DNA from: Labia minor
Lineage: Eukaryota; Arthropoda; Insecta; Dermaptera; Spongiphoridae
DNA: 64,000 nt
Reading direction: 5' to 3'
Assembly (NCBI GenBank): GCA_963082975.1
Contig: OY720346.1
Span: forward strand, 46,043,296 to 46,107,295
Within the stretch, counting starts at the first letter, position 1, and the number at the start of each line of letters is the position of its first letter. The notes under the pieces were generated by a model that searched no databases, was not told where the DNA came from, and saw only the letters and a program-made list of their open reading frames with translations. Positions 1 through 64,000 of the stretch are shown here, piece by piece. The position numbers and the translations under genes were made by a program.

Positions 1-893
1 AAATAAAAATTATTTGTATAATATGATATTAATTTATGTTTTTAATTAAATCTTTTTTTTTAATTAATAAAAGAGTTCACGAAAAATAGAAAATAATATA
101 TTCCAAAAAGGATGGTGAACTTGTAAGAAAAATTCTTTAATTATAAAATATTTCTTCGGACAGGATCACCAAACAATTGTTGAATAGCTATTTCACATCT
201 AATATAGATAAAATGGAAAAAATATAAATTATAAAAAATTAATAAAAAATATAACTATAGCAAATCATTACAAACAGAATATAAAAATTTCTCTATACAA
301 ATTTTGGGCAAAAATTACTTATTATTAGGTAGGTACGTTGTGTGAAGGTCCAAAGAAACGGAGTCCTCTGATAAATATCAAGAAAATCATTAGAATAATT
401 TACTTATAATTAATTTTCATAAAAAATAAATGGACTGAGAACAAACCATTAACTTTTATAAACTGCTATATTTGATAATATATTATTTATATATAGATAT
501 ATTATTGTTTTTTCTCTTTATAAAAAAATAATATATTCTTAGTCATCATCATATTAATTTAATGACCCATTTGTATCCGATATTATCATCACTTAACTAA
601 TTTTTTATTATTTTTTTTACATAAGTTATTTTATAAATTATTAATACAAGATTATTTAAAATGATCGACCCAATATAATTAATTTATATTATAGAAATAT
701 GAACATAGATAATTTTAAATTCATTTGGAGAATAAATTCAGGTGAGAAAGAAATACGCTAAGTGATGGCAATACTATCTCTGGCGAGATAGTAAAAAAAG
801 CGAATAAAAATATAATAATCAAATAATCATATAATTAGTTATTTATACCTTATTCTAATTCATATAATTCATTTGTTTTTGTTGTTGGTTCAG
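1..893. other. AT-rich sequence upstream of GPCR exon, with family F hairpin
   Basis: No gene is visible before the exon acceptor at 893. A perfect hairpin ACTATCTC-TGGC-GAGATAGT at 773-792 followed by an A run is the 3-prime end of a family F element. The remainder is low-complexity intron. Confidence 0.45.
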
Positions 894-1058
894 ACGTTGG
901 TGGCTGGTGGAACCATCTCGCTGTTGGCACAACTTCTGACCCTTGGTACTGCCCTCAAACGTCTTCGGGTGGCCACACAGGACGCATCCGCTGTTGCACT
1001 TCTCAATACCGCCCTCGCTCTTGGTGCCAGCAATATTTTATTTATATTTGGTGTGCAG
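894..1058 (+). CDS. Adhesion-type GPCR, exon with TM1 and TM2
   Basis: This 55-codon internal exon belongs to a seven-transmembrane receptor of the adhesion (class B2) type, a plasma-membrane protein. The acceptor is TTGGTTCAG ending at 893 and the donor is CAG|GTAAAA at 1059; both sides are phase 0. Residues 1-21 form TM1 (TLVAGGTISLLAQ...), followed by a basic first intracellular loop (KRLRV). Residues 35-53 form TM2 (LLNTALALGASNILFIFG), which resembles the family's NLCxSLxxxxLLFLxG pattern. Base composition is clearly GC-richer than the flanks. It joins in frame to the exon at 47733. Upstream exons with the N-terminus, GAIN domain and GPS are not in the window. I cannot assign the subfamily; the class assignment rests on all four exons together. 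Confidence 0.8.
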
Positions 1059-1339
1059 GTAAAAAATTATTTCTCCACCTTTTTAAATAATAAAAATACT
1101 CTAAAAATATCACGAAAAATTAAATTAAAGATTTATTAATTATGTATTAAAAATATATAACGACCTTTCCCAAAAGATTATAAACATTTTTTAATTCTTA
1201 TTTTTTCTTATTGTAGGATAAAAGATGATCTTTTAATTTTTTTTATTGACCGACTTTTATAGACTAATTATTTTTTGGGATTTACCTCTAAAGTTTGGAT
1301 TCATTTGGAAATAATAAAAAATAAAGGATTCATCTAAAT

Positions 1340-1651
1340 CAGGGATGTCCAACATTTTAATTTAATGGGCCACATCGCAAACTTAAATATTTAACTGGGC
1401 CGCAAAATTACCAGAATATGTTAAGCCTAGCTAGTGAATGTCTCAAAACTTATGGAGATTTTTGGGGATAGAGGTGGTTTTTTGTTTTTGAATGTTGCCC
1501 CCAGCCTTTTTTTTATAGCCTCGAAGTTATAGGTCGCTTGCCGGACTGTGAATTCTTTAAAATTTAACTCCAAAATGAGTCGATAGTGGGCCGCATCAAA
1601 ACCTTGAGTGGGCCGCAATGCGGCCCGCGGGCCGCGTGTTGGACATCCCTG
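1340..1651. mobile_element. hAT MITE (CAGGGATGTCC type) with perfect TSD
   Basis: Ends are CAGGGATGTCCAACA and its inverse, with duplicated ATCTAAAT at 1332-1339 and 1652-1659. The 312 bp contain GGGCCGC-rich subterminal blocks and no transposase. The minus-strand frame across it has no domain. Confidence 0.88.
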
Positions 1652-1964
1652 ATCTAAATCTTCTACTGAAAATAGAATAATCACTAGATACCATAAATAG
1701 AAAGTTGTTTCTGATAATTCAAAATATTCGAGTATCATTCTAATTATAGAGTTATACTATTAAGAAAAATAAATTTAAAATCTTTATTATATGATTAATT
1801 ATATATGGTACAAATATGTTCAGAGGAATCATACATTATTAATTTAATTTTCCTTTAATATCCATTATGATCTGATGATTTTAATAATAATAATAATAAA
1901 ACATTCCATTTTTATAACGTTTTTCTTAACTTCACTTGGCGTCTGTCTCTCTGTCTTTCTGTCA

Positions 1965-2076
1965 ATGAAAAAGTTATTGGCTATATAATAAATTGTAAAT
2001 ATAATATATAAGATTTTACATTTATTTATTTGATTATATACGAGGGGTGGGAATCGCAATCCTATTTTATAATAAT
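1965..2076. repeat. 112 bp segment repeated at 62145-62256
   Basis: ATGAAAAAGTTATTGGCTAT through CGAGGGGTGGGAATCGCAAT is shared with 62145-62256 with about one mismatch over 112 bp, in the same orientation and 60 kb apart. It is possibly one part of a MITE whose ends I cannot define. Confidence 0.6.
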
Positions 2077-2414
2077 TATAATTATAACGTTTTTCTTAAC
2101 TTTACTTGGCATCTGTCTCTCTGTCTGTCTGTTCGCTTTTTTGACAAATTGACATCGATTTTTCATTGACTTTTTATTGAGATAGACTTGTGAAAATTTT
2201 TATATATATTTCAATGGATCCCTAGAAGGAATACAAGAAATAAAATTGAATTATAATTAATTAATTGTAATTAATTAGCGATTAATTACTATTAGTAACT
2301 AACTCCTTTTGTGTTGCCCCGATTAATTTTTTGGAATGAAATTAAGATTATTTTATAGCATTAAAATTAATGATGAATTCTTATTAATCAGTTGTAACGC
2401 AATGAAGAGTGTTT

Positions 2415-4925
2415 TTTCCCCTAGTTTCTTTCATGTCCGACCTCCACCCAACACTTATTTTCTCTCAAGTTTCTTGCTTCTCTTAATCATGTGATCTATA
2501 TATTTAATTTTTTTGATTTATTATAATAATATTTAAACAAATAAAATTTTTTATTTTGTTAATTTATATAGATTTCATGTACAGAAATAATGAATGTTCC
2601 TAGCGAGATTTGAAATAATGTTGTCCGATTTGTCCTAAATCTGAATAAAAGAAAATTATAAATTTCCTCCTCTTCCAGTCCAATTCATTTATCCATCCAT
2701 GTTGTATAAGGCATCTTAAATTCTTAACACTCCGTTTTTTACCGACCGTCGATAGTAAGGGAGGTATTGTTTCCACACCAAATTTCACATGTGGAGATTT
2801 TTACATATCTCCACGAATCATGCATTTTCTTAACAGAAAAAAGTATTTTTAGCATGATGTCTGTCCGTCCGTCCGTATAGATGTGTACAGCTTGAGCGGC
2901 TCAACGGATTTTGATGAAATTTGGTATATTTACTTAATGCATCAATATAATGAATTGATCAACTTTTGGTACAAACCCGGAAACGGGAAGTGGTAATATT
3001 AGCGATCGACGATAGGGGAAGGGTTATTTTCACACCAAATTTCTCATGAGGAGTTTTTATACATATCACCACGAATCATGCACTTTGTATTGATTTTATC
3101 CTCGAGAAAAATCATGTTTATTAGTTTTTTCTTAATTTAAAATTATATCACGTCATCCAGCCATTCATGACGTCACAGCCTGGTCTTACATATATATTAT
3201 AAATAAAATAAAATTAAAAATATTTATGTTATATCCATATCTGTTTTTTATTACATTAATAGATATATTAAAATTATTTGAAATTATTTCTGTAACTGGA
3301 AATTAATTTACTTCAAACCGTCAGTATATATCAGTATTTTTTTCTGAATTTAATACCAAATTGATTTTCAAAATTTTTCATTCTTAATGCATATGATTGA
3401 TTACCTGTGTTAAAATTTAAAAAATTCAAATATTCTAATTTTTAAATTTATATACAATTTAATATTATTTTTTATTAATATCATATCAAAAAAAGAGAAT
3501 TTATTAAAATTTAAAAATAAAAAAAGAAGCCTATTAATAAAAAAAATATAATAGAATACATTAATTTTGATTTAAAACAAATTTTAAAAAAATACTCAAA
3601 ATTTAAAACATCTCGTTTATATCATTTGTCTAAAAAATCATATTTTAATTTTTATATACTTAACCAAGAAATCATTTTTGCACTTAAAATATAGCTGTAA
3701 TTAATAATTGAATCAAAAACAAAGATAATATAATTTAGTCATTTTAGTTGACGTTTTGAAAATATTTTTGTATTCATAAAACATTAAAAATAATAATTTC
3801 TGTTTTTTTATAAAATGTATACCCTTCACTTTTAAATAGAAAAGAAGAAATATTCAAATATAGAAAGAATAAATACAAAATAATTTAAGTTAAATATGAT
3901 TTAAATACTTTATTAAATTAATTAAAATGACAACTTTTAGAATAAATTATTTAATTGAAATAATATTTAAATATAAGAATTTAAAAAAAAATATATTAAT
4001 TCTTTGTTTGGGAATTGTTATTTAATTATGTGCAACATAATTCGACTTACACAGACCATTGTTATTTTTATTAATATCACATAATAAAAAAGAATCTTTT
4101 AAACATAATAAATAAAAAAAACATTTTAATAAATTATAATAGAATATAATCATCTGGATTTAAAACAAATTTAAAAAATATATCCAATTTAAAAATGTCA
4201 AAAATTTAAAACAACTTTATATCATATTTTAATTTTTTTATAATATATATATTTAGTAATGAATAATAGAGTAATTAAATTAAAATAAAAAACAAAGATA
4301 ATATAATTCAGTCATTTTAATTGAGGTTTTAAAAATTATTTTCACTTCATAAAATACTAAATAATATTTTTTTTTATTATTCAATGATAAAATTTATATA
4401 TTATTATATATTATAGAAAAGAAGAAATATTCAAATAAATAAAAAATAATTTAAGATAAAAATATGATCTAATTATTTTATTAAATTAAATAAAATGAGA
4501 ACTTTTAGAATAAATTATTTAATTGAATTGATATTTGAATATTAGAATTTAAAATAAAAAGTGAGAAATATATATATTCTTTGATTGGGAATCGCGCTAT
4601 GATAATTCACTGTTTAAAATGATTCCGCTAGGGTCAGTGGCTCGCTAGCTGCTCTTGAATGAACAACACGGAGAATTATATAAACTTTAAAAAATTAATT
4701 TCTGCGGTTATTGATTAGATATTAATAAAATTTATTTACTCTAGAGGTATATAATAATATCGTGATGTAATTTCATAGAAATCGGTTCAGCCAATTCTGA
4801 CTCTATAAAATAGTTATTTTCCCGATAGACAGACAGATAGACATGAAAAATTTTAAAGTTACTTTTGGATTCTAGAGGTCATGAAACGCTAAGACATGCA
4901 AAAAATTTTAAATTCTGAGCAATGT
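2415..4925 (-). mobile_element. Helitron-1 fragment, old, with nested Helentron-like element
   Basis: This region matches the interior and 5-prime part of the 18560-22559 Helitron (for example TCATGTCCGACCTCCA at about 2432, and the GACAGACAGA...ATTTTAAATTCTGAGCAATG block at about 4829-4923). It lacks both termini. The element at 2741-3324 interrupts it. Much of the remainder is AT-rich and diverged. Confidence 0.6.
2741..3324 (+). mobile_element. Helentron/DINE-like element copy 1 (3-prime end lost)
   Basis: It starts ACCGACCGTCGATAG and carries the central GTCC microsatellite and the family's conserved interior (GATTTTGATGAAATTTGGTA, GGAAACGGGAAGTGG, ATGACGTCACAGCCTGG). It stops at CAAACCGTCAG without the terminal hairpin. 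It is the most diverged copy in the window, hence probably the oldest. Confidence 0.7.
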
Positions 4926-5000
4926 CATTTTTTTAAATATGTTACATACTTTGATATAAGCATATTACAGTGAAAAATAATAATATATTATTATAAATAA

Positions 5001-5180
5001 TCTGGAGTGTCTCCACTCGACTATCTCACAATTTGAATTGGATTAAATAACATATATTATATTTAAATTAAATTTAATTAATTAAATCATAAATTAAAAT
5101 CAATAAATAATATTTATTAAACAAGGGCGTGTTTGGCTCTTTGTTGATGCACCACGACACGTAATGCTGTTTGAAAAAAT
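5001..5180 (+). repeat. Family F copy, partial
   Basis: It starts TCTGGAGTGTCTCCACTCGA and includes the TTTGGCTCTTTGTTGATG block. The 3-prime hairpin is missing. It lies just left of Helitron-1 in unit 1. Confidence 0.5.
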
Positions 5181-5439
5181 AACGATTCTCAGAGATATAG
5201 ATATATTTGTTAAAATGATGAAAGTTAGATAATTTTATATATTACTAGCTGCTCAGAGCGCCTTCGGCCCCTGTACCCCCGAGTGGTACATAGTATTTGG
5301 TTGAAAGTAGTAAAAGGTTTTCATCCATTTTGTTTCAATCCGTATATTACATAAAACATTCATTTCTTTTTGTGTTCTTATTTAAAATATATTTCAATTT
5401 AATCAGTAAATTAATTATATATATTATTATTGTATATGG

Positions 5440-6330
5440 TATATCTATCTATCTATGTGGCTCAAAGATACTCGAAAGTTCTTGGCCGCAACAACCACAT
5501 TTCTCCAAGTGTCCCTATCCTGAGCCCTTGTCCCATCTCTCTTACGTCCCTTCCTACGCGTCATTGGTTTTCCAAGCGGACGTTTTCTAATCGCGGTCTC
5601 CCCACCAATATATTTTTCTTCTCCCATTCTAGCCACGTGCCCTGCTTATCGCAGCTTTTTCCCTTTTATAACCATAACTATTTCTGAAGATGCAGAGAGG
5701 CCATGCAATTTCTTGTTATGCAGTCTCCCCCATTCCCCGGTGACCTCATCTTTCTTTGGCCAATAAATGCAGGGAAGAATCCTATCCTACAGGCAAAATA
5801 ATTTTTTTATATATTCCCTTTTGATATAATTTTGATGAGATAAACCTCTTTATTGCAAGATAACAGGCGTTTCCCGATTGCAACCCCGATTTAAATTCTT
5901 CTCAAATATTATTATCCTTTGTGATTACATTCAATTTTTCAACATATTCAAATTCTACATTTTGTATCTTAGGATTTTGTATGTTAATACTCTTCCTCTT
6001 TGTTACTAAATATTTTTTCTTATCACTATTAATTTCAAACCTCCATTAATTTTTCCTCGCTATCTGCAATTGCAATTGCCGAATCTCCTATTATATTTAA
6101 GTCGTCTGGGTAACCTAATATTTCACAATTGATTTCCGCATCTTACTCTTTCTTTACTACCTTCAAGACAAATTTGAAGATCAAAATTTGAAAAAGTTTA
6201 TGCTGATCTATATTGAGTCATGCGTATGTTTTACTAAAGTCTACAAATAATTAGTGAACAGAAATATTGAATTCGCGATTTTTTTCCTAATATCTGTCAT
6301 AATGATAATATCTTAATTAATGTTGATCGA
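5440..6330 (-). mobile_element. LINE reverse-transcriptase 3-prime fragment inside Helitron-1 (unit 1)
   Basis: This is the homologue of the LINE piece at 18800-19560. The minus-strand frame at 5445-5636 contains HMARMGEEKYIGG-like and RKRDGTRAQDRDTWRNVVVA peptide, the C-terminus of an RTE-like ORF2. It is shorter than in unit 2, since the LYGWEAW segment is deleted. It is a non-coding remnant. Confidence 0.6.
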
Positions 6331-7196
6331 TTTGGCCTGAACCCGCAATGATATCTCCTAATATTTCCTCCGCCTATGTTTCTTAAGTATTTTCTATGTT
6401 ATAATAGTATAATATATCTTGATCATTACATTTTGATATTTTATTTTCATTGTTAGATTATTATTGAATATTTTTAATTATAATGAAACTTGAGAAAATG
6501 CAAAAATAGAGACTTGAGACAATTTATAAAAATTAACGGTATAAAACTATAGATAAATTATCAATATATACATTCATTAATAGTATTAATTTAAATTAAT
6601 TGATTTATTTGTTTTTTTATTATTAAGTTCATTTATTAATTTTTTTAGATCATAGTTATTTTCCTCCCTTAAAAGAAACTTATCTAATTCTGTGGTGCTA
6701 GGGGATTTGAAAATTATTAGTCGCAATATGAAGATTTCGCTTACAGTTTCTGTCATGTCCGACCTCCGTCCAACAGTTATTTCCCTCAAGTTTCTTGATT
6801 CTCTTAATCATGTGATCTATATATTTAATTTTTTTTGATTCATTGTAATAAAATTTAAACAAATAAAAATTTTCACTTTGTTAATTTATATAAATTTCAA
6901 TTTACACTGATTGTGAGTGATACGCTTTGCCAAGACTCTGAATAATTTTTGTATATAAATATTGAATGTTCTTAGCGAGATTTTTTAACCTTTCACTCTT
7001 TCAAATAGAAAAGAAGAAATATTCAAATATATAGAAAGAATAAATAAAAATTAAGTTAATATAAATATGATTTAAATATTTTATTAAATTAATTAAAATG
7101 GGAACTTTTAGAATAAATTATCTAATTGAATTGATATTTGAATATTAGAATTTAAAATAAAAAGTGATATATTATAATAATTCTTTTATTGGGAAT

Positions 7197-7461
7197 CAGG
7201 GCCGCGACGTGGGTGCAAAGCGCCCGTGTGCAAATTTTTAAAAAGCGCCCCCTTTATCAATAGAACAATAAAAGCTTACCACTTAATTGCTATTGCCACT
7301 AATTTACACTTTTACGCACAATGCTCTAATTCACAGTTTGAATATTTCTAAATAAATTAATAAATTTAAAAATATAGTCAGAATACATAAAATAAAATAG
7401 AATGGTCAGTTTGGCGCCCGTGGGCAGCGCCCACCTTGCACACGTGCACGCCGCGGCCCTG
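7197..7461. mobile_element. hAT MITE with perfect 8 bp TSD
   Basis: Ends are CAGGGCCGCGACGTG and, on the opposite strand, CAGGGCCGCGGCGTG. The flanking direct repeat is TTGGGAAT at 7189-7196 and 7462-7469. The 265 bp element has no transposase. It sits inside Helitron-1 and is absent from the unit 2 copy. Confidence 0.85.
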
Positions 7462-7619
7462 TTGGGAATCTCTATGATAATTCATTGTTTAAAATGCTTC
7501 CGCTAGGGACAGTGAGCCGATAGACGCTCTTGAATGAACAACACGGAGAATTATATAAACTTTAAAAAATTAATTTCTCCGGTTATTGTTTAGATATAAA
7601 TAAAATTTATAGCCTATGT

Positions 7620-8084
7620 CAGAGGTTCTTAAACCTTTGTACTCCGCGGACCCCCACTTGAAAAAAAAATTTTTGACGGACCCCATCCCAACTTTAGGTT
7701 CTTTACGTCATTTTATTAGTTAATTTCTGGCTTACGATCTCATAAGAACAAGGATATATGATGGATATTTCTAACAGTGATTGGTGAATAACGATTTTTT
7801 TGCATATAGTAGAACACATTTTATTAGAAATTATAATATTGAAGAAAGAAAATTCAGCTAAATATGAAGATGGAAACGGTAGCAATAGTTTTCTTGCACA
7901 TTTCGTTGAATTTGGGTATTTGATCTCTGTTTCCTCACAAAGCCATGCCATCGCTTCTTTTATATTATTTAAAGTTTTAACTGACTCATCATTTTCTCGT
8001 GCACCTGTACGATGGCTTTGCGGACCCCTAGTAAAGGCTTCGCGGACCCCCAGGGGTCCGCGGACCACAGTTTAAGGACCTCTG
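7620..8084. mobile_element. hAT MITE (CAGAGGTTCTTAAACC type) with perfect TSD
   Basis: Ends are CAGAGGTTCTTAAAC and the inverted CAGAGGTCCTTAAACTG, each next to a CCGCGGACCCCC-like subterminal block. The target duplication is GCCTATGT at 7612-7619 and 8085-8092. The 465 bp element has no transposase domain; open frames across it are chance. It is nested in Helitron-1 and present only in unit 1. Confidence 0.85.
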
Positions 8085-8312
8085 GCCTATGTTACTCTAG
8101 GGGTATATAAGAATATTGTGATGTAATTTCATAGAAATCGGTTCAGCCAATTCTGAGTCTATAAAATAGTAATTTTCCGGACAGACAGACAGACAGACAT
8201 GAAAAATTCTAAAGTCACTTTTGGATTCTAGAGGTCATGAAACGCGAAGATATGCAAAAATTTTTAAATTCTGAGCAATGTGCAGATAAAAACCTTTTTT
8301 TATATATATAGA

Positions 8313-8913
8313 TTATTATTATTATTATAATCAGAATGTTTTTCTCAAAGAGATTTTTAAAATTATTACTAACTAAAAAAAATCGCCATCTACTATTTAT
8401 TTAGAAAATAAAGCACAGCGGCAAGGTGCCACCCTCTCCTGTGGGCGAATCAATAAACCCATTACTATAAATAGCGAAAAATTCCACAATTGTAAGTACT
8501 GTATCTGTACAACCTTAATAATTTTTATCTCGTAAACTAGAAGCGACCGCCACATACTTCTTAAGGAGAGTTTGTTTTGAATCAAAAAAGGAATCTACTA
8601 GTAAAGTTTTATCAAAATCCATCATACATACATTTAACTAAACAATTACCCAAAACATACCTGGACACTTAAATGCAAGTTTTGAAACCTCCCTGCTTGA
8701 AACAAAGTTTTTACATCTTGCCTAACAAGTAATTCAAGTCGCCCACCAGATCGCAATGCAAGCACCCGCCAGATCGCAGGCCAATTTTAAAGTTAAAAAT
8801 TATATGGCAAAATGGATGGAATCAAGTTTTCATCAATTAATATGAGTTAGCTGCTGTTCTCGTCATTATTATAGTTCAAGAGATTAGTATATTATATATA
8901 TCTTATCTTATCT
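8313..8913. other. Shared 0.6 kb block next to Helitron-1 (unit 1)
   Basis: This sequence is nearly identical to 22560-23165 and lies outside the Helitron 5-prime end in both places. It shows that the two Helitrons are parts of a segmental duplication and not independent insertions. The minus strand has a short open stretch (SGGRLELLVRQDVKTLFQAG, then RFQNLHLSVQ) ending exactly at a good donor (CAG|GTATGT near 8665). This is a possible relic exon that I cannot identify. Confidence 0.5.
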
Positions 8914-8929
8914 TCTTATACTAGTAAAA

Positions 8930-8966
<37 letters not shown>

Positions 8967-10480
8967 GTTCTCAAAAACCGCTCTAACGATTTTTTTGAAA
9001 TTCACACTAGATATAGTATTTATAAAGAAAAATTGAGTTTTATTGATCACATCTTTGGAAAAATACATCTTCATTAGTTTTTCTTAATTTAAATTTATAA
9101 ATGGATGACGTCACAACCACCGCCTGTGAGAGATATATATATCTATTCTTAAAATAAAATTAAAAATATTTATATTATATTCATATTTGATTTTTTTTTT
9201 ACACAATGTTTAGTAGAAGATTTATCTTTATATTCGATTCGATATATATTGGAGAATTAAATGACATTATCAATTTATTATACTCCGGTAAATATTATAA
9301 AATATTATATACTAAATATTCAATTAGTATATATTAGATAAAACATTTATTTGTTTTTGGGTTCTTATTTTTAATATATTTTAATTTAATCAGTAAATTA
9401 AATATATATTTATATTGTAAATGTTATATCTATTTATCTCTGTGTGTCCCTTCATATATTGTAATTCCACCCATAATAATAATAGGTTGGGGAAAAAGAA
9501 ATCCATTATTTTTACGTGAACTTCAAGACTTTATTTAACATGTTTTGCATTGTCCGATTTAGGTCAAATATGCACCATTTTGTTCTATAATTTGTTGCCA
9601 TTTTAATGGTAGCTTCATTATGCCTCTCTCATAAAAGTCTTGGTCCTTATTAGCGAAAAACTCCAGCAATTGATTTTCACACTCTTTCCTTGATGCCAAT
9701 TTCTTATCACTAAAACACGCTTTGACCACGATCGCTTTCGCATAATGTTGTCGTATGTGACCCATTTCTCATCCCCAGTCACCATCCGTTTAAGAAATGG
9801 GTTGATTTCATTACGTTTGGCCAAGGCTTCGCAGATGGAAATTCGATCCATCATGTTTTTTGGTGTTAATTGGTGTGGCACCCAAACATCAAGCTTTTTT
9901 TTAAACCCAGCTTTGTGCAAATGGTTTAAAACTGTTTTGTGGTCGATCTTTAACTCCTGGGCGATGCTACGACTACTAATATGCCGGTCCACTTCGATGA
10001 TTTCAGTGACTTTGTCGACATTTTCGACGACGGGCCTGCCTGTGCGAGGGGCATCCTTAACGTCAAAAATACCCGAACGGAATCGACGAAACCAAAATTG
10101 CGCGTAATTAGCTGTTACAGTATCGGGACCATAAACACTATTCACATTTTCAGCCGCCTGACTTGCATTTTCGCCCTTATCAAAGAAAAACTGTAAAATG
10201 TACCGAATTTTCTCTTTGTTGACTTCCATCTTTAACGCCGTGTAACTCAGAACTGAATGGACAAAACAAAAAACTGCAAACGAATTCTTTTAGTGCGAAC
10301 TGTTACCTTGACAACGAGCATAAATTTGAAATTGTTTGATCGATAATTTACGAGATATCGATCACTACAGCCATCTACCGAAAAAATAATGGATTTCTTT
10401 TTCCCCAACCTAATATTTTAGTACCGGGACGACCGGGACCCCGAGGCTCGGCTCGGTACATAAGTTAAAAAAAAATAATT
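8914..10480 (+). mobile_element. Helitron-like family C copy interrupted by mariner (unit 1)
   Basis: It begins near TCTTATACTAGTAAAAATTG and contains the CAAAAACCGCTCTAACGAT block. It reaches a palindromic GC-rich block (CCGAGGCTCGGCTCGG) at about 10440-10458. The mariner at 9485-10410 sits inside. Related copies are at 17018-18559, 25811-27356 and about 42120-43220. Exact ends are uncertain. Confidence 0.5.
9485..10410 (-). mobile_element. mariner (mellifera-like) transposon, internally deleted, nested in Helitron-like sequence
   Basis: Inverted ends are GGTTGGGGAAAAAGAAATCC with TA duplicated at 9483-9484 and 10411-10412. The 926 bp are shorter than the usual 1.3 kb. On the minus strand the transposase starts at 10229 (MEVNKEKIRYILQFFFDKGE). 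It runs through the HTH region and WVPHQLTPKNMMDR to VTGDEKWVTYDN, which holds the first catalytic Asp. Then comes a deletion or frameshift, and the C-terminus (ECENQLLEFFANKDQDFYER, ...IEQNGAYLT) resumes near 9765-9559. The second and third catalytic Asp are missing, so it is inactive. Confidence 0.88.
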
Positions 10481-11246
10481 CATTATTATTGAGTTTGAAT
10501 TAAAAAATATTGATATACAATTCTTTAATTATTTATTACAATTATTAAATGTTGCATCATTGCATCTATCTGATTAAAATGAATGGGTCCTCAATAATCA
10601 AACAAACAATTTTAGCTAGCATTATAAGATTAATCCAAGTAATATCGTCTATTTCTATTCGACACTATTTTCAGTTATGAAATGAACAGTCAGTATAGAG
10701 TAAAAAAATTGTAATTGTAATATTATATACTAAATATTCAATCAGTATATTAGATAAAACATTTATTTGTTTTTGTGTTCTTACTTTAAATATATTTTAA
10801 TTTAATCAGTAAATTAATTATATATTATTATGGTAAATGTCCCTTCATATATTGTGATTCCAGCCATCTTACTTACTTTTTAATGTCTTCAGTGTTTATT
10901 TAAAAAGGCCAATATATTAAAAAAATTAAATTATAAACATAATAAAAAATATACATCTTCTTTGAATGAGATGAATGTAGATATCAAATTTTAAATAAGT
11001 TGACATAAATAATTAATAATAATTAATAAATAATTCCAATTTATATGATCTTAATATATTTTGAGAATTAGATAAATAATATAGAGAGCAAAAAATATTT
11101 AAAAATAGATATTTATTTAAATGAAATAAAATTATTTAATTTACAGAATGAAAATGTCTACAATAATATCTAAACATTTTTTCTTTATAATTTTACATTA
11201 TAATAATACTAATTACAGTAGTTATATAATATGGGAATTTTCAACT
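10481..11246. other. AT-rich Helitron-like interior
   Basis: No gene is visible. The stretch shares long blocks with 17043-17280, 33030-33130 and 42530-42900 (for example TATTTACAATTATTAAATG, and TTTAAATAAGTTGACATAAA). It appears to be degraded Helitron-like family C sequence linking the mariner-bearing part to the helicase relic. Confidence 0.4.
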
Positions 11247-11402
11247 TTGACCGCCGATTTGACCATTTTCCAAGCTCAGGGCCAGACACTCAAGTGCTGC
11301 GGAATTAATTTGCAATCCCCATGTTTTTCCCACGGCCAATTATATGTTGCATGTTGTGAGTATGTGATTACACAAATTGGGAAAAAATCACTCGAAATGC
11401 AA
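11247..11402 (+). pseudogene. Helitron helicase (Pif1-like) C-terminal relic
   Basis: The frame reads FQAQGQTLKCCGINLQSPCF then SHGQLYVACC. In Helitron Rep/helicases the corresponding C-terminal motifs are (N)KxQGQxLKxxGIDLRxPCF and SHGQLYVACSR. The relic is about 45 residues with no upstream helicase or Rep domain. It implies that an autonomous Helitron once lived here. A related piece at 42890-42920 lacks the helicase motif. Confidence 0.7.
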
Positions 11403-11429
11403 TTAAAAAAATAATTGAAAAGTTAGGCT

Positions 11430-12076
11430 AAGCAGACGTCTTAAATATTATAAGAGATTCGGCAATTGCAATTACAGATAGCGTGGAAAAATTAATGGAG
11501 GTTTGAAATTAATAGTGATAAGAAAAAATATTTAGTGACAAAGAGGAACAGTATTAACATACAAAATCTTAATATACAAAATGTAAAATTTGAATAAGTA
11601 TTTAGAAAAATTGAATGTAATCACGAAGGATAATAATATTTGAGAAGAATTTAAATCGAGGTATCAATCGGGAAACGCCTGTTATCATGCAGTAAAGAGG
11701 CTTATCTCATCAAAATTATTATCAAAGGGAATCAAGACCATGGACGCATAGGAAGGGACGTAAGAGAGATGGGACAAGGGCTCAGGATAGGGACATTTGG
11801 AGAAATGTGGCCAAGAACTTTTGAGTATCTTTGAGCCATATAAATAGATAGATATAACATATACAATAATAATATATATATATAATTAATTTACTGATTA
11901 AATTAAAATATATTTTAAATTTGAACACAAAAAGAAATGAATGTTTTATGTAATATACTGATTGAAACAAAATGGATGAAAACCTTTTACTACTTTTAAC
12001 CAAATACTATGTACCACTGGGGGTACAGGGGGCGGAGCACCCGTCCAGGTGTGAAGAGCGCCGAAGGCGCTCTGAC
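11430..12076 (+). mobile_element. Helitron-1/LINE 3-prime fragment upstream of ankyrin gene A
   Basis: LINE-derived sequence (GAGATTCGGCAATTGCAATT...) leads into the Helitron-1 3-prime tail with hairpin GAGCGCCGAAGGCGCTC and CTGACCAGCTGG at 12057-12076; the usual CTAG is changed to CTGG. It is shared with 24413-24955 in unit 2, so it was present before the duplication. Confidence 0.6.
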
Positions 12077-13294
12077 CAGCTGGTAAGTAGTTATATAAGA
12101 TGCTCAATTTATAGGACTCACATTTATTAGAAATCTTATAGAATTTCCCTGCCCACATGAGAACCTCCCAAGAACAATAAATTGTCCCAACAGAGAAATT
12201 CAATTAAATAAGGAAAATTTATTCTAATAAAATACATGGCTAGCTGTTGAATTCAACCATAAGCATTTCAAATAAATATTAAAAATGTAAAAAATGAAAA
12301 TTCAGATTCTAATTTTTATTATTTATTATATTACAATAAATAAAATAAAACCGGTAATTCCTGATATGAGAGATAAAGAAATTGGAATACTGAAGTATGA
12401 TAAAAAATTGTATTTAATGTTTATGTATATTAAATTTATTTGAAATTAGAAGAAAACTATAGAAAATATAATGGTAAAAGAGAAAAGCGAGTGAAAAGTT
12501 GATGTGGCGGGCGCGCTTGCTGCCGTAACATTCATTGCCTCGCTTCCCGCTTCCAAAGGTTTTTTTTTATAAACATTTATGCAATTTTATAAGAATCAAC
12601 CACTAATTTTGTAGATTTCATATCGTTTCAATTTATATTTTAAGTAGTCGTGTAACTATATGGATAGAGCAAATTTGATTTTTACCTAATTCCCTCTCTA
12701 AATTATAATTAATTTAATAGAAAAAAAAATCCTATAGAAAATATTTGAATTTTTTAAATCCTTACCACACTTTTTGGCATTCCAAATGTTATTACATATA
12801 TACATTTTGAATGCGATAGAACTTTTTAAAGGTTTACATTCAGATTTGAAATCTTTGCATCCGAAAGAAATCCATGGAATTATTATGGATGAAATGCAAA
12901 AATTACTATTCTAGATTTATGTACCAATTTGGTAATACTATTTAAAATAATTATATTTTCAAATAATTTTTATATTTTTCTTATTAAAAAAATATCTTAA
13001 TTTGAGTTTAATTATTTAAAAAGATCAGCCGTAAATAGGTTTAAACTTTTTTTTCTTAAATTTCATTAAATAAATATTATTTTATACAAAGTTGTTTTCA
13101 TTTTATTTTATAAAAAAAAGAAGTGAAAAATAAACAAAATAACTTTGTATTAAAAAGGTGTTTTCTTTTTATTAAAAAAAAAAAACATTGGAGTGTCCTA
13201 GTCAGTTATCGATGGTCTGTGATTCGAATAACATTTATTTAAAGATCGTTGAATTTGAATATCTATATTCGGATAATTAAAAAAAATAAACACA
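12077..13294. other. Upstream region of ankyrin gene A
   Basis: This is AT-rich sequence shared almost base for base with unit 2 (24957-25810 and 27357-28130), apart from insertions there. A GC patch at about 12505-12555 (GATGTGGCGGGCGCGCTTGC) and a short stretch at 13190-13215 before the start codon (TGGAGTGTCCTAGTCAGTTA) are conserved. These are the best candidates for promoter sequence. I see no TATA box that can be trusted in such AT-rich DNA. Confidence 0.35.
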
Positions 13295-16200
13295 ATGGAT
13301 CTAAATTATACTGAAATATTGATGGAAAATAATATTGAAACAATGAATATAAAAAAAGAGTTGGAAATTTCAAAGAAGAAATTTGAAATTCTTTTGAAAT
13401 ATACACAGGTAAAAAAATTTATTATTTATACTTTGTTATTTTCTTACGTTGATTTATTTTTCAATTATTAAATTATAGGAAAATCAAAAAAAGGAAATAA
13501 ATGAATATAATCCATTAAAACAAGAACTTATTTCATTAAAAGAAGACAACATATTTTTAAAGAATAAACTTTTTTCATTAGAAGACAAAATCGGAAAGGT
13601 ATGAATGAAAGTGAAAAATTTTATAATAAAAATACATTTTTTAAAATTATTATCTTTAAAATAGAAAAAATCTTAAAGCATAATACAAGATGCTAAATTT
13701 ATTTATTTCTAATTTGTAATTATTTATTTTCAATTATGTATTCATAATTCAATTATTATATTAAAGAATAATAAATTAGTTGAATATATGTGGTAGCCCT
13801 CATATAACATTTCAAACGATGTATACAGTAGATTAAATATATTTGTATCCATTGGCTATCCTTTTTTAAAAATAGAAAATTAGTAAAATAGTAAGATATT
13901 TAAAAAAGTCTATTGAAATAAAAAATTAATATTAAAGTTTTAAATAATTTAAAAATAATATTTTTTATTAAAGTTGACTAAAATGTAAAAAATTTTATAA
14001 TTTATCAAAAAAATACTTTGAAAACCATCGATAAAAAAAAGCGAATATGGTATAAAAAAGATTGAAAATAAGTGTGAGAGAGATTAATTGCGACGTGACC
14101 TAGAAAGGTCAGAGCAATAAACCAAAACACGTCAACGGAAAAGCACTTTTTTGAAATCAAAATGACTTGAAACATGGATATCTATGAAAAACGCATACCG
14201 ATAGATCGAAAACCTTAGAGATTTTTCCAATTCAAGTCTCATTTTCTTTGTTTAAATTCTAAAAAAAAATTTATCTCATTAGAGATTAAATGTTTATTTT
14301 ATAATTCTCTATAAGTTGTTGAAAATATTTTTTTTTATTTTTTCTATTTTAAGAAATATGGTTATTTTCGTTTTTTGGTACAAATTTATCTTTGTTATTT
14401 AAAGTCGGACAATATTTTTTATAAAATATGAAATTTGTAGAATAAAATTCTCGATAAAAGTTTCATATAAAATTTCCTATACTAAACTATTAATAGTTTA
14501 GGAAAAATGGATATTTTACTTTTTTAATATTTATTTATTTATAAATCTATATATGTAATCGAATATATATATTATTTAATCGAAAATATTGTATTAGTAG
14601 GAAATTATTTTAGTTAATTATATTAGGAGGAAAAACATATTGAAACTAATTAATTTTTTAGGTTATTTCTTCAATTGATGAGTTGAATGAAAATATTTAT
14701 TTTTATTCAGAAAAGGGAGATAATAAAGATATTTTGGAAGCAAGTACATTACATTATGCAGTTAAATCGAGTCATCTAAGATTAATAAAATATTTAATTG
14801 ATAGAGGAGCAAATGTGAACGCACAGAATTCAAGAGGATCCATACCATTACATATTGCATCTCAGAATGGTCATTTAGAAATAATCAAATATTTAATTGA
14901 TAAAGGAGCAAATGTGAATGCAGAGGAATCAGATGGATGGACTCCATTACATTTATCATCTGAGAATGGTCATTTAGAAATAATCAAATATTTAATTGAT
15001 AAAGGAGCAAATGTGAATGCACAGAATCCAAGAGGATCCATACCATTACATATTGCATCTGAGAATGGTCATTTAGAAATAATCAAATATTTAATTGATA
15101 AAGGAGCAATTGTAAATGCAAAGACATCATATGGATGGACTCCATTACATTTATCATCTGAGAAAGGTCATTTAGAAATAATCAAATATTTAATTGATAA
15201 AGGAGCAAATGTGAATGCACAGAATTCAAGAGGATCCATACCATTACATATTGCATCTGAGAATGGTCATTTAGAAATAATCAAATATTCAATTGATAAA
15301 GGAGCAAATGTGAATGCAAAGACAACAGATGGATGGACTCCATTACATTTATCATCTGAGAATGGTCATTTAGAAATAATCAAATATTTAATTGATAAAG
15401 GAGCAAATGTGAATGCAGAGGAATCACATGGATGGACTCCATTATATTTTGCATCTATGAATTGTCATTTAGAAATAATCAAATATTTAATTGATAAAGG
15501 AGCAATTGTAAATGCAAAGACACCATATGGATGGACTCCATTACATTTATTATCATCAGATGGATCGACTCCATTACATATTGCATCTCAGAATGGTCAT
15601 TTAGAAATAATCAAATATTTAATTGATAAAGGAGCAATTGTAAATGCAAAGACACCATATGGATGGACTCCATTACATTTATCATCTGAGAAAGGTCATT
15701 TAGAAATAATCAAATATTTAATTGATAAAGGAGCAATTGTAAATGCAAAGACACCATATGGATGGACTCCATTACATTTATCATCTGAGAAAGGTCATTT
15801 AGAAATAATCAAATATTTAATTGATAAAGGAGCAAATGTGAATGCACAGAATTCAAGAGGATCCATACCATTACATATTGCATCTGAGAATGGTCATTTA
15901 GAAATAATCAAATATTCAATTGATAAAGGAGCAAATGTGAATGCAAAGACAACAGATGGATGGACTCCATTACATTTATCATCTGAGAATGGTCATTTAG
16001 AAATAATCAAATATTTAATTGATAAAGGAGCAATTGTAAATGATAAGAAATCAGATGGATGGACTCCATTACATTTATCATCTAAGAAAGGTCATTTAGA
16101 AATAATCAAATATTCAATTGATAAAGGAGCAAATGTGAATGCAAAGACAACATATGGATGGACTCCATTACATTTATCATCTGAGAATGGTCATTTTGAA

Positions 16201-16746
16201 ATAATCAAATATTTAATTGATAAAGGAGCAAATGTGAATGCAGAGGAATCAGATGGATGGACTCCATTACATATTGCATCTCAGAATGGTCATTTAGAAA
16301 TAATCAAATATTTAATTGATAAAGGAGCAAATGTGAATGCACAGAATTCAAGAGGATCCATACCATTACATATTGCATCTGAGAATGGTCATTTAGAAAT
16401 AATCAAATATTCAATTGATAAAGGAGCAAATGTGAATGCAAAGACAACAGATGGATGGACTCCATTACATTTATCATCTGAGAATGGTCATTTAGAAATA
16501 ATCAAATATTTAATTGATAAAGGAGCAAATGTGAATGCAGAGCTATCCGAAGGGTGCAATTCATTACATATTGCATCTCAGAATGGTCATTTTGAAATAA
16601 TCAAATATTTAATTGATATAGGAGCAAATGTGAATGCAGAGGAATCACATGGATGGACTCCATTACATTTTGCATCTATGAATTGTCATTTAGAAATAAT
16701 CAAATATTTAATTGATAAAGGAGCAAATGTGAATGCAGGTGGATGA
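13295..16746 (+). CDS. Ankyrin gene A: coiled-coil plus about 20 ankyrin repeats (772 aa)
   Basis: Three exons are at 13295-13408 (38 codons), 13479-13598 (40 codons) and 14662-16746 (694 codons plus TGA). All junctions are phase 0 with GT-AG sites (CAG|GTAAAA, AAG|GTATGA, ATTATAG and TTTTTTAG acceptors). Residues 1-95 are Lys/Glu/Leu-rich and look coiled-coil (KKELEISKKKFEILL, LKEDNIFLKNKLFSLEDKI). The rest is about 20 ankyrin repeats of 33 residues (TPLHxxSxxGHLEIIKYLIDKGANVNA) plus one 12-residue stub near 15536. Ankyrin stacks bind proteins; the partner here is unknown. Relative to gene B, 29 codons are missing at the array's start, in frame. The gene lies inside the receptor's first intron on the same strand. 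No signal peptide or transmembrane segment is visible. Confidence 0.82.
14096..14111. promoter_or_regulatory. Everted AGGTCA-type repeat (ER4) in intron 2 of gene A
   Basis: TGACCT-AGAA-AGGTCA is a perfect pair of nuclear-receptor half-sites with a 4 nt spacer. Gene B keeps it as TGACCT-AAAA-AGGTCA at 28932-28947. It could be a hormone-receptor response element or chance, and no other evidence is available. Confidence 0.3.
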
Positions 16747-17017
16747 ACTTACATAATAATATTCACTATTCAAAATCTAATTTTATAAATAAATATTTTA
16801 TACTTTTTATTTTATTATTTTTATATAATTTTCTTTACAATTAAATTTTGAAATTATATTTTTTTTAAATAAACAAAATTTTTGTAAATAAAATTATTCT
16901 TATTTTTTTTCTTTCATTAAATAACTAAATTCCTAATTATTGTTTAAGGACTTTTTGAGTTGATGTTATGAATAGTTTGATTTCATCTAATTGTCAACAT
17001 TTACTTTTACGACTATA
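16747..17017. other. 3-prime flank of ankyrin gene A
   Basis: This AT-rich sequence is shared with 30825-31083. Possible polyadenylation signals (AATAAA-like) are frequent but not specific here. The match to unit 2 ends at TTTACTTTTACGA. Confidence 0.4.
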
Positions 17018-18559
17018 GTACCGGGACACCGAGCTCTCGCTCGACCCTTTAAAAAATATTAATATACAATTCTTTAATTATTTATTACAATTATTAAATG
17101 TGTCATCATTGCATCAATCTGATTAAAATGAATGGAACTGGGGTCCTTAATAATACAAACAAACAATTTTAGCTAGCATAATAAGATTAATCCAAGTAAT
17201 ATCGTCCTTTTCTATTCGAAACTATTTTCAGTTATGAAATGAACAGTCAGTAGAGAGTAAAAAAAATTGTAATTGAAGACCGCCGTTTTTTAAAATAATT
17301 AAATTATTTTATAGATTATAAAATAAAAATTATTGTATTATCATTAAAAATATTGAAATAAAAAATAATAGTTTGATTTAATAAACTAAAACCAGCTGGT
17401 CAGAGCGCATTCGGCGCTCTTCACAGCTGGACGGGTGCTCCGCCCCCTGTACCCCCGAGTGGTTTATCGTATTTGGTTAAAAGTACTGGTACTTAAGTTA
17501 AAAAAATGATTCATTATTATTGGATTTGGCTGGTAATATTAATACCTGGGACACCGAGCATTCGCTCTACCCTTTGAAAAATATTGATATACAATTCTTT
17601 AATTATTTATTACAATTATTAAATGTTACACATTTGCATCAATCTGAGTAAAATGAATGAACTTGTGCTCCTCAATAATACATAAATATATAATATATAC
17701 ATATTTTTTTTTTACTATAGTGTTTTTTTGAAAAACTGTTTAGCGCCCCAAGTGGTTATAAAACAAAGAATTTTAGTTAGTATAATAAGATTAATCCAAG
17801 TAATATCGTCTATTTCTATTCGACACTATTTTCACTCCTTATGGTAGCGGCCCAGTCGATGATGTTATATGGATCGTTAATTAACCATTAACCATTCACC
17901 GAATCGCCATTCAAATAATAACATACAAACAGAAAAGTAGGCGTGTTGATATAAAATATATACCTGTGACACCGAACTATCACTCGACCCTTTAACCAAT
18001 TTATACAATTTATTTTTATATACTTTAAAAATTTTACAATTTTTTAATTTAATCAGTAAATTAATTATATATTATTATTATTATTTGTGTCCCTTCATAC
18101 AAAATATAAATTCTCTTTTTTGATATGTTTTCCTAATATTTTATAATATTTACCGGAGTATAATAAATTGATAACGTTATTTAATTCTCCTACTATATAT
18201 CGAATCGAATATAAAGATAAATCTTCAAAACGTTGTGTGAAACAATTTCAAATAATTTAAATGTAAAACTATTAATGAAATAAAAAAAAATCAAATATAT
18301 GAATATAATATAAATATTTTTAATTTTATTTTAAGAATAGATATATATATCTCACATGCGGTGGTTGTGACGTCACATATATACATTTAAATTTAGAAGA
18401 AAAAAACTAATAAAAATGTAGTTTTCGTGAGATTTGATCAATAAAACTCAATTTTTCTTTATAAATACTATCTCGGGTGTGAATTTCAAAAAAATCGTTA
18501 GAGCGGTTTTTGAGAACAAAGAAAGAAACAAACAAACAATTTTTACTCGTATAAGAAGA
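17018..18559 (-). mobile_element. Helitron-like family C sequence between the two units
   Basis: Read on the minus strand, it begins with TCTTATACGAGTAAAAATTG directly beside the CTAG end of unit 2 and includes the ACCGCTCTAACGATTTTTTT block. Three palindromic GC-rich blocks (ACACCGAGCTCTCGCTCGAC and relatives at about 17027, 17550 and 17970) and a fragment of Helitron-1 3-prime end (17397-17480) are embedded. It is a mosaic of broken copies with no gene. Confidence 0.45.
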
Positions 18560-18799
18560 CTAGCTGCTCAGAGCGCCTTCGGCGCTCTTCACACCTAGAC
18601 GGGGGCTCCGCCCCCTGTACCCCCGAGTGGTACATAGTATTTGGTGGTTGAAAGTAGTAAAAGGTTTTCATCCATTTTGTTTCAATCCGTATATTACATA
18701 AAACATTCATTTCTTTTTGTGTTCTTATTTAAAAAATATATTTTAATTTAATCAGTAAATTAATTATATATATTATTATTATTGTATATGTTATATCTA

Positions 18800-19560
18800 T
18801 CTACCTATGTGGCTCAAAGATACTCGAAAGTTCTTAGCCGCAACAACCACATTTCTCCAAGTGTCCCTATCTTGAGCCCTTGTTCCATCTCTCTTACGTC
18901 CCTTCCTACGCGTCATTGGTTTTCCAAGCGGACGTTTTCCAATCGGTCTTCCCACCAATATCTTTTTCCTCTCCCATTCTAGCCACGTGCCCTGCCTATC
19001 GCTTTTATAACCCTAACTATTTCTGAAGATGCAGAGAGGCCATGCAATTTCTTGTTATGCAGTCTCCCCCATTCCCCGGTGACCTCATCTTTCTTTGGCC
19101 AATAAATGCAGGGAAGAATCCTATTCTCAAACACTCTGAATCTACTCTCATCTCCCAGGGTCATAGACCATGCCTCCCACCCATATAATGCAACAGGCAA
19201 AATAATTTTTTTATATATTCCCTTTGATAATAATTTTGAAGAGATAAGCCTCTTTATTGCAAGATAACAGGCGTTTCCCGATTGCAACCCCGATTTAAAT
19301 TCTTCTCAAATATTATTATCCTTCGTGATTACATTCAATTTTTCTACATATTCAAATTCTACATTTTGTATCTTAAGATTTTGTATGTTAATACTCTTCC
19401 TCTTTGTTACTAAATATTTTTTCTTATCACTATTAATTTCAAACCTCCATTAATTTTTCCTCGCTATCTGCAATTGCAATTTCCTAATCTCCTATTATAT
19501 TTAAGTCGTCTGGGTAACCTTACATTTTACAATTGATTTCCGCATCTTATTCTTTCTTTA
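18800..19560 (-). mobile_element. LINE reverse-transcriptase 3-prime fragment inside Helitron-1
   Basis: The minus-strand frame at 18979-19287 reads SGNACYLAIKRLISSKLL, then KIILPVALYGWEAWSMTLGD, ESRFRVFENRILPCIY and KKDEVTGEWGRLHNKKLHGL. This is the typical end of an RTE-like LINE ORF2 (compare YGxExWxLxxxDExRLxxFExxxLRxIYGP). The tail of the same ORF continues in another frame toward about 18800 (AQDRDTWRNVVVAAKNFR). It is broken by frameshifts and has no 5-prime part. The same fragment occurs at the same place in every Helitron-1 copy, so it was probably captured once before the Helitron spread. Confidence 0.7.
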
Positions 19561-21089
19561 CTACCTTCAAGACAAATTTGAAGATCAAAATTTGAAAAAG
19601 TTTATGCTGATCTATATTGAGTCATGTGTATGTTTTACTAAAGTCTACAAATAATTAGTAAACAGAAATATTGAATTCGCGGTTTTTTCCTAATATCTGC
19701 CATAATGAAAATATCTTAATTAATGTTGATCGATTTGGCCTGAACCCGCAATGATATCTCCTAATATTTCCTCCGCCTATGGTTCTTAAGTATTTTCTAT
19801 GTTATAATATTTCTTGATCATTACATTTTGGTATTTTATTTTCATTGCTAGATTATTATTGAATATTTTTAATTATAATGAAACTTGAGAAAATGCAAAA
19901 ATAGAGACTTGAGACAATTTATAAAAATTAACGGTATAAAACTATAGATAAATTATCAATATATACATTCATTAATAGTATTAATTTAAATTAATTGATT
20001 TATTTGTTTTTTTATTATTAAGTTCATTTATTAATTTTTTTAGATCATAGTTATTTTCCTTAAAAGAAACTTAAATTCTGTGGTGCTAGGGGATTTGAAA
20101 ATTATTCGTCGCAATATGAAGATTTCGCTTACAGTTTCTGTCATGTCCGACCTCCATCCAACAGTTATTTTCTGTCAAGTTTTTTGCTTCTCTTAATCAT
20201 GTGATCTATATATTTAATTTTTTTTGATTCATTATAATAAAATTTAAACAAATAAAAATTTTTACTTTCTTAATTTATATAAATTTCAATATAAACTGAT
20301 TGTGAGTGATACGCTTAGCCAATACTCTGAATAATTTGTGTATAAAAATATTGAATGTTCTTAGCGAGATTTGATATAATGTTGTACGATTTGTCCTAAA
20401 TCTGAATTAGAAGAAAATTATAAATTGCCTCCTCTTCCAGCCCAATTCATTTACCCACCCATGTTGCATATGGCATCTAAATTTCTTAAAACTCCGTTTT
20501 TTTAATTTAAAATAGAAGGAGAGAAAGAGTTTTAAATTATATTCGAATAGTAATATTTTTTTTCTGAATTTAATAGCAAGTTGATTTTAAAAATTTTCCA
20601 TTCTTAATGCATATGATTGATTACATGTGTTAAAATTAAAAAAAATTCAAATATTCTAATTTTTATATTTATATACAATTTAATATTATTTTTTATTAAT
20701 ATCATATCAAAAAAGAGAATTTATTAAAAATTAAAAATAAAAAAAGAAGCCTATTAATAAAAAATTGAATGGTGATTTAAATATTTTATTAAATTAATTA
20801 AAATGAGACCTTTTAGAATAAATTATTTAATTGAAATGATATTTAAATATAAGAATTTAAAAAAATATTATATTCTTTGTTTGGCAATTGTTATTTAATT
20901 ATGTGCAACATGATTCGACTTGCACAGAGCATCGTTATTTTTTATTAATATCACATAATAAAAATGAATCTTTTAAACATAATAAATAAAAAAGACATTT
21001 TAATAAATTTAAAAAATATACCCAATTTAAAAATGTCAAAAATTTAAAACAACTTTATATCATCATATTTTAATTTTTATATAATATAT

Positions 21090-21835
21090 TGTCGTATATA
21101 AGAGGTAAAGTGGGTGAGGTATTTTATAAGAAAAATTTGGTTAAAATAAGTTTAATTAATTGGTAGCACTCTGGATGAATTTTGGATAATTAAAAGGGTT
21201 ATTGAATCCGCGTAGGTTGATATGGGAAATAATAAGATTGAATAGGTTCAATTTGAAATGCTTATATAAAATTATAACAAATTATTTATTTAATAAAACT
21301 AGGAGACTTAAATTTACAAAATAGATAATAATGAAATTAATATAAAATAGAACATATTGAAAGGTACCGTAAAATAGAAATATAAATTAAAAGAAATTTA
21401 ATTTATATTTTAGCAATTGCAATTATAATTAATTATTAATTATGAAAGTGTTATCACTTAGCATGAAAGAAAGGAATGGAGAGTTCATTGGAGACTTGAG
21501 TCCTGATTGTCTTCCTGCGGATTTAACTGGAACATCTCTTGTGCAGCAACATTTCTCAAAAAGGGGTTGTGTATGATGTCCTTCCTGCAGGGATATGTCT
21601 GTCTCCCTCCAATGCCTGATCAAGCCTAACTCAACTATCTCATTTTCACCAATAATCAAACCTTCCCCCACTTTGAACACATGGATGGGTCCCTGTACAT
21701 GTGCAGACAACATGTCCCATGACCAAACGTCCTTTTCTTTAATTTAGCACCATGTGTTCAAAAATGAAAGTTCTAGCTTTCGCATTATGATATACATAAA
21801 AAATGTATTTTTTAGGATTATATATTACAATATAT
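21090..21835. other. Unidentified 0.75 kb insertion with a less AT-rich core
   Basis: Compared with the related Helitron-1 sequence at about 4200-4260, unit 2 carries about 745 extra bases here between ATATAATATAT and TATATATTTAG. The core (about 21440-21750) is markedly less AT-rich and has a 94-codon minus-strand frame (MLSAHVQGPIHVFKVGEG...). I do not recognise the peptide and see no terminal repeats. It could be a captured gene fragment or part of an unknown element. Confidence 0.45.
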
Positions 21836-22559
21836 ATATATTTAGTAATTAATAATAGAGTAATTAAATTAAAATAAAAAACAAAGATAATATAATTCAG
21901 TCATTTTAATTCAGGTTAAATAATTTTTTTTTTTATTATTCAATGATAAAATTTATATATTATTATGTATATATTATAGAAAAGAAGAAATATTCAATTA
22001 AATAAAAAATAATTTAAGATAAAAATATGATCTAATAAATATTTTAATTAAATTGAGAACTTTTAGAATAAATTATTTAATTGAATTGATATTTGTATAT
22101 TAGAATTTAAAATAAAAAGTGAAATATTTTTTATAATAATTCTTTGATTGGGAATAGCTATGATAATTCATTGTTTGAAATGATTCCGCTAGGCCGGCAG
22201 TGAGCCGCGAGCTGCTCTTGAATGAACAACACGGAGAATTATATAAACTTTAAAAAATTAATTTCTGCGGTTATTGATAAGATATTAATAAAATTTATAG
22301 CCTATGTTACTCTAGAGGTATATAAGAATATTGTGATGTAATTTCAAAGAAATCGGTTCAGCCAATTCTGAGTCTATAAAATAGTAATTTTCCGGACAGA
22401 CAGACAGACAGACAGACCGACAGACAGACAGACAGACAGACAGACGTGAAAAATTCTAAAGTCACTTTTGGATTCTAGAGGTCATGAAACGCGAAGATAT
22501 GCAAAAATTTTTAAATTCTGAGCAATGTGCAGACAAAAACCTTTTTTTATATATATAGA

Positions 22560-23165
22560 TTATTATTATTATTATTATTATAATCAGAATGTTTTTCTCA
22601 AAGAGATTTTTAAAATTATTACTAACTAAAAAAAATCGCCATCTACTATTTATTTAGAAAATAAAGCACAGCGGCAAGGTGCCACCCTCTCCTGGGCGAA
22701 TCAATAAACCCATTACTATAAATAGCGAAAAATTCCACAATTGTAAGTACTGTATCTGTACAACCTTAATAATTTGTATCTCGTAAACTAGAAGCGACCG
22801 CCACATACTTCTTAAGGAGAGTTTGTTTTGAATCAAAAAAAGGAATCTACTAGTAAAGTTTTATCAAAATCCATCATACATACATTTAACTAAACAATTA
22901 CCCAAAACATACCTGGACACTCAAATGCAAGTTTTGAAACCTCCCTGCTTGAAACAAAGTTTTTACATCTTGCCTAACAAGTAATTCAAGTCGCCCACCA
23001 GATCGCAATGCAAGCACCCGCCAGATCGCAGGCCAATTTTAAAGTTAAAAATTATATGGCAAAATGGATGGAATCAAGTTTTCATCAATTAATATGAGTT
23101 AGCTGCTGTTCTCGTCATTATTATAGTTCAAGAGATTAGTATATTATATATATCTTATCTTATCT
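22560..23165. other. Shared 0.6 kb block next to Helitron-1 (unit 2)
   Basis: This is the counterpart of 8313-8913, with only a few substitutions and a small indel (CTCCTGTGGGCG against CTCCTGGGCG). The same minus-strand exon-like stretch with a CAG|GTATGT donor is retained. No gene could be recognised. Confidence 0.5.
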
Positions 23166-23196
23166 TCTTATACGAGTAAAAATTGTATATATCTTA

Positions 23197-24412
23197 TCTT
23201 ATATATAAAATTCTCGTGTCACAAAACTTTGAAAAAGTACTCCTCCGAAACGGCTGGACCGATTCTTATGAAATTTTTTATGTATATTCAGTAGGTCTCA
23301 GGGCATGTCAGACTTCCTTCATAAAACCGCTAATTGGTAAGGTGTGTCCAGTGGGTGGAATTTAAATAAAATTAGTTTAGTTACAATGCTAGATCATAGA
23401 GGCGCTGGTGGCGATAATTTGACATTTGCTCAGAATTTAAAAATTATTGTAATATTTCACTTTTTATTTTAAATTCTAATATTCAAATATCAATTTAATT
23501 ATATTAAATTATTAAAGCTTTGGTGGTTGTTTTTATTTATAACGGAATTTTGTAAATTAAACCACATATTGATACATATTTGCTACTTCTGCAATCGAAA
23601 CGTTGTGTATATTTTTGTATTTTTTGAATAAATTTACAATAACAAATATCAAAATGTGGTTTAATTTATAAAATTCCGTTATCAATTCAATTAAATAATT
23701 TATTCTAAAAGTTCTCATTTTAATTTATTTAATAAAATATTTAGATTATATATAACTTAATTTTTATTTATTCTTTCTATATATTGGAATATTTCTTCTT
23801 TTCTATTTGAAAGTGAAAGCTTAAAAAAACAGAATATATTATTTTTAATGTTTTATGAATACAAAAATATTTTCAAAACGTAAATTAAAATAACTAAATT
23901 ATATTATTTTTGATTTTGTATCAATTATTATTACAAATATATTTTAAGTGCAAAAATGATTTCTTGGTTAATTAAAATATGTTTTTTAGACAAATGATAT
24001 AAACGAGATGTTTTAAATCAAAATTATTGTATTCAATTATATTTTTTTATTAATAGGCTTCTTTTTTTATTTTTAATTTTTAATAAATTCTCTTTTTTGA
24101 TATGATATTAATAAAAAATAATATTAAATTATATATAAATTTAAAAATTAGAATATTTGAATTTTTTTAAATTTTAACACATGTAATCAATCATATGCAT
24201 AACGAATGGAAAATTTTGAAAATCAACTTGGTATTAAATTCAGAAAAAAATACTGATACATATATAGAATATAATAGACCATTCGAATATAATTTAAAAC
24301 TATTTCTCTCTTTCTATTTTAAATTTAAAAAAACGGAGTGTTAAGAAATTAAGATGCCTGGATAGGTAAATGGGCTGGAAGAGGAGGTAATTTATAATTT
24401 TCTTCTAATTCA
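23197..24412 (+). mobile_element. Helitron family E 5-prime end joined to Helitron-1 interior
   Basis: It begins TCTTATATATAAAATTCTCG, followed by the arthropod-Helitron-like block CTCCGAAACGGCTGGACCGA. From about 23435 it runs into Helitron-1-related sequence in plus orientation. A matching 5-prime end lies in reverse at 38580-38819. It has no coding capacity. Confidence 0.55.
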
Positions 24413-24955
24413 GATTGAAATTAATGGTGATAAGAAAAAATATTTAGTAACAAAATCTATATACAAAATGTAGAATTTGAATATGTAGAAAAATTGAATG
24501 TAATCACGAAGGATAATAATATTTGAGAAGAATTTAAATCGAGGTTGTAATCGGGAAACGCCTGTTATCATGCAGTAAAGAGGCTTATCTCATCAAAATT
24601 ATTATCAAAGGGAATCAAGACCATGGACGCATAGGAAGGGACGTAAGAGAGATGGGACAAGGGCTCAGGATAGGGACATTTGGAGAAATGTGGCCAAGAA
24701 CTTTCGAGTATCTTTGAGCCATATAAATAGATAGATATAACATACACAATAATAATATATATATATAATTAATTTACTGATTAAATTAAAATATATTTTA
24801 AATTTGAACACAAAAAGAAATTAATGTTTTATGTAATATACTGATTGAAACAAAATGGATGAAAACCTTTTACTACTTTTAACCAAATACTATGTACCAC
24901 TGGGGGAACAGGGGGCGGAGCACCCGTCTAGGTGTGAAGAGCGCCGAAGTAAGTA
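24413..24955 (+). mobile_element. Helitron-1/LINE 3-prime fragment upstream of ankyrin gene B
   Basis: This is the counterpart of 11430-12076, but the Helitron hairpin is cut at AGAGCGCCGAA and the CTAG end is lost. LINE-derived peptide fragments can be seen only in broken frames. Confidence 0.55.
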
Positions 24956-25810
24956 GTTATATAAGATGCTCAATTTATAGGACTCACATTTATTAGAAAT
25001 CTTATAGAATTTCCCTGCCAACATGAGAACCTCCCAAGAACAATAAATTGTCCCAACAGAGAAATTCAATTAAATAAGGAAAATTTATTCTAATAAAATA
25101 CATGGCTAGCTGTTGAATTCAACCATAAGCATTTCAAATAAATATTAAAAATGTAAAAAATGAAAATTCAGATTCTAATTTTTATTATTTATTATATTAC
25201 AATAAATAAAATAAAACCGGTAATGCCTGATATGAGATAAAGAAATTGGAATACTGAAGTATGATAAAAAATTTTATTTAATGTTTATGTATATTAAATT
25301 TATTTGAAATTAGAAGAAAACTATAGAAAATATAATGGTAAAAGAGAAAAGCGAGTGAAAAGTTGATGTGGCGGGCAAGCGCGCCCGTAACATTCATTGC
25401 CTCGCTTCCCGCTTCCAAAGGTTTTTTTTTATAAACATTTATGCAATTTTATAAGAATCAACCACTAATTTTGTAGATTTCATATCGTTTCAATTTATAT
25501 TTTAAGCAGTCGTGTAACTATATGGATAGAGCAAATTTGATTTTTACCTAATTCCCTCTCTAAATTATAATTAATTTAATAGAAAAAAAATTCATATAGA
25601 AAATATTTGAATTTTTTAAATCCTTACCACACTTTTTGGCATTCCAAATGTTATTACATATATACATTTTGAATGCGATAGAACTTTTTAAAGGTTTACG
25701 TTCAGATTTGAAATCTTTGCATCCGAAAGAAATCCATGGAATTATTATGGATGAAATGCAAAAATTACTATTCTAGATTTATATACCAATTTGGTAATAC
25801 TATTTAAAAT

Positions 25811-27356
25811 ATGCTAGCTAAAATTGTATATATATATAACCATTGGTTCTCAAAAACCGCTCTAACGATTTTTTTCAAATTCACACTAGATATAGTATTT
25901 ATAAAGAAAAATTGAGTTTTATTGATCACATCTCTTGAAACTTACAGCTTCATTATTAATTTCTTAATTGAAAATTATATATGGGTGTGACGTCATCAAT
26001 TTTACTTCAATATTTTTTTTATATTTAAAATATTTTAAAATAAAATAAATTTCGAAATAAAATTAAAAATATTTATTTTTAATAATATATATATATATAT
26101 ATATTTATTAATCTTAATTAATTAATTATTAACAAAAAAATACGGTTGGTTGATTCCCGCTTTTTTTTAAATGAATTGTATTAACATTTTTTTATATATT
26201 TAAAATATTTTAAAATTCATTATTTAATTTCAAAATAAAATTAAAAATATTTATTAATCACTCTCAAAAAAAACAAAAACAAAAACAAAAAAACATCTAC
26301 GTCTGCTAAGAGATTAAAAAATGTCGTTTTCATCATCTAACTATTATTAGTCTAATGGGTAGAGCGACTGTTTTGAATAGTCAACTTAGCAGGATCGAAA
26401 CCGGCGGGAAAAAATTTTTTTTTTTTTTTTTATCTATTATTTTATATTTATTTATTCATTGTTCTTTGATTAAATTTAATTTCTTTTATTTTATTTTATT
26501 AATTAAAATGATGCAACATTTAATAATTGTAATATTGTAATAAATTTTATTTTTTTTATTTTATTAATTACTTATTAGTCATTAACTAATAATTTAATAT
26601 TAATTCAAAATTTTATAAATTTTTATTATTTAATTTTGCTTTTGTTTATATATATATTTTAATTAACTTATCTTATCTTTTAATTTATATATGGACAAAT
26701 GACACTCATATTGAAATTTGACTCCCGCCTTTTTTTAAAAGATATTTTTTTTATATTTAAAATATTTTAAAATTTTTTATTTAATTTCGAAATAAAATTA
26801 AAAATTAAATTAAATTAAAAAATTTAATAATATTTTATAATTATAAATTACGATATATATTTATCATTCTTCCAATAAAAAAAAAATATTCATGCACTTA
26901 GAAACATATCTAATAATACATATTTATGTATTATTGAGGACCCCAAGTTCCATGCAATGATGCAACATTTAATAATTGTAATAAATAATTAAAGAATTGT
27001 ATATCAGCTCGGTGTCCCAAGTATTAATATTACCAGCCAAACCCAATATAATAATGAATTATTTTTTTTTAACTTAATTACCTAGCCGAGGCTCGGGGTC
27101 CCGGTGTGATCTTAATATATTGTCAGAATTAGATAAATAATGTAGAGAAAAATTATTTAAAAATAGATATTTATTTAAATGAAATAAAATTATTTAATTT
27201 ACAGAATGAAAATGTCTATAATAATGTCTAAACATTTTTTCGAGCGACAGCTCGGTATCCCAGGTATTAATATTACCAGCCAAACCCAATAATAATGAAT
27301 CATTTTTTTTAACTTAAGTACCGAGCCGAGGCTCGGGGTCCCGGTACTACTATTTA
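25811..27356 (+). mobile_element. Helitron-like family C insertion (unit 2 only)
   Basis: The duplicated sequence ACTATTTAAAAT lies at both ends (about 25799-25810 and 27346-27357), while unit 1 is uninterrupted at the same point (about 12947). The insert has the CAAAAACCGCTCTAACGAT block near its start and several palindromic GC-rich modules near its end (27060-27105 and 27300-27347). It is very AT-rich and includes a tRNA-like stretch at about 26345-26408. Confidence 0.5.
26345..26408 (+). tRNA. tRNA-Gln(TTG)-like sequence, probably a pseudogene or SINE head
   Basis: The sequence TCTAATGGGTAGAGC gives a D-arm with GGG in the loop. GACTG-TTTTGAA-TAGTC gives a paired anticodon arm with anticodon TTG. 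GCAGG-ATCGAAA-CCGGC gives a T-arm with 4 of 5 pairs. The acceptor stem does not pair on the 5-prime side, so a working tRNA is unlikely. Confidence 0.35.
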
Positions 27357-27492
27357 AAATAATTATATTTTCAAATATTTTTTATATTTTTCTTATTAAA
27401 AAAATATCTTAATTTGAGTTTAATTATTTAAAAAGATCAGCCATAAATAGGTTTAAACTTTTTTTTCTTAAATTTCATTAAATAAATATTAT

Positions 27493-27905
27493 ATGGAAGC
27501 ATGGACACTCAAGGTCAGTACGATGAATCGCCTGGAGGCTTTTGAGATGTGGATCCTCAGGCGAATGCTGCGAATTCCCTGGGTCGAGAGAGTTACCAAC
27601 AGGGATGTCTTGAGGAGAGCAAACACACAGCGAGAACTCCTCAACACTGTCAAATGCCGGAAAATCTCTTACCTCGGCCACATCTTGAGAGGTAATAAAT
27701 ATCAACTCCTTCAATTAATCCTCAAAGGGAAAATTGAGGGTCGACGTGGACCCGGGAGAAGACGCCAATCCTGGTTAGGGAATATCAGGGAATGGACCGG
27801 CATAAGGAGCGTGGGAGAGCTGTTCCGCACGGCGGAAAATAGAGACGTTTTCGCCAGAGTGATCGCCGACGTCAGGGAGACCGGACAAGGCACTTGAAGA
27901 AGAAG
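27493..27905 (+). mobile_element. 5-prime-truncated LINE with 9 bp TSD (unit 2 only)
   Basis: The open frame at 27493-27897 (MEAWTLKVSTMNRLEAFEMW..., RRMLRIPWVERVTNRDVLRR, YLGHILRG, GPGRRRQSWLGNIREW) is the C-terminal part of a non-LTR ORF2 common in insects. A GAA-repeat tail follows. AAATATTAT is duplicated at 27484-27492 and 27906-27914. The empty site in unit 1 lies at about 13080. The intact frame and GC-richness suggest a recent insertion. The catalytic reverse-transcriptase part is absent. Confidence 0.85.
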
Positions 27906-28130
27906 AAATATTATTTTATACAAAGTTGTTTTCATTTTATTTTATAAAAAAAAGAAGTGAAAAATAAACAAAATAACTTTGTATTAAAAAGGTTGTTTTC
28001 TTTTTATTAAAAAAAAAAAAACATTGGAGTGTCCTAGTCAGTTATCGATGGTCTCTGATTCGAATAACATTTATTTAAAGATCGTTGAATTTGAATATCT
28101 ATATTCGGATAATTAAAAAAAATAAACACA

Positions 28131-30549
28131 ATGGATCTAAATTATACTGAAATATTGATGGAAAATAATATTGAAACAATGAATATAAAAAAAGAGTTGG
28201 AAATTTCAAAGAAGAAATTTGAAATTCTTTTGAAATATACACAGGTAAAAAAATTTATTATTTATACTTTGTTATTTTCTTACGTTGATTTATTTTTCAA
28301 TTATTAAATTATAGGAAAATCAAAAAAAGGAAATAAATGAATATAATCCATTAAAACAAGAACTTATTTCATTAAAAGAAGACAACATATTTTTAAAGAA
28401 TAAACTTTTTTCATTAGAAGACAAAATCGGAAAGGTATGAATGAAAGTGAAAAATTTTATAATAAAAATACATTTTTTAAAATTATTATCTTTAAAATAG
28501 AAAAAATCTTAAAGCATAATACAAGATGCTAAATTTATTTATTTCTAATTTGTAATTATTTATTTTCAATTATGTATTCATAATTCAATTATTATATTAA
28601 AGAATAATAAATTAGTTGAATATATGTGGTAGCCCTCATATAACATTTCAAACGATGTATACAGTAGATTAAATATATTTGTATCCATTGGCTATCCTTT
28701 TTTAAAAATAGAAAATTAGTAAAATAGTAAGATATTTAAAAAAGTCTATTGAAATAAAAAATTAATATTAAAGTTTTAAATAATTTAAAAATAATATTTT
28801 TTATTAAAGTTGACTAAAATGTAAAAAAATTTATAATTTATCAAAAAAATACTTTGAAAACCATCGATAAAAAAAAGCGAATATGGTATAAAAAAGATTG
28901 AAAATAAGTGTGAGAGAGATTAATTGCGACGTGACCTAAAAAGGTCAGAGCAATAAACCAAAACACGTCAACGGCAAAAGCACTTTTTTGAAATCAAAAT
29001 TACTTGAAACATGGATATCTATGAAAAACGCATACCGATAGATCGAAAACCTTAGAGAATTTCCAATTCAAGTCTCATTTTCTTTGTTTAAATTCTAAAA
29101 AAAAATTTATCTCATTAGAGATTAAATGTTTATTTTATAATTCTCTATAAGTTGTTGAAAATATTTTTTTTTATTTTTTCTATTTTAAGAAATATGGTTA
29201 TTTTCGTTTTTTGGTACAAATTTATCTTTGTTATTTAAAGTTGGACATTTTTTATAAAAGATGAAATTTGTAGAATAAAATTCTCGATAAAAGTTTCATA
29301 TAAAATTTCCTATACTAAACTATTAATAGTTTATGAAAAATGGATATTTTACTTATTTAATATTTATTTATTTATAAATCTATGTATGTAATCGAATATA
29401 TATATATATTATTTAATCGAAAATATTGTATTAGTAGTAAATTATTTTAGTTAATTATATTAGGAGGAAAAACATTTTGAAACTAATTAATTTTTTTAGG
29501 TTATTTCTTCAATTGATGAGTTGAATGAAAATATTTATTTTTATCCAGAAAAGGGAGATAATAAAGATATTTTGGAAGCAAGTAAAAAGGGAGATATAAA
29601 AGCTATTATATATTTCTGTATTTTACAATCATCAAATATTAATATAAAAAATAAGGATGGGGATCATACTCCATTACATTATGCAGTTAGATCGAGTCAT
29701 CTAAGAATAATCAAATATTTAATTGATAGAGGAGCAAATGTGAATGCAGAGGGATCAAATGGATGCACTCCATTACATATTGCATCTGAGAATGGTCATT
29801 TAGAAATAATCAAATATTTAATTGATAAAGGAGCAAATGTGAATGCAGAGGTATCAGAAGGGTGGAATCCATTACATATTGCATCTCACAATGGTCATTT
29901 AGAAACAATCAAATATTTAATTGATAAAGGAGCAAATGTGAATGCAGAGGTATCAGATGGATCGACTCCATTACATATTGCATCTGAAAATGGTCATTTA
30001 GAAATAATCAAATATTTAATTGATAAAGGAGCAAATGTGAATGCAGAGGTATCAGATGGATGGACTCCATTACATATTGCATCTGAGAATGGTCATTTAG
30101 AAATAATCAAATATTTAATTGATGAAGGAGTAAATGTGAATGCAAAGAATTCAAGAGGAATCATACCATTACATAATGCATCTCAGAATGGTCATTTAAA
30201 AATAATCAAATATTTAATTGATAAAGGAGCAAATGTGAATGCAGAGGTATCAGATGGATGGAATCCATTACATATTGCATCTCAGTATGGTCATTTAGAA
30301 ATAATCAAATATTTAATTGATAAAGGAGCAAATGTGAATGCAAAGAATTCAAGAGGATCCATACCATTACATATTGCATCTCAGCATGGTCATTTAGAAA
30401 TAATCAAATATTTAATTGATAAAGGAGCAAATGTGAATGCAAAGACAACAGATGGATGGACTCCATTATATATTGCATCTCAGAATGGTCATTTAGAAAT
30501 AATCAAATATTTAATTGATAAAGGAGCAAATGCTAAGGCAAAGGATTAA
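28131..30549 (+). CDS. Ankyrin gene B: coiled-coil plus about 9-10 ankyrin repeats (427 aa)
   Basis: This is the paralogue of gene A with the same three-exon structure: 28131-28244, 28315-28434 and 29500-30549 (349 codons plus TAA). The first two exons encode the same peptide as in gene A, and the introns are almost identical. Exon 3 keeps a capping repeat that gene A lost (DILEASKKGDIKAIIYF), then nine 33-residue repeats. The last repeat ends GANAKAKD before the stop. A decayed further repeat and the ancestral 3-prime end are visible to about 30830, so the open frame is shorter than the ancestral gene. It is probably still expressible because start, splice sites and frame are all intact. Function is unknown beyond protein binding. 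Confidence 0.8.
28932..28947. promoter_or_regulatory. Everted AGGTCA-type repeat (ER4) in intron 2 of gene B
   Basis: This is the counterpart of 14096-14111. Both half-sites are unchanged while one spacer base differs. Conservation is weak evidence because the whole intron is almost identical. Confidence 0.28.
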
Positions 30550-30830
30550 AATGAATGGGCTTTATTATTCAGGGTGTCCGATAAGTAATCAAAGTAACAC
30601 TTTTAGGACACCCTGTATATAATATATATCATCTCACAATGAATACTCTTAGAAATAATAAAATAATTATTTTATTTTATATGGATCCACATAGCATTCA
30701 AGTTGAATATCTTCATTATATTTATATAAATATATATATTACCATCTCACAATGGACATTTAGAAATAATAAAATATATAATTGATAAATTTGACAATTG
30801 TGAATGCAGATGGATGAACTCACATAATAA
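30550..30830 (+). pseudogene. Decayed 3-prime end of ankyrin gene B
   Basis: After the gene B stop, the sequence at about 30752-30825 can be read as a degenerate repeat (SHNGHLEIIKYIIDK...). It ends in GAATGCAGATGGATGAACT, matching the last codons and stop of gene A at 16729-16749. From there both copies share the same 3-prime flank (CATAATAATATTCACTATTC and onward). A second relic lies at about 30629-30660. A 46 bp TIR element (30570-30615) separates the present stop from these relics. Gene B therefore lost its original C-terminal repeats. Confidence 0.65.
30570..30615. mobile_element. 46 bp miniature TIR element in gene B 3-prime region
   Basis: CAGGGTGTCC and its inverse GGACACCCTG bound 46 bp. 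This terminus is typical of Tc1/mariner-type elements. It lies just past the gene B stop and is absent from gene A. Confidence 0.55.
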
Positions 30831-31083
30831 TATTCACTATTCAAAATCTAATTTTATAAATAAAATTTTTATAATTTTTATTTTATTATCTTTTATATTT
30901 TTCTTTACAATTAAATTTGGAAATTATATTTTTTTTAAATAAACAAAATTTTTGTAAATTAAATTATTCTTATATTTTTTCTTTCATTAAATAACTAAAT
31001 CCCTAATTATTGTTTAAGGACTTTTTGAGATGATATTTTGAATAGTTTGATTTCATGTATTTGTCAACATTTACTTTTACGAG

Positions 31084-32600
31084 TATATAAATTTCTTTAT
31101 GTCATCACTTGGCCGATTGCCATGAAAACTTGCAGATATATAGAGTAAGGTGAGGCAAAGATATGCACTGGGTCAAAGGTGGGCACTCTGATTTTAATCT
31201 ACTGGTCGTCTTGAAGTAGTCATAAATATCTAGATTAGGTAAGTAATGAACGAATATAAAATGAGTTATGTTTTTGTCTCATTCCATTTAATTAATATAC
31301 ATGAATTTTCTCATGATTGCAACCTGTACTAACATGCACTTTTCTAACTATTTAATCTTTTTGATTGAAAGCCTTTAAATTAAAAATAGTGACAAAATTA
31401 AATGGCAATAAACGGCAAGCGTTTTATTTGAGAGATCCCTAGAAAATTAATTAACTAATTCATTTTAATTAGGCTCTTTATTCAAAGTATCTAGACCATT
31501 GTTGAAGCGCTAAGTAGGCGGACAATTGTACAACCCCATCATGAAGAAGAATATACTTATTGAGGTTAAGAGAAAAATTATTAACTAGTTTTTAGTGCAT
31601 TTATAAATAAAACACTGTAACTTAATTTTTTTCTAATTATTTATATTTTTCATTTTTATTTATTTTTTTTCATGAAATTACTTTTTCACGGTAATTTAGG
31701 CGAATTAGTGTTTTTTGTTGATATTTATATGTAATTTTACAATAATATAATTGATATTGACATTATTGATATTTTTATAAAATTTTCCATTTTATGGCTA
31801 TTTATAAAGATTTTTTGTATATGAACATGCATTTTTACTTCCTGAGAAACCAAAAACATCAACATTTTTTATTTCAGATATCGTCATTTTTTGCGTCCAG
31901 CGTGGTCGACATTGTGAAATATACCCGTCCCGAAAGAGTTAATAATGCGGATTAATTTTTATATAATAAAATATTTGAGAATATTTATTAGATAAATTAT
32001 CGTATACGAAAGTAAAATTTATTATTAATCAAAATTTAAACCTGATATAAAAACATTATCAAAAGATATCAGCCTTAACCGTTCCATTAATTCTATCAGT
32101 TAGGAATCCCTATTAATCATTTATGAAGTTATTAATTTATAAAAAAATTATTTGTAAGTTTTGTTAAATAATATATTAGTTTGATTAACTATGTTCATAT
32201 ACTTATACTTCTTGAAAAAGTAGGAGTCTATTAAACGGGAAGAAAGTTTAAAAGGGGTGGGAAACCCTGGTCTACTGGATTTTACAATATTAATCTATGA
32301 ATAAAACTTTAATTATTTTACATATTCATTATAAATTTAAATAAAATGAAAATCAATTTAATCACTTCATGTTGCTATTTTAATACATATATTATTTAAT
32401 GTATATGGAATATGGTGTGTGGCCAAATCTCAATTTTAAAACACATTACATTTTTATTTATATAGTGAAAATATACATATATTACGCATAGTTATATACT
32501 TTTATAATATAAAGATTTTTTTTCGAGAGGGGGGAGAATAAAATTCTCTTTCTCTTTTTAAGATTTTATCGATATTTGACTTTTGCATTATGAAAAATCA
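31084..32600. other. Intronic AT-rich sequence downstream of unit 2
   Basis: No gene is seen. A stretch at about 31140-31210 (GTAAGGTGAGGCAAAGATAT, then CACTGGGTCAAAGGTGGGCA) and one at about 31888-31940 (GCGTCCAGCGTGGTCGACAT) look less AT-rich and could be the two ends of an old DNA transposon. I could not match terminal repeats. Confidence 0.3.
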
Positions 32601-32654
32601 ATTATTATTCAGCGAAAGACGTTATATTATTATTATTATTATTATTATATATTT

Positions 32655-32940
32655 TTATTTGAGTTGAATAGATGGAATTTGTAATGATCATTGATAGGAC
32701 ACTTAATAAGGCTCCGGGGCTAATTGGAGCTGAAAGCCCTACGAGGGGGAAGAGGGCTTGTCGACGGCTCCATTGTCTACGCGTAATTAGCCAGAATATT
32801 CCCTGGCAATGGAGGACGTGAGAGGGAGAGGGAGACACCCAGACAAAAGGGACAGAGACATGTTCATCGGTAACCAACATCACTTGTGTTCCGGGAACAC
32901 GATTATCTCAGATCGCGTAATTATCCCACATAAAGTTGTA
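32655..32940. other. Moderate-GC unique patch in intron 1
   Basis: This is a compositional island in AT-rich DNA with no similarity to the repeats in this window. A 92-codon minus-strand frame crosses it but ends in an Asn run from a microsatellite and has no recognisable domain. It is a candidate regulatory element or relic exon. Confidence 0.3.
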
Positions 32941-33254
32941 AGCAAATTTTGTTAGTTTCTTTAAAAATTATATTACGACAACATTTAATTAGTTAGTACC
33001 TGGAACACCGAGCTATCGCTCTACCCTTTAAAAAATATTGATTCTTTAATTATTTATTACAATTATTAAATGTTACATCATTGCATCAATCTGATTAAAA
33101 TGAATGTAACTTGAGGTCCTCAATAATAATAAATAATATTAATAAATATTAAATAATATTTTAACGAAAAAAATTAAAAATTATAAAACTATCTAAAAAT
33201 TAATTAATAAAAAAACAATGAATAAATAAGATAGCAGAAGACATTAAATTTATT

Positions 33255-34530
33255 TACAATGGTCAACCAATGGATATAGTAGAATAATTATTTGGGTCTG
33301 CTGTTAAGTTCTTCTGGGGTCTTCCTCAACGGTGCGAAGAGGATGATGGCGAAGAGCTCGATGGCCATGCACGGCGTAAGGGCATTAATTTATAAAGTCA
33401 GAATGGAGTTTCTACCAGCGGTGAATTCACTATTACGCCTGTATACTGAGCCCTTTACTTTACTCGTCAGGGATTTGGGGGCTACGTTATGAGGATCTCC
33501 TCGAGAGAGTTTAAGTGGGGTATTTTAAATTATTGCTTTGTCTCGAGGGGTCAACCCCGGGGTTCATAATAAGGCACGAATTCAGGTTAACACCCATTTC
33601 TAATCTTGTTTTCAGGAGAGCTCTAAAATGGCTATGTAGAATTCTAAATATGTCAATGATTAGGCTCACGAGGGAGCATATATAACATATATATATATAT
33701 AACATATACGAGGATATGTTATAACAAGCTCCTTAATTTGTGTGATATCTCCGACCCAACATACAACTGGGTAACCCAAATGAAAAATATATTTTATGAA
33801 CTTGGGGAGGGTCCACTGTAGGAAAACCAAGATCATTCCTCAACAAAAAACAAATATATTATTTGACCGATAAATTGTTAGATGTGTATAGGACACGGGA
33901 TTCCATTAAGTTACAGAATCCACTTACTGTCTAAACTATAAAAATCTAAAAGAAAATGATTTCTTTACAATTATCGTGGTCCATTGTCCAAGATAAATTT
34001 GATTTGTGAATGCAGAGTAGCAAACGAAAGAATAGTTCTCTTCGTCTCTAGTGGGAACATACATAGGGTTGACCAAGAACAACTGTACAGTATATGTAAC
34101 ATGCAAGAAAGAGAGACTCTGGATCATTTGCTGTTACGATGCCCAATATATGAGAACCTTAGGGAACACTACCTGGCGAGATCCAACCGGGAAACTGTTA
34201 TGAGGGCAGATAGCGGGGACAAAATAAATGGTCTATTCTATTACTTAAATGTTGAGATCATTTATGCAGAATGAATGATTTGATTTGAATGTCCTAATAT
34301 TTTTTTTGTGTGCTTTTTCTTTTTTTTTTTGTATCTTTTCTGTTACCCTTTTTGGATTTATGAGTTTTTAAAGATTCTTTGATTTGATTTCTGTTACGTT
34401 GGATTTTTTTTTTTTTCTTTTCTGTTGAAATCTTTTTTTGTAAATCCTCTAGCCCAAATAAGGGGAGGATAGAGATATACCTGGATATATAATCTCTTAA
34501 ATGAATGGATAAATAAATAAAATACTCTAG
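33255..34530 (+). mobile_element. Degenerate LINE 3-prime part (Jockey/R1/I-like)
   Basis: The frame at 33292-33492 (LLLSSSGVFLNGAKRMMAKS, then HGVRALIYKV) resembles the region after the reverse transcriptase. The frame at 33984-34274 has CNMQERETLDHLLLRCPIYE, the C-terminal Cys/His motif of many LINE ORF2 proteins. The 3-prime end carries AAATGAATGGATAAATAAAT-type repeats. Several frameshifts separate the parts. Confidence 0.65.
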
Positions 34531-34677
34531 CTGAGATCTTACATATTAAATAAATAAAAATTTGTTTGTTTCTTCTTTTTTTTGTATTTTTTCTGTTTCT
34601 ATTTTTAGATATATGGGTTTTTAAAAAGAATTTAATTCCTGTTATGTTAAATTTTTCTTTGTTTTTTTACTTTCCCG

Positions 34678-35125
34678 CATACTTCGTATAAGGGAAGTAT
34701 TGGAATCGTCAAAAATTTCGACTTCGAGATTTCGACAGATCTTGACGTTTTAGTCCTCCCTGAGTCGGAAAATACCATTTTTCGAATTATGTCTGTGTGT
34801 GTATGTATGTATGTATGTAATGTTTGTCAGTGAGCGAATTTACTCAGAAACTAATCAAGCTAGGACTTCAAAATTTGATACACCGATATTATTCACAGTT
34901 TATAGATTTCTATCAAAATTTCGTCAAAATCGGTTAACTGGAAGTGGTACTTTACCTTCACTGGTTGCGTTTACCTTCCAAGTAAAGTACCAGTTTGCTT
35001 CGAGATATTTGCTTCATATTTTGTATATAGATTTAAAAATATGAAAAAAATTCAGATACCAAATTTCATCATGATCTGACTACCGGAAGTGACATTTTAC
35101 CTATACAAGTAGCTTTTACCTTTTT
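34678..35125. repeat. Other Helentron-like repeat with TATG microsatellite
   Basis: CTTCGTATAAGGGAAGTATT, a GTATGTATGTATG run (34797-34819) and a CAAAATCGGTTAACTGGAAG block have the same layout as the 0.63 kb family but a different sequence. Further pieces are at 35772-35850. No ends could be fixed. Confidence 0.4.
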
Positions 35126-35771
35126 ACCGACCGACGATAGTAAGGGAGGTATTGTTTTCACACCAAATTTCACATGTGGAGATTTTTACATATCTCCACG
35201 AATCATGCATTTTCTAAACAGAAAAAAGTATTTTTAGCATGATGTCTGTCCGTCCGTCTGTCCGTCTGTCCGTCTGTCCGTCCGTCCGTATAGATGTGTA
35301 CAGCCTGAACGGCTCAACCGATTTTGATGAAATTTGGTATATTTACTTAATGCATCAGTGGGATGAATTGATCAACTTTTGGTGCAAATCCGGAAACCGG
35401 AAGTGGTAGTATTAGCGATCGACGATAGGAAGGAAAGGGTTATTTTCACACCAAAGGAGATTTTTTTATATATCACCACGAATCATGCACTTTGTATTGG
35501 TTTTATCCTCGAGAAAAATCATATTTATTAGTTTTTTCTTGATTTAAAATTATATGACGTCATCCAGCCATTCATGACGTCACAGCCTGGTCTTGCATAT
35601 ATATTATAAATAAAATAAAATTAAAAATGTTTATATTTATTATTTATGTATCCATATCTGTTTTTTATTACATTAATAGATATATTAAAATTATTTGAAA
35701 TTGTTTCTGTAGCTGGAAATTAATTTATTTCAAACAGTCGGTCGGTTCGGACCTGGCCACAGGTCAACTTA
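35126..35771 (+). mobile_element. Helentron/DINE-like element copy 2, full length
   Basis: The 5-prime subterminal repeat is ACCGACCGAC and its inverse GTCGGTCGGT lies near the 3-prime end. A central GTCT/GTCC microsatellite is at 35243-35288. The 3-prime stem-loop GACCTG-GCCA-CAGGTC is followed by AACTTA, and T-rich flanks lie on both sides. Subterminal inverted repeats, a central microsatellite, a terminal hairpin and T-T insertion are the known marks of DINE-1/INE-1 type non-autonomous Helentrons. In this copy the inverse repeat is partly altered (CAGTCGGTCGGT). Confidence 0.75.
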
Positions 35772-36507
35772 TTTAGTAAAGTTACAGTTTACTTCCAGAT
35801 ATTTTACATTTAAAATATCAGTTAACCGGAAGTAGCACTTTATTCTATATATATAGAATTAAAATTATATAAATGATTTGTCAATTAATATATAATTTTA
35901 AAAATTCCATTATAACATTAGTAGTACAGATAAACTTAAATAATATAATATAATTAAAATATAATGTAAATAGATAATATATTATATATTAGAATTAAAA
36001 AATTAGTGAAAAATTTTCACAATAGATTTTCTTTCCAATAATAGCAATTTATTCATTTTTTCTATAATTAATTGATAGTCCAGTCTAGGATTTTTCTTTC
36101 TTATAGCCTTTTCCAAAACAATAAAATTAGTAAGAATTTTGCTTTAAATTTTAAGTGTATTTATAATGATAAATTTTATAAAAATAAACAAATGTTAACG
36201 TACAGTGGCAGAGTAAAGCTAAAGTGTGCCCTAGGCAACATTGTAATTCCAGGACTATTTTTCAGAAAAATTTTGCCTTTTTTTTAACGAGCCACCGTTG
36301 GCATAAAGTATGTAAGCCTATTTAATTATCGGATTCGGACCCCCAAAAATTAGTTTACTAGGTTGCCTAGGCCTTAGTCCGCCCCTGTATATATATATAC
36401 TAGCTGCTCCGAGCGCCTTCGGCGCTCTCCACACCTAGACGGGAGCTCCGCCCCCTGTACCCCCCCCCCCCCCGAGTGTCCCTATTCTGAGCTATAACCA
36501 TCTAACT

Positions 36508-37251
36508 CAGTGATTCTCAACCTGGGCGATATCGCCCCCTGGGGGGCGATTATTTGACTATACGATTTTGGGGGGCGATAAGTTATTTTTGGGGGGCGAA
36601 ATCATTTTCAACTCTAAAATAAGTTGACCTTTGGCCAGGTCCGAACCGACAGACGGTTTGAAGTAAATTAATTTCCAGCTACAGAAACAATTTCAAATAA
36701 TTTTAATATATCTATTAATGTAATAAAAAACAGATATGGATAGAACATAAATATTTTTAATTTTATTTTATTTATAATATATATGTAAGACCAGACTGTG
36801 ACGTCATGAATGGCTGGATGACTTCATATAATTTTAATTAAGAAAAAACTAATAAAGATGATTTTTCTCGAGTATAAAACCAGTACAAAGTGCATGATTC
36901 GTGGTGATATGTAAAAAATCTCCTTATGTGAAATTTGGTGTGAAACCAATACCTCCCTTACTATCGTCGGTCGGTAAAAAAGGTAAGATGATTTTGCGAA
37001 CAGGCTTTTTAAACATTTCCTCTTTTTTCAATTTTTTTCAATATGGTTCTAAAAAAAAGGTCAATGATTTTGCAATCAGGTTCTGAAACTCGATTTTTCA
37101 ATATGGCTCTAAGTATCACTTAGTGTACCTACCTTATATTAGGGATTATCATGCAATTTTTATCTGTAAAAATGTATAGGGGGGGGGGGGGCGAATTAAG
37201 AAGCGGGTCTTACAAAGGGGTCGATTGGTCCAAAAAGGTTGAGAAACCCTG
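36508..37251. mobile_element. hAT element inserted in a Helitron/LINE fragment
   Basis: Ends are CAGTGATTCTCAACC and the inverted CAGGGTTTCTCAACC, with a perfect 8 bp duplication ATCTAACT at 36500-36507 and 37252-37259. The GGGGGGCGAT-rich subterminal part is typical of this MITE type. The 744 bp include a nested Helentron-like copy (36620-36975), so the element itself is about 390 bp and has no transposase. Confidence 0.85.
36620..36975 (-). mobile_element. Helentron/DINE-like element copy 3, internally deleted
   Basis: Read on the minus strand it runs from ACCGACCGACGATAG (ending at 36975) to the hairpin and AACTTA (36620). The microsatellite and flanking interior are missing, leaving 356 bp. 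It sits inside the hAT at 36508-37251. Confidence 0.75.
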
Positions 37252-38017
37252 ATCTAACTCCTACCCTGTCCCATCTCTCTCACGTTCCTTCCTACATTGT
37301 CCACCCTGTTCACAATTGGTCTTCCAAACGGACGTTTTCCAATCGAACTCCCCACCAATATATTTTTCCTCTCCCATTCTAGCCATGTGCCCTGCCGATC
37401 CCAGCCCCACTATTTTATGACCTATATCTAGAGATGCATAGAGGTCATGCAATTCCTTGTTATGCAGTCTCCGCTATTCCCCGGTGTCCTCATCTTTCTT
37501 TGGCCCATAAATGCTGGGAAGAATCCTATTCTCAAATACTCTGAATCTACTCTCATCTCCCAGGGTTATAGACCATGCCTCCCACCCATATAATACAATT
37601 AATAATTTAATAATTTTGATCCCCTTTGATAATAATTTCCCGATTGCAACCTCGATTTAAATTCTTTGTAAATATTATTCTCTCTGATACTAATTATTTT
37701 GTCTTATCACTATTAATTTCAAACCCCATCACTTTTCCTGCTTCGGTTAATTTTTTTATGCTACTTTAAATGTTATTAATTTATTTAAAAAAAATAAAAT
37801 ATAAAGAAATTAGCATAACACTAAACTACTATAAAAATAATATTAAAAAATATATATTAAAATCTTACGTGAAAATCCAATTATGTGATCAAATTTTCTT
37901 AATTAAAATGATTTACTCACATAATCTTAAAAATTAATAGTATTAAATTATAGCCGTAATGTGAATGTTTTCAAAGTATAAAAGATCAATAAGATCAATT
38001 GAGATATTGTAAATATC

Positions 38018-38210
38018 AATATATATATAAAAAAAATTTTATCTACACATTGCTCAGAATTTAAATTTTTTGCGTATATTCGCGTTTCATGTCCTCTAGA
38101 ATCCAAAAGTGACTTTAGAATTTTCCATTTCTGTTCATAGACTATAAATTTTAATAATATCTAATTAATAACCTAAGAAATTAATTTTTAAAAATTTGAT
38201 ATAAACATGT
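38018..38210 (+). mobile_element. Helitron-1 5-prime fragment
   Basis: A TATATATATAAAAAAAATTT start leads into CACATTGCTCAGAATTTAAA and AGAATCCAAAAGTGACTTTA, matching the 5-prime end of Helitron-1. The rest is lost. Confidence 0.5.
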
Positions 38211-38493
38211 TGTCATTTAGTAGCACAAAGAATACAATAAAAAAGATGTTTTTAATATTTATATTTTTATTTTTATTTTTCTAATATTTACAATATTTCA
38301 ATTAATCATATAGTTTTTTATATATGTTTATTTATGCACAAAAAATTAATTGACATAACTATTAATTTAATAAAATAAAATTTAATAATAAAATTTAATT
38401 TAATAAAATAAAATAATTTAATAAAATATTAAAATAATCAAAATTAATAAATTTGTAAAATATATAATACTTAAAAAAAAATGTGCCTTTGCG

Positions 38494-38568
38494 AGTTTCG
38501 AACTGAGGGTGCAACGTCATAAGATGACGCCCTTGCTGACTTGACTACGCACCATTGTCTTTTGCAAG
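38494..38568 (-). tRNA. tRNA-Lys(CTT)-like sequence, probably SINE-derived
   Basis: On the minus strand an anticodon arm GCGTC-ATCTTAT-GACGT pairs fully and would give anticodon CTT. A B-box-like AGTTCGAAACT follows. The D-arm, T-stem and acceptor pair poorly, so this is a tRNA-derived relic and not a gene. Confidence 0.3.
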
Positions 38569-38579
38569 TCTCGAATTAG

Positions 38580-38819
38580 GACTTATATATATGTCAAATT
38601 TTCGCCACCAGCGCCTCTATGATCTAGTATGGTAACTAAACTATTTTTAATTAATTAGCACCCCCTGGACACACCTTAGCAATTAGCGGTTTAATAAAAG
38701 AAGTCTGACATGCCCTGAGACCTACTGAATATGCATAAAAAATTTCATAAGAATCGGTCCAGCCGTTTCGGAGTAGTATGATTTCAAAGTTTTGTGACAC
38801 GAGAATTTTATATATAAGA
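38580..38819 (-). mobile_element. Helitron family E 5-prime end
   Basis: On the minus strand it starts TCTTATATATAAAATTCTCG at 38819 and matches 23197-23430 through CCGAAACGGCTGGACCGATT and GATCATAGAGGCGCTGGTGG. Only the 5-prime part is present. Confidence 0.55.
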
Positions 38820-39805
38820 TATATATATATATAATTACAATTCAATTTTGTTTAATTAATTATTATAGATTTTTCTTATTAAAGATCATTTTTAGATAAT
38901 TTTTAAATCCTTATGCATCTAAAATAATATTTTAATTATTGCAAATTAGGAAATAACACTTTTGAAATTTAAACTAATTAAACTTAATATAAATGGAGAA
39001 AGTTAATATATTTTAGCGAATATTTTATATAAATATAACAGAAAATCAGAGAGAGAATGAATGAGAAATATGATAAATAAATATTATATAAATTTAACTT
39101 AAGTAAAATTACATAAAATAAACATGCCTATTTCACAAAAATTAAATGTAGTACTTATTTACCTAACAAATTATTAATATCTGAATAGTAGGTGATATAT
39201 TTAATATTATTTTTAATATTTATATTTATTATTTATTATTTTTGTTATTATTTTATATTTATATCATAGTTTTATTCAACATTTCTTTTTTCATTTTTGG
39301 GTTTTTAAATTTAAGTGCATATTAGTTAATTTATTTTGATTTCATTATATAAAATATTAGAATTATAAATATTTTAGAACTTGGTGAAGTTTGAATCTTC
39401 ATTCATATGTTCAGTAGTACTTTTTTAATTTTATTGATTATGCCAGATTATATTTACAGCTTTGTACACATTTATAGTCCCTTAATACTTTAGAATTTGA
39501 ATTTAATTTTTGATTAATAAACTTATATATATATATATAAGATTTAGTCGTTGTTATACTTATAAGTTAGAGTAATTTTTACAACATAGATTTGGGTGGT
39601 ATCACAAAGAGATAAGAGAGAAAAATTAAATATTAAGTCTATATATATATTCTTAATTATAGTTTATATTATACTTAATTATACTACTTACCACAGAGCA
39701 TCCATACACTACTTACTAATATTTGTAAGAAAACTGACTTAAACCTTAACATACATTTCGAGGAGAAAATTTGAACACTAAGTGATTATTTTAAGAATAA
39801 AAAAA
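38820..39805. other. AT-rich intron sequence, nothing recognised
   Basis: It is dominated by A/T runs and short TA repeats. I see no repeat family, open frame or RNA structure that I can support. Confidence 0.4.
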
Positions 39806-40030
39806 TCTGGAGTGTCTCCACTCGACTATCTCGCAATTTGAATTGGATTAAATAACATATATTAATTTAAATTAAATTTAATTAATTAAATTATAAATTA
39901 AAATTAATAAATAATATTTATTGAACCAGCACATGTTTGGCTCTTTGTTGATGGCACCATGTCACGTGTAGGCGCGTGAGATTTGCAGTGTTAAAAAATA
40001 AATTCTGGTACTTGGCGAGATAGTAAAAAA
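39806..40030 (+). repeat. Family F Helentron-like MITE
   Basis: It begins TCTGGAGTGTCTCCACTCGA and CTATCTCGCAA, and ends TTGGCGAGATAGTAAAAAA. The motif CTATCTCGC is repeated inversely near the 3-prime end. Other pieces lie at 773-795, 5001-5180, 50125-50270, 56600-56650, 60580-60803 (minus) and 62257-62303 (minus). Subterminal inverted repeats plus a 3-prime hairpin suggest a second non-autonomous Helentron family. Confidence 0.5.
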
Positions 40031-40034
40031 TATT

Positions 40035-40980
40035 TACAAAATTGAAGTAGAGGCGGGAAAAAAAGGGAGGAGGATATGGAATTAAATACCTGTTTATCAG
40101 ATGTTTATACAAAGCACTCATAAGGCTTAGTTATTCAAATCTCTTTTTGTTACCACTTTATTATATCTCCAGAATGTGTATGGATCCTGTCCGCCGAGGA
40201 AAGGGTTGAAAGTTATTCTTTTTTCGTTGCTATTTTTAAATATATGGTAAATCACAGGGATACTATTCGTAGCTTTGAGTTGCGCTCTTATTATTCAAAA
40301 ATTTACAAGAAAATAATTACAGCGATTATCAAAAATATAGAATGCAAGTTTAATATGCTAAAATTAATTTTAATTTTAATTTCTATAATTCACATTAATT
40401 ATATATTTATGAACGTTTATCGATATTTAATTATTTATTCCTGTATCATTTAAAAGAAGATCTTTTCGTTTATTTTTTAATCGATTTAAAGGATTGTGAG
40501 GAGAAAGTGGAGGAGGAAGCGCCTGATGCGTTAGTCGACAAACGAATCCCCTAAGCCTCCCTCAAGATTAGGCCTAATCTCACCCATCGTATTTTCTCTT
40601 TCAAGAGAATGAGAGAAGACTGTCGAACTGTCGAAACCTCTTTTCAACTTTTTCATTTCTTTTTTTTTTTTTTTTTTTTTTTTGTTCTTCAATTTCTTTT
40701 GTTCCTTTAAAATGAAACGAACCTTTTTTTTCTTCAATTTCATGTTGGCAATGATAAGCGTTATTCATCGTTCAATTATATGAATCCCTACACTTTCTCT
40801 GGTAGAGAAATGATCTAATTTGACAATCAATTTTAAGAATGAATGCTTGGGAGATGAGGGGAAGGGTGTAATTCTTGCCGCCCGCTTTTGTCTTTCCACT
40901 TTCAATGAAAGGCAGCAACTGGTGAACGTAAATTAGATTAGATTCCTTACAAGACTTCATCATCATTTTTTTTATTTTAA
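40035..40980. other. Unique, moderate-GC stretch in intron 1 with a poly-T tract
   Basis: The segments at about 40490-40640 (GGAGGAGGAAGCGCCTGATG) and 40830-40960 are less AT-rich and match no repeat here. A T-run lies at about 40661-40683. Minus-strand frames are Lys-run artefacts. It is a candidate intronic enhancer or relic exon, with no direct evidence for either. Confidence 0.3.
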
Positions 40981-41448
40981 ACGTTTCAAGTAATGGTCCT
41001 CAACACAAAAATAGAATACTCATTTAATTATAAATTAATATTAATATTATTAACCAACATAGATTATTTTATATTATACGTATTGTATAATAATTAAAAA
41101 AAGGTAAATATAAAAAGTAAATAAAAATAAAGAAAAAAATCTTAGATCATGACTTCAATTTAAATGTAACTATTTTTATGAATCCAATCCCTATTTTTTA
41201 ATCTTATAAAAAAGAAAATTATTTTTTTTTCAATTTTAAAACAGTTAATATAAATTTTAAAGTTATCATTTTATTTATAATTATACGCCGCAAATTTGAC
41301 TATCAACTATTTTCATAAAATTATAAAATAATCATACATTAAAATTTTAATTTTCACTTAATATTTATCCCTCAGTTGTGAGTAGAAGTGTATCAAAAAC
41401 GCCTGAAATATATGCAACCAACATACAACCACCGATTTTTCTATTTTT

Positions 41449-42098
41449 ACCGACCGACGATAGTAAGGGAGGTATTGTTTTCACACCAAATTTCACATGT
41501 GGAGATTTTTACATATCTCCACGAATCATGCATTTTCTAAACAGAAAAAAGTATTTTTAGCATGATGTCTGTCCGTCTGTCCGTCCGTCTGTCCGTCCGT
41601 CCGTCTGTCCGTCCGTATAGATGTGTACAGCCTGAACGGCTCAACCGATTTTGATGAAATTTGGTATATTTACTTAATGCATCAGTGGGATGAATTGATC
41701 AACTTTTGGTGCAATTCCGGAAACCGGAAGTGGTAGTATTAGCGATCGACGATAGGAAGGAAAGGGTTATTTTCACACCAAAGGAGATTTTTTTATATAT
41801 CACCACGAATCATGCACTTTGTATTGGTTTTATCCTCGAGAAAAATCATATTTATTAGTTTTTTCTTGATTTAAAATTATATGACGTCATCCAGCCATTC
41901 ATGACGTCACAGCCTGGTCTTGCATATATATTATAAATAAAATAAAATTAAAAATGTTTATATTTATTATTTATGTATCCATATCTGTTTTTTATTACAT
42001 TAATAGATATATGAAAATTATTTGAAATTGTTTCTGTAGCTGGAAATTAATTTATTTCAAACCGTCGGTCGGTTCGGACCTGGCCACAGGTCAACTTA
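41449..42098 (+). mobile_element. Helentron/DINE-like element copy 4, full length
   Basis: It begins ACCGACCGACGATAG and ends with GTCGGTCGGT, the GACCTG/CAGGTC hairpin and AACTTA. The central GTCC/GTCT microsatellite (about 41567-41616) is longer than in most copies. T-rich flanks are present on both sides. Confidence 0.8.
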
Positions 42099-42117
42099 TT
42101 TAAATTTTATCTCTCTC

Positions 42118-43222
42118 TCTCTCTTCTTATGCTCGTAAAAATTGTATATATGTTTTTTTTTCATTTCAGAGATAGTATTTATAAAGAAAAATTGAGTTTT
42201 ATTGATCACATCTCTGGAAAAATTAATCTTCATTAGTTTTTTTTAACTTAAATGATTAATTAATTAATTAATAGTTACATTTAAATTTTTTGAAATGGTT
42301 TCACATCGTTTAGAAGATTTATCTTTATTCGATTCGATATATAGGAGAATTAAATGACGTCATCAATTTATTATACAGCGACTCCGTAAATATAAAATTC
42401 TTACTTTAAATATATTTTAATTTAATCAGTAAATTAATTATATATTATTATTGTAAATCTTATATTTCTTACTTGAAAATATTTTCCAATTATGAGATCA
42501 AAATTAAAATTATTTATTCATATAATCTTGAAAATGTGTTCAGTGTTTATTTAAAAAGGCCAATATTAAAAAAATTAAATTATAAACATAATAAAAAATA
42601 TACATCTTCTTTGAATGAGATGAATGTAGATATCAAATTTTAAATAAGTTGACATAAATAATTAATAATAATTAATAAATAATTCCAATTTATATGATCT
42701 TAATATATTGTGAGAATTATATAAATAATGTAGAGAGAAAAAAATATTTAAAAATAGATATTTATTTAAATGAAATAAAATTATTTAATTTACAGAATGA
42801 AAATGTCTATAATAATGTCTAAACATTTTTTCTTTATAATTTTACATTATAATAATACTAATTACAATAGTTATAATATATTGGGAATTTTCAACTTTGA
42901 CTGCCGATTTGACCATGTTCCCAAACGAATTTTAAAAAACCAAGACCACTTTATATTTACACATTTTAAGCTCTAATCGAATCCAATATCAAAATTTAAA
43001 AAATGGAAAAACAGACACACAGATATATAGATTTTATAAATGAACATTTATACAATTTATTTTAATTAATTTGAAACCTTTTAGGAAACAAATTTTGAAT
43101 GGATCATTTTTAGAAATCCCATTTAACAATTATAATAAAGAATTAAAAAAATTGTAAAATTTTTAAAGTATATAAAAATAAATTGGTTAAAGGGTCGAGC
43201 GATAGTTCGGTGTCCCAGGTAT
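42118..43222 (+). mobile_element. Helitron-like family C copy, decayed
   Basis: It starts near TCTTATGCTCGTAAAAATTG and contains the family C interior (TTCAGTGTTTATTTAAAAAG, GGGAATTTTCAACTTTGACT). It ends near GGTCGAGCGATAGTTCGGTG at about 43193. No helicase motif is left. Confidence 0.45.
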
Positions 43223-43519
43223 ATATTTTATATCAACACGCCTATTTTTCTGTTTGTATGTTATTATTTGAATGGCAATTCGGTGAATAAGGTATTAATA
43301 TTATCAGCCAAACCCGATAATAAAGAATCATATTTTAATTTTTATATAACCAAGAAATCATTTTTTCCCTTAAAATATAGTTGTAAAGCCCAAATCTCCG
43401 ATCCATATAACATCATCGAATGGGCCGCTACCATAAGGAGTCTTCTCTTGCTCTGACTAGGGCCACCGGTATTTGCCATTAGTCTCGAAAAAATAATATT
43501 AAATTGTATATAAATTTAA

Positions 43520-44131
43520 TAAGTTGACCTGTGGCCAGGTCCGAACCGACCGACTGTTTGAAATAAATTAATTTCCAGCTACAGAAACAATTTCAAATAA
43601 TTTTAATATATCCATTCATGTAATAAAAAACAGATATGGATATAACATTAATATTTTTAATTTTATTTTATTTATAATATATATTCAAGACAAGGCTGTG
43701 ACGTCATGAATGGCTGGATGACGTCATATAATTTTAAATCAAGAAAAAACTAATAAATATGATTTTTCTCGAGGATAAAACCAATACAAAGTGCATGATT
43801 CGTGGTGATATATAAAAAAATCTCATTTGGTGTGAAAATAACCCTTTCCTTCCTATCGTCGATCGCTAATACTACCACTTCCGGTTTCCGGAATTGCACC
43901 AAAAGTTGATCAATTCATCCCACTGATGCATTAAGTAAATATACCAAATTTCATCAAAATCGGTTCAGCCGTTCAGGCTGTACACATCTATACGGACGGA
44001 CAGACGGACAGACATCATGCTAAAAATACTTTTTTCTGTTTAGAAAATGCATGATTCGTGGAGATATGTAAAAATCTCCACATGTGAAATTTGGTGTGAA
44101 AACAATACCTCCCTTACTATCGTCGGTCGGT
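43520..44131 (-). mobile_element. Helentron/DINE-like element copy 5, full length
   Basis: The minus-strand element has all family parts: subterminal repeats, a short GGAC microsatellite, and a terminal hairpin at 43525-43541. It is inserted just after AT-rich sequence related to Helitron-1 interiors. Confidence 0.8.
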
Positions 44132-45194
44132 AAAAATGAGAATATTTGAATTTGTTTAAATTTTAACACATGTAATCAATCATATGCATAGAGAATAGAA
44201 AATTTTCGAAAATCAACTTGGTATTAAATTCAGAAAAAAATACTGATATATAGAATATATAGACTATTCGAATATAATTAAAACTCTTTCTCTCCTTATA
44301 AGCAGAATCATTTTAATTTCTTTTGTTTGTTTTTTTGTTGTAGTTTTTGTTTAAAAATATATTAAAATCGAGCCATTCAAATGATTCAACTACTTAGAAA
44401 TTCTTAGATAATATATATATACACCTATCCCCCGATTTACACGGTACTTGTTTTACACGTTTTCGCTTTTACATGGTTTTCCAAATAAGTTTTTTTTTTT
44501 TTGTTTTTACCGCACTCTACTAAATGCTACTGTGTTTGAACACGTATGCTGTGTACATATCTCACGGGGAATCCCGAGCTTATGTGCTGACTTGCTGCAC
44601 ATGCACACTGTGTCTGTATTTCTTCGCATAAAATTAAAGTTTTATCTACGGAAAATTGTATTTGAGTGAAAGTTTCACAGTTTCAGAAAGATTTAATTTT
44701 CCATATTCGTAAATTACAAGTGAGTGCATAATTTAGATTATTATAAAATAAAATAAATTAAAAAAAATTATAGGCTTATAATGTCGAAAGAAGTTAAAAG
44801 AAAAGTTCTTTCTTTAGAAACTAAAATCGAAATTTTGGATCGCTAACGAAAGAGAGATAGAGTAGTAGATGTTGCAAAATCATATAGCATGAACGAAGCT
44901 ACAATAAGAACTATTAGAACAAATGAAAACACAATTAGAAAGAGTGTTGCATCTGGCAATACCACGAGTATGGGCACAATTGTTAATAACCGATTTTATT
45001 ACCACCTCTCAGAATGTAAATATTTCTGCTTCAAACATCGAATCGGTACAAATAACTTCGAGTGATGAAAGTGAATTCCAACCTTCGATTCCGAAAAAAA
45101 GAATGAGAGTAATTTCTGATAGTGATGAAGGATAATAAAACACCTTTGGTTTTATTTTTTGTTCTTCTGTTTAATGTATTGTAATTAAATAAAA

Positions 45195-45821
45195 TAAGTT
45201 GACCTGTGGCCAGGTCCGAACCGACCGACGGTTTGAAATAAATTAATTTCTAGCTACAGAAACAATTTCAAATAATTTTCATATATCTATTAATGTAATA
45301 AAAAACAGATATGGATACATAAATAATAAATATAAACATTTTTAATTTTATTTTATTTATAATATATATGCAAGACCAGGCTGTGACGTCATGAATGGCT
45401 GGATGACGTCATATAATTTTAAATCAAGAAAAAACTAATAAATATGATTTTTCTCGAGGAAAAAAACCAATACAAAGTGCATGATTCGTGGTGATATATA
45501 AAAAAATCTCCTTTGGTGTGAAAATAACCCTTTCCTTCCTATCGTCGATCGCTAATACTACCACTTCCGGTTTCCGGAATTGCACCAAAAGTTGATCAAT
45601 TCATCCCACTGATGCATTAAGTAAATATACCAAATTTCATCAAAATCGGTTGAGCCGTTCAGGCTGTACACATCTATACGGACGGACGGACGGACGGACA
45701 GACATCATGCTAAAAATACTTTTTTCTGTTTAGAAAATGCATGATTCGTGGAGATATGTAAAAATCTCTACATGTGAAATTTGGTGTGAAAACAATACCT
45801 CCCTTACTATCGTCGGTCGGT
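45195..45821 (-). mobile_element. Helentron/DINE-like element copy 6, inside Tigger
   Basis: This is a full-length minus-strand copy of 627 bp inserted in the Tigger element at 44422-46713. It lies head to head with copy 7, with only 55 bp between them. Confidence 0.8.
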
Positions 45822-45876
45822 AAAAACAGTGTTTCCGTAATATATTACATATTTTAACCTGTCAATGCATTTTATT

Positions 45877-46507
45877 ACCGACCGACGATAGTAAGGGAGG
45901 TATTGTTTTCACACCAAATTTCACATGTGGAGATTTTTACATATCTCCACGAATCATGCATTTTCTAAACAGAAAAAAGTATTTTTAGCATGATGTCTGT
46001 CCGTCCGTCTGTCCGTCTGTCCGTCCGTATAGATGTGTACAGCCTGAACGGCTCAACCGATTTTGATGAAATTTGGTATATTTACTTAATGCATCAGTGG
46101 GATGAATTGATCAACTTTTGGTGCAATTCCGGAAACCGGAAGTGGTAGTATTAGCGATCGACGATAGGAAGGAAAGGGTTATTTTCACACCAAAGGAGAT
46201 TTTTTTATATATCACCACGAATCATACACTTTGTATTGGTTTTCTCGAGAAAAATCATATTTATTAGTTTTTTCTTGATTTAAAATTATATGACGTCATC
46301 CAGCCATTCATGAGGTCACAGCCTGGTCTTGCATATATATTATAAATAAAATAAAATTAAAAATGTTTATATTATTTATTTATGTATCCATATCTGTTTT
46401 TTATTACATTAATAGATATATGAAAATTATTTGAAATTGTTTCTGTAGCTGGAAATTAATTTATTTCAAACCGTCGGTCGGTTCGGACCTGGCCACAGGT
46501 CAACTTA
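45877..46507 (+). mobile_element. Helentron/DINE-like element copy 7, inside Tigger
   Basis: This is a full-length plus-strand copy of 631 bp, also inside the Tigger. Together with copy 6 it forms an inverted repeat with arms of about 0.63 kb. Their 5-prime ends face each other. Confidence 0.8.
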
Positions 46508-46730
46508 TTTTTATTTTTGTGTACACCTAAAAAAATTGAAAAAAATCACAACTTAAATTAAATAGCAATTAAATAGCAATAGCACTTAAATAGCAAAATT
46601 ATGCATTTTCTGCAAGCTTTTCGATTTACACGGTTTTGACTTGAAAATTTTTAATTTTCGATTTACACGTTTTTCTCAGGAACGTATCTACCGTGTAAAT
46701 CGGGGGATAGGTGTATTTTCTAAAATATAG

Positions 46731-46795
46731 TCGCCACGTAGCGTAGGGGTTATGTGATGGAGTCACTCCAGCCTCAGGGATCAAAATTGGGTAGA
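46731..46795 (+). tRNA. tRNA-like sequence, probable SINE head
   Basis: CCACGTAGCGTAGGGGTTAT resembles a tRNA A box and GGGATCAAAAT a B box about 35 nt later. A LINE-like remnant follows at 46840-47150. The folded arms are poor, so it is probably a tRNA-derived SINE relic. It starts 18 bp past the Tigger end. Confidence 0.3.
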
Positions 46796-46839
46796 TTTCG
46801 GAATTAATTCAATAATTAAAAAAAGAATTTTGGTATGAA

Positions 46840-47150
46840 AATAGCAAATTATTTGGTAGAATTTATATTCAGATTAGGCGTTTTAGAATTGTACAAATTG
46901 CCTCTAGAATATTACTTCCGAATCGGACAATAGGATAATCCTTATTGGGAATGTAATTTTGTTTATGAGTGGAATACAGATCATCTTTTATTAGAATGGC
47001 CATTTCATGAGTCGAAAATAAACTTTATAATAACATTAGACTTAAAATCATTTACCTACTTGCTTTTAAGTTCTTCTGGTCCGATAGTGGTGAATTGTAA
47101 GACTCAGAGAGGCCACATAATAACATTTTTATTTCTTTTGTCTCTTTATA
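46840..47150 (+). mobile_element. Decayed LINE 3-prime fragment
   Basis: A broken frame reads LGVLELYKLPLEYYFRIGQ and then WECNFVYEWNTDHLLLEWPF. This resembles the Cys-containing C-terminal motif of Jockey/R1/I-like LINEs, as at 34090-34160. Frames are interrupted. Confidence 0.4.
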
Positions 47151-47559
47151 TATATGTGTGTGTGTGTTATTTTTACAAAAAGTGAAAGATTAAGTATATT
47201 AAGTAAATAATGAAAAACTGAAAAAAGTTGTTCATAATTTTTTATTTATCATATTAAAAAAGTAAGCACCACAATGTCTATCTTAAAACAACATCCCGTA
47301 ATTTAATTTGGATTGACCACAATATCGGCTACTTGAACACAAATAATTTAACAATTTTTTGAAATTTTTAACACGTTCAACGTCGTGTCGGCCACCGGTG
47401 GCTGACATAACATACCTAGCTTTGACTCTATTTTTTGGGCTGTCGGCCACGCGTTCCATATAAATTGCTATTCAGTGTGGCCGATGTGGCCCATAGTTAC
47501 CTGCAGCTTAGCCGACCCGGTGCCATCTATAATATTATTATAACAGCAGCAACAGCCAC

Positions 47560-47599
47560 ATAAAGAAGCTCAATAAAGGGATTTATTGAGCTTCTTTAT
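47560..47599. other. Perfect 18 bp hairpin 134 bp before GPCR exon 2
   Basis: The arm A-TAAAGAAGCTCAATAAA pairs fully with TTTATTGAGCTTCTTTA-T across the 4 nt loop GGGA. It lies in the 47.4-47.6 kb unique patch of intron 1. It could be a small RNA precursor, a splicing-related structure or a MITE remnant. Confidence 0.6.
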
Positions 47600-47732
47600 T
47601 ATATATAATAATATTAGTTACTAAAATTTAAAACAGTTAAAACAGTTTATGTTATTGATATTTCTTTTGATTTAACAACTTGTTTAAGTTAATATTCTTT
47701 TTAATTATTTTATTAATTTTTATTTCTTATAG

Positions 47733-47912
47733 GCGCCACATGATCGATGCCTTTGTCGATGGATTGCTGTATTGCAACATTACATGCATCTCTCTTCATG
47801 TTTGTGGCTTCTTGGCATCAGCATTATTATTTATAGACGGCTCTCGGAACGACCAGCGCGACTTCGCCTTCACACTTTCCTCGCTTGGTCCATTCCAGCT
47901 GTTTTCGTACTG
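47733..47912 (+). CDS. Adhesion-type GPCR, exon with TM3 and TM4
   Basis: This 60-codon phase-0 exon has acceptor TTTCTTATAG ending at 47732 and donor CTG|GTATGT at 47913. The correct frame starts GCG CCA CAT GAT and reads APHDRCLCRWIAVLQHYMHL. It contains the conserved Cys at the top of TM3, a TM3 of the form LQHYMHLSSCLWLLGISIII, a basic second loop (RRLSERPARLRL) and TM4 (FLAWSIPAVFVL). A second open frame across the same bases gives hydrophobic but non-GPCR peptide and is a shadow. The exon continues from FGVQ at the end of the 894-1058 exon and runs in frame into the exon at 61456. The preceding intron is about 46.7 kb and contains the two ankyrin genes. Confidence 0.85.
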
Positions 47913-48250
47913 GTATGTTACTTCATTTGATCTTCTTTGACTATTTTTCATATTTGATATTTACACTCCATGAAGAGAGCTAAAACTATTAGTTTAATTA
48001 ACAAATAATATTTTTATTGATTATCAATTATTATAAAAAATTCTTCCAACTAAAGTAAACTAACTAACTAAATTTCTTATGAGTACCAAAACAAATAATT
48101 TATTAAGTGTATTGGAAAAACTTGAAGAAAAGAGGGTGTCATTTTTAAATAGATGAAAGTTAGAAATTAATATCTTATATATATATAAGCATAAAAATGC
48201 CTTTAACCCTGCAGTGGGCGCGCCTAAAATATTACAAATAAAGGCGCGCC

Positions 48251-48267
48251 GCGGTACTCAGTACCGC
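48251..48267. repeat. 17 bp palindrome, left piggyBac end
   Basis: GCGGTACTCAGTACCGC lies next to the left terminal repeat. Related palindromes occur at 48962-48978 (GCGGTACAGGATACCGC) and 49131-49147 (GCGGTACACAGTACCGC). Their placement suggests transposase-binding or structural sites. Confidence 0.6.
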
Positions 48268-48370
48268 AACCATACTTTTCCGTTTAAATGAATTAATTTA
48301 GCATGATTTGTAATAATGGTTTAATACACACAATATAAAACAGGAAATTAGAAGAAATGGAGCATATATT

Positions 48371-48673
48371 TCAAAGTAAAATAAAAATTATATTAATCTC
48401 TTCGAATTTCTGTTTATCTATATCTACTGGCGTACTCTTCCAAATGGTTTCTCCATCTTTTCCAATATAAAATCGAAAATCATCGTCAGACACTGCAGAG
48501 TGACGATCCATTTCATCTTCGGATTGCTCTGAATCGCTACTAGCGGCGTCTGTCTCATAGGTCTCTGAATCACCTTCATCTTCATCCGTAAAATCGAAGC
48601 TTTCTTCGAACAGAATTCGATGAACTTCGGCTACATCTTCAGGCTTATCCAAATTATATCGTTTGTCTGACAT
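48371..48673 (-). CDS. piggyBac transposase N-terminal remnant (100 aa)
   Basis: This open frame keeps the start and the acidic N-terminal domain of a piggyBac-family transposase, with the FYIGKDGETIW motif that precedes the catalytic core. The normal protein is about 550-600 residues, so catalytic function is not possible. The last residues (INIIFILL) appear to be read-through into deleted or non-coding sequence. It lies within the perfect-TIR element at 48207-49165. Confidence 0.6.
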   Translation of the reverse strand: MSDKRYNLDKPEDVAEVHRILFEESFDFTDEDEGDSETYETDAASSDSEQSEDEMDRHSAVSDDDFRFYIGKDGETIWKSTPVDIDKQKFEEINIIFILL

Positions 48674-49245
48674 AATCTAAAAGTTTTGGTAAATGCTATT
48701 ATATTGTTCTGAACTGCTATAAAATATAATATGCAACTAGTTATAATGTCCTAGACAAACAACTGAATTGATTGATAAAGAAATAGTTTTGAAGAAGACT
48801 AACCATAAACATTTTAGACATTCAAGGAATGGAAAACAATTTTTTAACTTAAAATGAATTTTACAAACAGCTATTTTATTGTTAAAATTGCAAAAATGAG
48901 ATAAAATATAAACAAATACAAAATTGAGGACAAATAAATTTACTTACGTATTACGGCGCGTGCGGTACAGGATACCGCAAACACGTTGACAATTTTTTTA
49001 CAATATAATTAACGAATAAAACACGTGCTGAGAGCGTCTGTAACTTAAATGAACCACTGAACAACACATACAAAAAGTCTCTTGTGTATCACTTGACAAC
49101 TTCTAGTGTAGCAACAAAAAATCTCACTAGGCGGTACACAGTACCGCGGCGCGCCCACTGCAGGGTTAATAAGGGAAATGTCATAAAGACGGTATAATTA
49201 AACATTTAAACAAATATTGACAACGTCATGTTCGTCTATTTAGAA

Positions 49246-49680
49246 CAGTGTTTCCAAAAATATTTTGGTCCACGGACCCCATTTCTTAGACAAAACTTGC
49301 CCACGGACCACCTTTCATAGTAAAAAAATACCTTTCCCACGGACCCTGAGTGAAAAACCACACTCGAGTGCTGTCATGTTTCCATTTATGAAAAAGAAAG
49401 AGAAGGACGCTACCTTATTACTTGTATTTTATCTACATCTACATCTACCTATCTACATTTGTATTTTGCTTAGGATGTAAAAATTGCTAACAATTATTCA
49501 TCGTTATTAATTTTATTTACATGTTAATAAGAGTGTGTCACAATTTATTTTTTTTATTAAACCTTGCGCGGACCCTTGTCGTTGTTCAGGGGACCCGTAA
49601 ATCGATTTTAATTTTCCAAGAACCCTTTGAATGATCTCAGGGTCCCCATGGGGTCCCTAGGGACAACTTTGGGAACAATG
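49246..49680. mobile_element. hAT MITE, older copy
   Basis: Ends are CAGTGTTTCCAAA and the inverted CATTGTTCCCAAA with GGTCCACGGACCCC and GGACCCCATGG-like subterminal blocks. The flanking 8-mers (ATTTAGAA and TAATTGAA) match only partly. It has no transposase. Confidence 0.65.
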
Positions 49681-50124
49681 TAATTGAAATGGGAGCGCTT
49701 GATGACATGGGGCATTGTGTATGTTTTCAATATTTTCAAGTGCTACCAAATTACATGACATATGTTTCTTAAAATTACTGAGAACGGACAATGGGTCGAA
49801 TTAGTTGAAGAGCAGCACAAGGGCTGCTCAGAAGGGGTGTAGATTCATTCTGTAGTATTTATTGAGTGATCAAAGAAACATCATTCTCCTGGATCTAAAA
49901 TTCATCCCTGTTCGATATGCCAATGCTTTTACCCCATATACGGATACTGCCTAAACATAGCAAATCAAGGCTACAACAAGACAACTCATTGAATGAAGAG
50001 ATGTAAAAAAGCTACCTGCCTGAAAGAAAACACATGACCCATCTTTCTTTGAATACTATACAGTTGCATGAACAACTAAGTGCTCGATCCTTTAAAATTT
50101 GCAATTCCTTACCAAAATAAAAAA
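49681..50124. other. Unassigned intron sequence
   Basis: This is a slightly less AT-rich stretch (GATGACATGGGGCATTGTG...). It has no open frame or repeat I can recognise and may be old transposon or unique intron. Confidence 0.3.
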
Positions 50125-50270
50125 TCTGGAGTATATTCCCTCGACTTTCTCGCAAATTTGAATTGGAATAATTAATTAGTGAACAACCTTCAAAACGTAT
50201 AAAAACATCAAAATCTCGACATCGAAAATTTTCGTGATCGCAATACTATCTCTGGCGAGATAGTAAAAAA
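50125..50270 (+). repeat. Family F copy with 3-prime hairpin
   Basis: A diverged start (TCTGGAGTATATTCCCTCGA) is followed by a perfect hairpin ACTATCTC-TGGC-GAGATAGT at 50245-50264 and a short A run. The same hairpin occurs alone at 773-792. Confidence 0.5.
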
Positions 50271-51224
50271 TGCATATATCAATAACATTAAAATAAATAA
50301 AATTTATTTTATAGTTAAATTATAATAAACAAATTTGGCCATTATACATATTATAAATATATTAATTTCTTTGATTTTGTTAATTTGATTATGATTGAAT
50401 ATTTTATTTTAATCTGAATGAAATCAAATTTTCCTCATCCCTGATCAACCTTCGCTGGAGTCACTATTTCATATTAATAATTATAAATATCTATAAATAA
50501 TTATAATAAACAGAGTGGTACCAATTAAATTAAAGATCAATTTTATTAATTTTAAACCCATTTTTAATAACCCAACACTTAATATACTTCCAATATACGA
50601 CAATATATATATTCAAATCCTAGGTACCTAGGAAAATAAATGAGAGAGAGAGAGAGAGAAAAAAAGAGAGAGTATTTGCATTTCTGTCATAGTTAATCAG
50701 GTATATGTTTATTTATCAGAACTTGGAATTGGGCCGTTTATATTTATTTATATTTTTTTTTTGTATGTTATTCGATGGTATGTTTGTTTTGTCGTATTCA
50801 TTCAAATAAAACAAACACCAATAAATATTTATCAACGATTCTTTGCCTACTGATAGTTGATTTTCTATTAACTGTTTACATTTTTCGTTTTATTTTAGAG
50901 ATAAATTTAAAAATATATTTTTAATTATTTTTTTTCATTTTAATTTATTGAGAGGAATCTAAGCCCATATAAGACAGTCTTCATTTTTAATTGTATTCTA
51001 TGTAACTATATATCTATAGTGCTATTGAGCTTGAACTAAAGCAATATCCAAATTCTCCAAACCGGCCCTATTCTTAGCTACCCACCTCCTCCTCAAACCT
51101 TCTCTTATTGGATTTTATATAACGATCTTCCTACAACATTCTTGACTAATCCCAGTTATCGGAGTTGTTTTCAAATTGATTTTTTTAAAAATCTCCTTGA
51201 CCATATTTGTAGATGCATAGAAAA
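50271..51224. other. AT-rich intron with GA microsatellite
   Basis: There is a (GA)n run at about 50643-50675. The section at about 51040-51180 (CCAAACCGGCCCTATTCTTA...) is less AT-rich but shows no frame or repeat I can name. Confidence 0.3.
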
Positions 51225-51845
51225 TAAGTTGACCTGTGGCCAGGTCCGAACCGACCGACGGTTTGAAATAAATTAATTTCCAGCTACAGAAACAATTTCA
51301 AATAATTTTAATATATCTATTAATGTAATAAAAAACAGATATGGATACATAAATAATAAATATAAACATTTTTAATTGTATTTTATTTATAATATATATG
51401 CAAGACCAGGCTGTGACGTCATGAATGGCTGGATGACGTCATATAATTTTAAATCAAGAAAAAACTAATAAATATGATTTTTCACGAGGATAAAACCAAT
51501 ACAAAGTGCATGATGGTGGTGATATATAAAAAAATCTCCTTTGGTGTGAAAATAACCCTTTCCTTCCTATCGTCGATCGCTAATACTACCACTTCCGGTT
51601 TCCGGAATTGCACCAAAAGTTGATCAATTCATCCCACTGATGCATTAAGTAAATATACCAAATTTCATCAAAATCGGTTCAGCCGTTCAGGCTGTACACA
51701 TCTATACGGACGGACAGACGGACAGACATTATGCTAAAAATACTTTTTTCTGTTTAGAAAATGCATGATTCGTGGAGATAGGTAAAAATCTCCACATGTG
51801 AAATTTGGTGTGAAAACAATACCTCCCTTACTATCATCGGTCGGT
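51225..51845 (-). mobile_element. Helentron/DINE-like element copy 8, full length
   Basis: The minus-strand copy has hairpin GACCTG/CAGGTC at 51230-51246, the family interior and 5-prime end ACCGACCGATGATAG. The microsatellite is short. It differs from copies 4-7 by only scattered substitutions. Confidence 0.8.
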
Positions 51846-52840
51846 AAATATACTTCTTAATTATGAATATAATTTCAGACATTCTATTTTCCATTCATGA
51901 ATGTTTGGAAAATTTTTCATAGTCACCCCTTTCCTCCACGCTATTCCAAATAAATCTAATATGATAATATGTTTTTTATTTTATTTTAAATCTTCATAAC
52001 TACTTTTTAATTTATTTAAAAACTTATTTCAGAATATGATATATAAAAAAATTTTAATTAAAAACTTTTCAAAAAACCTATTTAATTAATATTTACTTTT
52101 GAAAACTTGCTAACAAGATAGTAAAATTAAATTTATCATAAATTGATGCATACCTACTAATTCATGAGATATTTATATAAACTTATTTGGTACTATAATA
52201 ATTGTATTCAAGTAAAAAAAATTATGAAAAATTGATCAACAAGGAATTCGAATCATCAACATCACATTTCTTTCCAGAAGAACTACTGTTTCTATACGCT
52301 TTGCATAAATAAATTCACTTAACTATCGTTTTAAATGACATAGACCTCACTAGCAGATGGATCCATATATTATCAAAGCCATCAAAGTCAAATAGACATT
52401 TTTATTAATTAATTCTCACTAATTAATTAATTTTGTTGTGAATTAGAGGATTAATTAATATATTGTCAATGAAATCGTGTGCAAAATTTCGAGTGAAATG
52501 GTTAATTAGAAGTTAAAAAAAATCTGAGGCTAAAATACCACCAAAATTGGTAGAGCATGTTAAATAAAAAATGATAAAAACATATAATTAAATTGAATCC
52601 TATTTAGATTACATTATTTCTAAACAAGATTTTTTTATGGACAAAATTTCAGGGATTCCCCTACATTTATTGAAATAAAAATAAAATGAAAGCCAGATGT
52701 TACTTTTTATACCAATTTTATTCTAAACTTTTATATCGTATTAATTTATTTACTAAATACACCACAGCCATGTACCAACGAGAGGTAGAAAAATGGATAA
52801 TAATTAAATGATTAATAAGCGATTAATCAAAACAAAAGGT
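51846..52840. other. AT-rich intron sequence, nothing recognised
   Basis: There are no supported genes, repeats or structures. A short stretch at 52250-52330 is slightly less AT-rich. Confidence 0.35.
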
Positions 52841-52844
52841 TATT

Positions 52845-53165
52845 TTCACTCAAGTCGGTGACTTTTTGAATAAAAAATTATTTTATTTTTCAACGTAGTC
52901 TCTCCTTTGAGCTCTTTACACTTCGTCCAACGTTTCTCCAATTTTTTATCCCTTCCAAAAAATAAGATTTTTCGAGGACATCTTTGGTGCCGATTCACCC
53001 GAGAAACCCACTTTTGACTGCTGTTTTGTCTCTGGTGTGTTGTGGTGGACCAAGATGGTTCAAATTTTGACAGTAGTGAGCTGATAGTTGCCTGCTTAGA
53101 GGAGTAGTGTTGCCATTTCATTTAAGAGAGGTGAAATGTGAAAAGTCACGAACTTATTGACCTGC
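52845..53165 (-). mobile_element. mariner fragment, deleted and frameshifted
   Basis: On the minus strand, parts of a mariner transposase are visible in different frames. One is the central HHxTPETKQQSK and GESAPK region (seen out of frame as STTTHQRQNSSQKW). The other is the C-terminal KLEKRWTKCKELKGE. Similar ends (GGTGACTTTTT near 52857 and, inverted, CGTGACTTTTC near 53145) mark the likely terminal repeats. Confidence 0.55.
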
Positions 53166-54361
53166 CCTCATATATTTGTGGAAAATTTTGGTACTACAGG
53201 GCGATTTCAGAAGTAGCTGTCGCCTTTTGAATGGTTTGCTCTGATCACAGACCATCTGTTATCAGACCTGGACACTCAATGTTAATTTCTGAAACTGCGT
53301 TTTGAGCTATCTACTGAAATTTAGAATGAAACTTTAAAAAAGGGGGTGGGGGCTCGTGGCACATTTTTTAAATTTATTTTTATTTAGAAGGAATTTTGGG
53401 AAAAATTGTAGAATTTTCAGTTAAGTCAAAAATCATTTATTTGTAGATAAAACTGACATTTCAGCAATCAATTTTGTTAATTTTTGAAGACTTGTTTTAG
53501 CTTTCTTGCGACATGGGTTTTTTCCCATTCATAGTTGGTGAAATGTAATCGTTAGCTACTCAAAACATTACTTTTGACAGTAACGTAGGCCCGCTCTCTC
53601 TTCGTAACCCTGAAGTGGGAGGCTAACTCAAGTTAGAGGCAAAAATTTTCTCTAAAGACAAAAAGGCGAGCGGACCTCTCAGATACCCCCCTTTAGTCAA
53701 GTCCACAGTGAGTTTGCATCGGAACTCGAAACTGCTTCTGGAGTTAATGCACTTATCTATCCTTCTTGAGATCACACTCTCTTAGCGCACACTCGGCCCT
53801 CCTGAAACGTTATTCGCTATTTTTATACTTATTTGAAAATAAAAGAATGTTTGATCCAATATTCAATAATTTTCAAATAAAAATATTATTTTATGATAAA
53901 AGAATATAAAATGTGAAAATAATAAATATATTTTATATAGTATGTGTTAATAGGTTTTTGAGGTTTACCAATAATAAATAAATACTAGTAAAAAATATAA
54001 TATATCTTAATATAAATATTATAATGTCATTAAATATTGAATTAGTAAGTATAATTATTTTTAGCATTACACCTATATACATTGATTTATATTGAATGGA
54101 TTTTTTTTACTCAATTAAACATGGTAATTCGATAATAGAGCAAGAGCCATTTTATTATTATTGATTGGCTACACCAATTGATTATGAATGATTTATTATT
54201 ATTATTATTATTGGTATAATATTGAATTTCATGTATTATACTGGAAGTTCGTTATTGTTAATGTAATTAAGATTAATTGATAAGCTATTAGGATTGAATG
54301 GATAAAAGAGAGAGGTCACTGAATTTATAAACAAATTGATGGCTGGAGAATTTAGACCATA
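53166..54361. other. Intron sequence, mixed, unassigned
   Basis: 53180-53830 is less AT-rich (for example CGCTCTCTCTTCGTAACCCT) with no recognisable frame. The rest is AT-rich with an ATT microsatellite near 54191-54212. It may hold an old DNA transposon, but no terminal repeats were found. Confidence 0.3.
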
Positions 54362-54662
54362 TAGATAGGTTCCCAGTGGTCTATATAGACCTCTGGGATC
54401 TATTTCAACCTCCATGAGGTCCACGGTAGCGAATAACAAATTTGGGGATGAAAATGGGTCTATGGGGGGGCCTACGTGTTTTCCCAGCCCTAAAAAAAAG
54501 GTAAATCGTTCTTCCGAAACATTTTTTTGATTTTTTTTCAATATATCTCTAAAAAAAGGGTAAAATTTTTCTATAAAATATAAAAATCAACTTAGGGGGT
54601 CTACCCAAAACCGAAAAACATCACAAGAGGTCTAAGACATAAAAAAGTTTGGGAACCTATGA
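54362..54662. mobile_element. Probable old hAT MITE
   Basis: ATAGGTTCCCA at 54365 and the inverted ATAGGTTCCCAAAC ending near 54661 have the form of hAT ends. Interior GGTCCACGGTAGC and GGGTCTATGGGGGG blocks recall the hAT at 49246. No clear 8 bp duplication remains. Confidence 0.4.
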
Positions 54663-55239
54663 TTTAGATTAACAATAAGTCAAAGGATTGGATATATAAA
54701 GAGGAGAATTGTGGAGAGGATTGAGATGCGTAGGTTCCAGATGTGCATTCTTTTTTGTTTTTTATTTAAATAATTAATTTTTTTCTTAATTAAACAGTAG
54801 CCAATAACAATCAAAATCTATATATATAAAATATTTGATACTTTTATATTTATCTTTTGATACTTAATAATTAAAAGAGAAAAATGAAACATTTCTTTAG
54901 CCAAAAAGGAGACAGAAAGGAGAGGTTGAAAACCAATTATCAGACATTCCTTTTTTTTCAATTAATACCGGCCTTTCAGAAATTTTACTATCTGCAGACG
55001 AGAAAATGATATTTATTTTGTAATAAGATATATCAATTTCTATTTTAAGTAATAAGATTGATTTTATTATATAATTATTATTATAATTTCGGCGGCTATT
55101 TTCACCTATGAAAAAGCTCACGATTTGCGTTCAAAACCTCATGTGTATTAATTGATTTTTAACTTTTCTGTTCTATCTCCTTTTAGGCTAAATAAATAAT
55201 TATTTTTTCTATTTTTATTATAATATGTAATGGGCACTA

Positions 55240-55800
55240 GCCTAGGTTAGTTCCAATTGATGGATGCAGTAACCTAGCCCCACGTTGGGCGCCAATTTAT
55301 AACGGGGATTTTAGGTTATAAATGAAAGATCGGGGTTCTCGAGTGAAAAATCTTTATTTCTATCCAAGTAATACAAAGGATGGACTAGTTTAGGGGGAAG
55401 GGGGCACAGGTTAGTTCCAATCGATGGATGCAGTAACCTGCGAGGGATAATCCAGGTTAGTTCCAATGGGATGGATGCAGTAACCTGGGTGGGCGAGAGA
55501 GGCTGGTGATACCTTCTAGGTCTCCTGTCGCTCTCTCTTTGTGTGTTTCGGGCGAGCCCTTATATAGAGGTAGTTTGTGGAGGGGCGCCGGCCAGGTGGT
55601 GAGGAGAGGTGCGCGCGCAGCTTGGCGGAGCGGACCGGGCGCGCGCAGCTGGGCGGAGCGGACCGGGCGCGCGCAGCTGGGCGGAGCGGACCGGGCGCGC
55701 GAGACAGTGGAGGGGCGAGCGAGACAGCCAGCGCACCGAAGAGCCTATTCGCGGGACGCTTTGGAACTATTTTCGCTACAAATATTAATTTTGTAGAAAT
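55240..55800 (-). mobile_element. LTR retrotransposon fossil: one LTR plus primer-binding site
   Basis: On the minus strand, a GC-rich upstream part is followed by a TATA-like box (CTATATAAGGG, about 55560), a polyadenylation signal (AATAAAG, about 55350) and then TGGCGCCCAACG (55283-55294), a primer-binding-site sequence seen in arthropod LTR retrotransposons. The LTR therefore covers about 55295-55795. Internal genes and the second LTR are absent, so the element is broken. The family (Gypsy-like or other) and the age cannot be set from a single LTR. Confidence 0.6.
55611..55694. repeat. GC-rich 28 bp tandem repeat (three units) in the LTR
   Basis: Three copies of a 28 bp unit (GCGCGCGCAGCTGGGCGGAG plus CGGACCGG) lie in the promoter-side part of the LTR. 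It is the most GC-rich spot of the window. A second repeat, AGGTTAGTTCCAAT...ATGCAGTAACCT, occurs at 55244-55276, 55408-55440 and 55453-55487. Confidence 0.7.
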
Positions 55801-56792
55801 ATTTTTTTTTGACAAATTCCTCATTTATCTATTTATCTATAAACAATAATTGTATAAATATCTGTATATAAATTAAAATGTCTTAATGAATTAATAAATT
55901 TAAACATAGAATTTTACTTCTTCAAGGGACAAATGACAAATGGATTTATCTATACGTTATCTCAAAAAATATTAAAAATGAAGACAGTTGCATTTACATA
56001 ATTATTAAAATGACAAATTAAATTGAACAGGTATTAACTATTATATAGTTATATCGCAAATTGATTTATGAAAAAATAATTGAATGATGACACTCTTTCA
56101 TTAATGATTTAGTCAACAAACACAATAGGCACTTTTAGTGGATGAAAGCAAATGCACAAAATAATTCATGAAAAACCATTATATTCAAAAACACTTTGTT
56201 AGTGTAGAAAGTCTAATGGAATTATGTATTAGACACATAAAGAAAGAGAGAGAGAAGAGACATTTGAAAATTTTATAACCATGTTAATAAAGACAATAGA
56301 AAGGATCTTCTAAGTAATTTGAATAAATAAAATCCGCCAGAACAGATGACATTCCATCAAATTAATTTAATCTTTGTCTAACATCTTTCTTCAAAGTCTA
56401 AACTTCTGAACTCAAACAATCATATATCACATTACTCAGAATTTAAAAAATTTGTGACATGGAGAATTCAAAGAAGAGTTTAAAATTTTTCATGTCTGTA
56501 GATCTGGAAATTGTGAGCCGATTATTATGAAATTACATCACGAGTTTTTATTTTCGTACTTGAAAATAGACTATAAATTTTATTTACAACTAAAAAAAAT
56601 CTGGAGTGTCTCTACTCGACTATCTCGCAAATTTGAATTGGATAATCAAACTTTTTCTATATTTGAAAATTAATTAAAATTTTATTTTATCCTATTTAAG
56701 GATTTAAGGTTTTTAACATAATTTTCACTGACAACATTTTATTGAAACAAGAAGGCAATCAAATAATATCAACATTGTTTTGATTTTTTTCA

Positions 56793-58830
56793 TCTATATA
56801 TATAAAGGAGACTGTTTGTATGTATGTATGTAATTCGTTTACTTTTTTGCTGTCATAGTTTAATATGTTAAAATGTAAGTTATTTACATTTTAACATAAA
56901 ATAGAAAATATATTATTTAAGGATTAAAGAATAAAAATAGAAAGTAAATTAGTGAATATTTTAAAAATTAGACAATTTGTGGAAATTGAAATAACTAAGA
57001 AATGAGAGGTGGAGGGGATGAGGAGAGAGGTGAGAGTGTGTGTGAGCGGGAGAGAGAGAGATTTAAAGTTTATATATAGTTCTCCGTGTTGTTCATTCAA
57101 GAGCCAGGCGTGGCCCACTGACTGGCGGACTCATTTTACACAATGTATATAACTAGCAATCAAAGAATTATTATAAATTTTAACTTTTTATTTTAAATTC
57201 TAATATTCAAATATCATTTCAATTAAATAATTTATTCTAAAAGTTCTCATTTTAATTAATATAAAATATTTAAATCATATTTAACTTAAATTATTTTGTA
57301 TTTATTCTTTCCATATTTGAATAGGTACTTCTTTTATTTTAAGGGAGGGAATTAACTATGATCTAAAAAAATTAATAAATGAACTTAATAATAAAAAATC
57401 AAATAAATCCATTAATTTAAATTAATACTATTAATGAATGTATATATTGTTAATTTATCTTTAGTTTTATCAATACTTTTATACCGTTAATTTTTATAAA
57501 TTAATTTTTATAAATTGTCTCAAGTCTCTAACTTTGCATTTTCTCTAATTTTATTATAATTAAAAATATTCAATAAAAATCAAACAATGAAATTAAAATA
57601 TCAAAATGAAATGATCAAGAAATATTATACTCTATTATAACATATACAATACTTATAAACTATAGGCGGAGGAAATATTAGACGATATCATTGCGGGTTC
57701 AGGCCAAATCGATCAACATTAATTAAGATATTTTCATTATGACAGATATTAAAAAAACCGCGAATTCAATATCTCTGTTCACTAATTATTTGTAGACTTT
57801 AGTAAAACCTATGCATGACTCAATAGATCCGGATAAACTTTTTCAAATTTTGATCTTAAAATATATCTTGAAGGTAGTAAAGAAAGAGTAAGATGTGGAA
57901 ATCAATTGTAAAATATTAGGTGACCCAGACGACTTAAATATAATAGGAGATTCGGCAATTGCAATTACAGATAGCGAGGAAAAATTAATCGAGGTAGGAA
58001 AAGAGATGAGGTTTGAAATTAATAATGATAAATAAATATATTTAGAAACAAACAGGAGCAGTATTAACATACAAAATGTAGAATTTGAATATGTAGAAAA
58101 ATTGAATGTAATCACGAAGGATAATAATATTTGAGAAGAATTGAAATCGAAGTTGCAATCGGAAAACGCCTGTTATCATGCAGTAAAGAGGCTTATCTCA
58201 TCAAAATTATTATAAAAGGGAATGAAAATTAAAATATATAAAACAATTATTTTGTCTGTTGTATTATATGAGTGTTAGACATGGTCTATGATCTTTGGAG
58301 ATGAGAGTGGATTCAGAGAATAGGATTCTCCCCAGCATTTATGGGCCAAAGAAAGATGAGTACATCAGGGAATGACGTACGAGAGATGGAACAGAGGCTC
58401 AGGATAAGGACACTTGGAGAAATGTGGTTGTAGCTGCCAAGAACTTTCGAGTACCGTTGAGCCACGCATGGTCTATGACCCTGGGAGATGAGAGTAGATT
58501 CAGATTATTCTTTCCAGCATTTATTGGCCAAAGAAAGATGAGGTCACCGGGGACACTTGGAGAAATGTGGTTGTAGCTGCCAAGAACTTTCGAGTAGATA
58601 GATATAACATATTCAATAATAATATATATAATTAATTTACTAAATAAATTAAAATATATTTTAAATAATCACACAATAAGAAATGAATGTTTTATGTAAT
58701 ACATTGTTTGAAACAAAATGGATGAAAACCTTTTACTACTTTCAACCAAATACTATGTACCACTCGGGGGTACAGGGGGCGGAGCCCCCGTCTAGATGTG
58801 AAGAGCGACGAAGGAGCTCTGAGCAGCTAG
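56793..58830 (+). mobile_element. Helitron-1 copy, plus strand, both termini present
   Basis: The start is A|TCTATATATATAAAGGAG at 56793. The end is hairpin GAGCGACGAAGGAGCTC, GAGCAG and CTAG|T at 58830. It has a damaged hairpin, a short GTAT microsatellite and the LINE fragment at 57890-58600. It has no helicase. Confidence 0.65.
57890..58600 (+). mobile_element. LINE reverse-transcriptase fragment with the catalytic-motif region, inside Helitron-1
   Basis: A broken frame reads DPDDLNIIGDSAIAITDSEE then KLIEVGKEMRFEINNDK at about 57920-58032. This is the reverse-transcriptase palm motif and following region of RTE-like LINEs (usually YADD or FADD). The downstream RLISSKLL, LYE and KDTWRNVVVAAKNF segments match the 18979 copy, with a partial internal duplication near 58450-58590. 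It is inactive. Confidence 0.6.
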
Positions 58831-59645
58831 TCATAAATAAAACCTTTACCTTCATTCTTAAAACAAAATTTAAAAAATTAATTCCGGTACTTTCAGAGAT
58901 TGAATCAAGCTGGAATTCTATATATATATATATAAGTTTTGTACAATTTTTAATCATGTGAAAAACTATCAATCATATAACTTTATTTTTACGTGACTTT
59001 AGAGGAAAAAAAAATCAAAACATGGTAGGTAATTGTCCTCTTTCGAGTGAGCTATATTTCTCAAAAGTTGATAGAAAACTACGAATTTTGAATAATGCCC
59101 GTGTACCAAATTTCATTATTCTAGGAAAGTTACTAACGTCTCACATCAACCCTAGAGGGTGGCGTGAGAATGTTTAAGAGAAAATATTTAAAAAAAAATC
59201 TATAACTGGTTGAAAGGATAGCACATATACACATAAAAAAACTCTTGTATTAATATTTAGTTAAAAATAATTTAAAAACAGAATCCAAAATATTCTATAT
59301 ACATTGTTGTAAGCTGGCGATGAAAATTATGATTGAAAACTGGGACGCGAATACTGAAAGGTTGAGAAACGCTTTTCTAGATGGTTGCAAATTTTATTTT
59401 TCTCTGTAATTAAATTTTTGAATTTTTAAATCTTTCAATTGAGCCTAAATACACGATGCGGCAACCTAACTTCTTAATTTCAACATCCAATAAAATTTAT
59501 GAATCGAAATGTTTAGGGTTTTTTTAATAATGTTATAAGATATATATATTATTTACTTTTATTTTAGTCAGTTTCAAAAATCATAAAGTAAATGACACCA
59601 CCCTCCCCATTTTCCATATAATAAATTTATACAAACAATAGATAT
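58831..59645. other. AT-rich intron with family F variant piece
   Basis: 58862-58922 matches the 3-prime variant of family F. 59020-59180 (CTCTTTCGAGTGAGC, CTCACATCAACCCTAGAGGG) is less AT-rich and unassigned. No gene is seen. Confidence 0.35.
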
Positions 59646-59812
59646 AGATAGATTTATAGATGTGTAACGGCTCAACGGATTTTGATGAAATTGGATGTAT
59701 TTACTTAATGATGAATTGATTAACTTTTGGTGTATATCCGGAAACCGAAAGTAGTAATATTAGCGATCGACGATAGGAAGGGAAGGGTTATTTTCACACC
59801 AAATTTCACAAT
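59646..59812 (+). mobile_element. Degenerate partial Helentron-like copy
   Basis: It contains TAGATGTGTAACGGCTCAAC, TTTTGATGAAATTGGATG and AGCGATCGACGATAGG, which are interior blocks of the 0.63 kb family. It lacks both termini and is clearly older than the neighbouring copy 9. Confidence 0.55.
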
Positions 59813-59887
59813 TCATAGTTTTGTATCAACTTTTGAGAAATGTAGCTCAACCGGAAGAGGGTCATTACCTACAACGTTTTGATTTTT

Positions 59888-60500
59888 ACCGACCGACGAT
59901 AGTAAGGGAGGTATTGTTTTCACACCAAATTTCACATGTGGAGATTTTTACATATCTCCACGAATCATGCATTTTCTTAACAGAAAAAAGTATTTTTAGC
60001 ATGATGTCTGTCCGTCCGTATAGATGTGTACAGCCTGAACGGCTGAACGGAGTTTGATGAAATTTGGTATATTTACTTAATGCATCAGTGGGATGAATTG
60101 ATCAACTTTTGGTGCAATTCCGGAAACCGGAAGTGGTAGTATTAGCGATCGACGATAGGAAGGAAAGGGTTATTTTCACACCAAAGGAGATTTTTTTATA
60201 TATCACCACCATCATGCACATTGTATTGGTTTTATCCTCGTGAAAAATCATATTTATTAGTTTTTTCTTGATTTAAAATTATATGACGTCATCCAGCCAT
60301 TCATGACGTCACAGCCTGGTCTTGCATATATATTATAAATAAAATAAAATTAAAAATGTTTATATTTATTATTTATGTATCCATATCTGTTTTTTATTAC
60401 ATTAATAGATATATTAAAATTATTTGAAATTGTTTCGGTAGCTGGAAATTAATTTATTTCAAACCGTCGGTCGGTTCGGACCTGGCCACAGGTCAACTTA
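59888..60500 (+). mobile_element. Helentron/DINE-like element copy 9, full length
   Basis: It runs from ACCGACCGACGATAG to the hairpin and AACTTA, with a very short microsatellite (GTCTGTCCGTCCG). A degenerate relative precedes it at 59646-59812. Confidence 0.8.
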
Positions 60501-60579
60501 TTTTTCTTCTAAAGTGACCGTAAAAATAAAGATATATGTTTGATAATTTTTCACATGATTAATAATTGTATAAAACTGC

Positions 60580-60803
60580 TATATATAGAATTTCAGCTTG
60601 ATTGAATCGCTGAAAGTACCAGAATTAATTTTTCAACACTGCAAATCACACGCGCCAACACGTGACGTGGTGCCATCAAAAAAGAGCCAAACATGCGCTG
60701 GATTAATAAATATTATTTATTAATTTTAATTTATAATTTTATATAATATATGTTATTTAATCCAATTCAAATTTGCGAGATAGTCGAGTGGAGACACTCC
60801 AGA
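60580..60803 (-). repeat. Family F copy, minus strand
   Basis: Read on the minus strand it starts TCTGGAGTGTCTCCACTCGA at 60803 and continues through the TGGCACCACGTCACGTG block to TCAATCAAGCTGAAATTC. This 3-prime variant is shared with 58862-58922 and lacks the GGCGAGATAGT hairpin. Confidence 0.5.
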
Positions 60804-61157
60804 TTTTTTTTTTTTATTAATTTTCATTTTCATTTATATATTAAAAATTATTATATAAAAGAAAAGTTTTCAAGTTGAATTTACAAATAAATAAAAAAAA
60901 GAAACTATGACTATACTAATGAGTTTTATTGCATTTTGAAATCAATAAATTATGTTGCCGGGGCTCTTTATTTCTCCTTTTCATCTTTTATATTTAATTA
61001 ATTATATTTACTCATTACTAATTTATCTCTATTTTATTCCCCATTTATACCATTCATCATAAACATTTATAATACCCCTTTGAATCATAATAATAAGTTC
61101 CTGTTTCACAGGGAAATCGCATAGTACTCTTCAAAAATCTATATATTCGTATGTATA

Positions 61158-61340
61158 CAGGGTGTCGGGAAAAAATCTGACAAATTAGAAAAAACTATAT
61201 ATCTTTGAAACTTTTCGCTCTTATAAAGAGAAACTTAACAAGTTTTATTTTCTGACAGAATATTACGCGTATGAGTGCGATAATATATCATTAGCGAGGA
61301 TAAAACATAACAGGTATACGTCAAAGATAGCCTTTATTGA
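61158..61340. mobile_element. Tc1/mariner-type terminal fragment
   Basis: TA followed by CAGGGTGTCGGGAAAAAATC is a typical Tc1/mariner-type terminus. The next about 170 bp (including GATAAAACATAACAGG) are not otherwise repeated here. No second end or transposase was found. It ends shortly before GPCR exon 3. Confidence 0.4.
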
Positions 61341-61455
61341 TGAGTGATGAGATATCTGCTGGAAAGTGCACATTCCTAGCATTTAATTATGTACTGGTTT
61401 ATTTACGTATCTGAGAGTGTTTCAAGTACTAAAATCTCTTGTTTATTCATTTCAG

Positions 61456-61566
61456 ATATGTTATTTGCTGACACATGAAAATTATGAAACTCGTCGTTAT
61501 TGTTGGATGTCCGTGATTAGAGGAATGGTACTCTCCTATATGGTTCCAGTAGCCACTTTAATATTA
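61456..61566 (+). CDS. Adhesion-type GPCR, exon with second extracellular loop and TM5 start
   Basis: This 37-codon phase-0 exon has acceptor CATTTCAG ending at 61455 and donor TTA|GTAAGT at 61567. It finishes TM4 (ICYLL) and encodes the second extracellular loop with RRYCWM. In class B2 receptors this Cys-Trp pair is a hallmark, and the Cys bridges to the TM3 Cys. TM5 then starts (MVLSYMVPVATLIL). The exon is too short to stand out as an open frame and was found by following the reading frame from exon to exon. The splice-site matches and family motif make it secure. Confidence 0.85.
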
Positions 61567-63479
61567 GTAAGTATTCATTATTTATAGACAAAAAAAAAAT
61601 TAATTTAAATTTTATAGAAAATTAAATAAATAAATAAATATTAATTTAATGTTAGTATGAAAGTAGAAAATAATAATGTTTAATATATTTTATTTAATGA
61701 GTATTTTTAATTTAAGGCCTATTAATTAATTTAATTAGTGAATGATCAATTCGAATTTATCTATTTTCATTTATTAAATTCTCAAATAAAAAAATAATAT
61801 AGATTTAAAAATTTTGTTGAGATATTTATCCTTTTAAATGAAATTATTTATTTATAAATATAAAAATCAAAAATATTTAATGGCAATTAATTTTTTCAAT
61901 TAGTAGATGTTTCTTTTGAATTATAAGAATGAAATCAGTAACCTATGTGATTTAGATACTTGTGTCTTTAAAAAACTTTCTTATAGTTTTATAAATATTA
62001 CATTTATAGGTTTTATATCAACTTATGCGGCCTTCTTTATTACTGTCTAATATAAATATGACATCTCATGTGTGGTTAATAATTCCCTACATCAATAACA
62101 TTTAATTATTTATAAAAATCTGTATTTGCTTGACTTAGAAAGAGATGAAAAAGTTATTGGCTATATAATAAATTGTAAATATAATATATAAGATTTTACA
62201 TTTATTTATTTGATTATATACGAGGGGTGGGAATCGCAATCCCATTTTATAATAATCCAATCCAATTCAAATTGCGAGATAGTCAAGTGGAGACACTCCA
62301 ACTAATTTTTTTATTCAATTTGTAAATTTTCGTATAACTTTATCTTTTTCTATTTCTCTTGTTATATTAAATAAATTTATCAAATTAAAATTGCACTAAA
62401 AAGAATAAAATAATATAAATATAAAAATTTTTTATAAAATAACGTTTTTCCAATGGACTAAAAAGAATAAAATAATTTTTCTATAAGCCTGACAAAGTTT
62501 ATGGATGAATTGCTTCAAATTCAACGAAAAACGTTGTACAATGTAGTTACACAAATCAAAATTTAAATTAATATGTTTTTAGAATATTTTTTTATAATAA
62601 CCTTTGGGATCTAAACCCTTTTAGGCCAGTTTATACATGTCTTTATATTTGATAAATAATATACCTCCATGGTATATAATTTTTTAAATTTAGGTGAATT
62701 TGAACCCTCGTTCTTAAATATAGTTGTTCAACATTTTACCTGTGTGCTACGTTCTTGATAAATTAACATTGTAACATATATAAAGAAATAAAATTAAAAG
62801 AGAGAAAGAGAATAGGAATTGGATGAATAATAAATAGAGAAAGTTAGAGAAACAATAAATAAGAACTTTTGAATTTAGTAGAGTTAAAGTGATAAATAAA
62901 TAGAAAAAATAAAAACTATCTATCTAAATATTTGATGGCGCAAAGTACGTTGAATATGATGGATGAAATAAAACTGCCCAATTGACCTTTAATAACTTTT
63001 ACCTAATGATAAAAGAAACATAAAGATGGACATTATCCTGATACATCTACACAAATTCTTTTTGAGGAACGATATTTGTATGTAAGAATACAACGCCATG
63101 GGGGAAAAACAGATAATTGGAAAATATTAGAGTAATGAAGAACACATTTGTCCAATTCTCATTAAAAAAAATGAAAATAGATAAGGGAGTTATTTGCTCA
63201 AACATTTCACAATATTTACGCTTAAAGTCCACATTTCAATTGTAGTAGTCATATCACTAAAATAGAACAAATTTGATATTGACTTGAAGAAAATTGCTAA
63301 TTTTTTTATAAATTTATATATAAGAATATATATAATTATTAAAATCATAATTATTGAATATTATTTTATTATGTTTGAATATGCTAATGGAATTAAAGCA
63401 TTTTTATAAGAAAAATCTATTAAGGTACTACCAATTTTAATTTTAATTTCCTAAATAATTTTATTGAATGTATTTACAG
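61567..63479. other. Last GPCR intron in the window
   Basis: This is AT-rich intron with the 112 bp repeat (62145-62256) and a family F fragment (62257-62303). Nothing else was recognised. A short minus-strand frame at 63047-63232 has no domain. Confidence 0.5.
62145..62256. repeat. 112 bp segment repeated at 1965-2076
   Basis: This is the partner of the 1965-2076 block. It directly abuts a minus-strand family F fragment (62257-62303) inside the last GPCR intron of the window. Confidence 0.6.
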
Positions 63480-63725
63480 GTGAATACGGGTTTAGCCTTG
63501 GTGTCTCTAAGGATTCTCGCCTCTTGGGAGGAAAAACAGCCCATCTCATTTTCTGGAAACGGAATCAATGGTCCCTTAGTTGGTGAACCACCCCGGAAAG
63601 CTTTACGAGCGGCGGTCATGCTTCTACCACTCTTTGCTGTCTCCTGGTTTTTAGGGGTAGTTTCACTTGAAAATCCCGTGACGCTAGTCTTCCCGTTACT
63701 TTTTATTATCACCACCGGCTTTCTT
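63480..63725 (+). CDS. Adhesion-type GPCR, exon with TM5 end, TM6 and TM7
   Basis: This 82-codon phase-0 exon has acceptor TATTTACAG ending at 63479 and donor CTT|GTAAGT at 63726. It begins VNTGLALVSLRIL, completing TM5, then has a third intracellular loop of about 25 residues rich in Gly and Pro. It continues with KALRAAVMLLPLFAVSWFLG (TM6; compare the family pattern LLPLxGxTWxxG) and the start of TM7 (TLVFPLLFIITTGFL). The four exons together give 234 residues spanning TM1-TM7. The cytoplasmic tail must lie beyond the window. An overlapping minus-strand frame at 63461-63715 is a shadow. Confidence 0.87.
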
Positions 63726-63728
63726 GTA

Positions 63729-63735
<7 letters not shown>

Positions 63736-63763
<28 letters not shown>
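63736..63763. repeat. TA microsatellite after GPCR exon 4
   Basis: A run of about 14 TA units starts just after the donor site, in the following intron. The rest to 64000 shows nothing recognisable. Confidence 0.7.
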
Positions 63764-63766
<3 letters not shown>

Positions 63767-64000
63767 TTTATATCAATTTTAATAAGGTCATTTATTAATT
63801 ATGCTCATAAACGATTTATATACTCTTCACATATAACTTAGGGTGTATAATCGAGCTTACGTGGTCAAAATTGAGAAGTTACTTTAAATAAAAAGTAGGG
63901 CCTTTCAAGAAAATCAAAATATAGGTTGAGAGGAACCGTTTTACAGATCATTTAACACCTTTACCCGCTTAAGACGCAACTGACTTGATAGATGCTGTCC

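Follow-up and report, generated by a model that had tools for sequence, protein, structure and literature searches.

A mosaic tandem pair of ankyrin genes, apparently reshaped by recombination, within a GPCR intron of Labia minor

Two ankyrin genes lie in tandem within an intron of a GPCR gene in the 64,000-nucleotide stretch of Labia minor DNA analysed here (the window), each in a unit with its own private insertions (U1, 5245-17017; U2, 18560-31087, from self-BLAST). Judged by their shared sites, the two units qualify as recent duplicates over the part that runs from the Helitron into late intron 2 of the ankyrin gene and no further, and their ankyrin exons appear to derive from different branches of the family. 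We consider it fairly probable that the pair arose by unequal recombination between two direct Helitrons and that its repeat exons were exchanged by ectopic recombination among ankyrin genes.

Results

Host gene and layout of the units

Three exons of the host gene were recognised (Table 1). Joined together, they match PF00002 (7tm_2) with E=4.1e-10, the join extending 4 residues beyond the donor of the middle exon, and their top PDB match is adhesion receptor D1 (E=0.0018), by which the host is an adhesion-type (class B) GPCR gene with a 7tm_2 domain. Taken alone, the first exon has no Pfam match and 0 PDB matches, while the score of the last one is just under the curated cut-off of 20.6 bits; an exon for the stretch preceding the last was looked for and not found, and a genome-wide exon-wise 7tm_2 search gave 16 matches, none at this locus. 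The intron at 1059-47732 contains both ankyrin genes. An Rfam search gave 0 matches, and Pfam gave 0 matches at E<=0.01 for five further reading frames.

Table 1. Features of the ankyrin pair, its surroundings and its host gene (positions in the window)
Feature	Position	Strand	Remarks
GPCR exon, TM1-TM2 region	894-1058	+	ends by eye at AG/GT sites; in joined PF00002 match
Matched piece	5244-5268 / 18559-18583		self-BLAST; 100% identical
Helitron A of U1	5245-8312	-	3' terminus 5245, 5' end 8312; (TTA)n target; nested insertions inside
Helitron 3' termini	5245, 17392, 18560, 36400	+	
Helitron 3' termini	58830, 12083	-	
Matched piece	5262-6983 / 18606-20372		self-BLAST; two pieces, 93-95%, gaps counted
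hAT-type MITE, U1-private	7620-8084		TIR CAGAGG..CCTCTG, 8-bp TSD GCCTATGT
Matched piece	8085-8957 / 22300-23207		self-BLAST
Mariner-like transposase remnant, U1-private	9618-10289	-	HTH_48/Mos1; without match in U2
Helitron B of U1	11409-12083	+	opposite to Helitron A; 3' end CTGG|T
Matched piece	11503-12949 / 24415-25811		self-BLAST
Shared 5' flank, probable promoter region of gene 1	12086-13294	+	U2: 24951-25811 and 27343-28130, interrupted by private insertions
Matched piece	12931-13080 / 27343-27492		self-BLAST
Matched piece	13069-15750 / 27903-30543		self-BLAST
Ankyrin gene 1, exon 1	13295-13408	+	
Ankyrin gene 1, exon 2	13479-13598	+	
Recombination breakpoint, late intron 2 of gene 1	14370-14501 (U2 29206-29334)		from site patterns
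Ankyrin gene 1, exon 3	14662-16746	+	C2-type head, 87-bp deletion, 99-bp ankyrin array
Matched piece	16673-17017 / 30743-31087		self-BLAST
3' flank of gene 1	16747-17017	+	cut at 17017 by transposon nest
Spacer between units	17017-18133		nested transposon fragments
SINE-like element	18134-18559	+	young, high-copy, label by eye; (TAAGA)n tail broken by U2 Helitron
Helitron of U2	18560-22559	-	left end in SINE tail; right junction as Helitron A
Private insertion in U2	~25812-27347		14-bp target duplication
U2-private insertion	27493-27902	+	LINE-like by eye only; TSD AAATATTAT; frame without Pfam match
Ankyrin gene 2, exon 1	28131-28244	+	
Ankyrin gene 2, exon 2	28315-28434	+	
Ankyrin gene 2, exon 3	29500-30549	+	C4i-type head, without deletion
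3' flank of gene 2	30743-32164	+	collinear in pieces: C2 copies to 32164, C4:45.8 Mb copies to 31372
GPCR exon, TM3-TM4 region	47733-47912	+	PF00002 E=9.4e-6 for 47733-47927
GPCR exon, TM5/6 region	63480-63725	+	PF00002 E=5.8e-4, 19.6 bits

Self-BLAST finds four blocks twice, in equal order and orientation in U1 and U2, as the first-pass annotation had described. That annotation was also right in placing the pair in tandem on the same strand of a GPCR intron, in noting nearly identical gene introns (0/70 and 11/1059 differences) and 0.6 kb shared outside the Helitron ends (8313-8957/22560-23207), and in seeing insertions private to each unit. Among these are a hAT-type MITE and mariner-like remains in U1 and two elements with target duplications in U2. 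About half of the shared 0.6 kb (8330-8655) is itself a dispersed repeat. With 40 of the 2156 candidates scored, U2 is the only full-length match to U1 listed for 8330-8890 (99%), and 8633-8859 is listed at a single further place, which is close to one of the ankyrin copies of contig C2.

Helitrons and their junctions

Helitrons have a 5' end TC and a 3' end CTRR after a G+C-rich hairpin, and they integrate between A and T without duplicating their target; autonomous copies encode a Rep-helicase transposase. Six 3' termini in the window, reading CTAG or CTGG with at most 3 mismatches, follow a G+C-rich hairpin, and the base outside is T (element sense) in 6/6. The 5' TC end is present as TCTATATATATAAAAAAAGG.. 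at 8312 in U1, at 22559 in U2 and in the C4i Helitron copy, where T, not A, precedes it. Helitron A, of which both flanks are known, lies between A and T (ATTA|TTAT). The U2 copy of Helitron B (~24415-24949) is without its final bases.

The target site of Helitron A in U1 reads ...ATATTA|TTATTATT..., and this copy sits in its original (TTA)n site, while the Helitron of U2 is flanked by the SINE tail AAGA on the left and by TTATTATT on the right. Because its left site is in the SINE tail and its right junction is that of Helitron A, the Helitron of U2 is evidently recombinant. Tandem duplication through recombination between repeats is recognised by directly oriented homologous copies that border the unit, with a recombinant copy where the units join; this locus shows both. 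Two other loci have related Helitrons in this same SINE tail, inserted one 5-bp unit farther along. Used as a query, the SINE-like element gave 39 other listed places (40 of 1485 candidates scored), of which 37 matched within query positions 1-180 only, at 97-99%.

An enrichment of Helitrons near ankyrin genes was considered and rejected, as they cover 3.8% there (6849/180000, 18 stretches) and 3.7% in eight control stretches (1478/40000). Helitron bases amount to 84/20000 in two 10-kb stretches beside the window, and, within the window but outside U1 and U2, to 1631/5243 and 2663/32900.

Ankyrin genes and the breakpoint in intron 2

Both ankyrin genes possess three exons with open frames and GT-AG sites (772 aa in gene 1, 427 aa in gene 2), and may specify a short head that looks coiled-coil-like by eye, together with an ankyrin solenoid; each gene is probably transcribed from its own promoter. 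Repeats of 33 residues are present (Ank_4 in U1, E=2.7e-213, 20 stretches), with arrays of 99-bp period in both genes, and the U1 array contains identical 198-bp blocks at 15180/15807/16302 and at 15279/15906/16401. The family is dispersed, with the exon-3 head matching 72 places at E<=1e-10, and homology of more distant paralogs begins at 13222. Exons 1-2 are open in 12 of 13 copies, and the thirteenth (C2b), as aligned, lacks the beginning of exon 1. Over exons 1-2 in seven pairs (~38 synonymous sites), dN/dS was 0.61-0.96 in five and undefined in two without synonymous change; C2b was left out, its aligned exon 1 being incomplete.

From 13231 to 14370, U1 and U2 share 10 private sites, and up to 14223 each difference between them is a change unique to one of the two. 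From 14501 onwards, the SNPs at 14501, 14522, 14601 and 14707, the length of a T-run and an 87-bp deletion join U1 to C2a and C2b, which are copies on another contig, and U2 to C4iA and C4iB, which are copies 230 kb away from the pair. The 14 diagnostic sites are perfectly ordered along the sequence (p=0.001). Sites 14406, 14427, 14551 and 14639, where the four relatives show no clean split, were uncounted, as were the U1/U2 sites at 14747-14791 beside the deletion, which reflect gap alignment. A breakpoint with switched relationships on its two sides is evident from these patterns. Among the matches listed, the 87-bp deletion is seen in the exon-3 heads of U1 and C2a only, and C2b has it in its DNA; it looks rare in the family.

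The event order proposed in the first-pass annotation holds in so far as older insertions are common to both units and younger ones are private to one, but its single 12-kb duplication finds no support in that form: the recent shared block stops at this breakpoint, before the ankyrin exon, and U1 and U2 differ in the history of their ankyrin exons and 3' flanks as well as in the left Helitron insertion site.

Divergence along the unit and phylogeny

A single duplication should leave even divergence and one genealogy along the whole unit, and neither was found. Divergence between U1 and U2 is ~3% in the Helitrons, 0-1.4% in the core outside transposons and 5.9-8.4% in the 3' flank. The 5' half differs at 11/1434 sites and the 3' flank at 29/344 (16673-17017; p=2e-13), or at 16/270 over 16747-17017. 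Two other related pairs are without such a jump (9/435 vs 10/338; 5/306 vs 17/584), and the pair at C4:45.8 Mb jumps the opposite way (85/1428 vs 12/619, p=4e-5). The exon-1/2 DNA of U1 and U2 is identical, the 5' flank differs at 12/860, 3/150 and 2/227 sites, and the 771 bp at 13222-13992 hold zero differences (p=5e-4 against 17/1237 upstream). Within the Helitron, 13/158 sites differ left of ~7620 (7462-7619) against 12/867 right of 8085 (p=2e-5), and 16/176 at 7005-7196.

In the 5' tree, built on exons 1-2 and intron 2 with the distant row C10 left out, the U1+U2 clade had a support of 91/93 and was not starred, and C4iA+C4iB as sisters was not rejected (p-AU 0.31). In the 3'-flank tree, U1+U2 as sisters was not rejected (p-AU 0.46), and p-AU was 0.084 for U2+C4iA+C4iB+C2a+C2b as one clade. 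The 3' flank of U1 is about equally far (92-95%) from U2, C4iA, C4iB, C2a and C2b; in contrast to the exon-3 head, it therefore does not resemble the C2 copies in particular, and a single exchange would not suffice.

Discussion

Origin of the pair

In the proposed exchange between Helitrons, a host ankyrin gene in the GPCR intron would have been preceded by a Helitron in a (TTA)n tract and followed by another, of the same orientation, in a SINE tail. Mispairing and exchange between the two, probably as an unequal crossover, would have fused the latter Helitron with the upstream flank, giving a tandem pair. In at least one copy, the ankyrin exon and 3' end would have been exchanged with the dispersed family by homologous recombination near and within the repeat array; this exon exchange, tentative in its direction, may reflect gene conversion or an earlier allelic difference. 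The arrays would continue to change in length, presumably via internal unequal exchange.

An unequal crossover between identical chromatids is expected to leave a SINE-Helitron after U2 too. None follows U2 within the window, so that exchange between different haplotypes or later loss is needed; the downstream repeat may be absent on the partner haplotype. The 10 kb beyond the window and window positions 1-33000 have only one common repeat >100 bp. It also counts against an exchange between Helitrons that their left part (5262-6800) is only ~3% diverged, though supposedly belonging to a different insertion, but this is not decisive because Helitron B, inside the duplicated core, is diverged to the same degree (16/536). 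The unstarred support for U1+U2 in the 5' tree, the sister groupings that the two trees do not reject, and the nearly equal distance of the U1 3' flank from its relatives count against it as well.

It is possible, albeit unlikely, that the tandem pair is older (8-9% diverged) and that one conversion tract from the Helitron to intron 2 recently overwrote one 5' half, with no need for a recent duplication. Both ends of the low-divergence core indeed lie inside or beside homologous repeats, substitutions outside it reach the family level (at 7005-7196, 7462-7619 and in the 3' flank), and the difference-free 771 bp resembles a still younger tract. However, the outer left part is far from 8-9% diverged, and the low-divergence blocks total ~5.5 kb without private inserts, more than is usual in gene conversion.

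One simple 12-kb tandem duplication, of which the 3' part merely evolved faster, is very doubtful. Although repeat arrays are expected to change faster, block order and direction are equal, and the 3'-flank tree cannot exclude U1+U2 as sisters, a rate difference alone is insufficient given that shared sites change partners at the breakpoint and that U1 has the 87-bp deletion in common with copies on another contig; moreover, two other pairs are without 3' acceleration, and the left junctions of U1 and U2 differ. Whole-gene capture, in which a Helitron took up the ankyrin gene and re-inserted by rolling circle into the SINE tail to give U2, was rejected as highly improbable: the start of U2 coincides with a Helitron 3' terminus, inserted at A| within the SINE tail, as expected of a Helitron-borne copy, but the remainder of that tail (TAAGATAAGA, one mismatch allowed) was not found after U2 on the + strand of the window, other ankyrin loci remain collinear with the 3' flank of U2, piece by piece, up to 32164, and Helitrons are as dense around other ankyrin copies as in the controls. 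Least credible of all is an assembly artefact of collapsed or duplicated haplotypes. Two haplotypes placed one behind the other might produce 1% divergence and dissimilar insertions, but the locus is 46 Mb into an 86-Mb contig, in an assembly of 71 contigs; ankyrin copies elsewhere likewise form close pairs on one strand, and the 3' ends of U1 and U2 differ by 8%.

Comparison with known systems and implications

The pair is a clear case of genes reshuffled by recombination, a kind already known, as in the fungal hnwd genes, and the worked-out mosaic is its interesting part. In the hnwd (het-d/e/r) family of Podospora anserina, repeat arrays undergo concerted evolution and recombine both inside a gene and among family members (PMC2873952), and the present family similarly consists of repeat-domain genes with recombining arrays. 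The hnwd genes encode STAND proteins with WD repeats in a fungus and have a known allorecognition role, whereas here ankyrin repeats occur in an animal, with mosaicism that also involves intron sequence and the 3' flank. The spidroin genes of Argiope, which encode silk, are clustered and repeat-rich like the ankyrin pair and were reported to diversify and homogenise (PMC9779670). Exchange between paralogous transposon copies can yield tandem duplications, according to a review (PMC9659126). The present pair differs in that the recombinant Helitron is identifiable from its two different target sites and in that the unit includes a gene. Compared with Helitrons in general, the copies at this locus are mosaic and carry insertions. 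To our knowledge, no Helitron-bounded unit is known from Argiope spidroin clusters.

By analogy with fungal allorecognition genes, the family might be speculated to form a diversifying repertoire, in which a conserved front cassette (promoter and head exons) would be rejoined across chromosomes to different array exons via recombination in intron 2 and the array, and in which nesting in a host intron would offer new combinations a transcribed home; we give this idea little credence. At the level of single bases, the locus illustrates how a gene pair may be reshaped by two transposon copies together with a repeat-coding exon. Its front halves are ~1% apart while its ankyrin exons appear to belong to different branches, which calls for caution in dating or naming duplicates from one part of a gene. 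As well, it provides a set of breakpoints by which exon exchange in a large ankyrin family can be tested.

Host Gene and Tandem Units

The window, C4:46043296-46107295 (G+C, 27.7%), belongs to an animal assembly of 604 Mb in 71 contigs, whose transposons look insect-like. The ankyrin pair is nested, as the first-pass annotation had proposed, on the same strand in an intron of a GPCR gene, here of the adhesion type, and this intron spans 1059-47732 (46.7 kb). The three GPCR exons, when joined, matched PF00002 (7tm_2) at E=4.1e-10, in a join that overran one donor site by 4 residues, and the solved structures closest to them are adhesion receptors (E=0.0018). Singly they are weak against PF00002 (none for 894-1058, 9.4e-6 for the 47733 exon and 5.8e-4 for the 63480 exon), the locus was absent from the matches of a genome-wide exon-wise 7tm_2 search, and an exon for the GPCR stretch between the second and third exons was looked for and none found. 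A repeat of about 0.6 kb has many copies within the GPCR gene (2735-3325, 35121-35775, 41444-42102, 43512-44137, 45187-46516, 51221-51851, and 59882-60508), two of which, at 45187-46516, form a palindrome (95%). As well, a G+C-rich 28-bp tandem repeat with 98% matches is present at 55611-55701 in A+T-rich surroundings.

Self-comparison placed the blocks of the first unit, U1 (5245-17017), again in the second, U2 (18560-31087), in the same order and direction, and the claim that the gene introns are nearly identical also held (Table). Exons 1-2 are identical in the two units, and the longer blocks that lie off the main Helitron bodies and 5' of the ankyrin exon (8085-8957, 12086-12949, and intron 2) differ by 1.0-1.4%. 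The 3' flank differs by 5.9%, or 8.4% when the comparison also takes in the final 74 bases of the U1 coding sequence and the matching stretch of U2. Zero differences were found over the 771 bp of 13222-13992 / 28058-28828, with 1-1.4% just upstream; this stretch is perhaps a very recent conversion tract.

Table. Features of the two units and the host gene, with U1/U2 substitutions per aligned site (gaps excluded)
Feature	Position	Strand	Substitutions	Remark
Ankyrin gene 1 (U1)	exons 13295-13408, 13479-13598, 14662-16746	+		772 aa open frame
Ankyrin gene 2 (U2)	exons 28131-28244, 28315-28434, 29500-30549	+		427 aa open frame
GPCR exons	894-1058, 47733-47912, 63480-63725	+		borders by eye, phase 0
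Helitron A (U1)	5245 (CTAG, hairpin) to 8312	-		target (TTA)n tract
Block	5262-5788		15/514	
Block	5789-6983		39/1179	
Block	8085-8957		12/869	
Block	11503-12085		16/536	
Block	12086-12949		12/860	
Block	12931-13080		3/150	
Block	13069-13295		2/227	
Exon 1			0/113	
Intron 1			0/70	
Exon 2			0/120	
Intron 2			11/1059	
3' flank	16747-17017		16/270	

Helitron Junctions at the Left Border

Helitron A of U1 is flanked by ..TATATATTA on the left and TTATTATTATT.. on the right. The U2 Helitron shares the right junction of U1, and its left end adjoins a SINE-like element (18134-18559), whose tail in other copies is AAGATAAGATAAGAT or shorter. Among the best 40 of 1485 candidates for a query across the SINE-Helitron junction, one was the window itself, 37 ended with the SINE, and two crossed the junction (85-86%), both being related Helitrons in the same SINE tail, displaced by one 5-bp unit. 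On this evidence, U2 has at its left end a genuine Helitron insertion, distinct from that of U1, and the U2 Helitron is a recombinant. Within the element, 13/158 differences at 7462-7619 against 12/867 at 8085-8957 fit a switch near 8 kb. The SINE-like element is of very high copy number (1485 genome candidates), 37 copies among the matches listed being 97-99% alike, and its (TAAGA)n tail is a landing site for Helitrons.

Change of Partner in Intron 2

Both units were compared with their four nearest ankyrin copies, two on C4 in minus orientation, C4iA (45.816 Mb) and C4iB (45.829 Mb), and two on C2, C2a (22.077 Mb) and C2b (28.557 Mb). U1 and U2 group as sisters as far as 14370, with 10 private sites in common (tree support 91/93, not starred, for exons 1-2 and intron 2). 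From 14501 on, U1 carries the C2a/C2b state at SNPs 14501, 14522, 14601, and 14707 and agrees with these copies in the length of a T run and in lacking 87 bp (29 codons) of exon 3; U2 carries the C4iA/C4iB state at sites from 14501 on. The exon-3 translation reads YSEKGD..EAS(T/I)LHY in U1 and C2a and YPEKGD..EASKKGDIKAIIYFC in U2 and the C4i copies. The breakpoint is placed at 14370-14501 in U1, equal to 29206-29334 in U2, about 160-290 bp 5' of exon 3. Divergence between U1 and U2 rises from 11/1434 in the 5' half to 29/344 in the 3' flank (p=2e-13), and two control pairs showed no such jump.

The U1 3' flank is not C2-like, its identity being 95% to C4iB, 94% to U2, 93% to C4iA and C2a, and 92% to C2b (13 strong genome matches including itself), with 94% to a further C2 copy over part of its length. 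Also counting against a mosaic, U1 and U2 as sisters were not rejected in the 3'-flank tree (p-AU 0.46), nor were C4iA and C4iB in the 5' tree (p-AU 0.31). The C4i pair itself (C4:45814837-45827969, minus, 230 kb off) has the reverse jump, with 85/1428 in the 5' halves and 0/278 in the distal 3' flank.

Proposed Order of Events

The SINE and its Helitron lie downstream of gene 1 and share the orientation of Helitron A, an arrangement in which an exchange between the Helitrons would duplicate the interval between them. A second SINE-Helitron, expected after U2, is missing within the 64-kb window, which suggests either that the exchange involved two different haplotypes or that the element was lost later. 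The ankyrin exon would have been exchanged in a separate step, earlier or later than the formation of the pair. The main rival to this scheme is a conversion tract over an older tandem pair. Within the unit, Helitron blocks are more diverged than host blocks (p=1e-5), so the roughly 3% in the Helitrons need not imply an older event.

In C2b, the positions equivalent to 8859 and 12300 of U1 are adjacent, and the U1 stretch between them was therefore either gained once the loci had separated or deleted in C2b. Among the later insertions, those private to U1 are a hAT-type MITE and a mariner-like stretch, and those private to U2 are two elements flanked by target duplications.

The Ankyrin Family

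The ankyrin genes belong to a large dispersed family, at least 72 places on C1, C2, C4, C5, C6, C9, and C10 matching the head of exon 3 at E<=1e-10 when the best 150 of 918 candidates were scored, where one gene may account for two places. Exons 1-2 are open in 12 of 13 aligned copies, the remaining one, C2b, being incomplete at exon 1. Among the same 13, the start ATG is ATA, translated as I, in two (C4iA and one C9 copy), and the intron 1 donor is GC, not GT, in one (C10). A motif search of the examined stretches and the window yielded 12 heads, whose exon-3 frames are open for 33 to 694 aa, with a stop at <=40 aa in C2b and one C9 copy. In the family members at C1:19001214 and C10:42977246, the frame stays open for 3539 and 2870 codons, respectively.

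Within the U1 array, a 198-bp block occurs in three copies with zero differences between them. With ties scored as inside and one partial unit per array excluded, the nearest relative of a full repeat lies inside its own array for 17/19 repeats of U1 (the other two, 16203 and 16500, having theirs in U2) and for 6/8 of U2 (two in U1). Judged from these repeats, the ankyrin arrays appear to be still in flux.

A literature search did not find ankyrin exon exchange of such sort, which is weak evidence. Tandem duplications via transposon-mediated exchange are treated in a review (PMC9659126), and, according to a study on Podospora hnwd genes, recombination is frequent within and between members (PMC2873952). 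The process behind the ankyrin pair is of a known kind.
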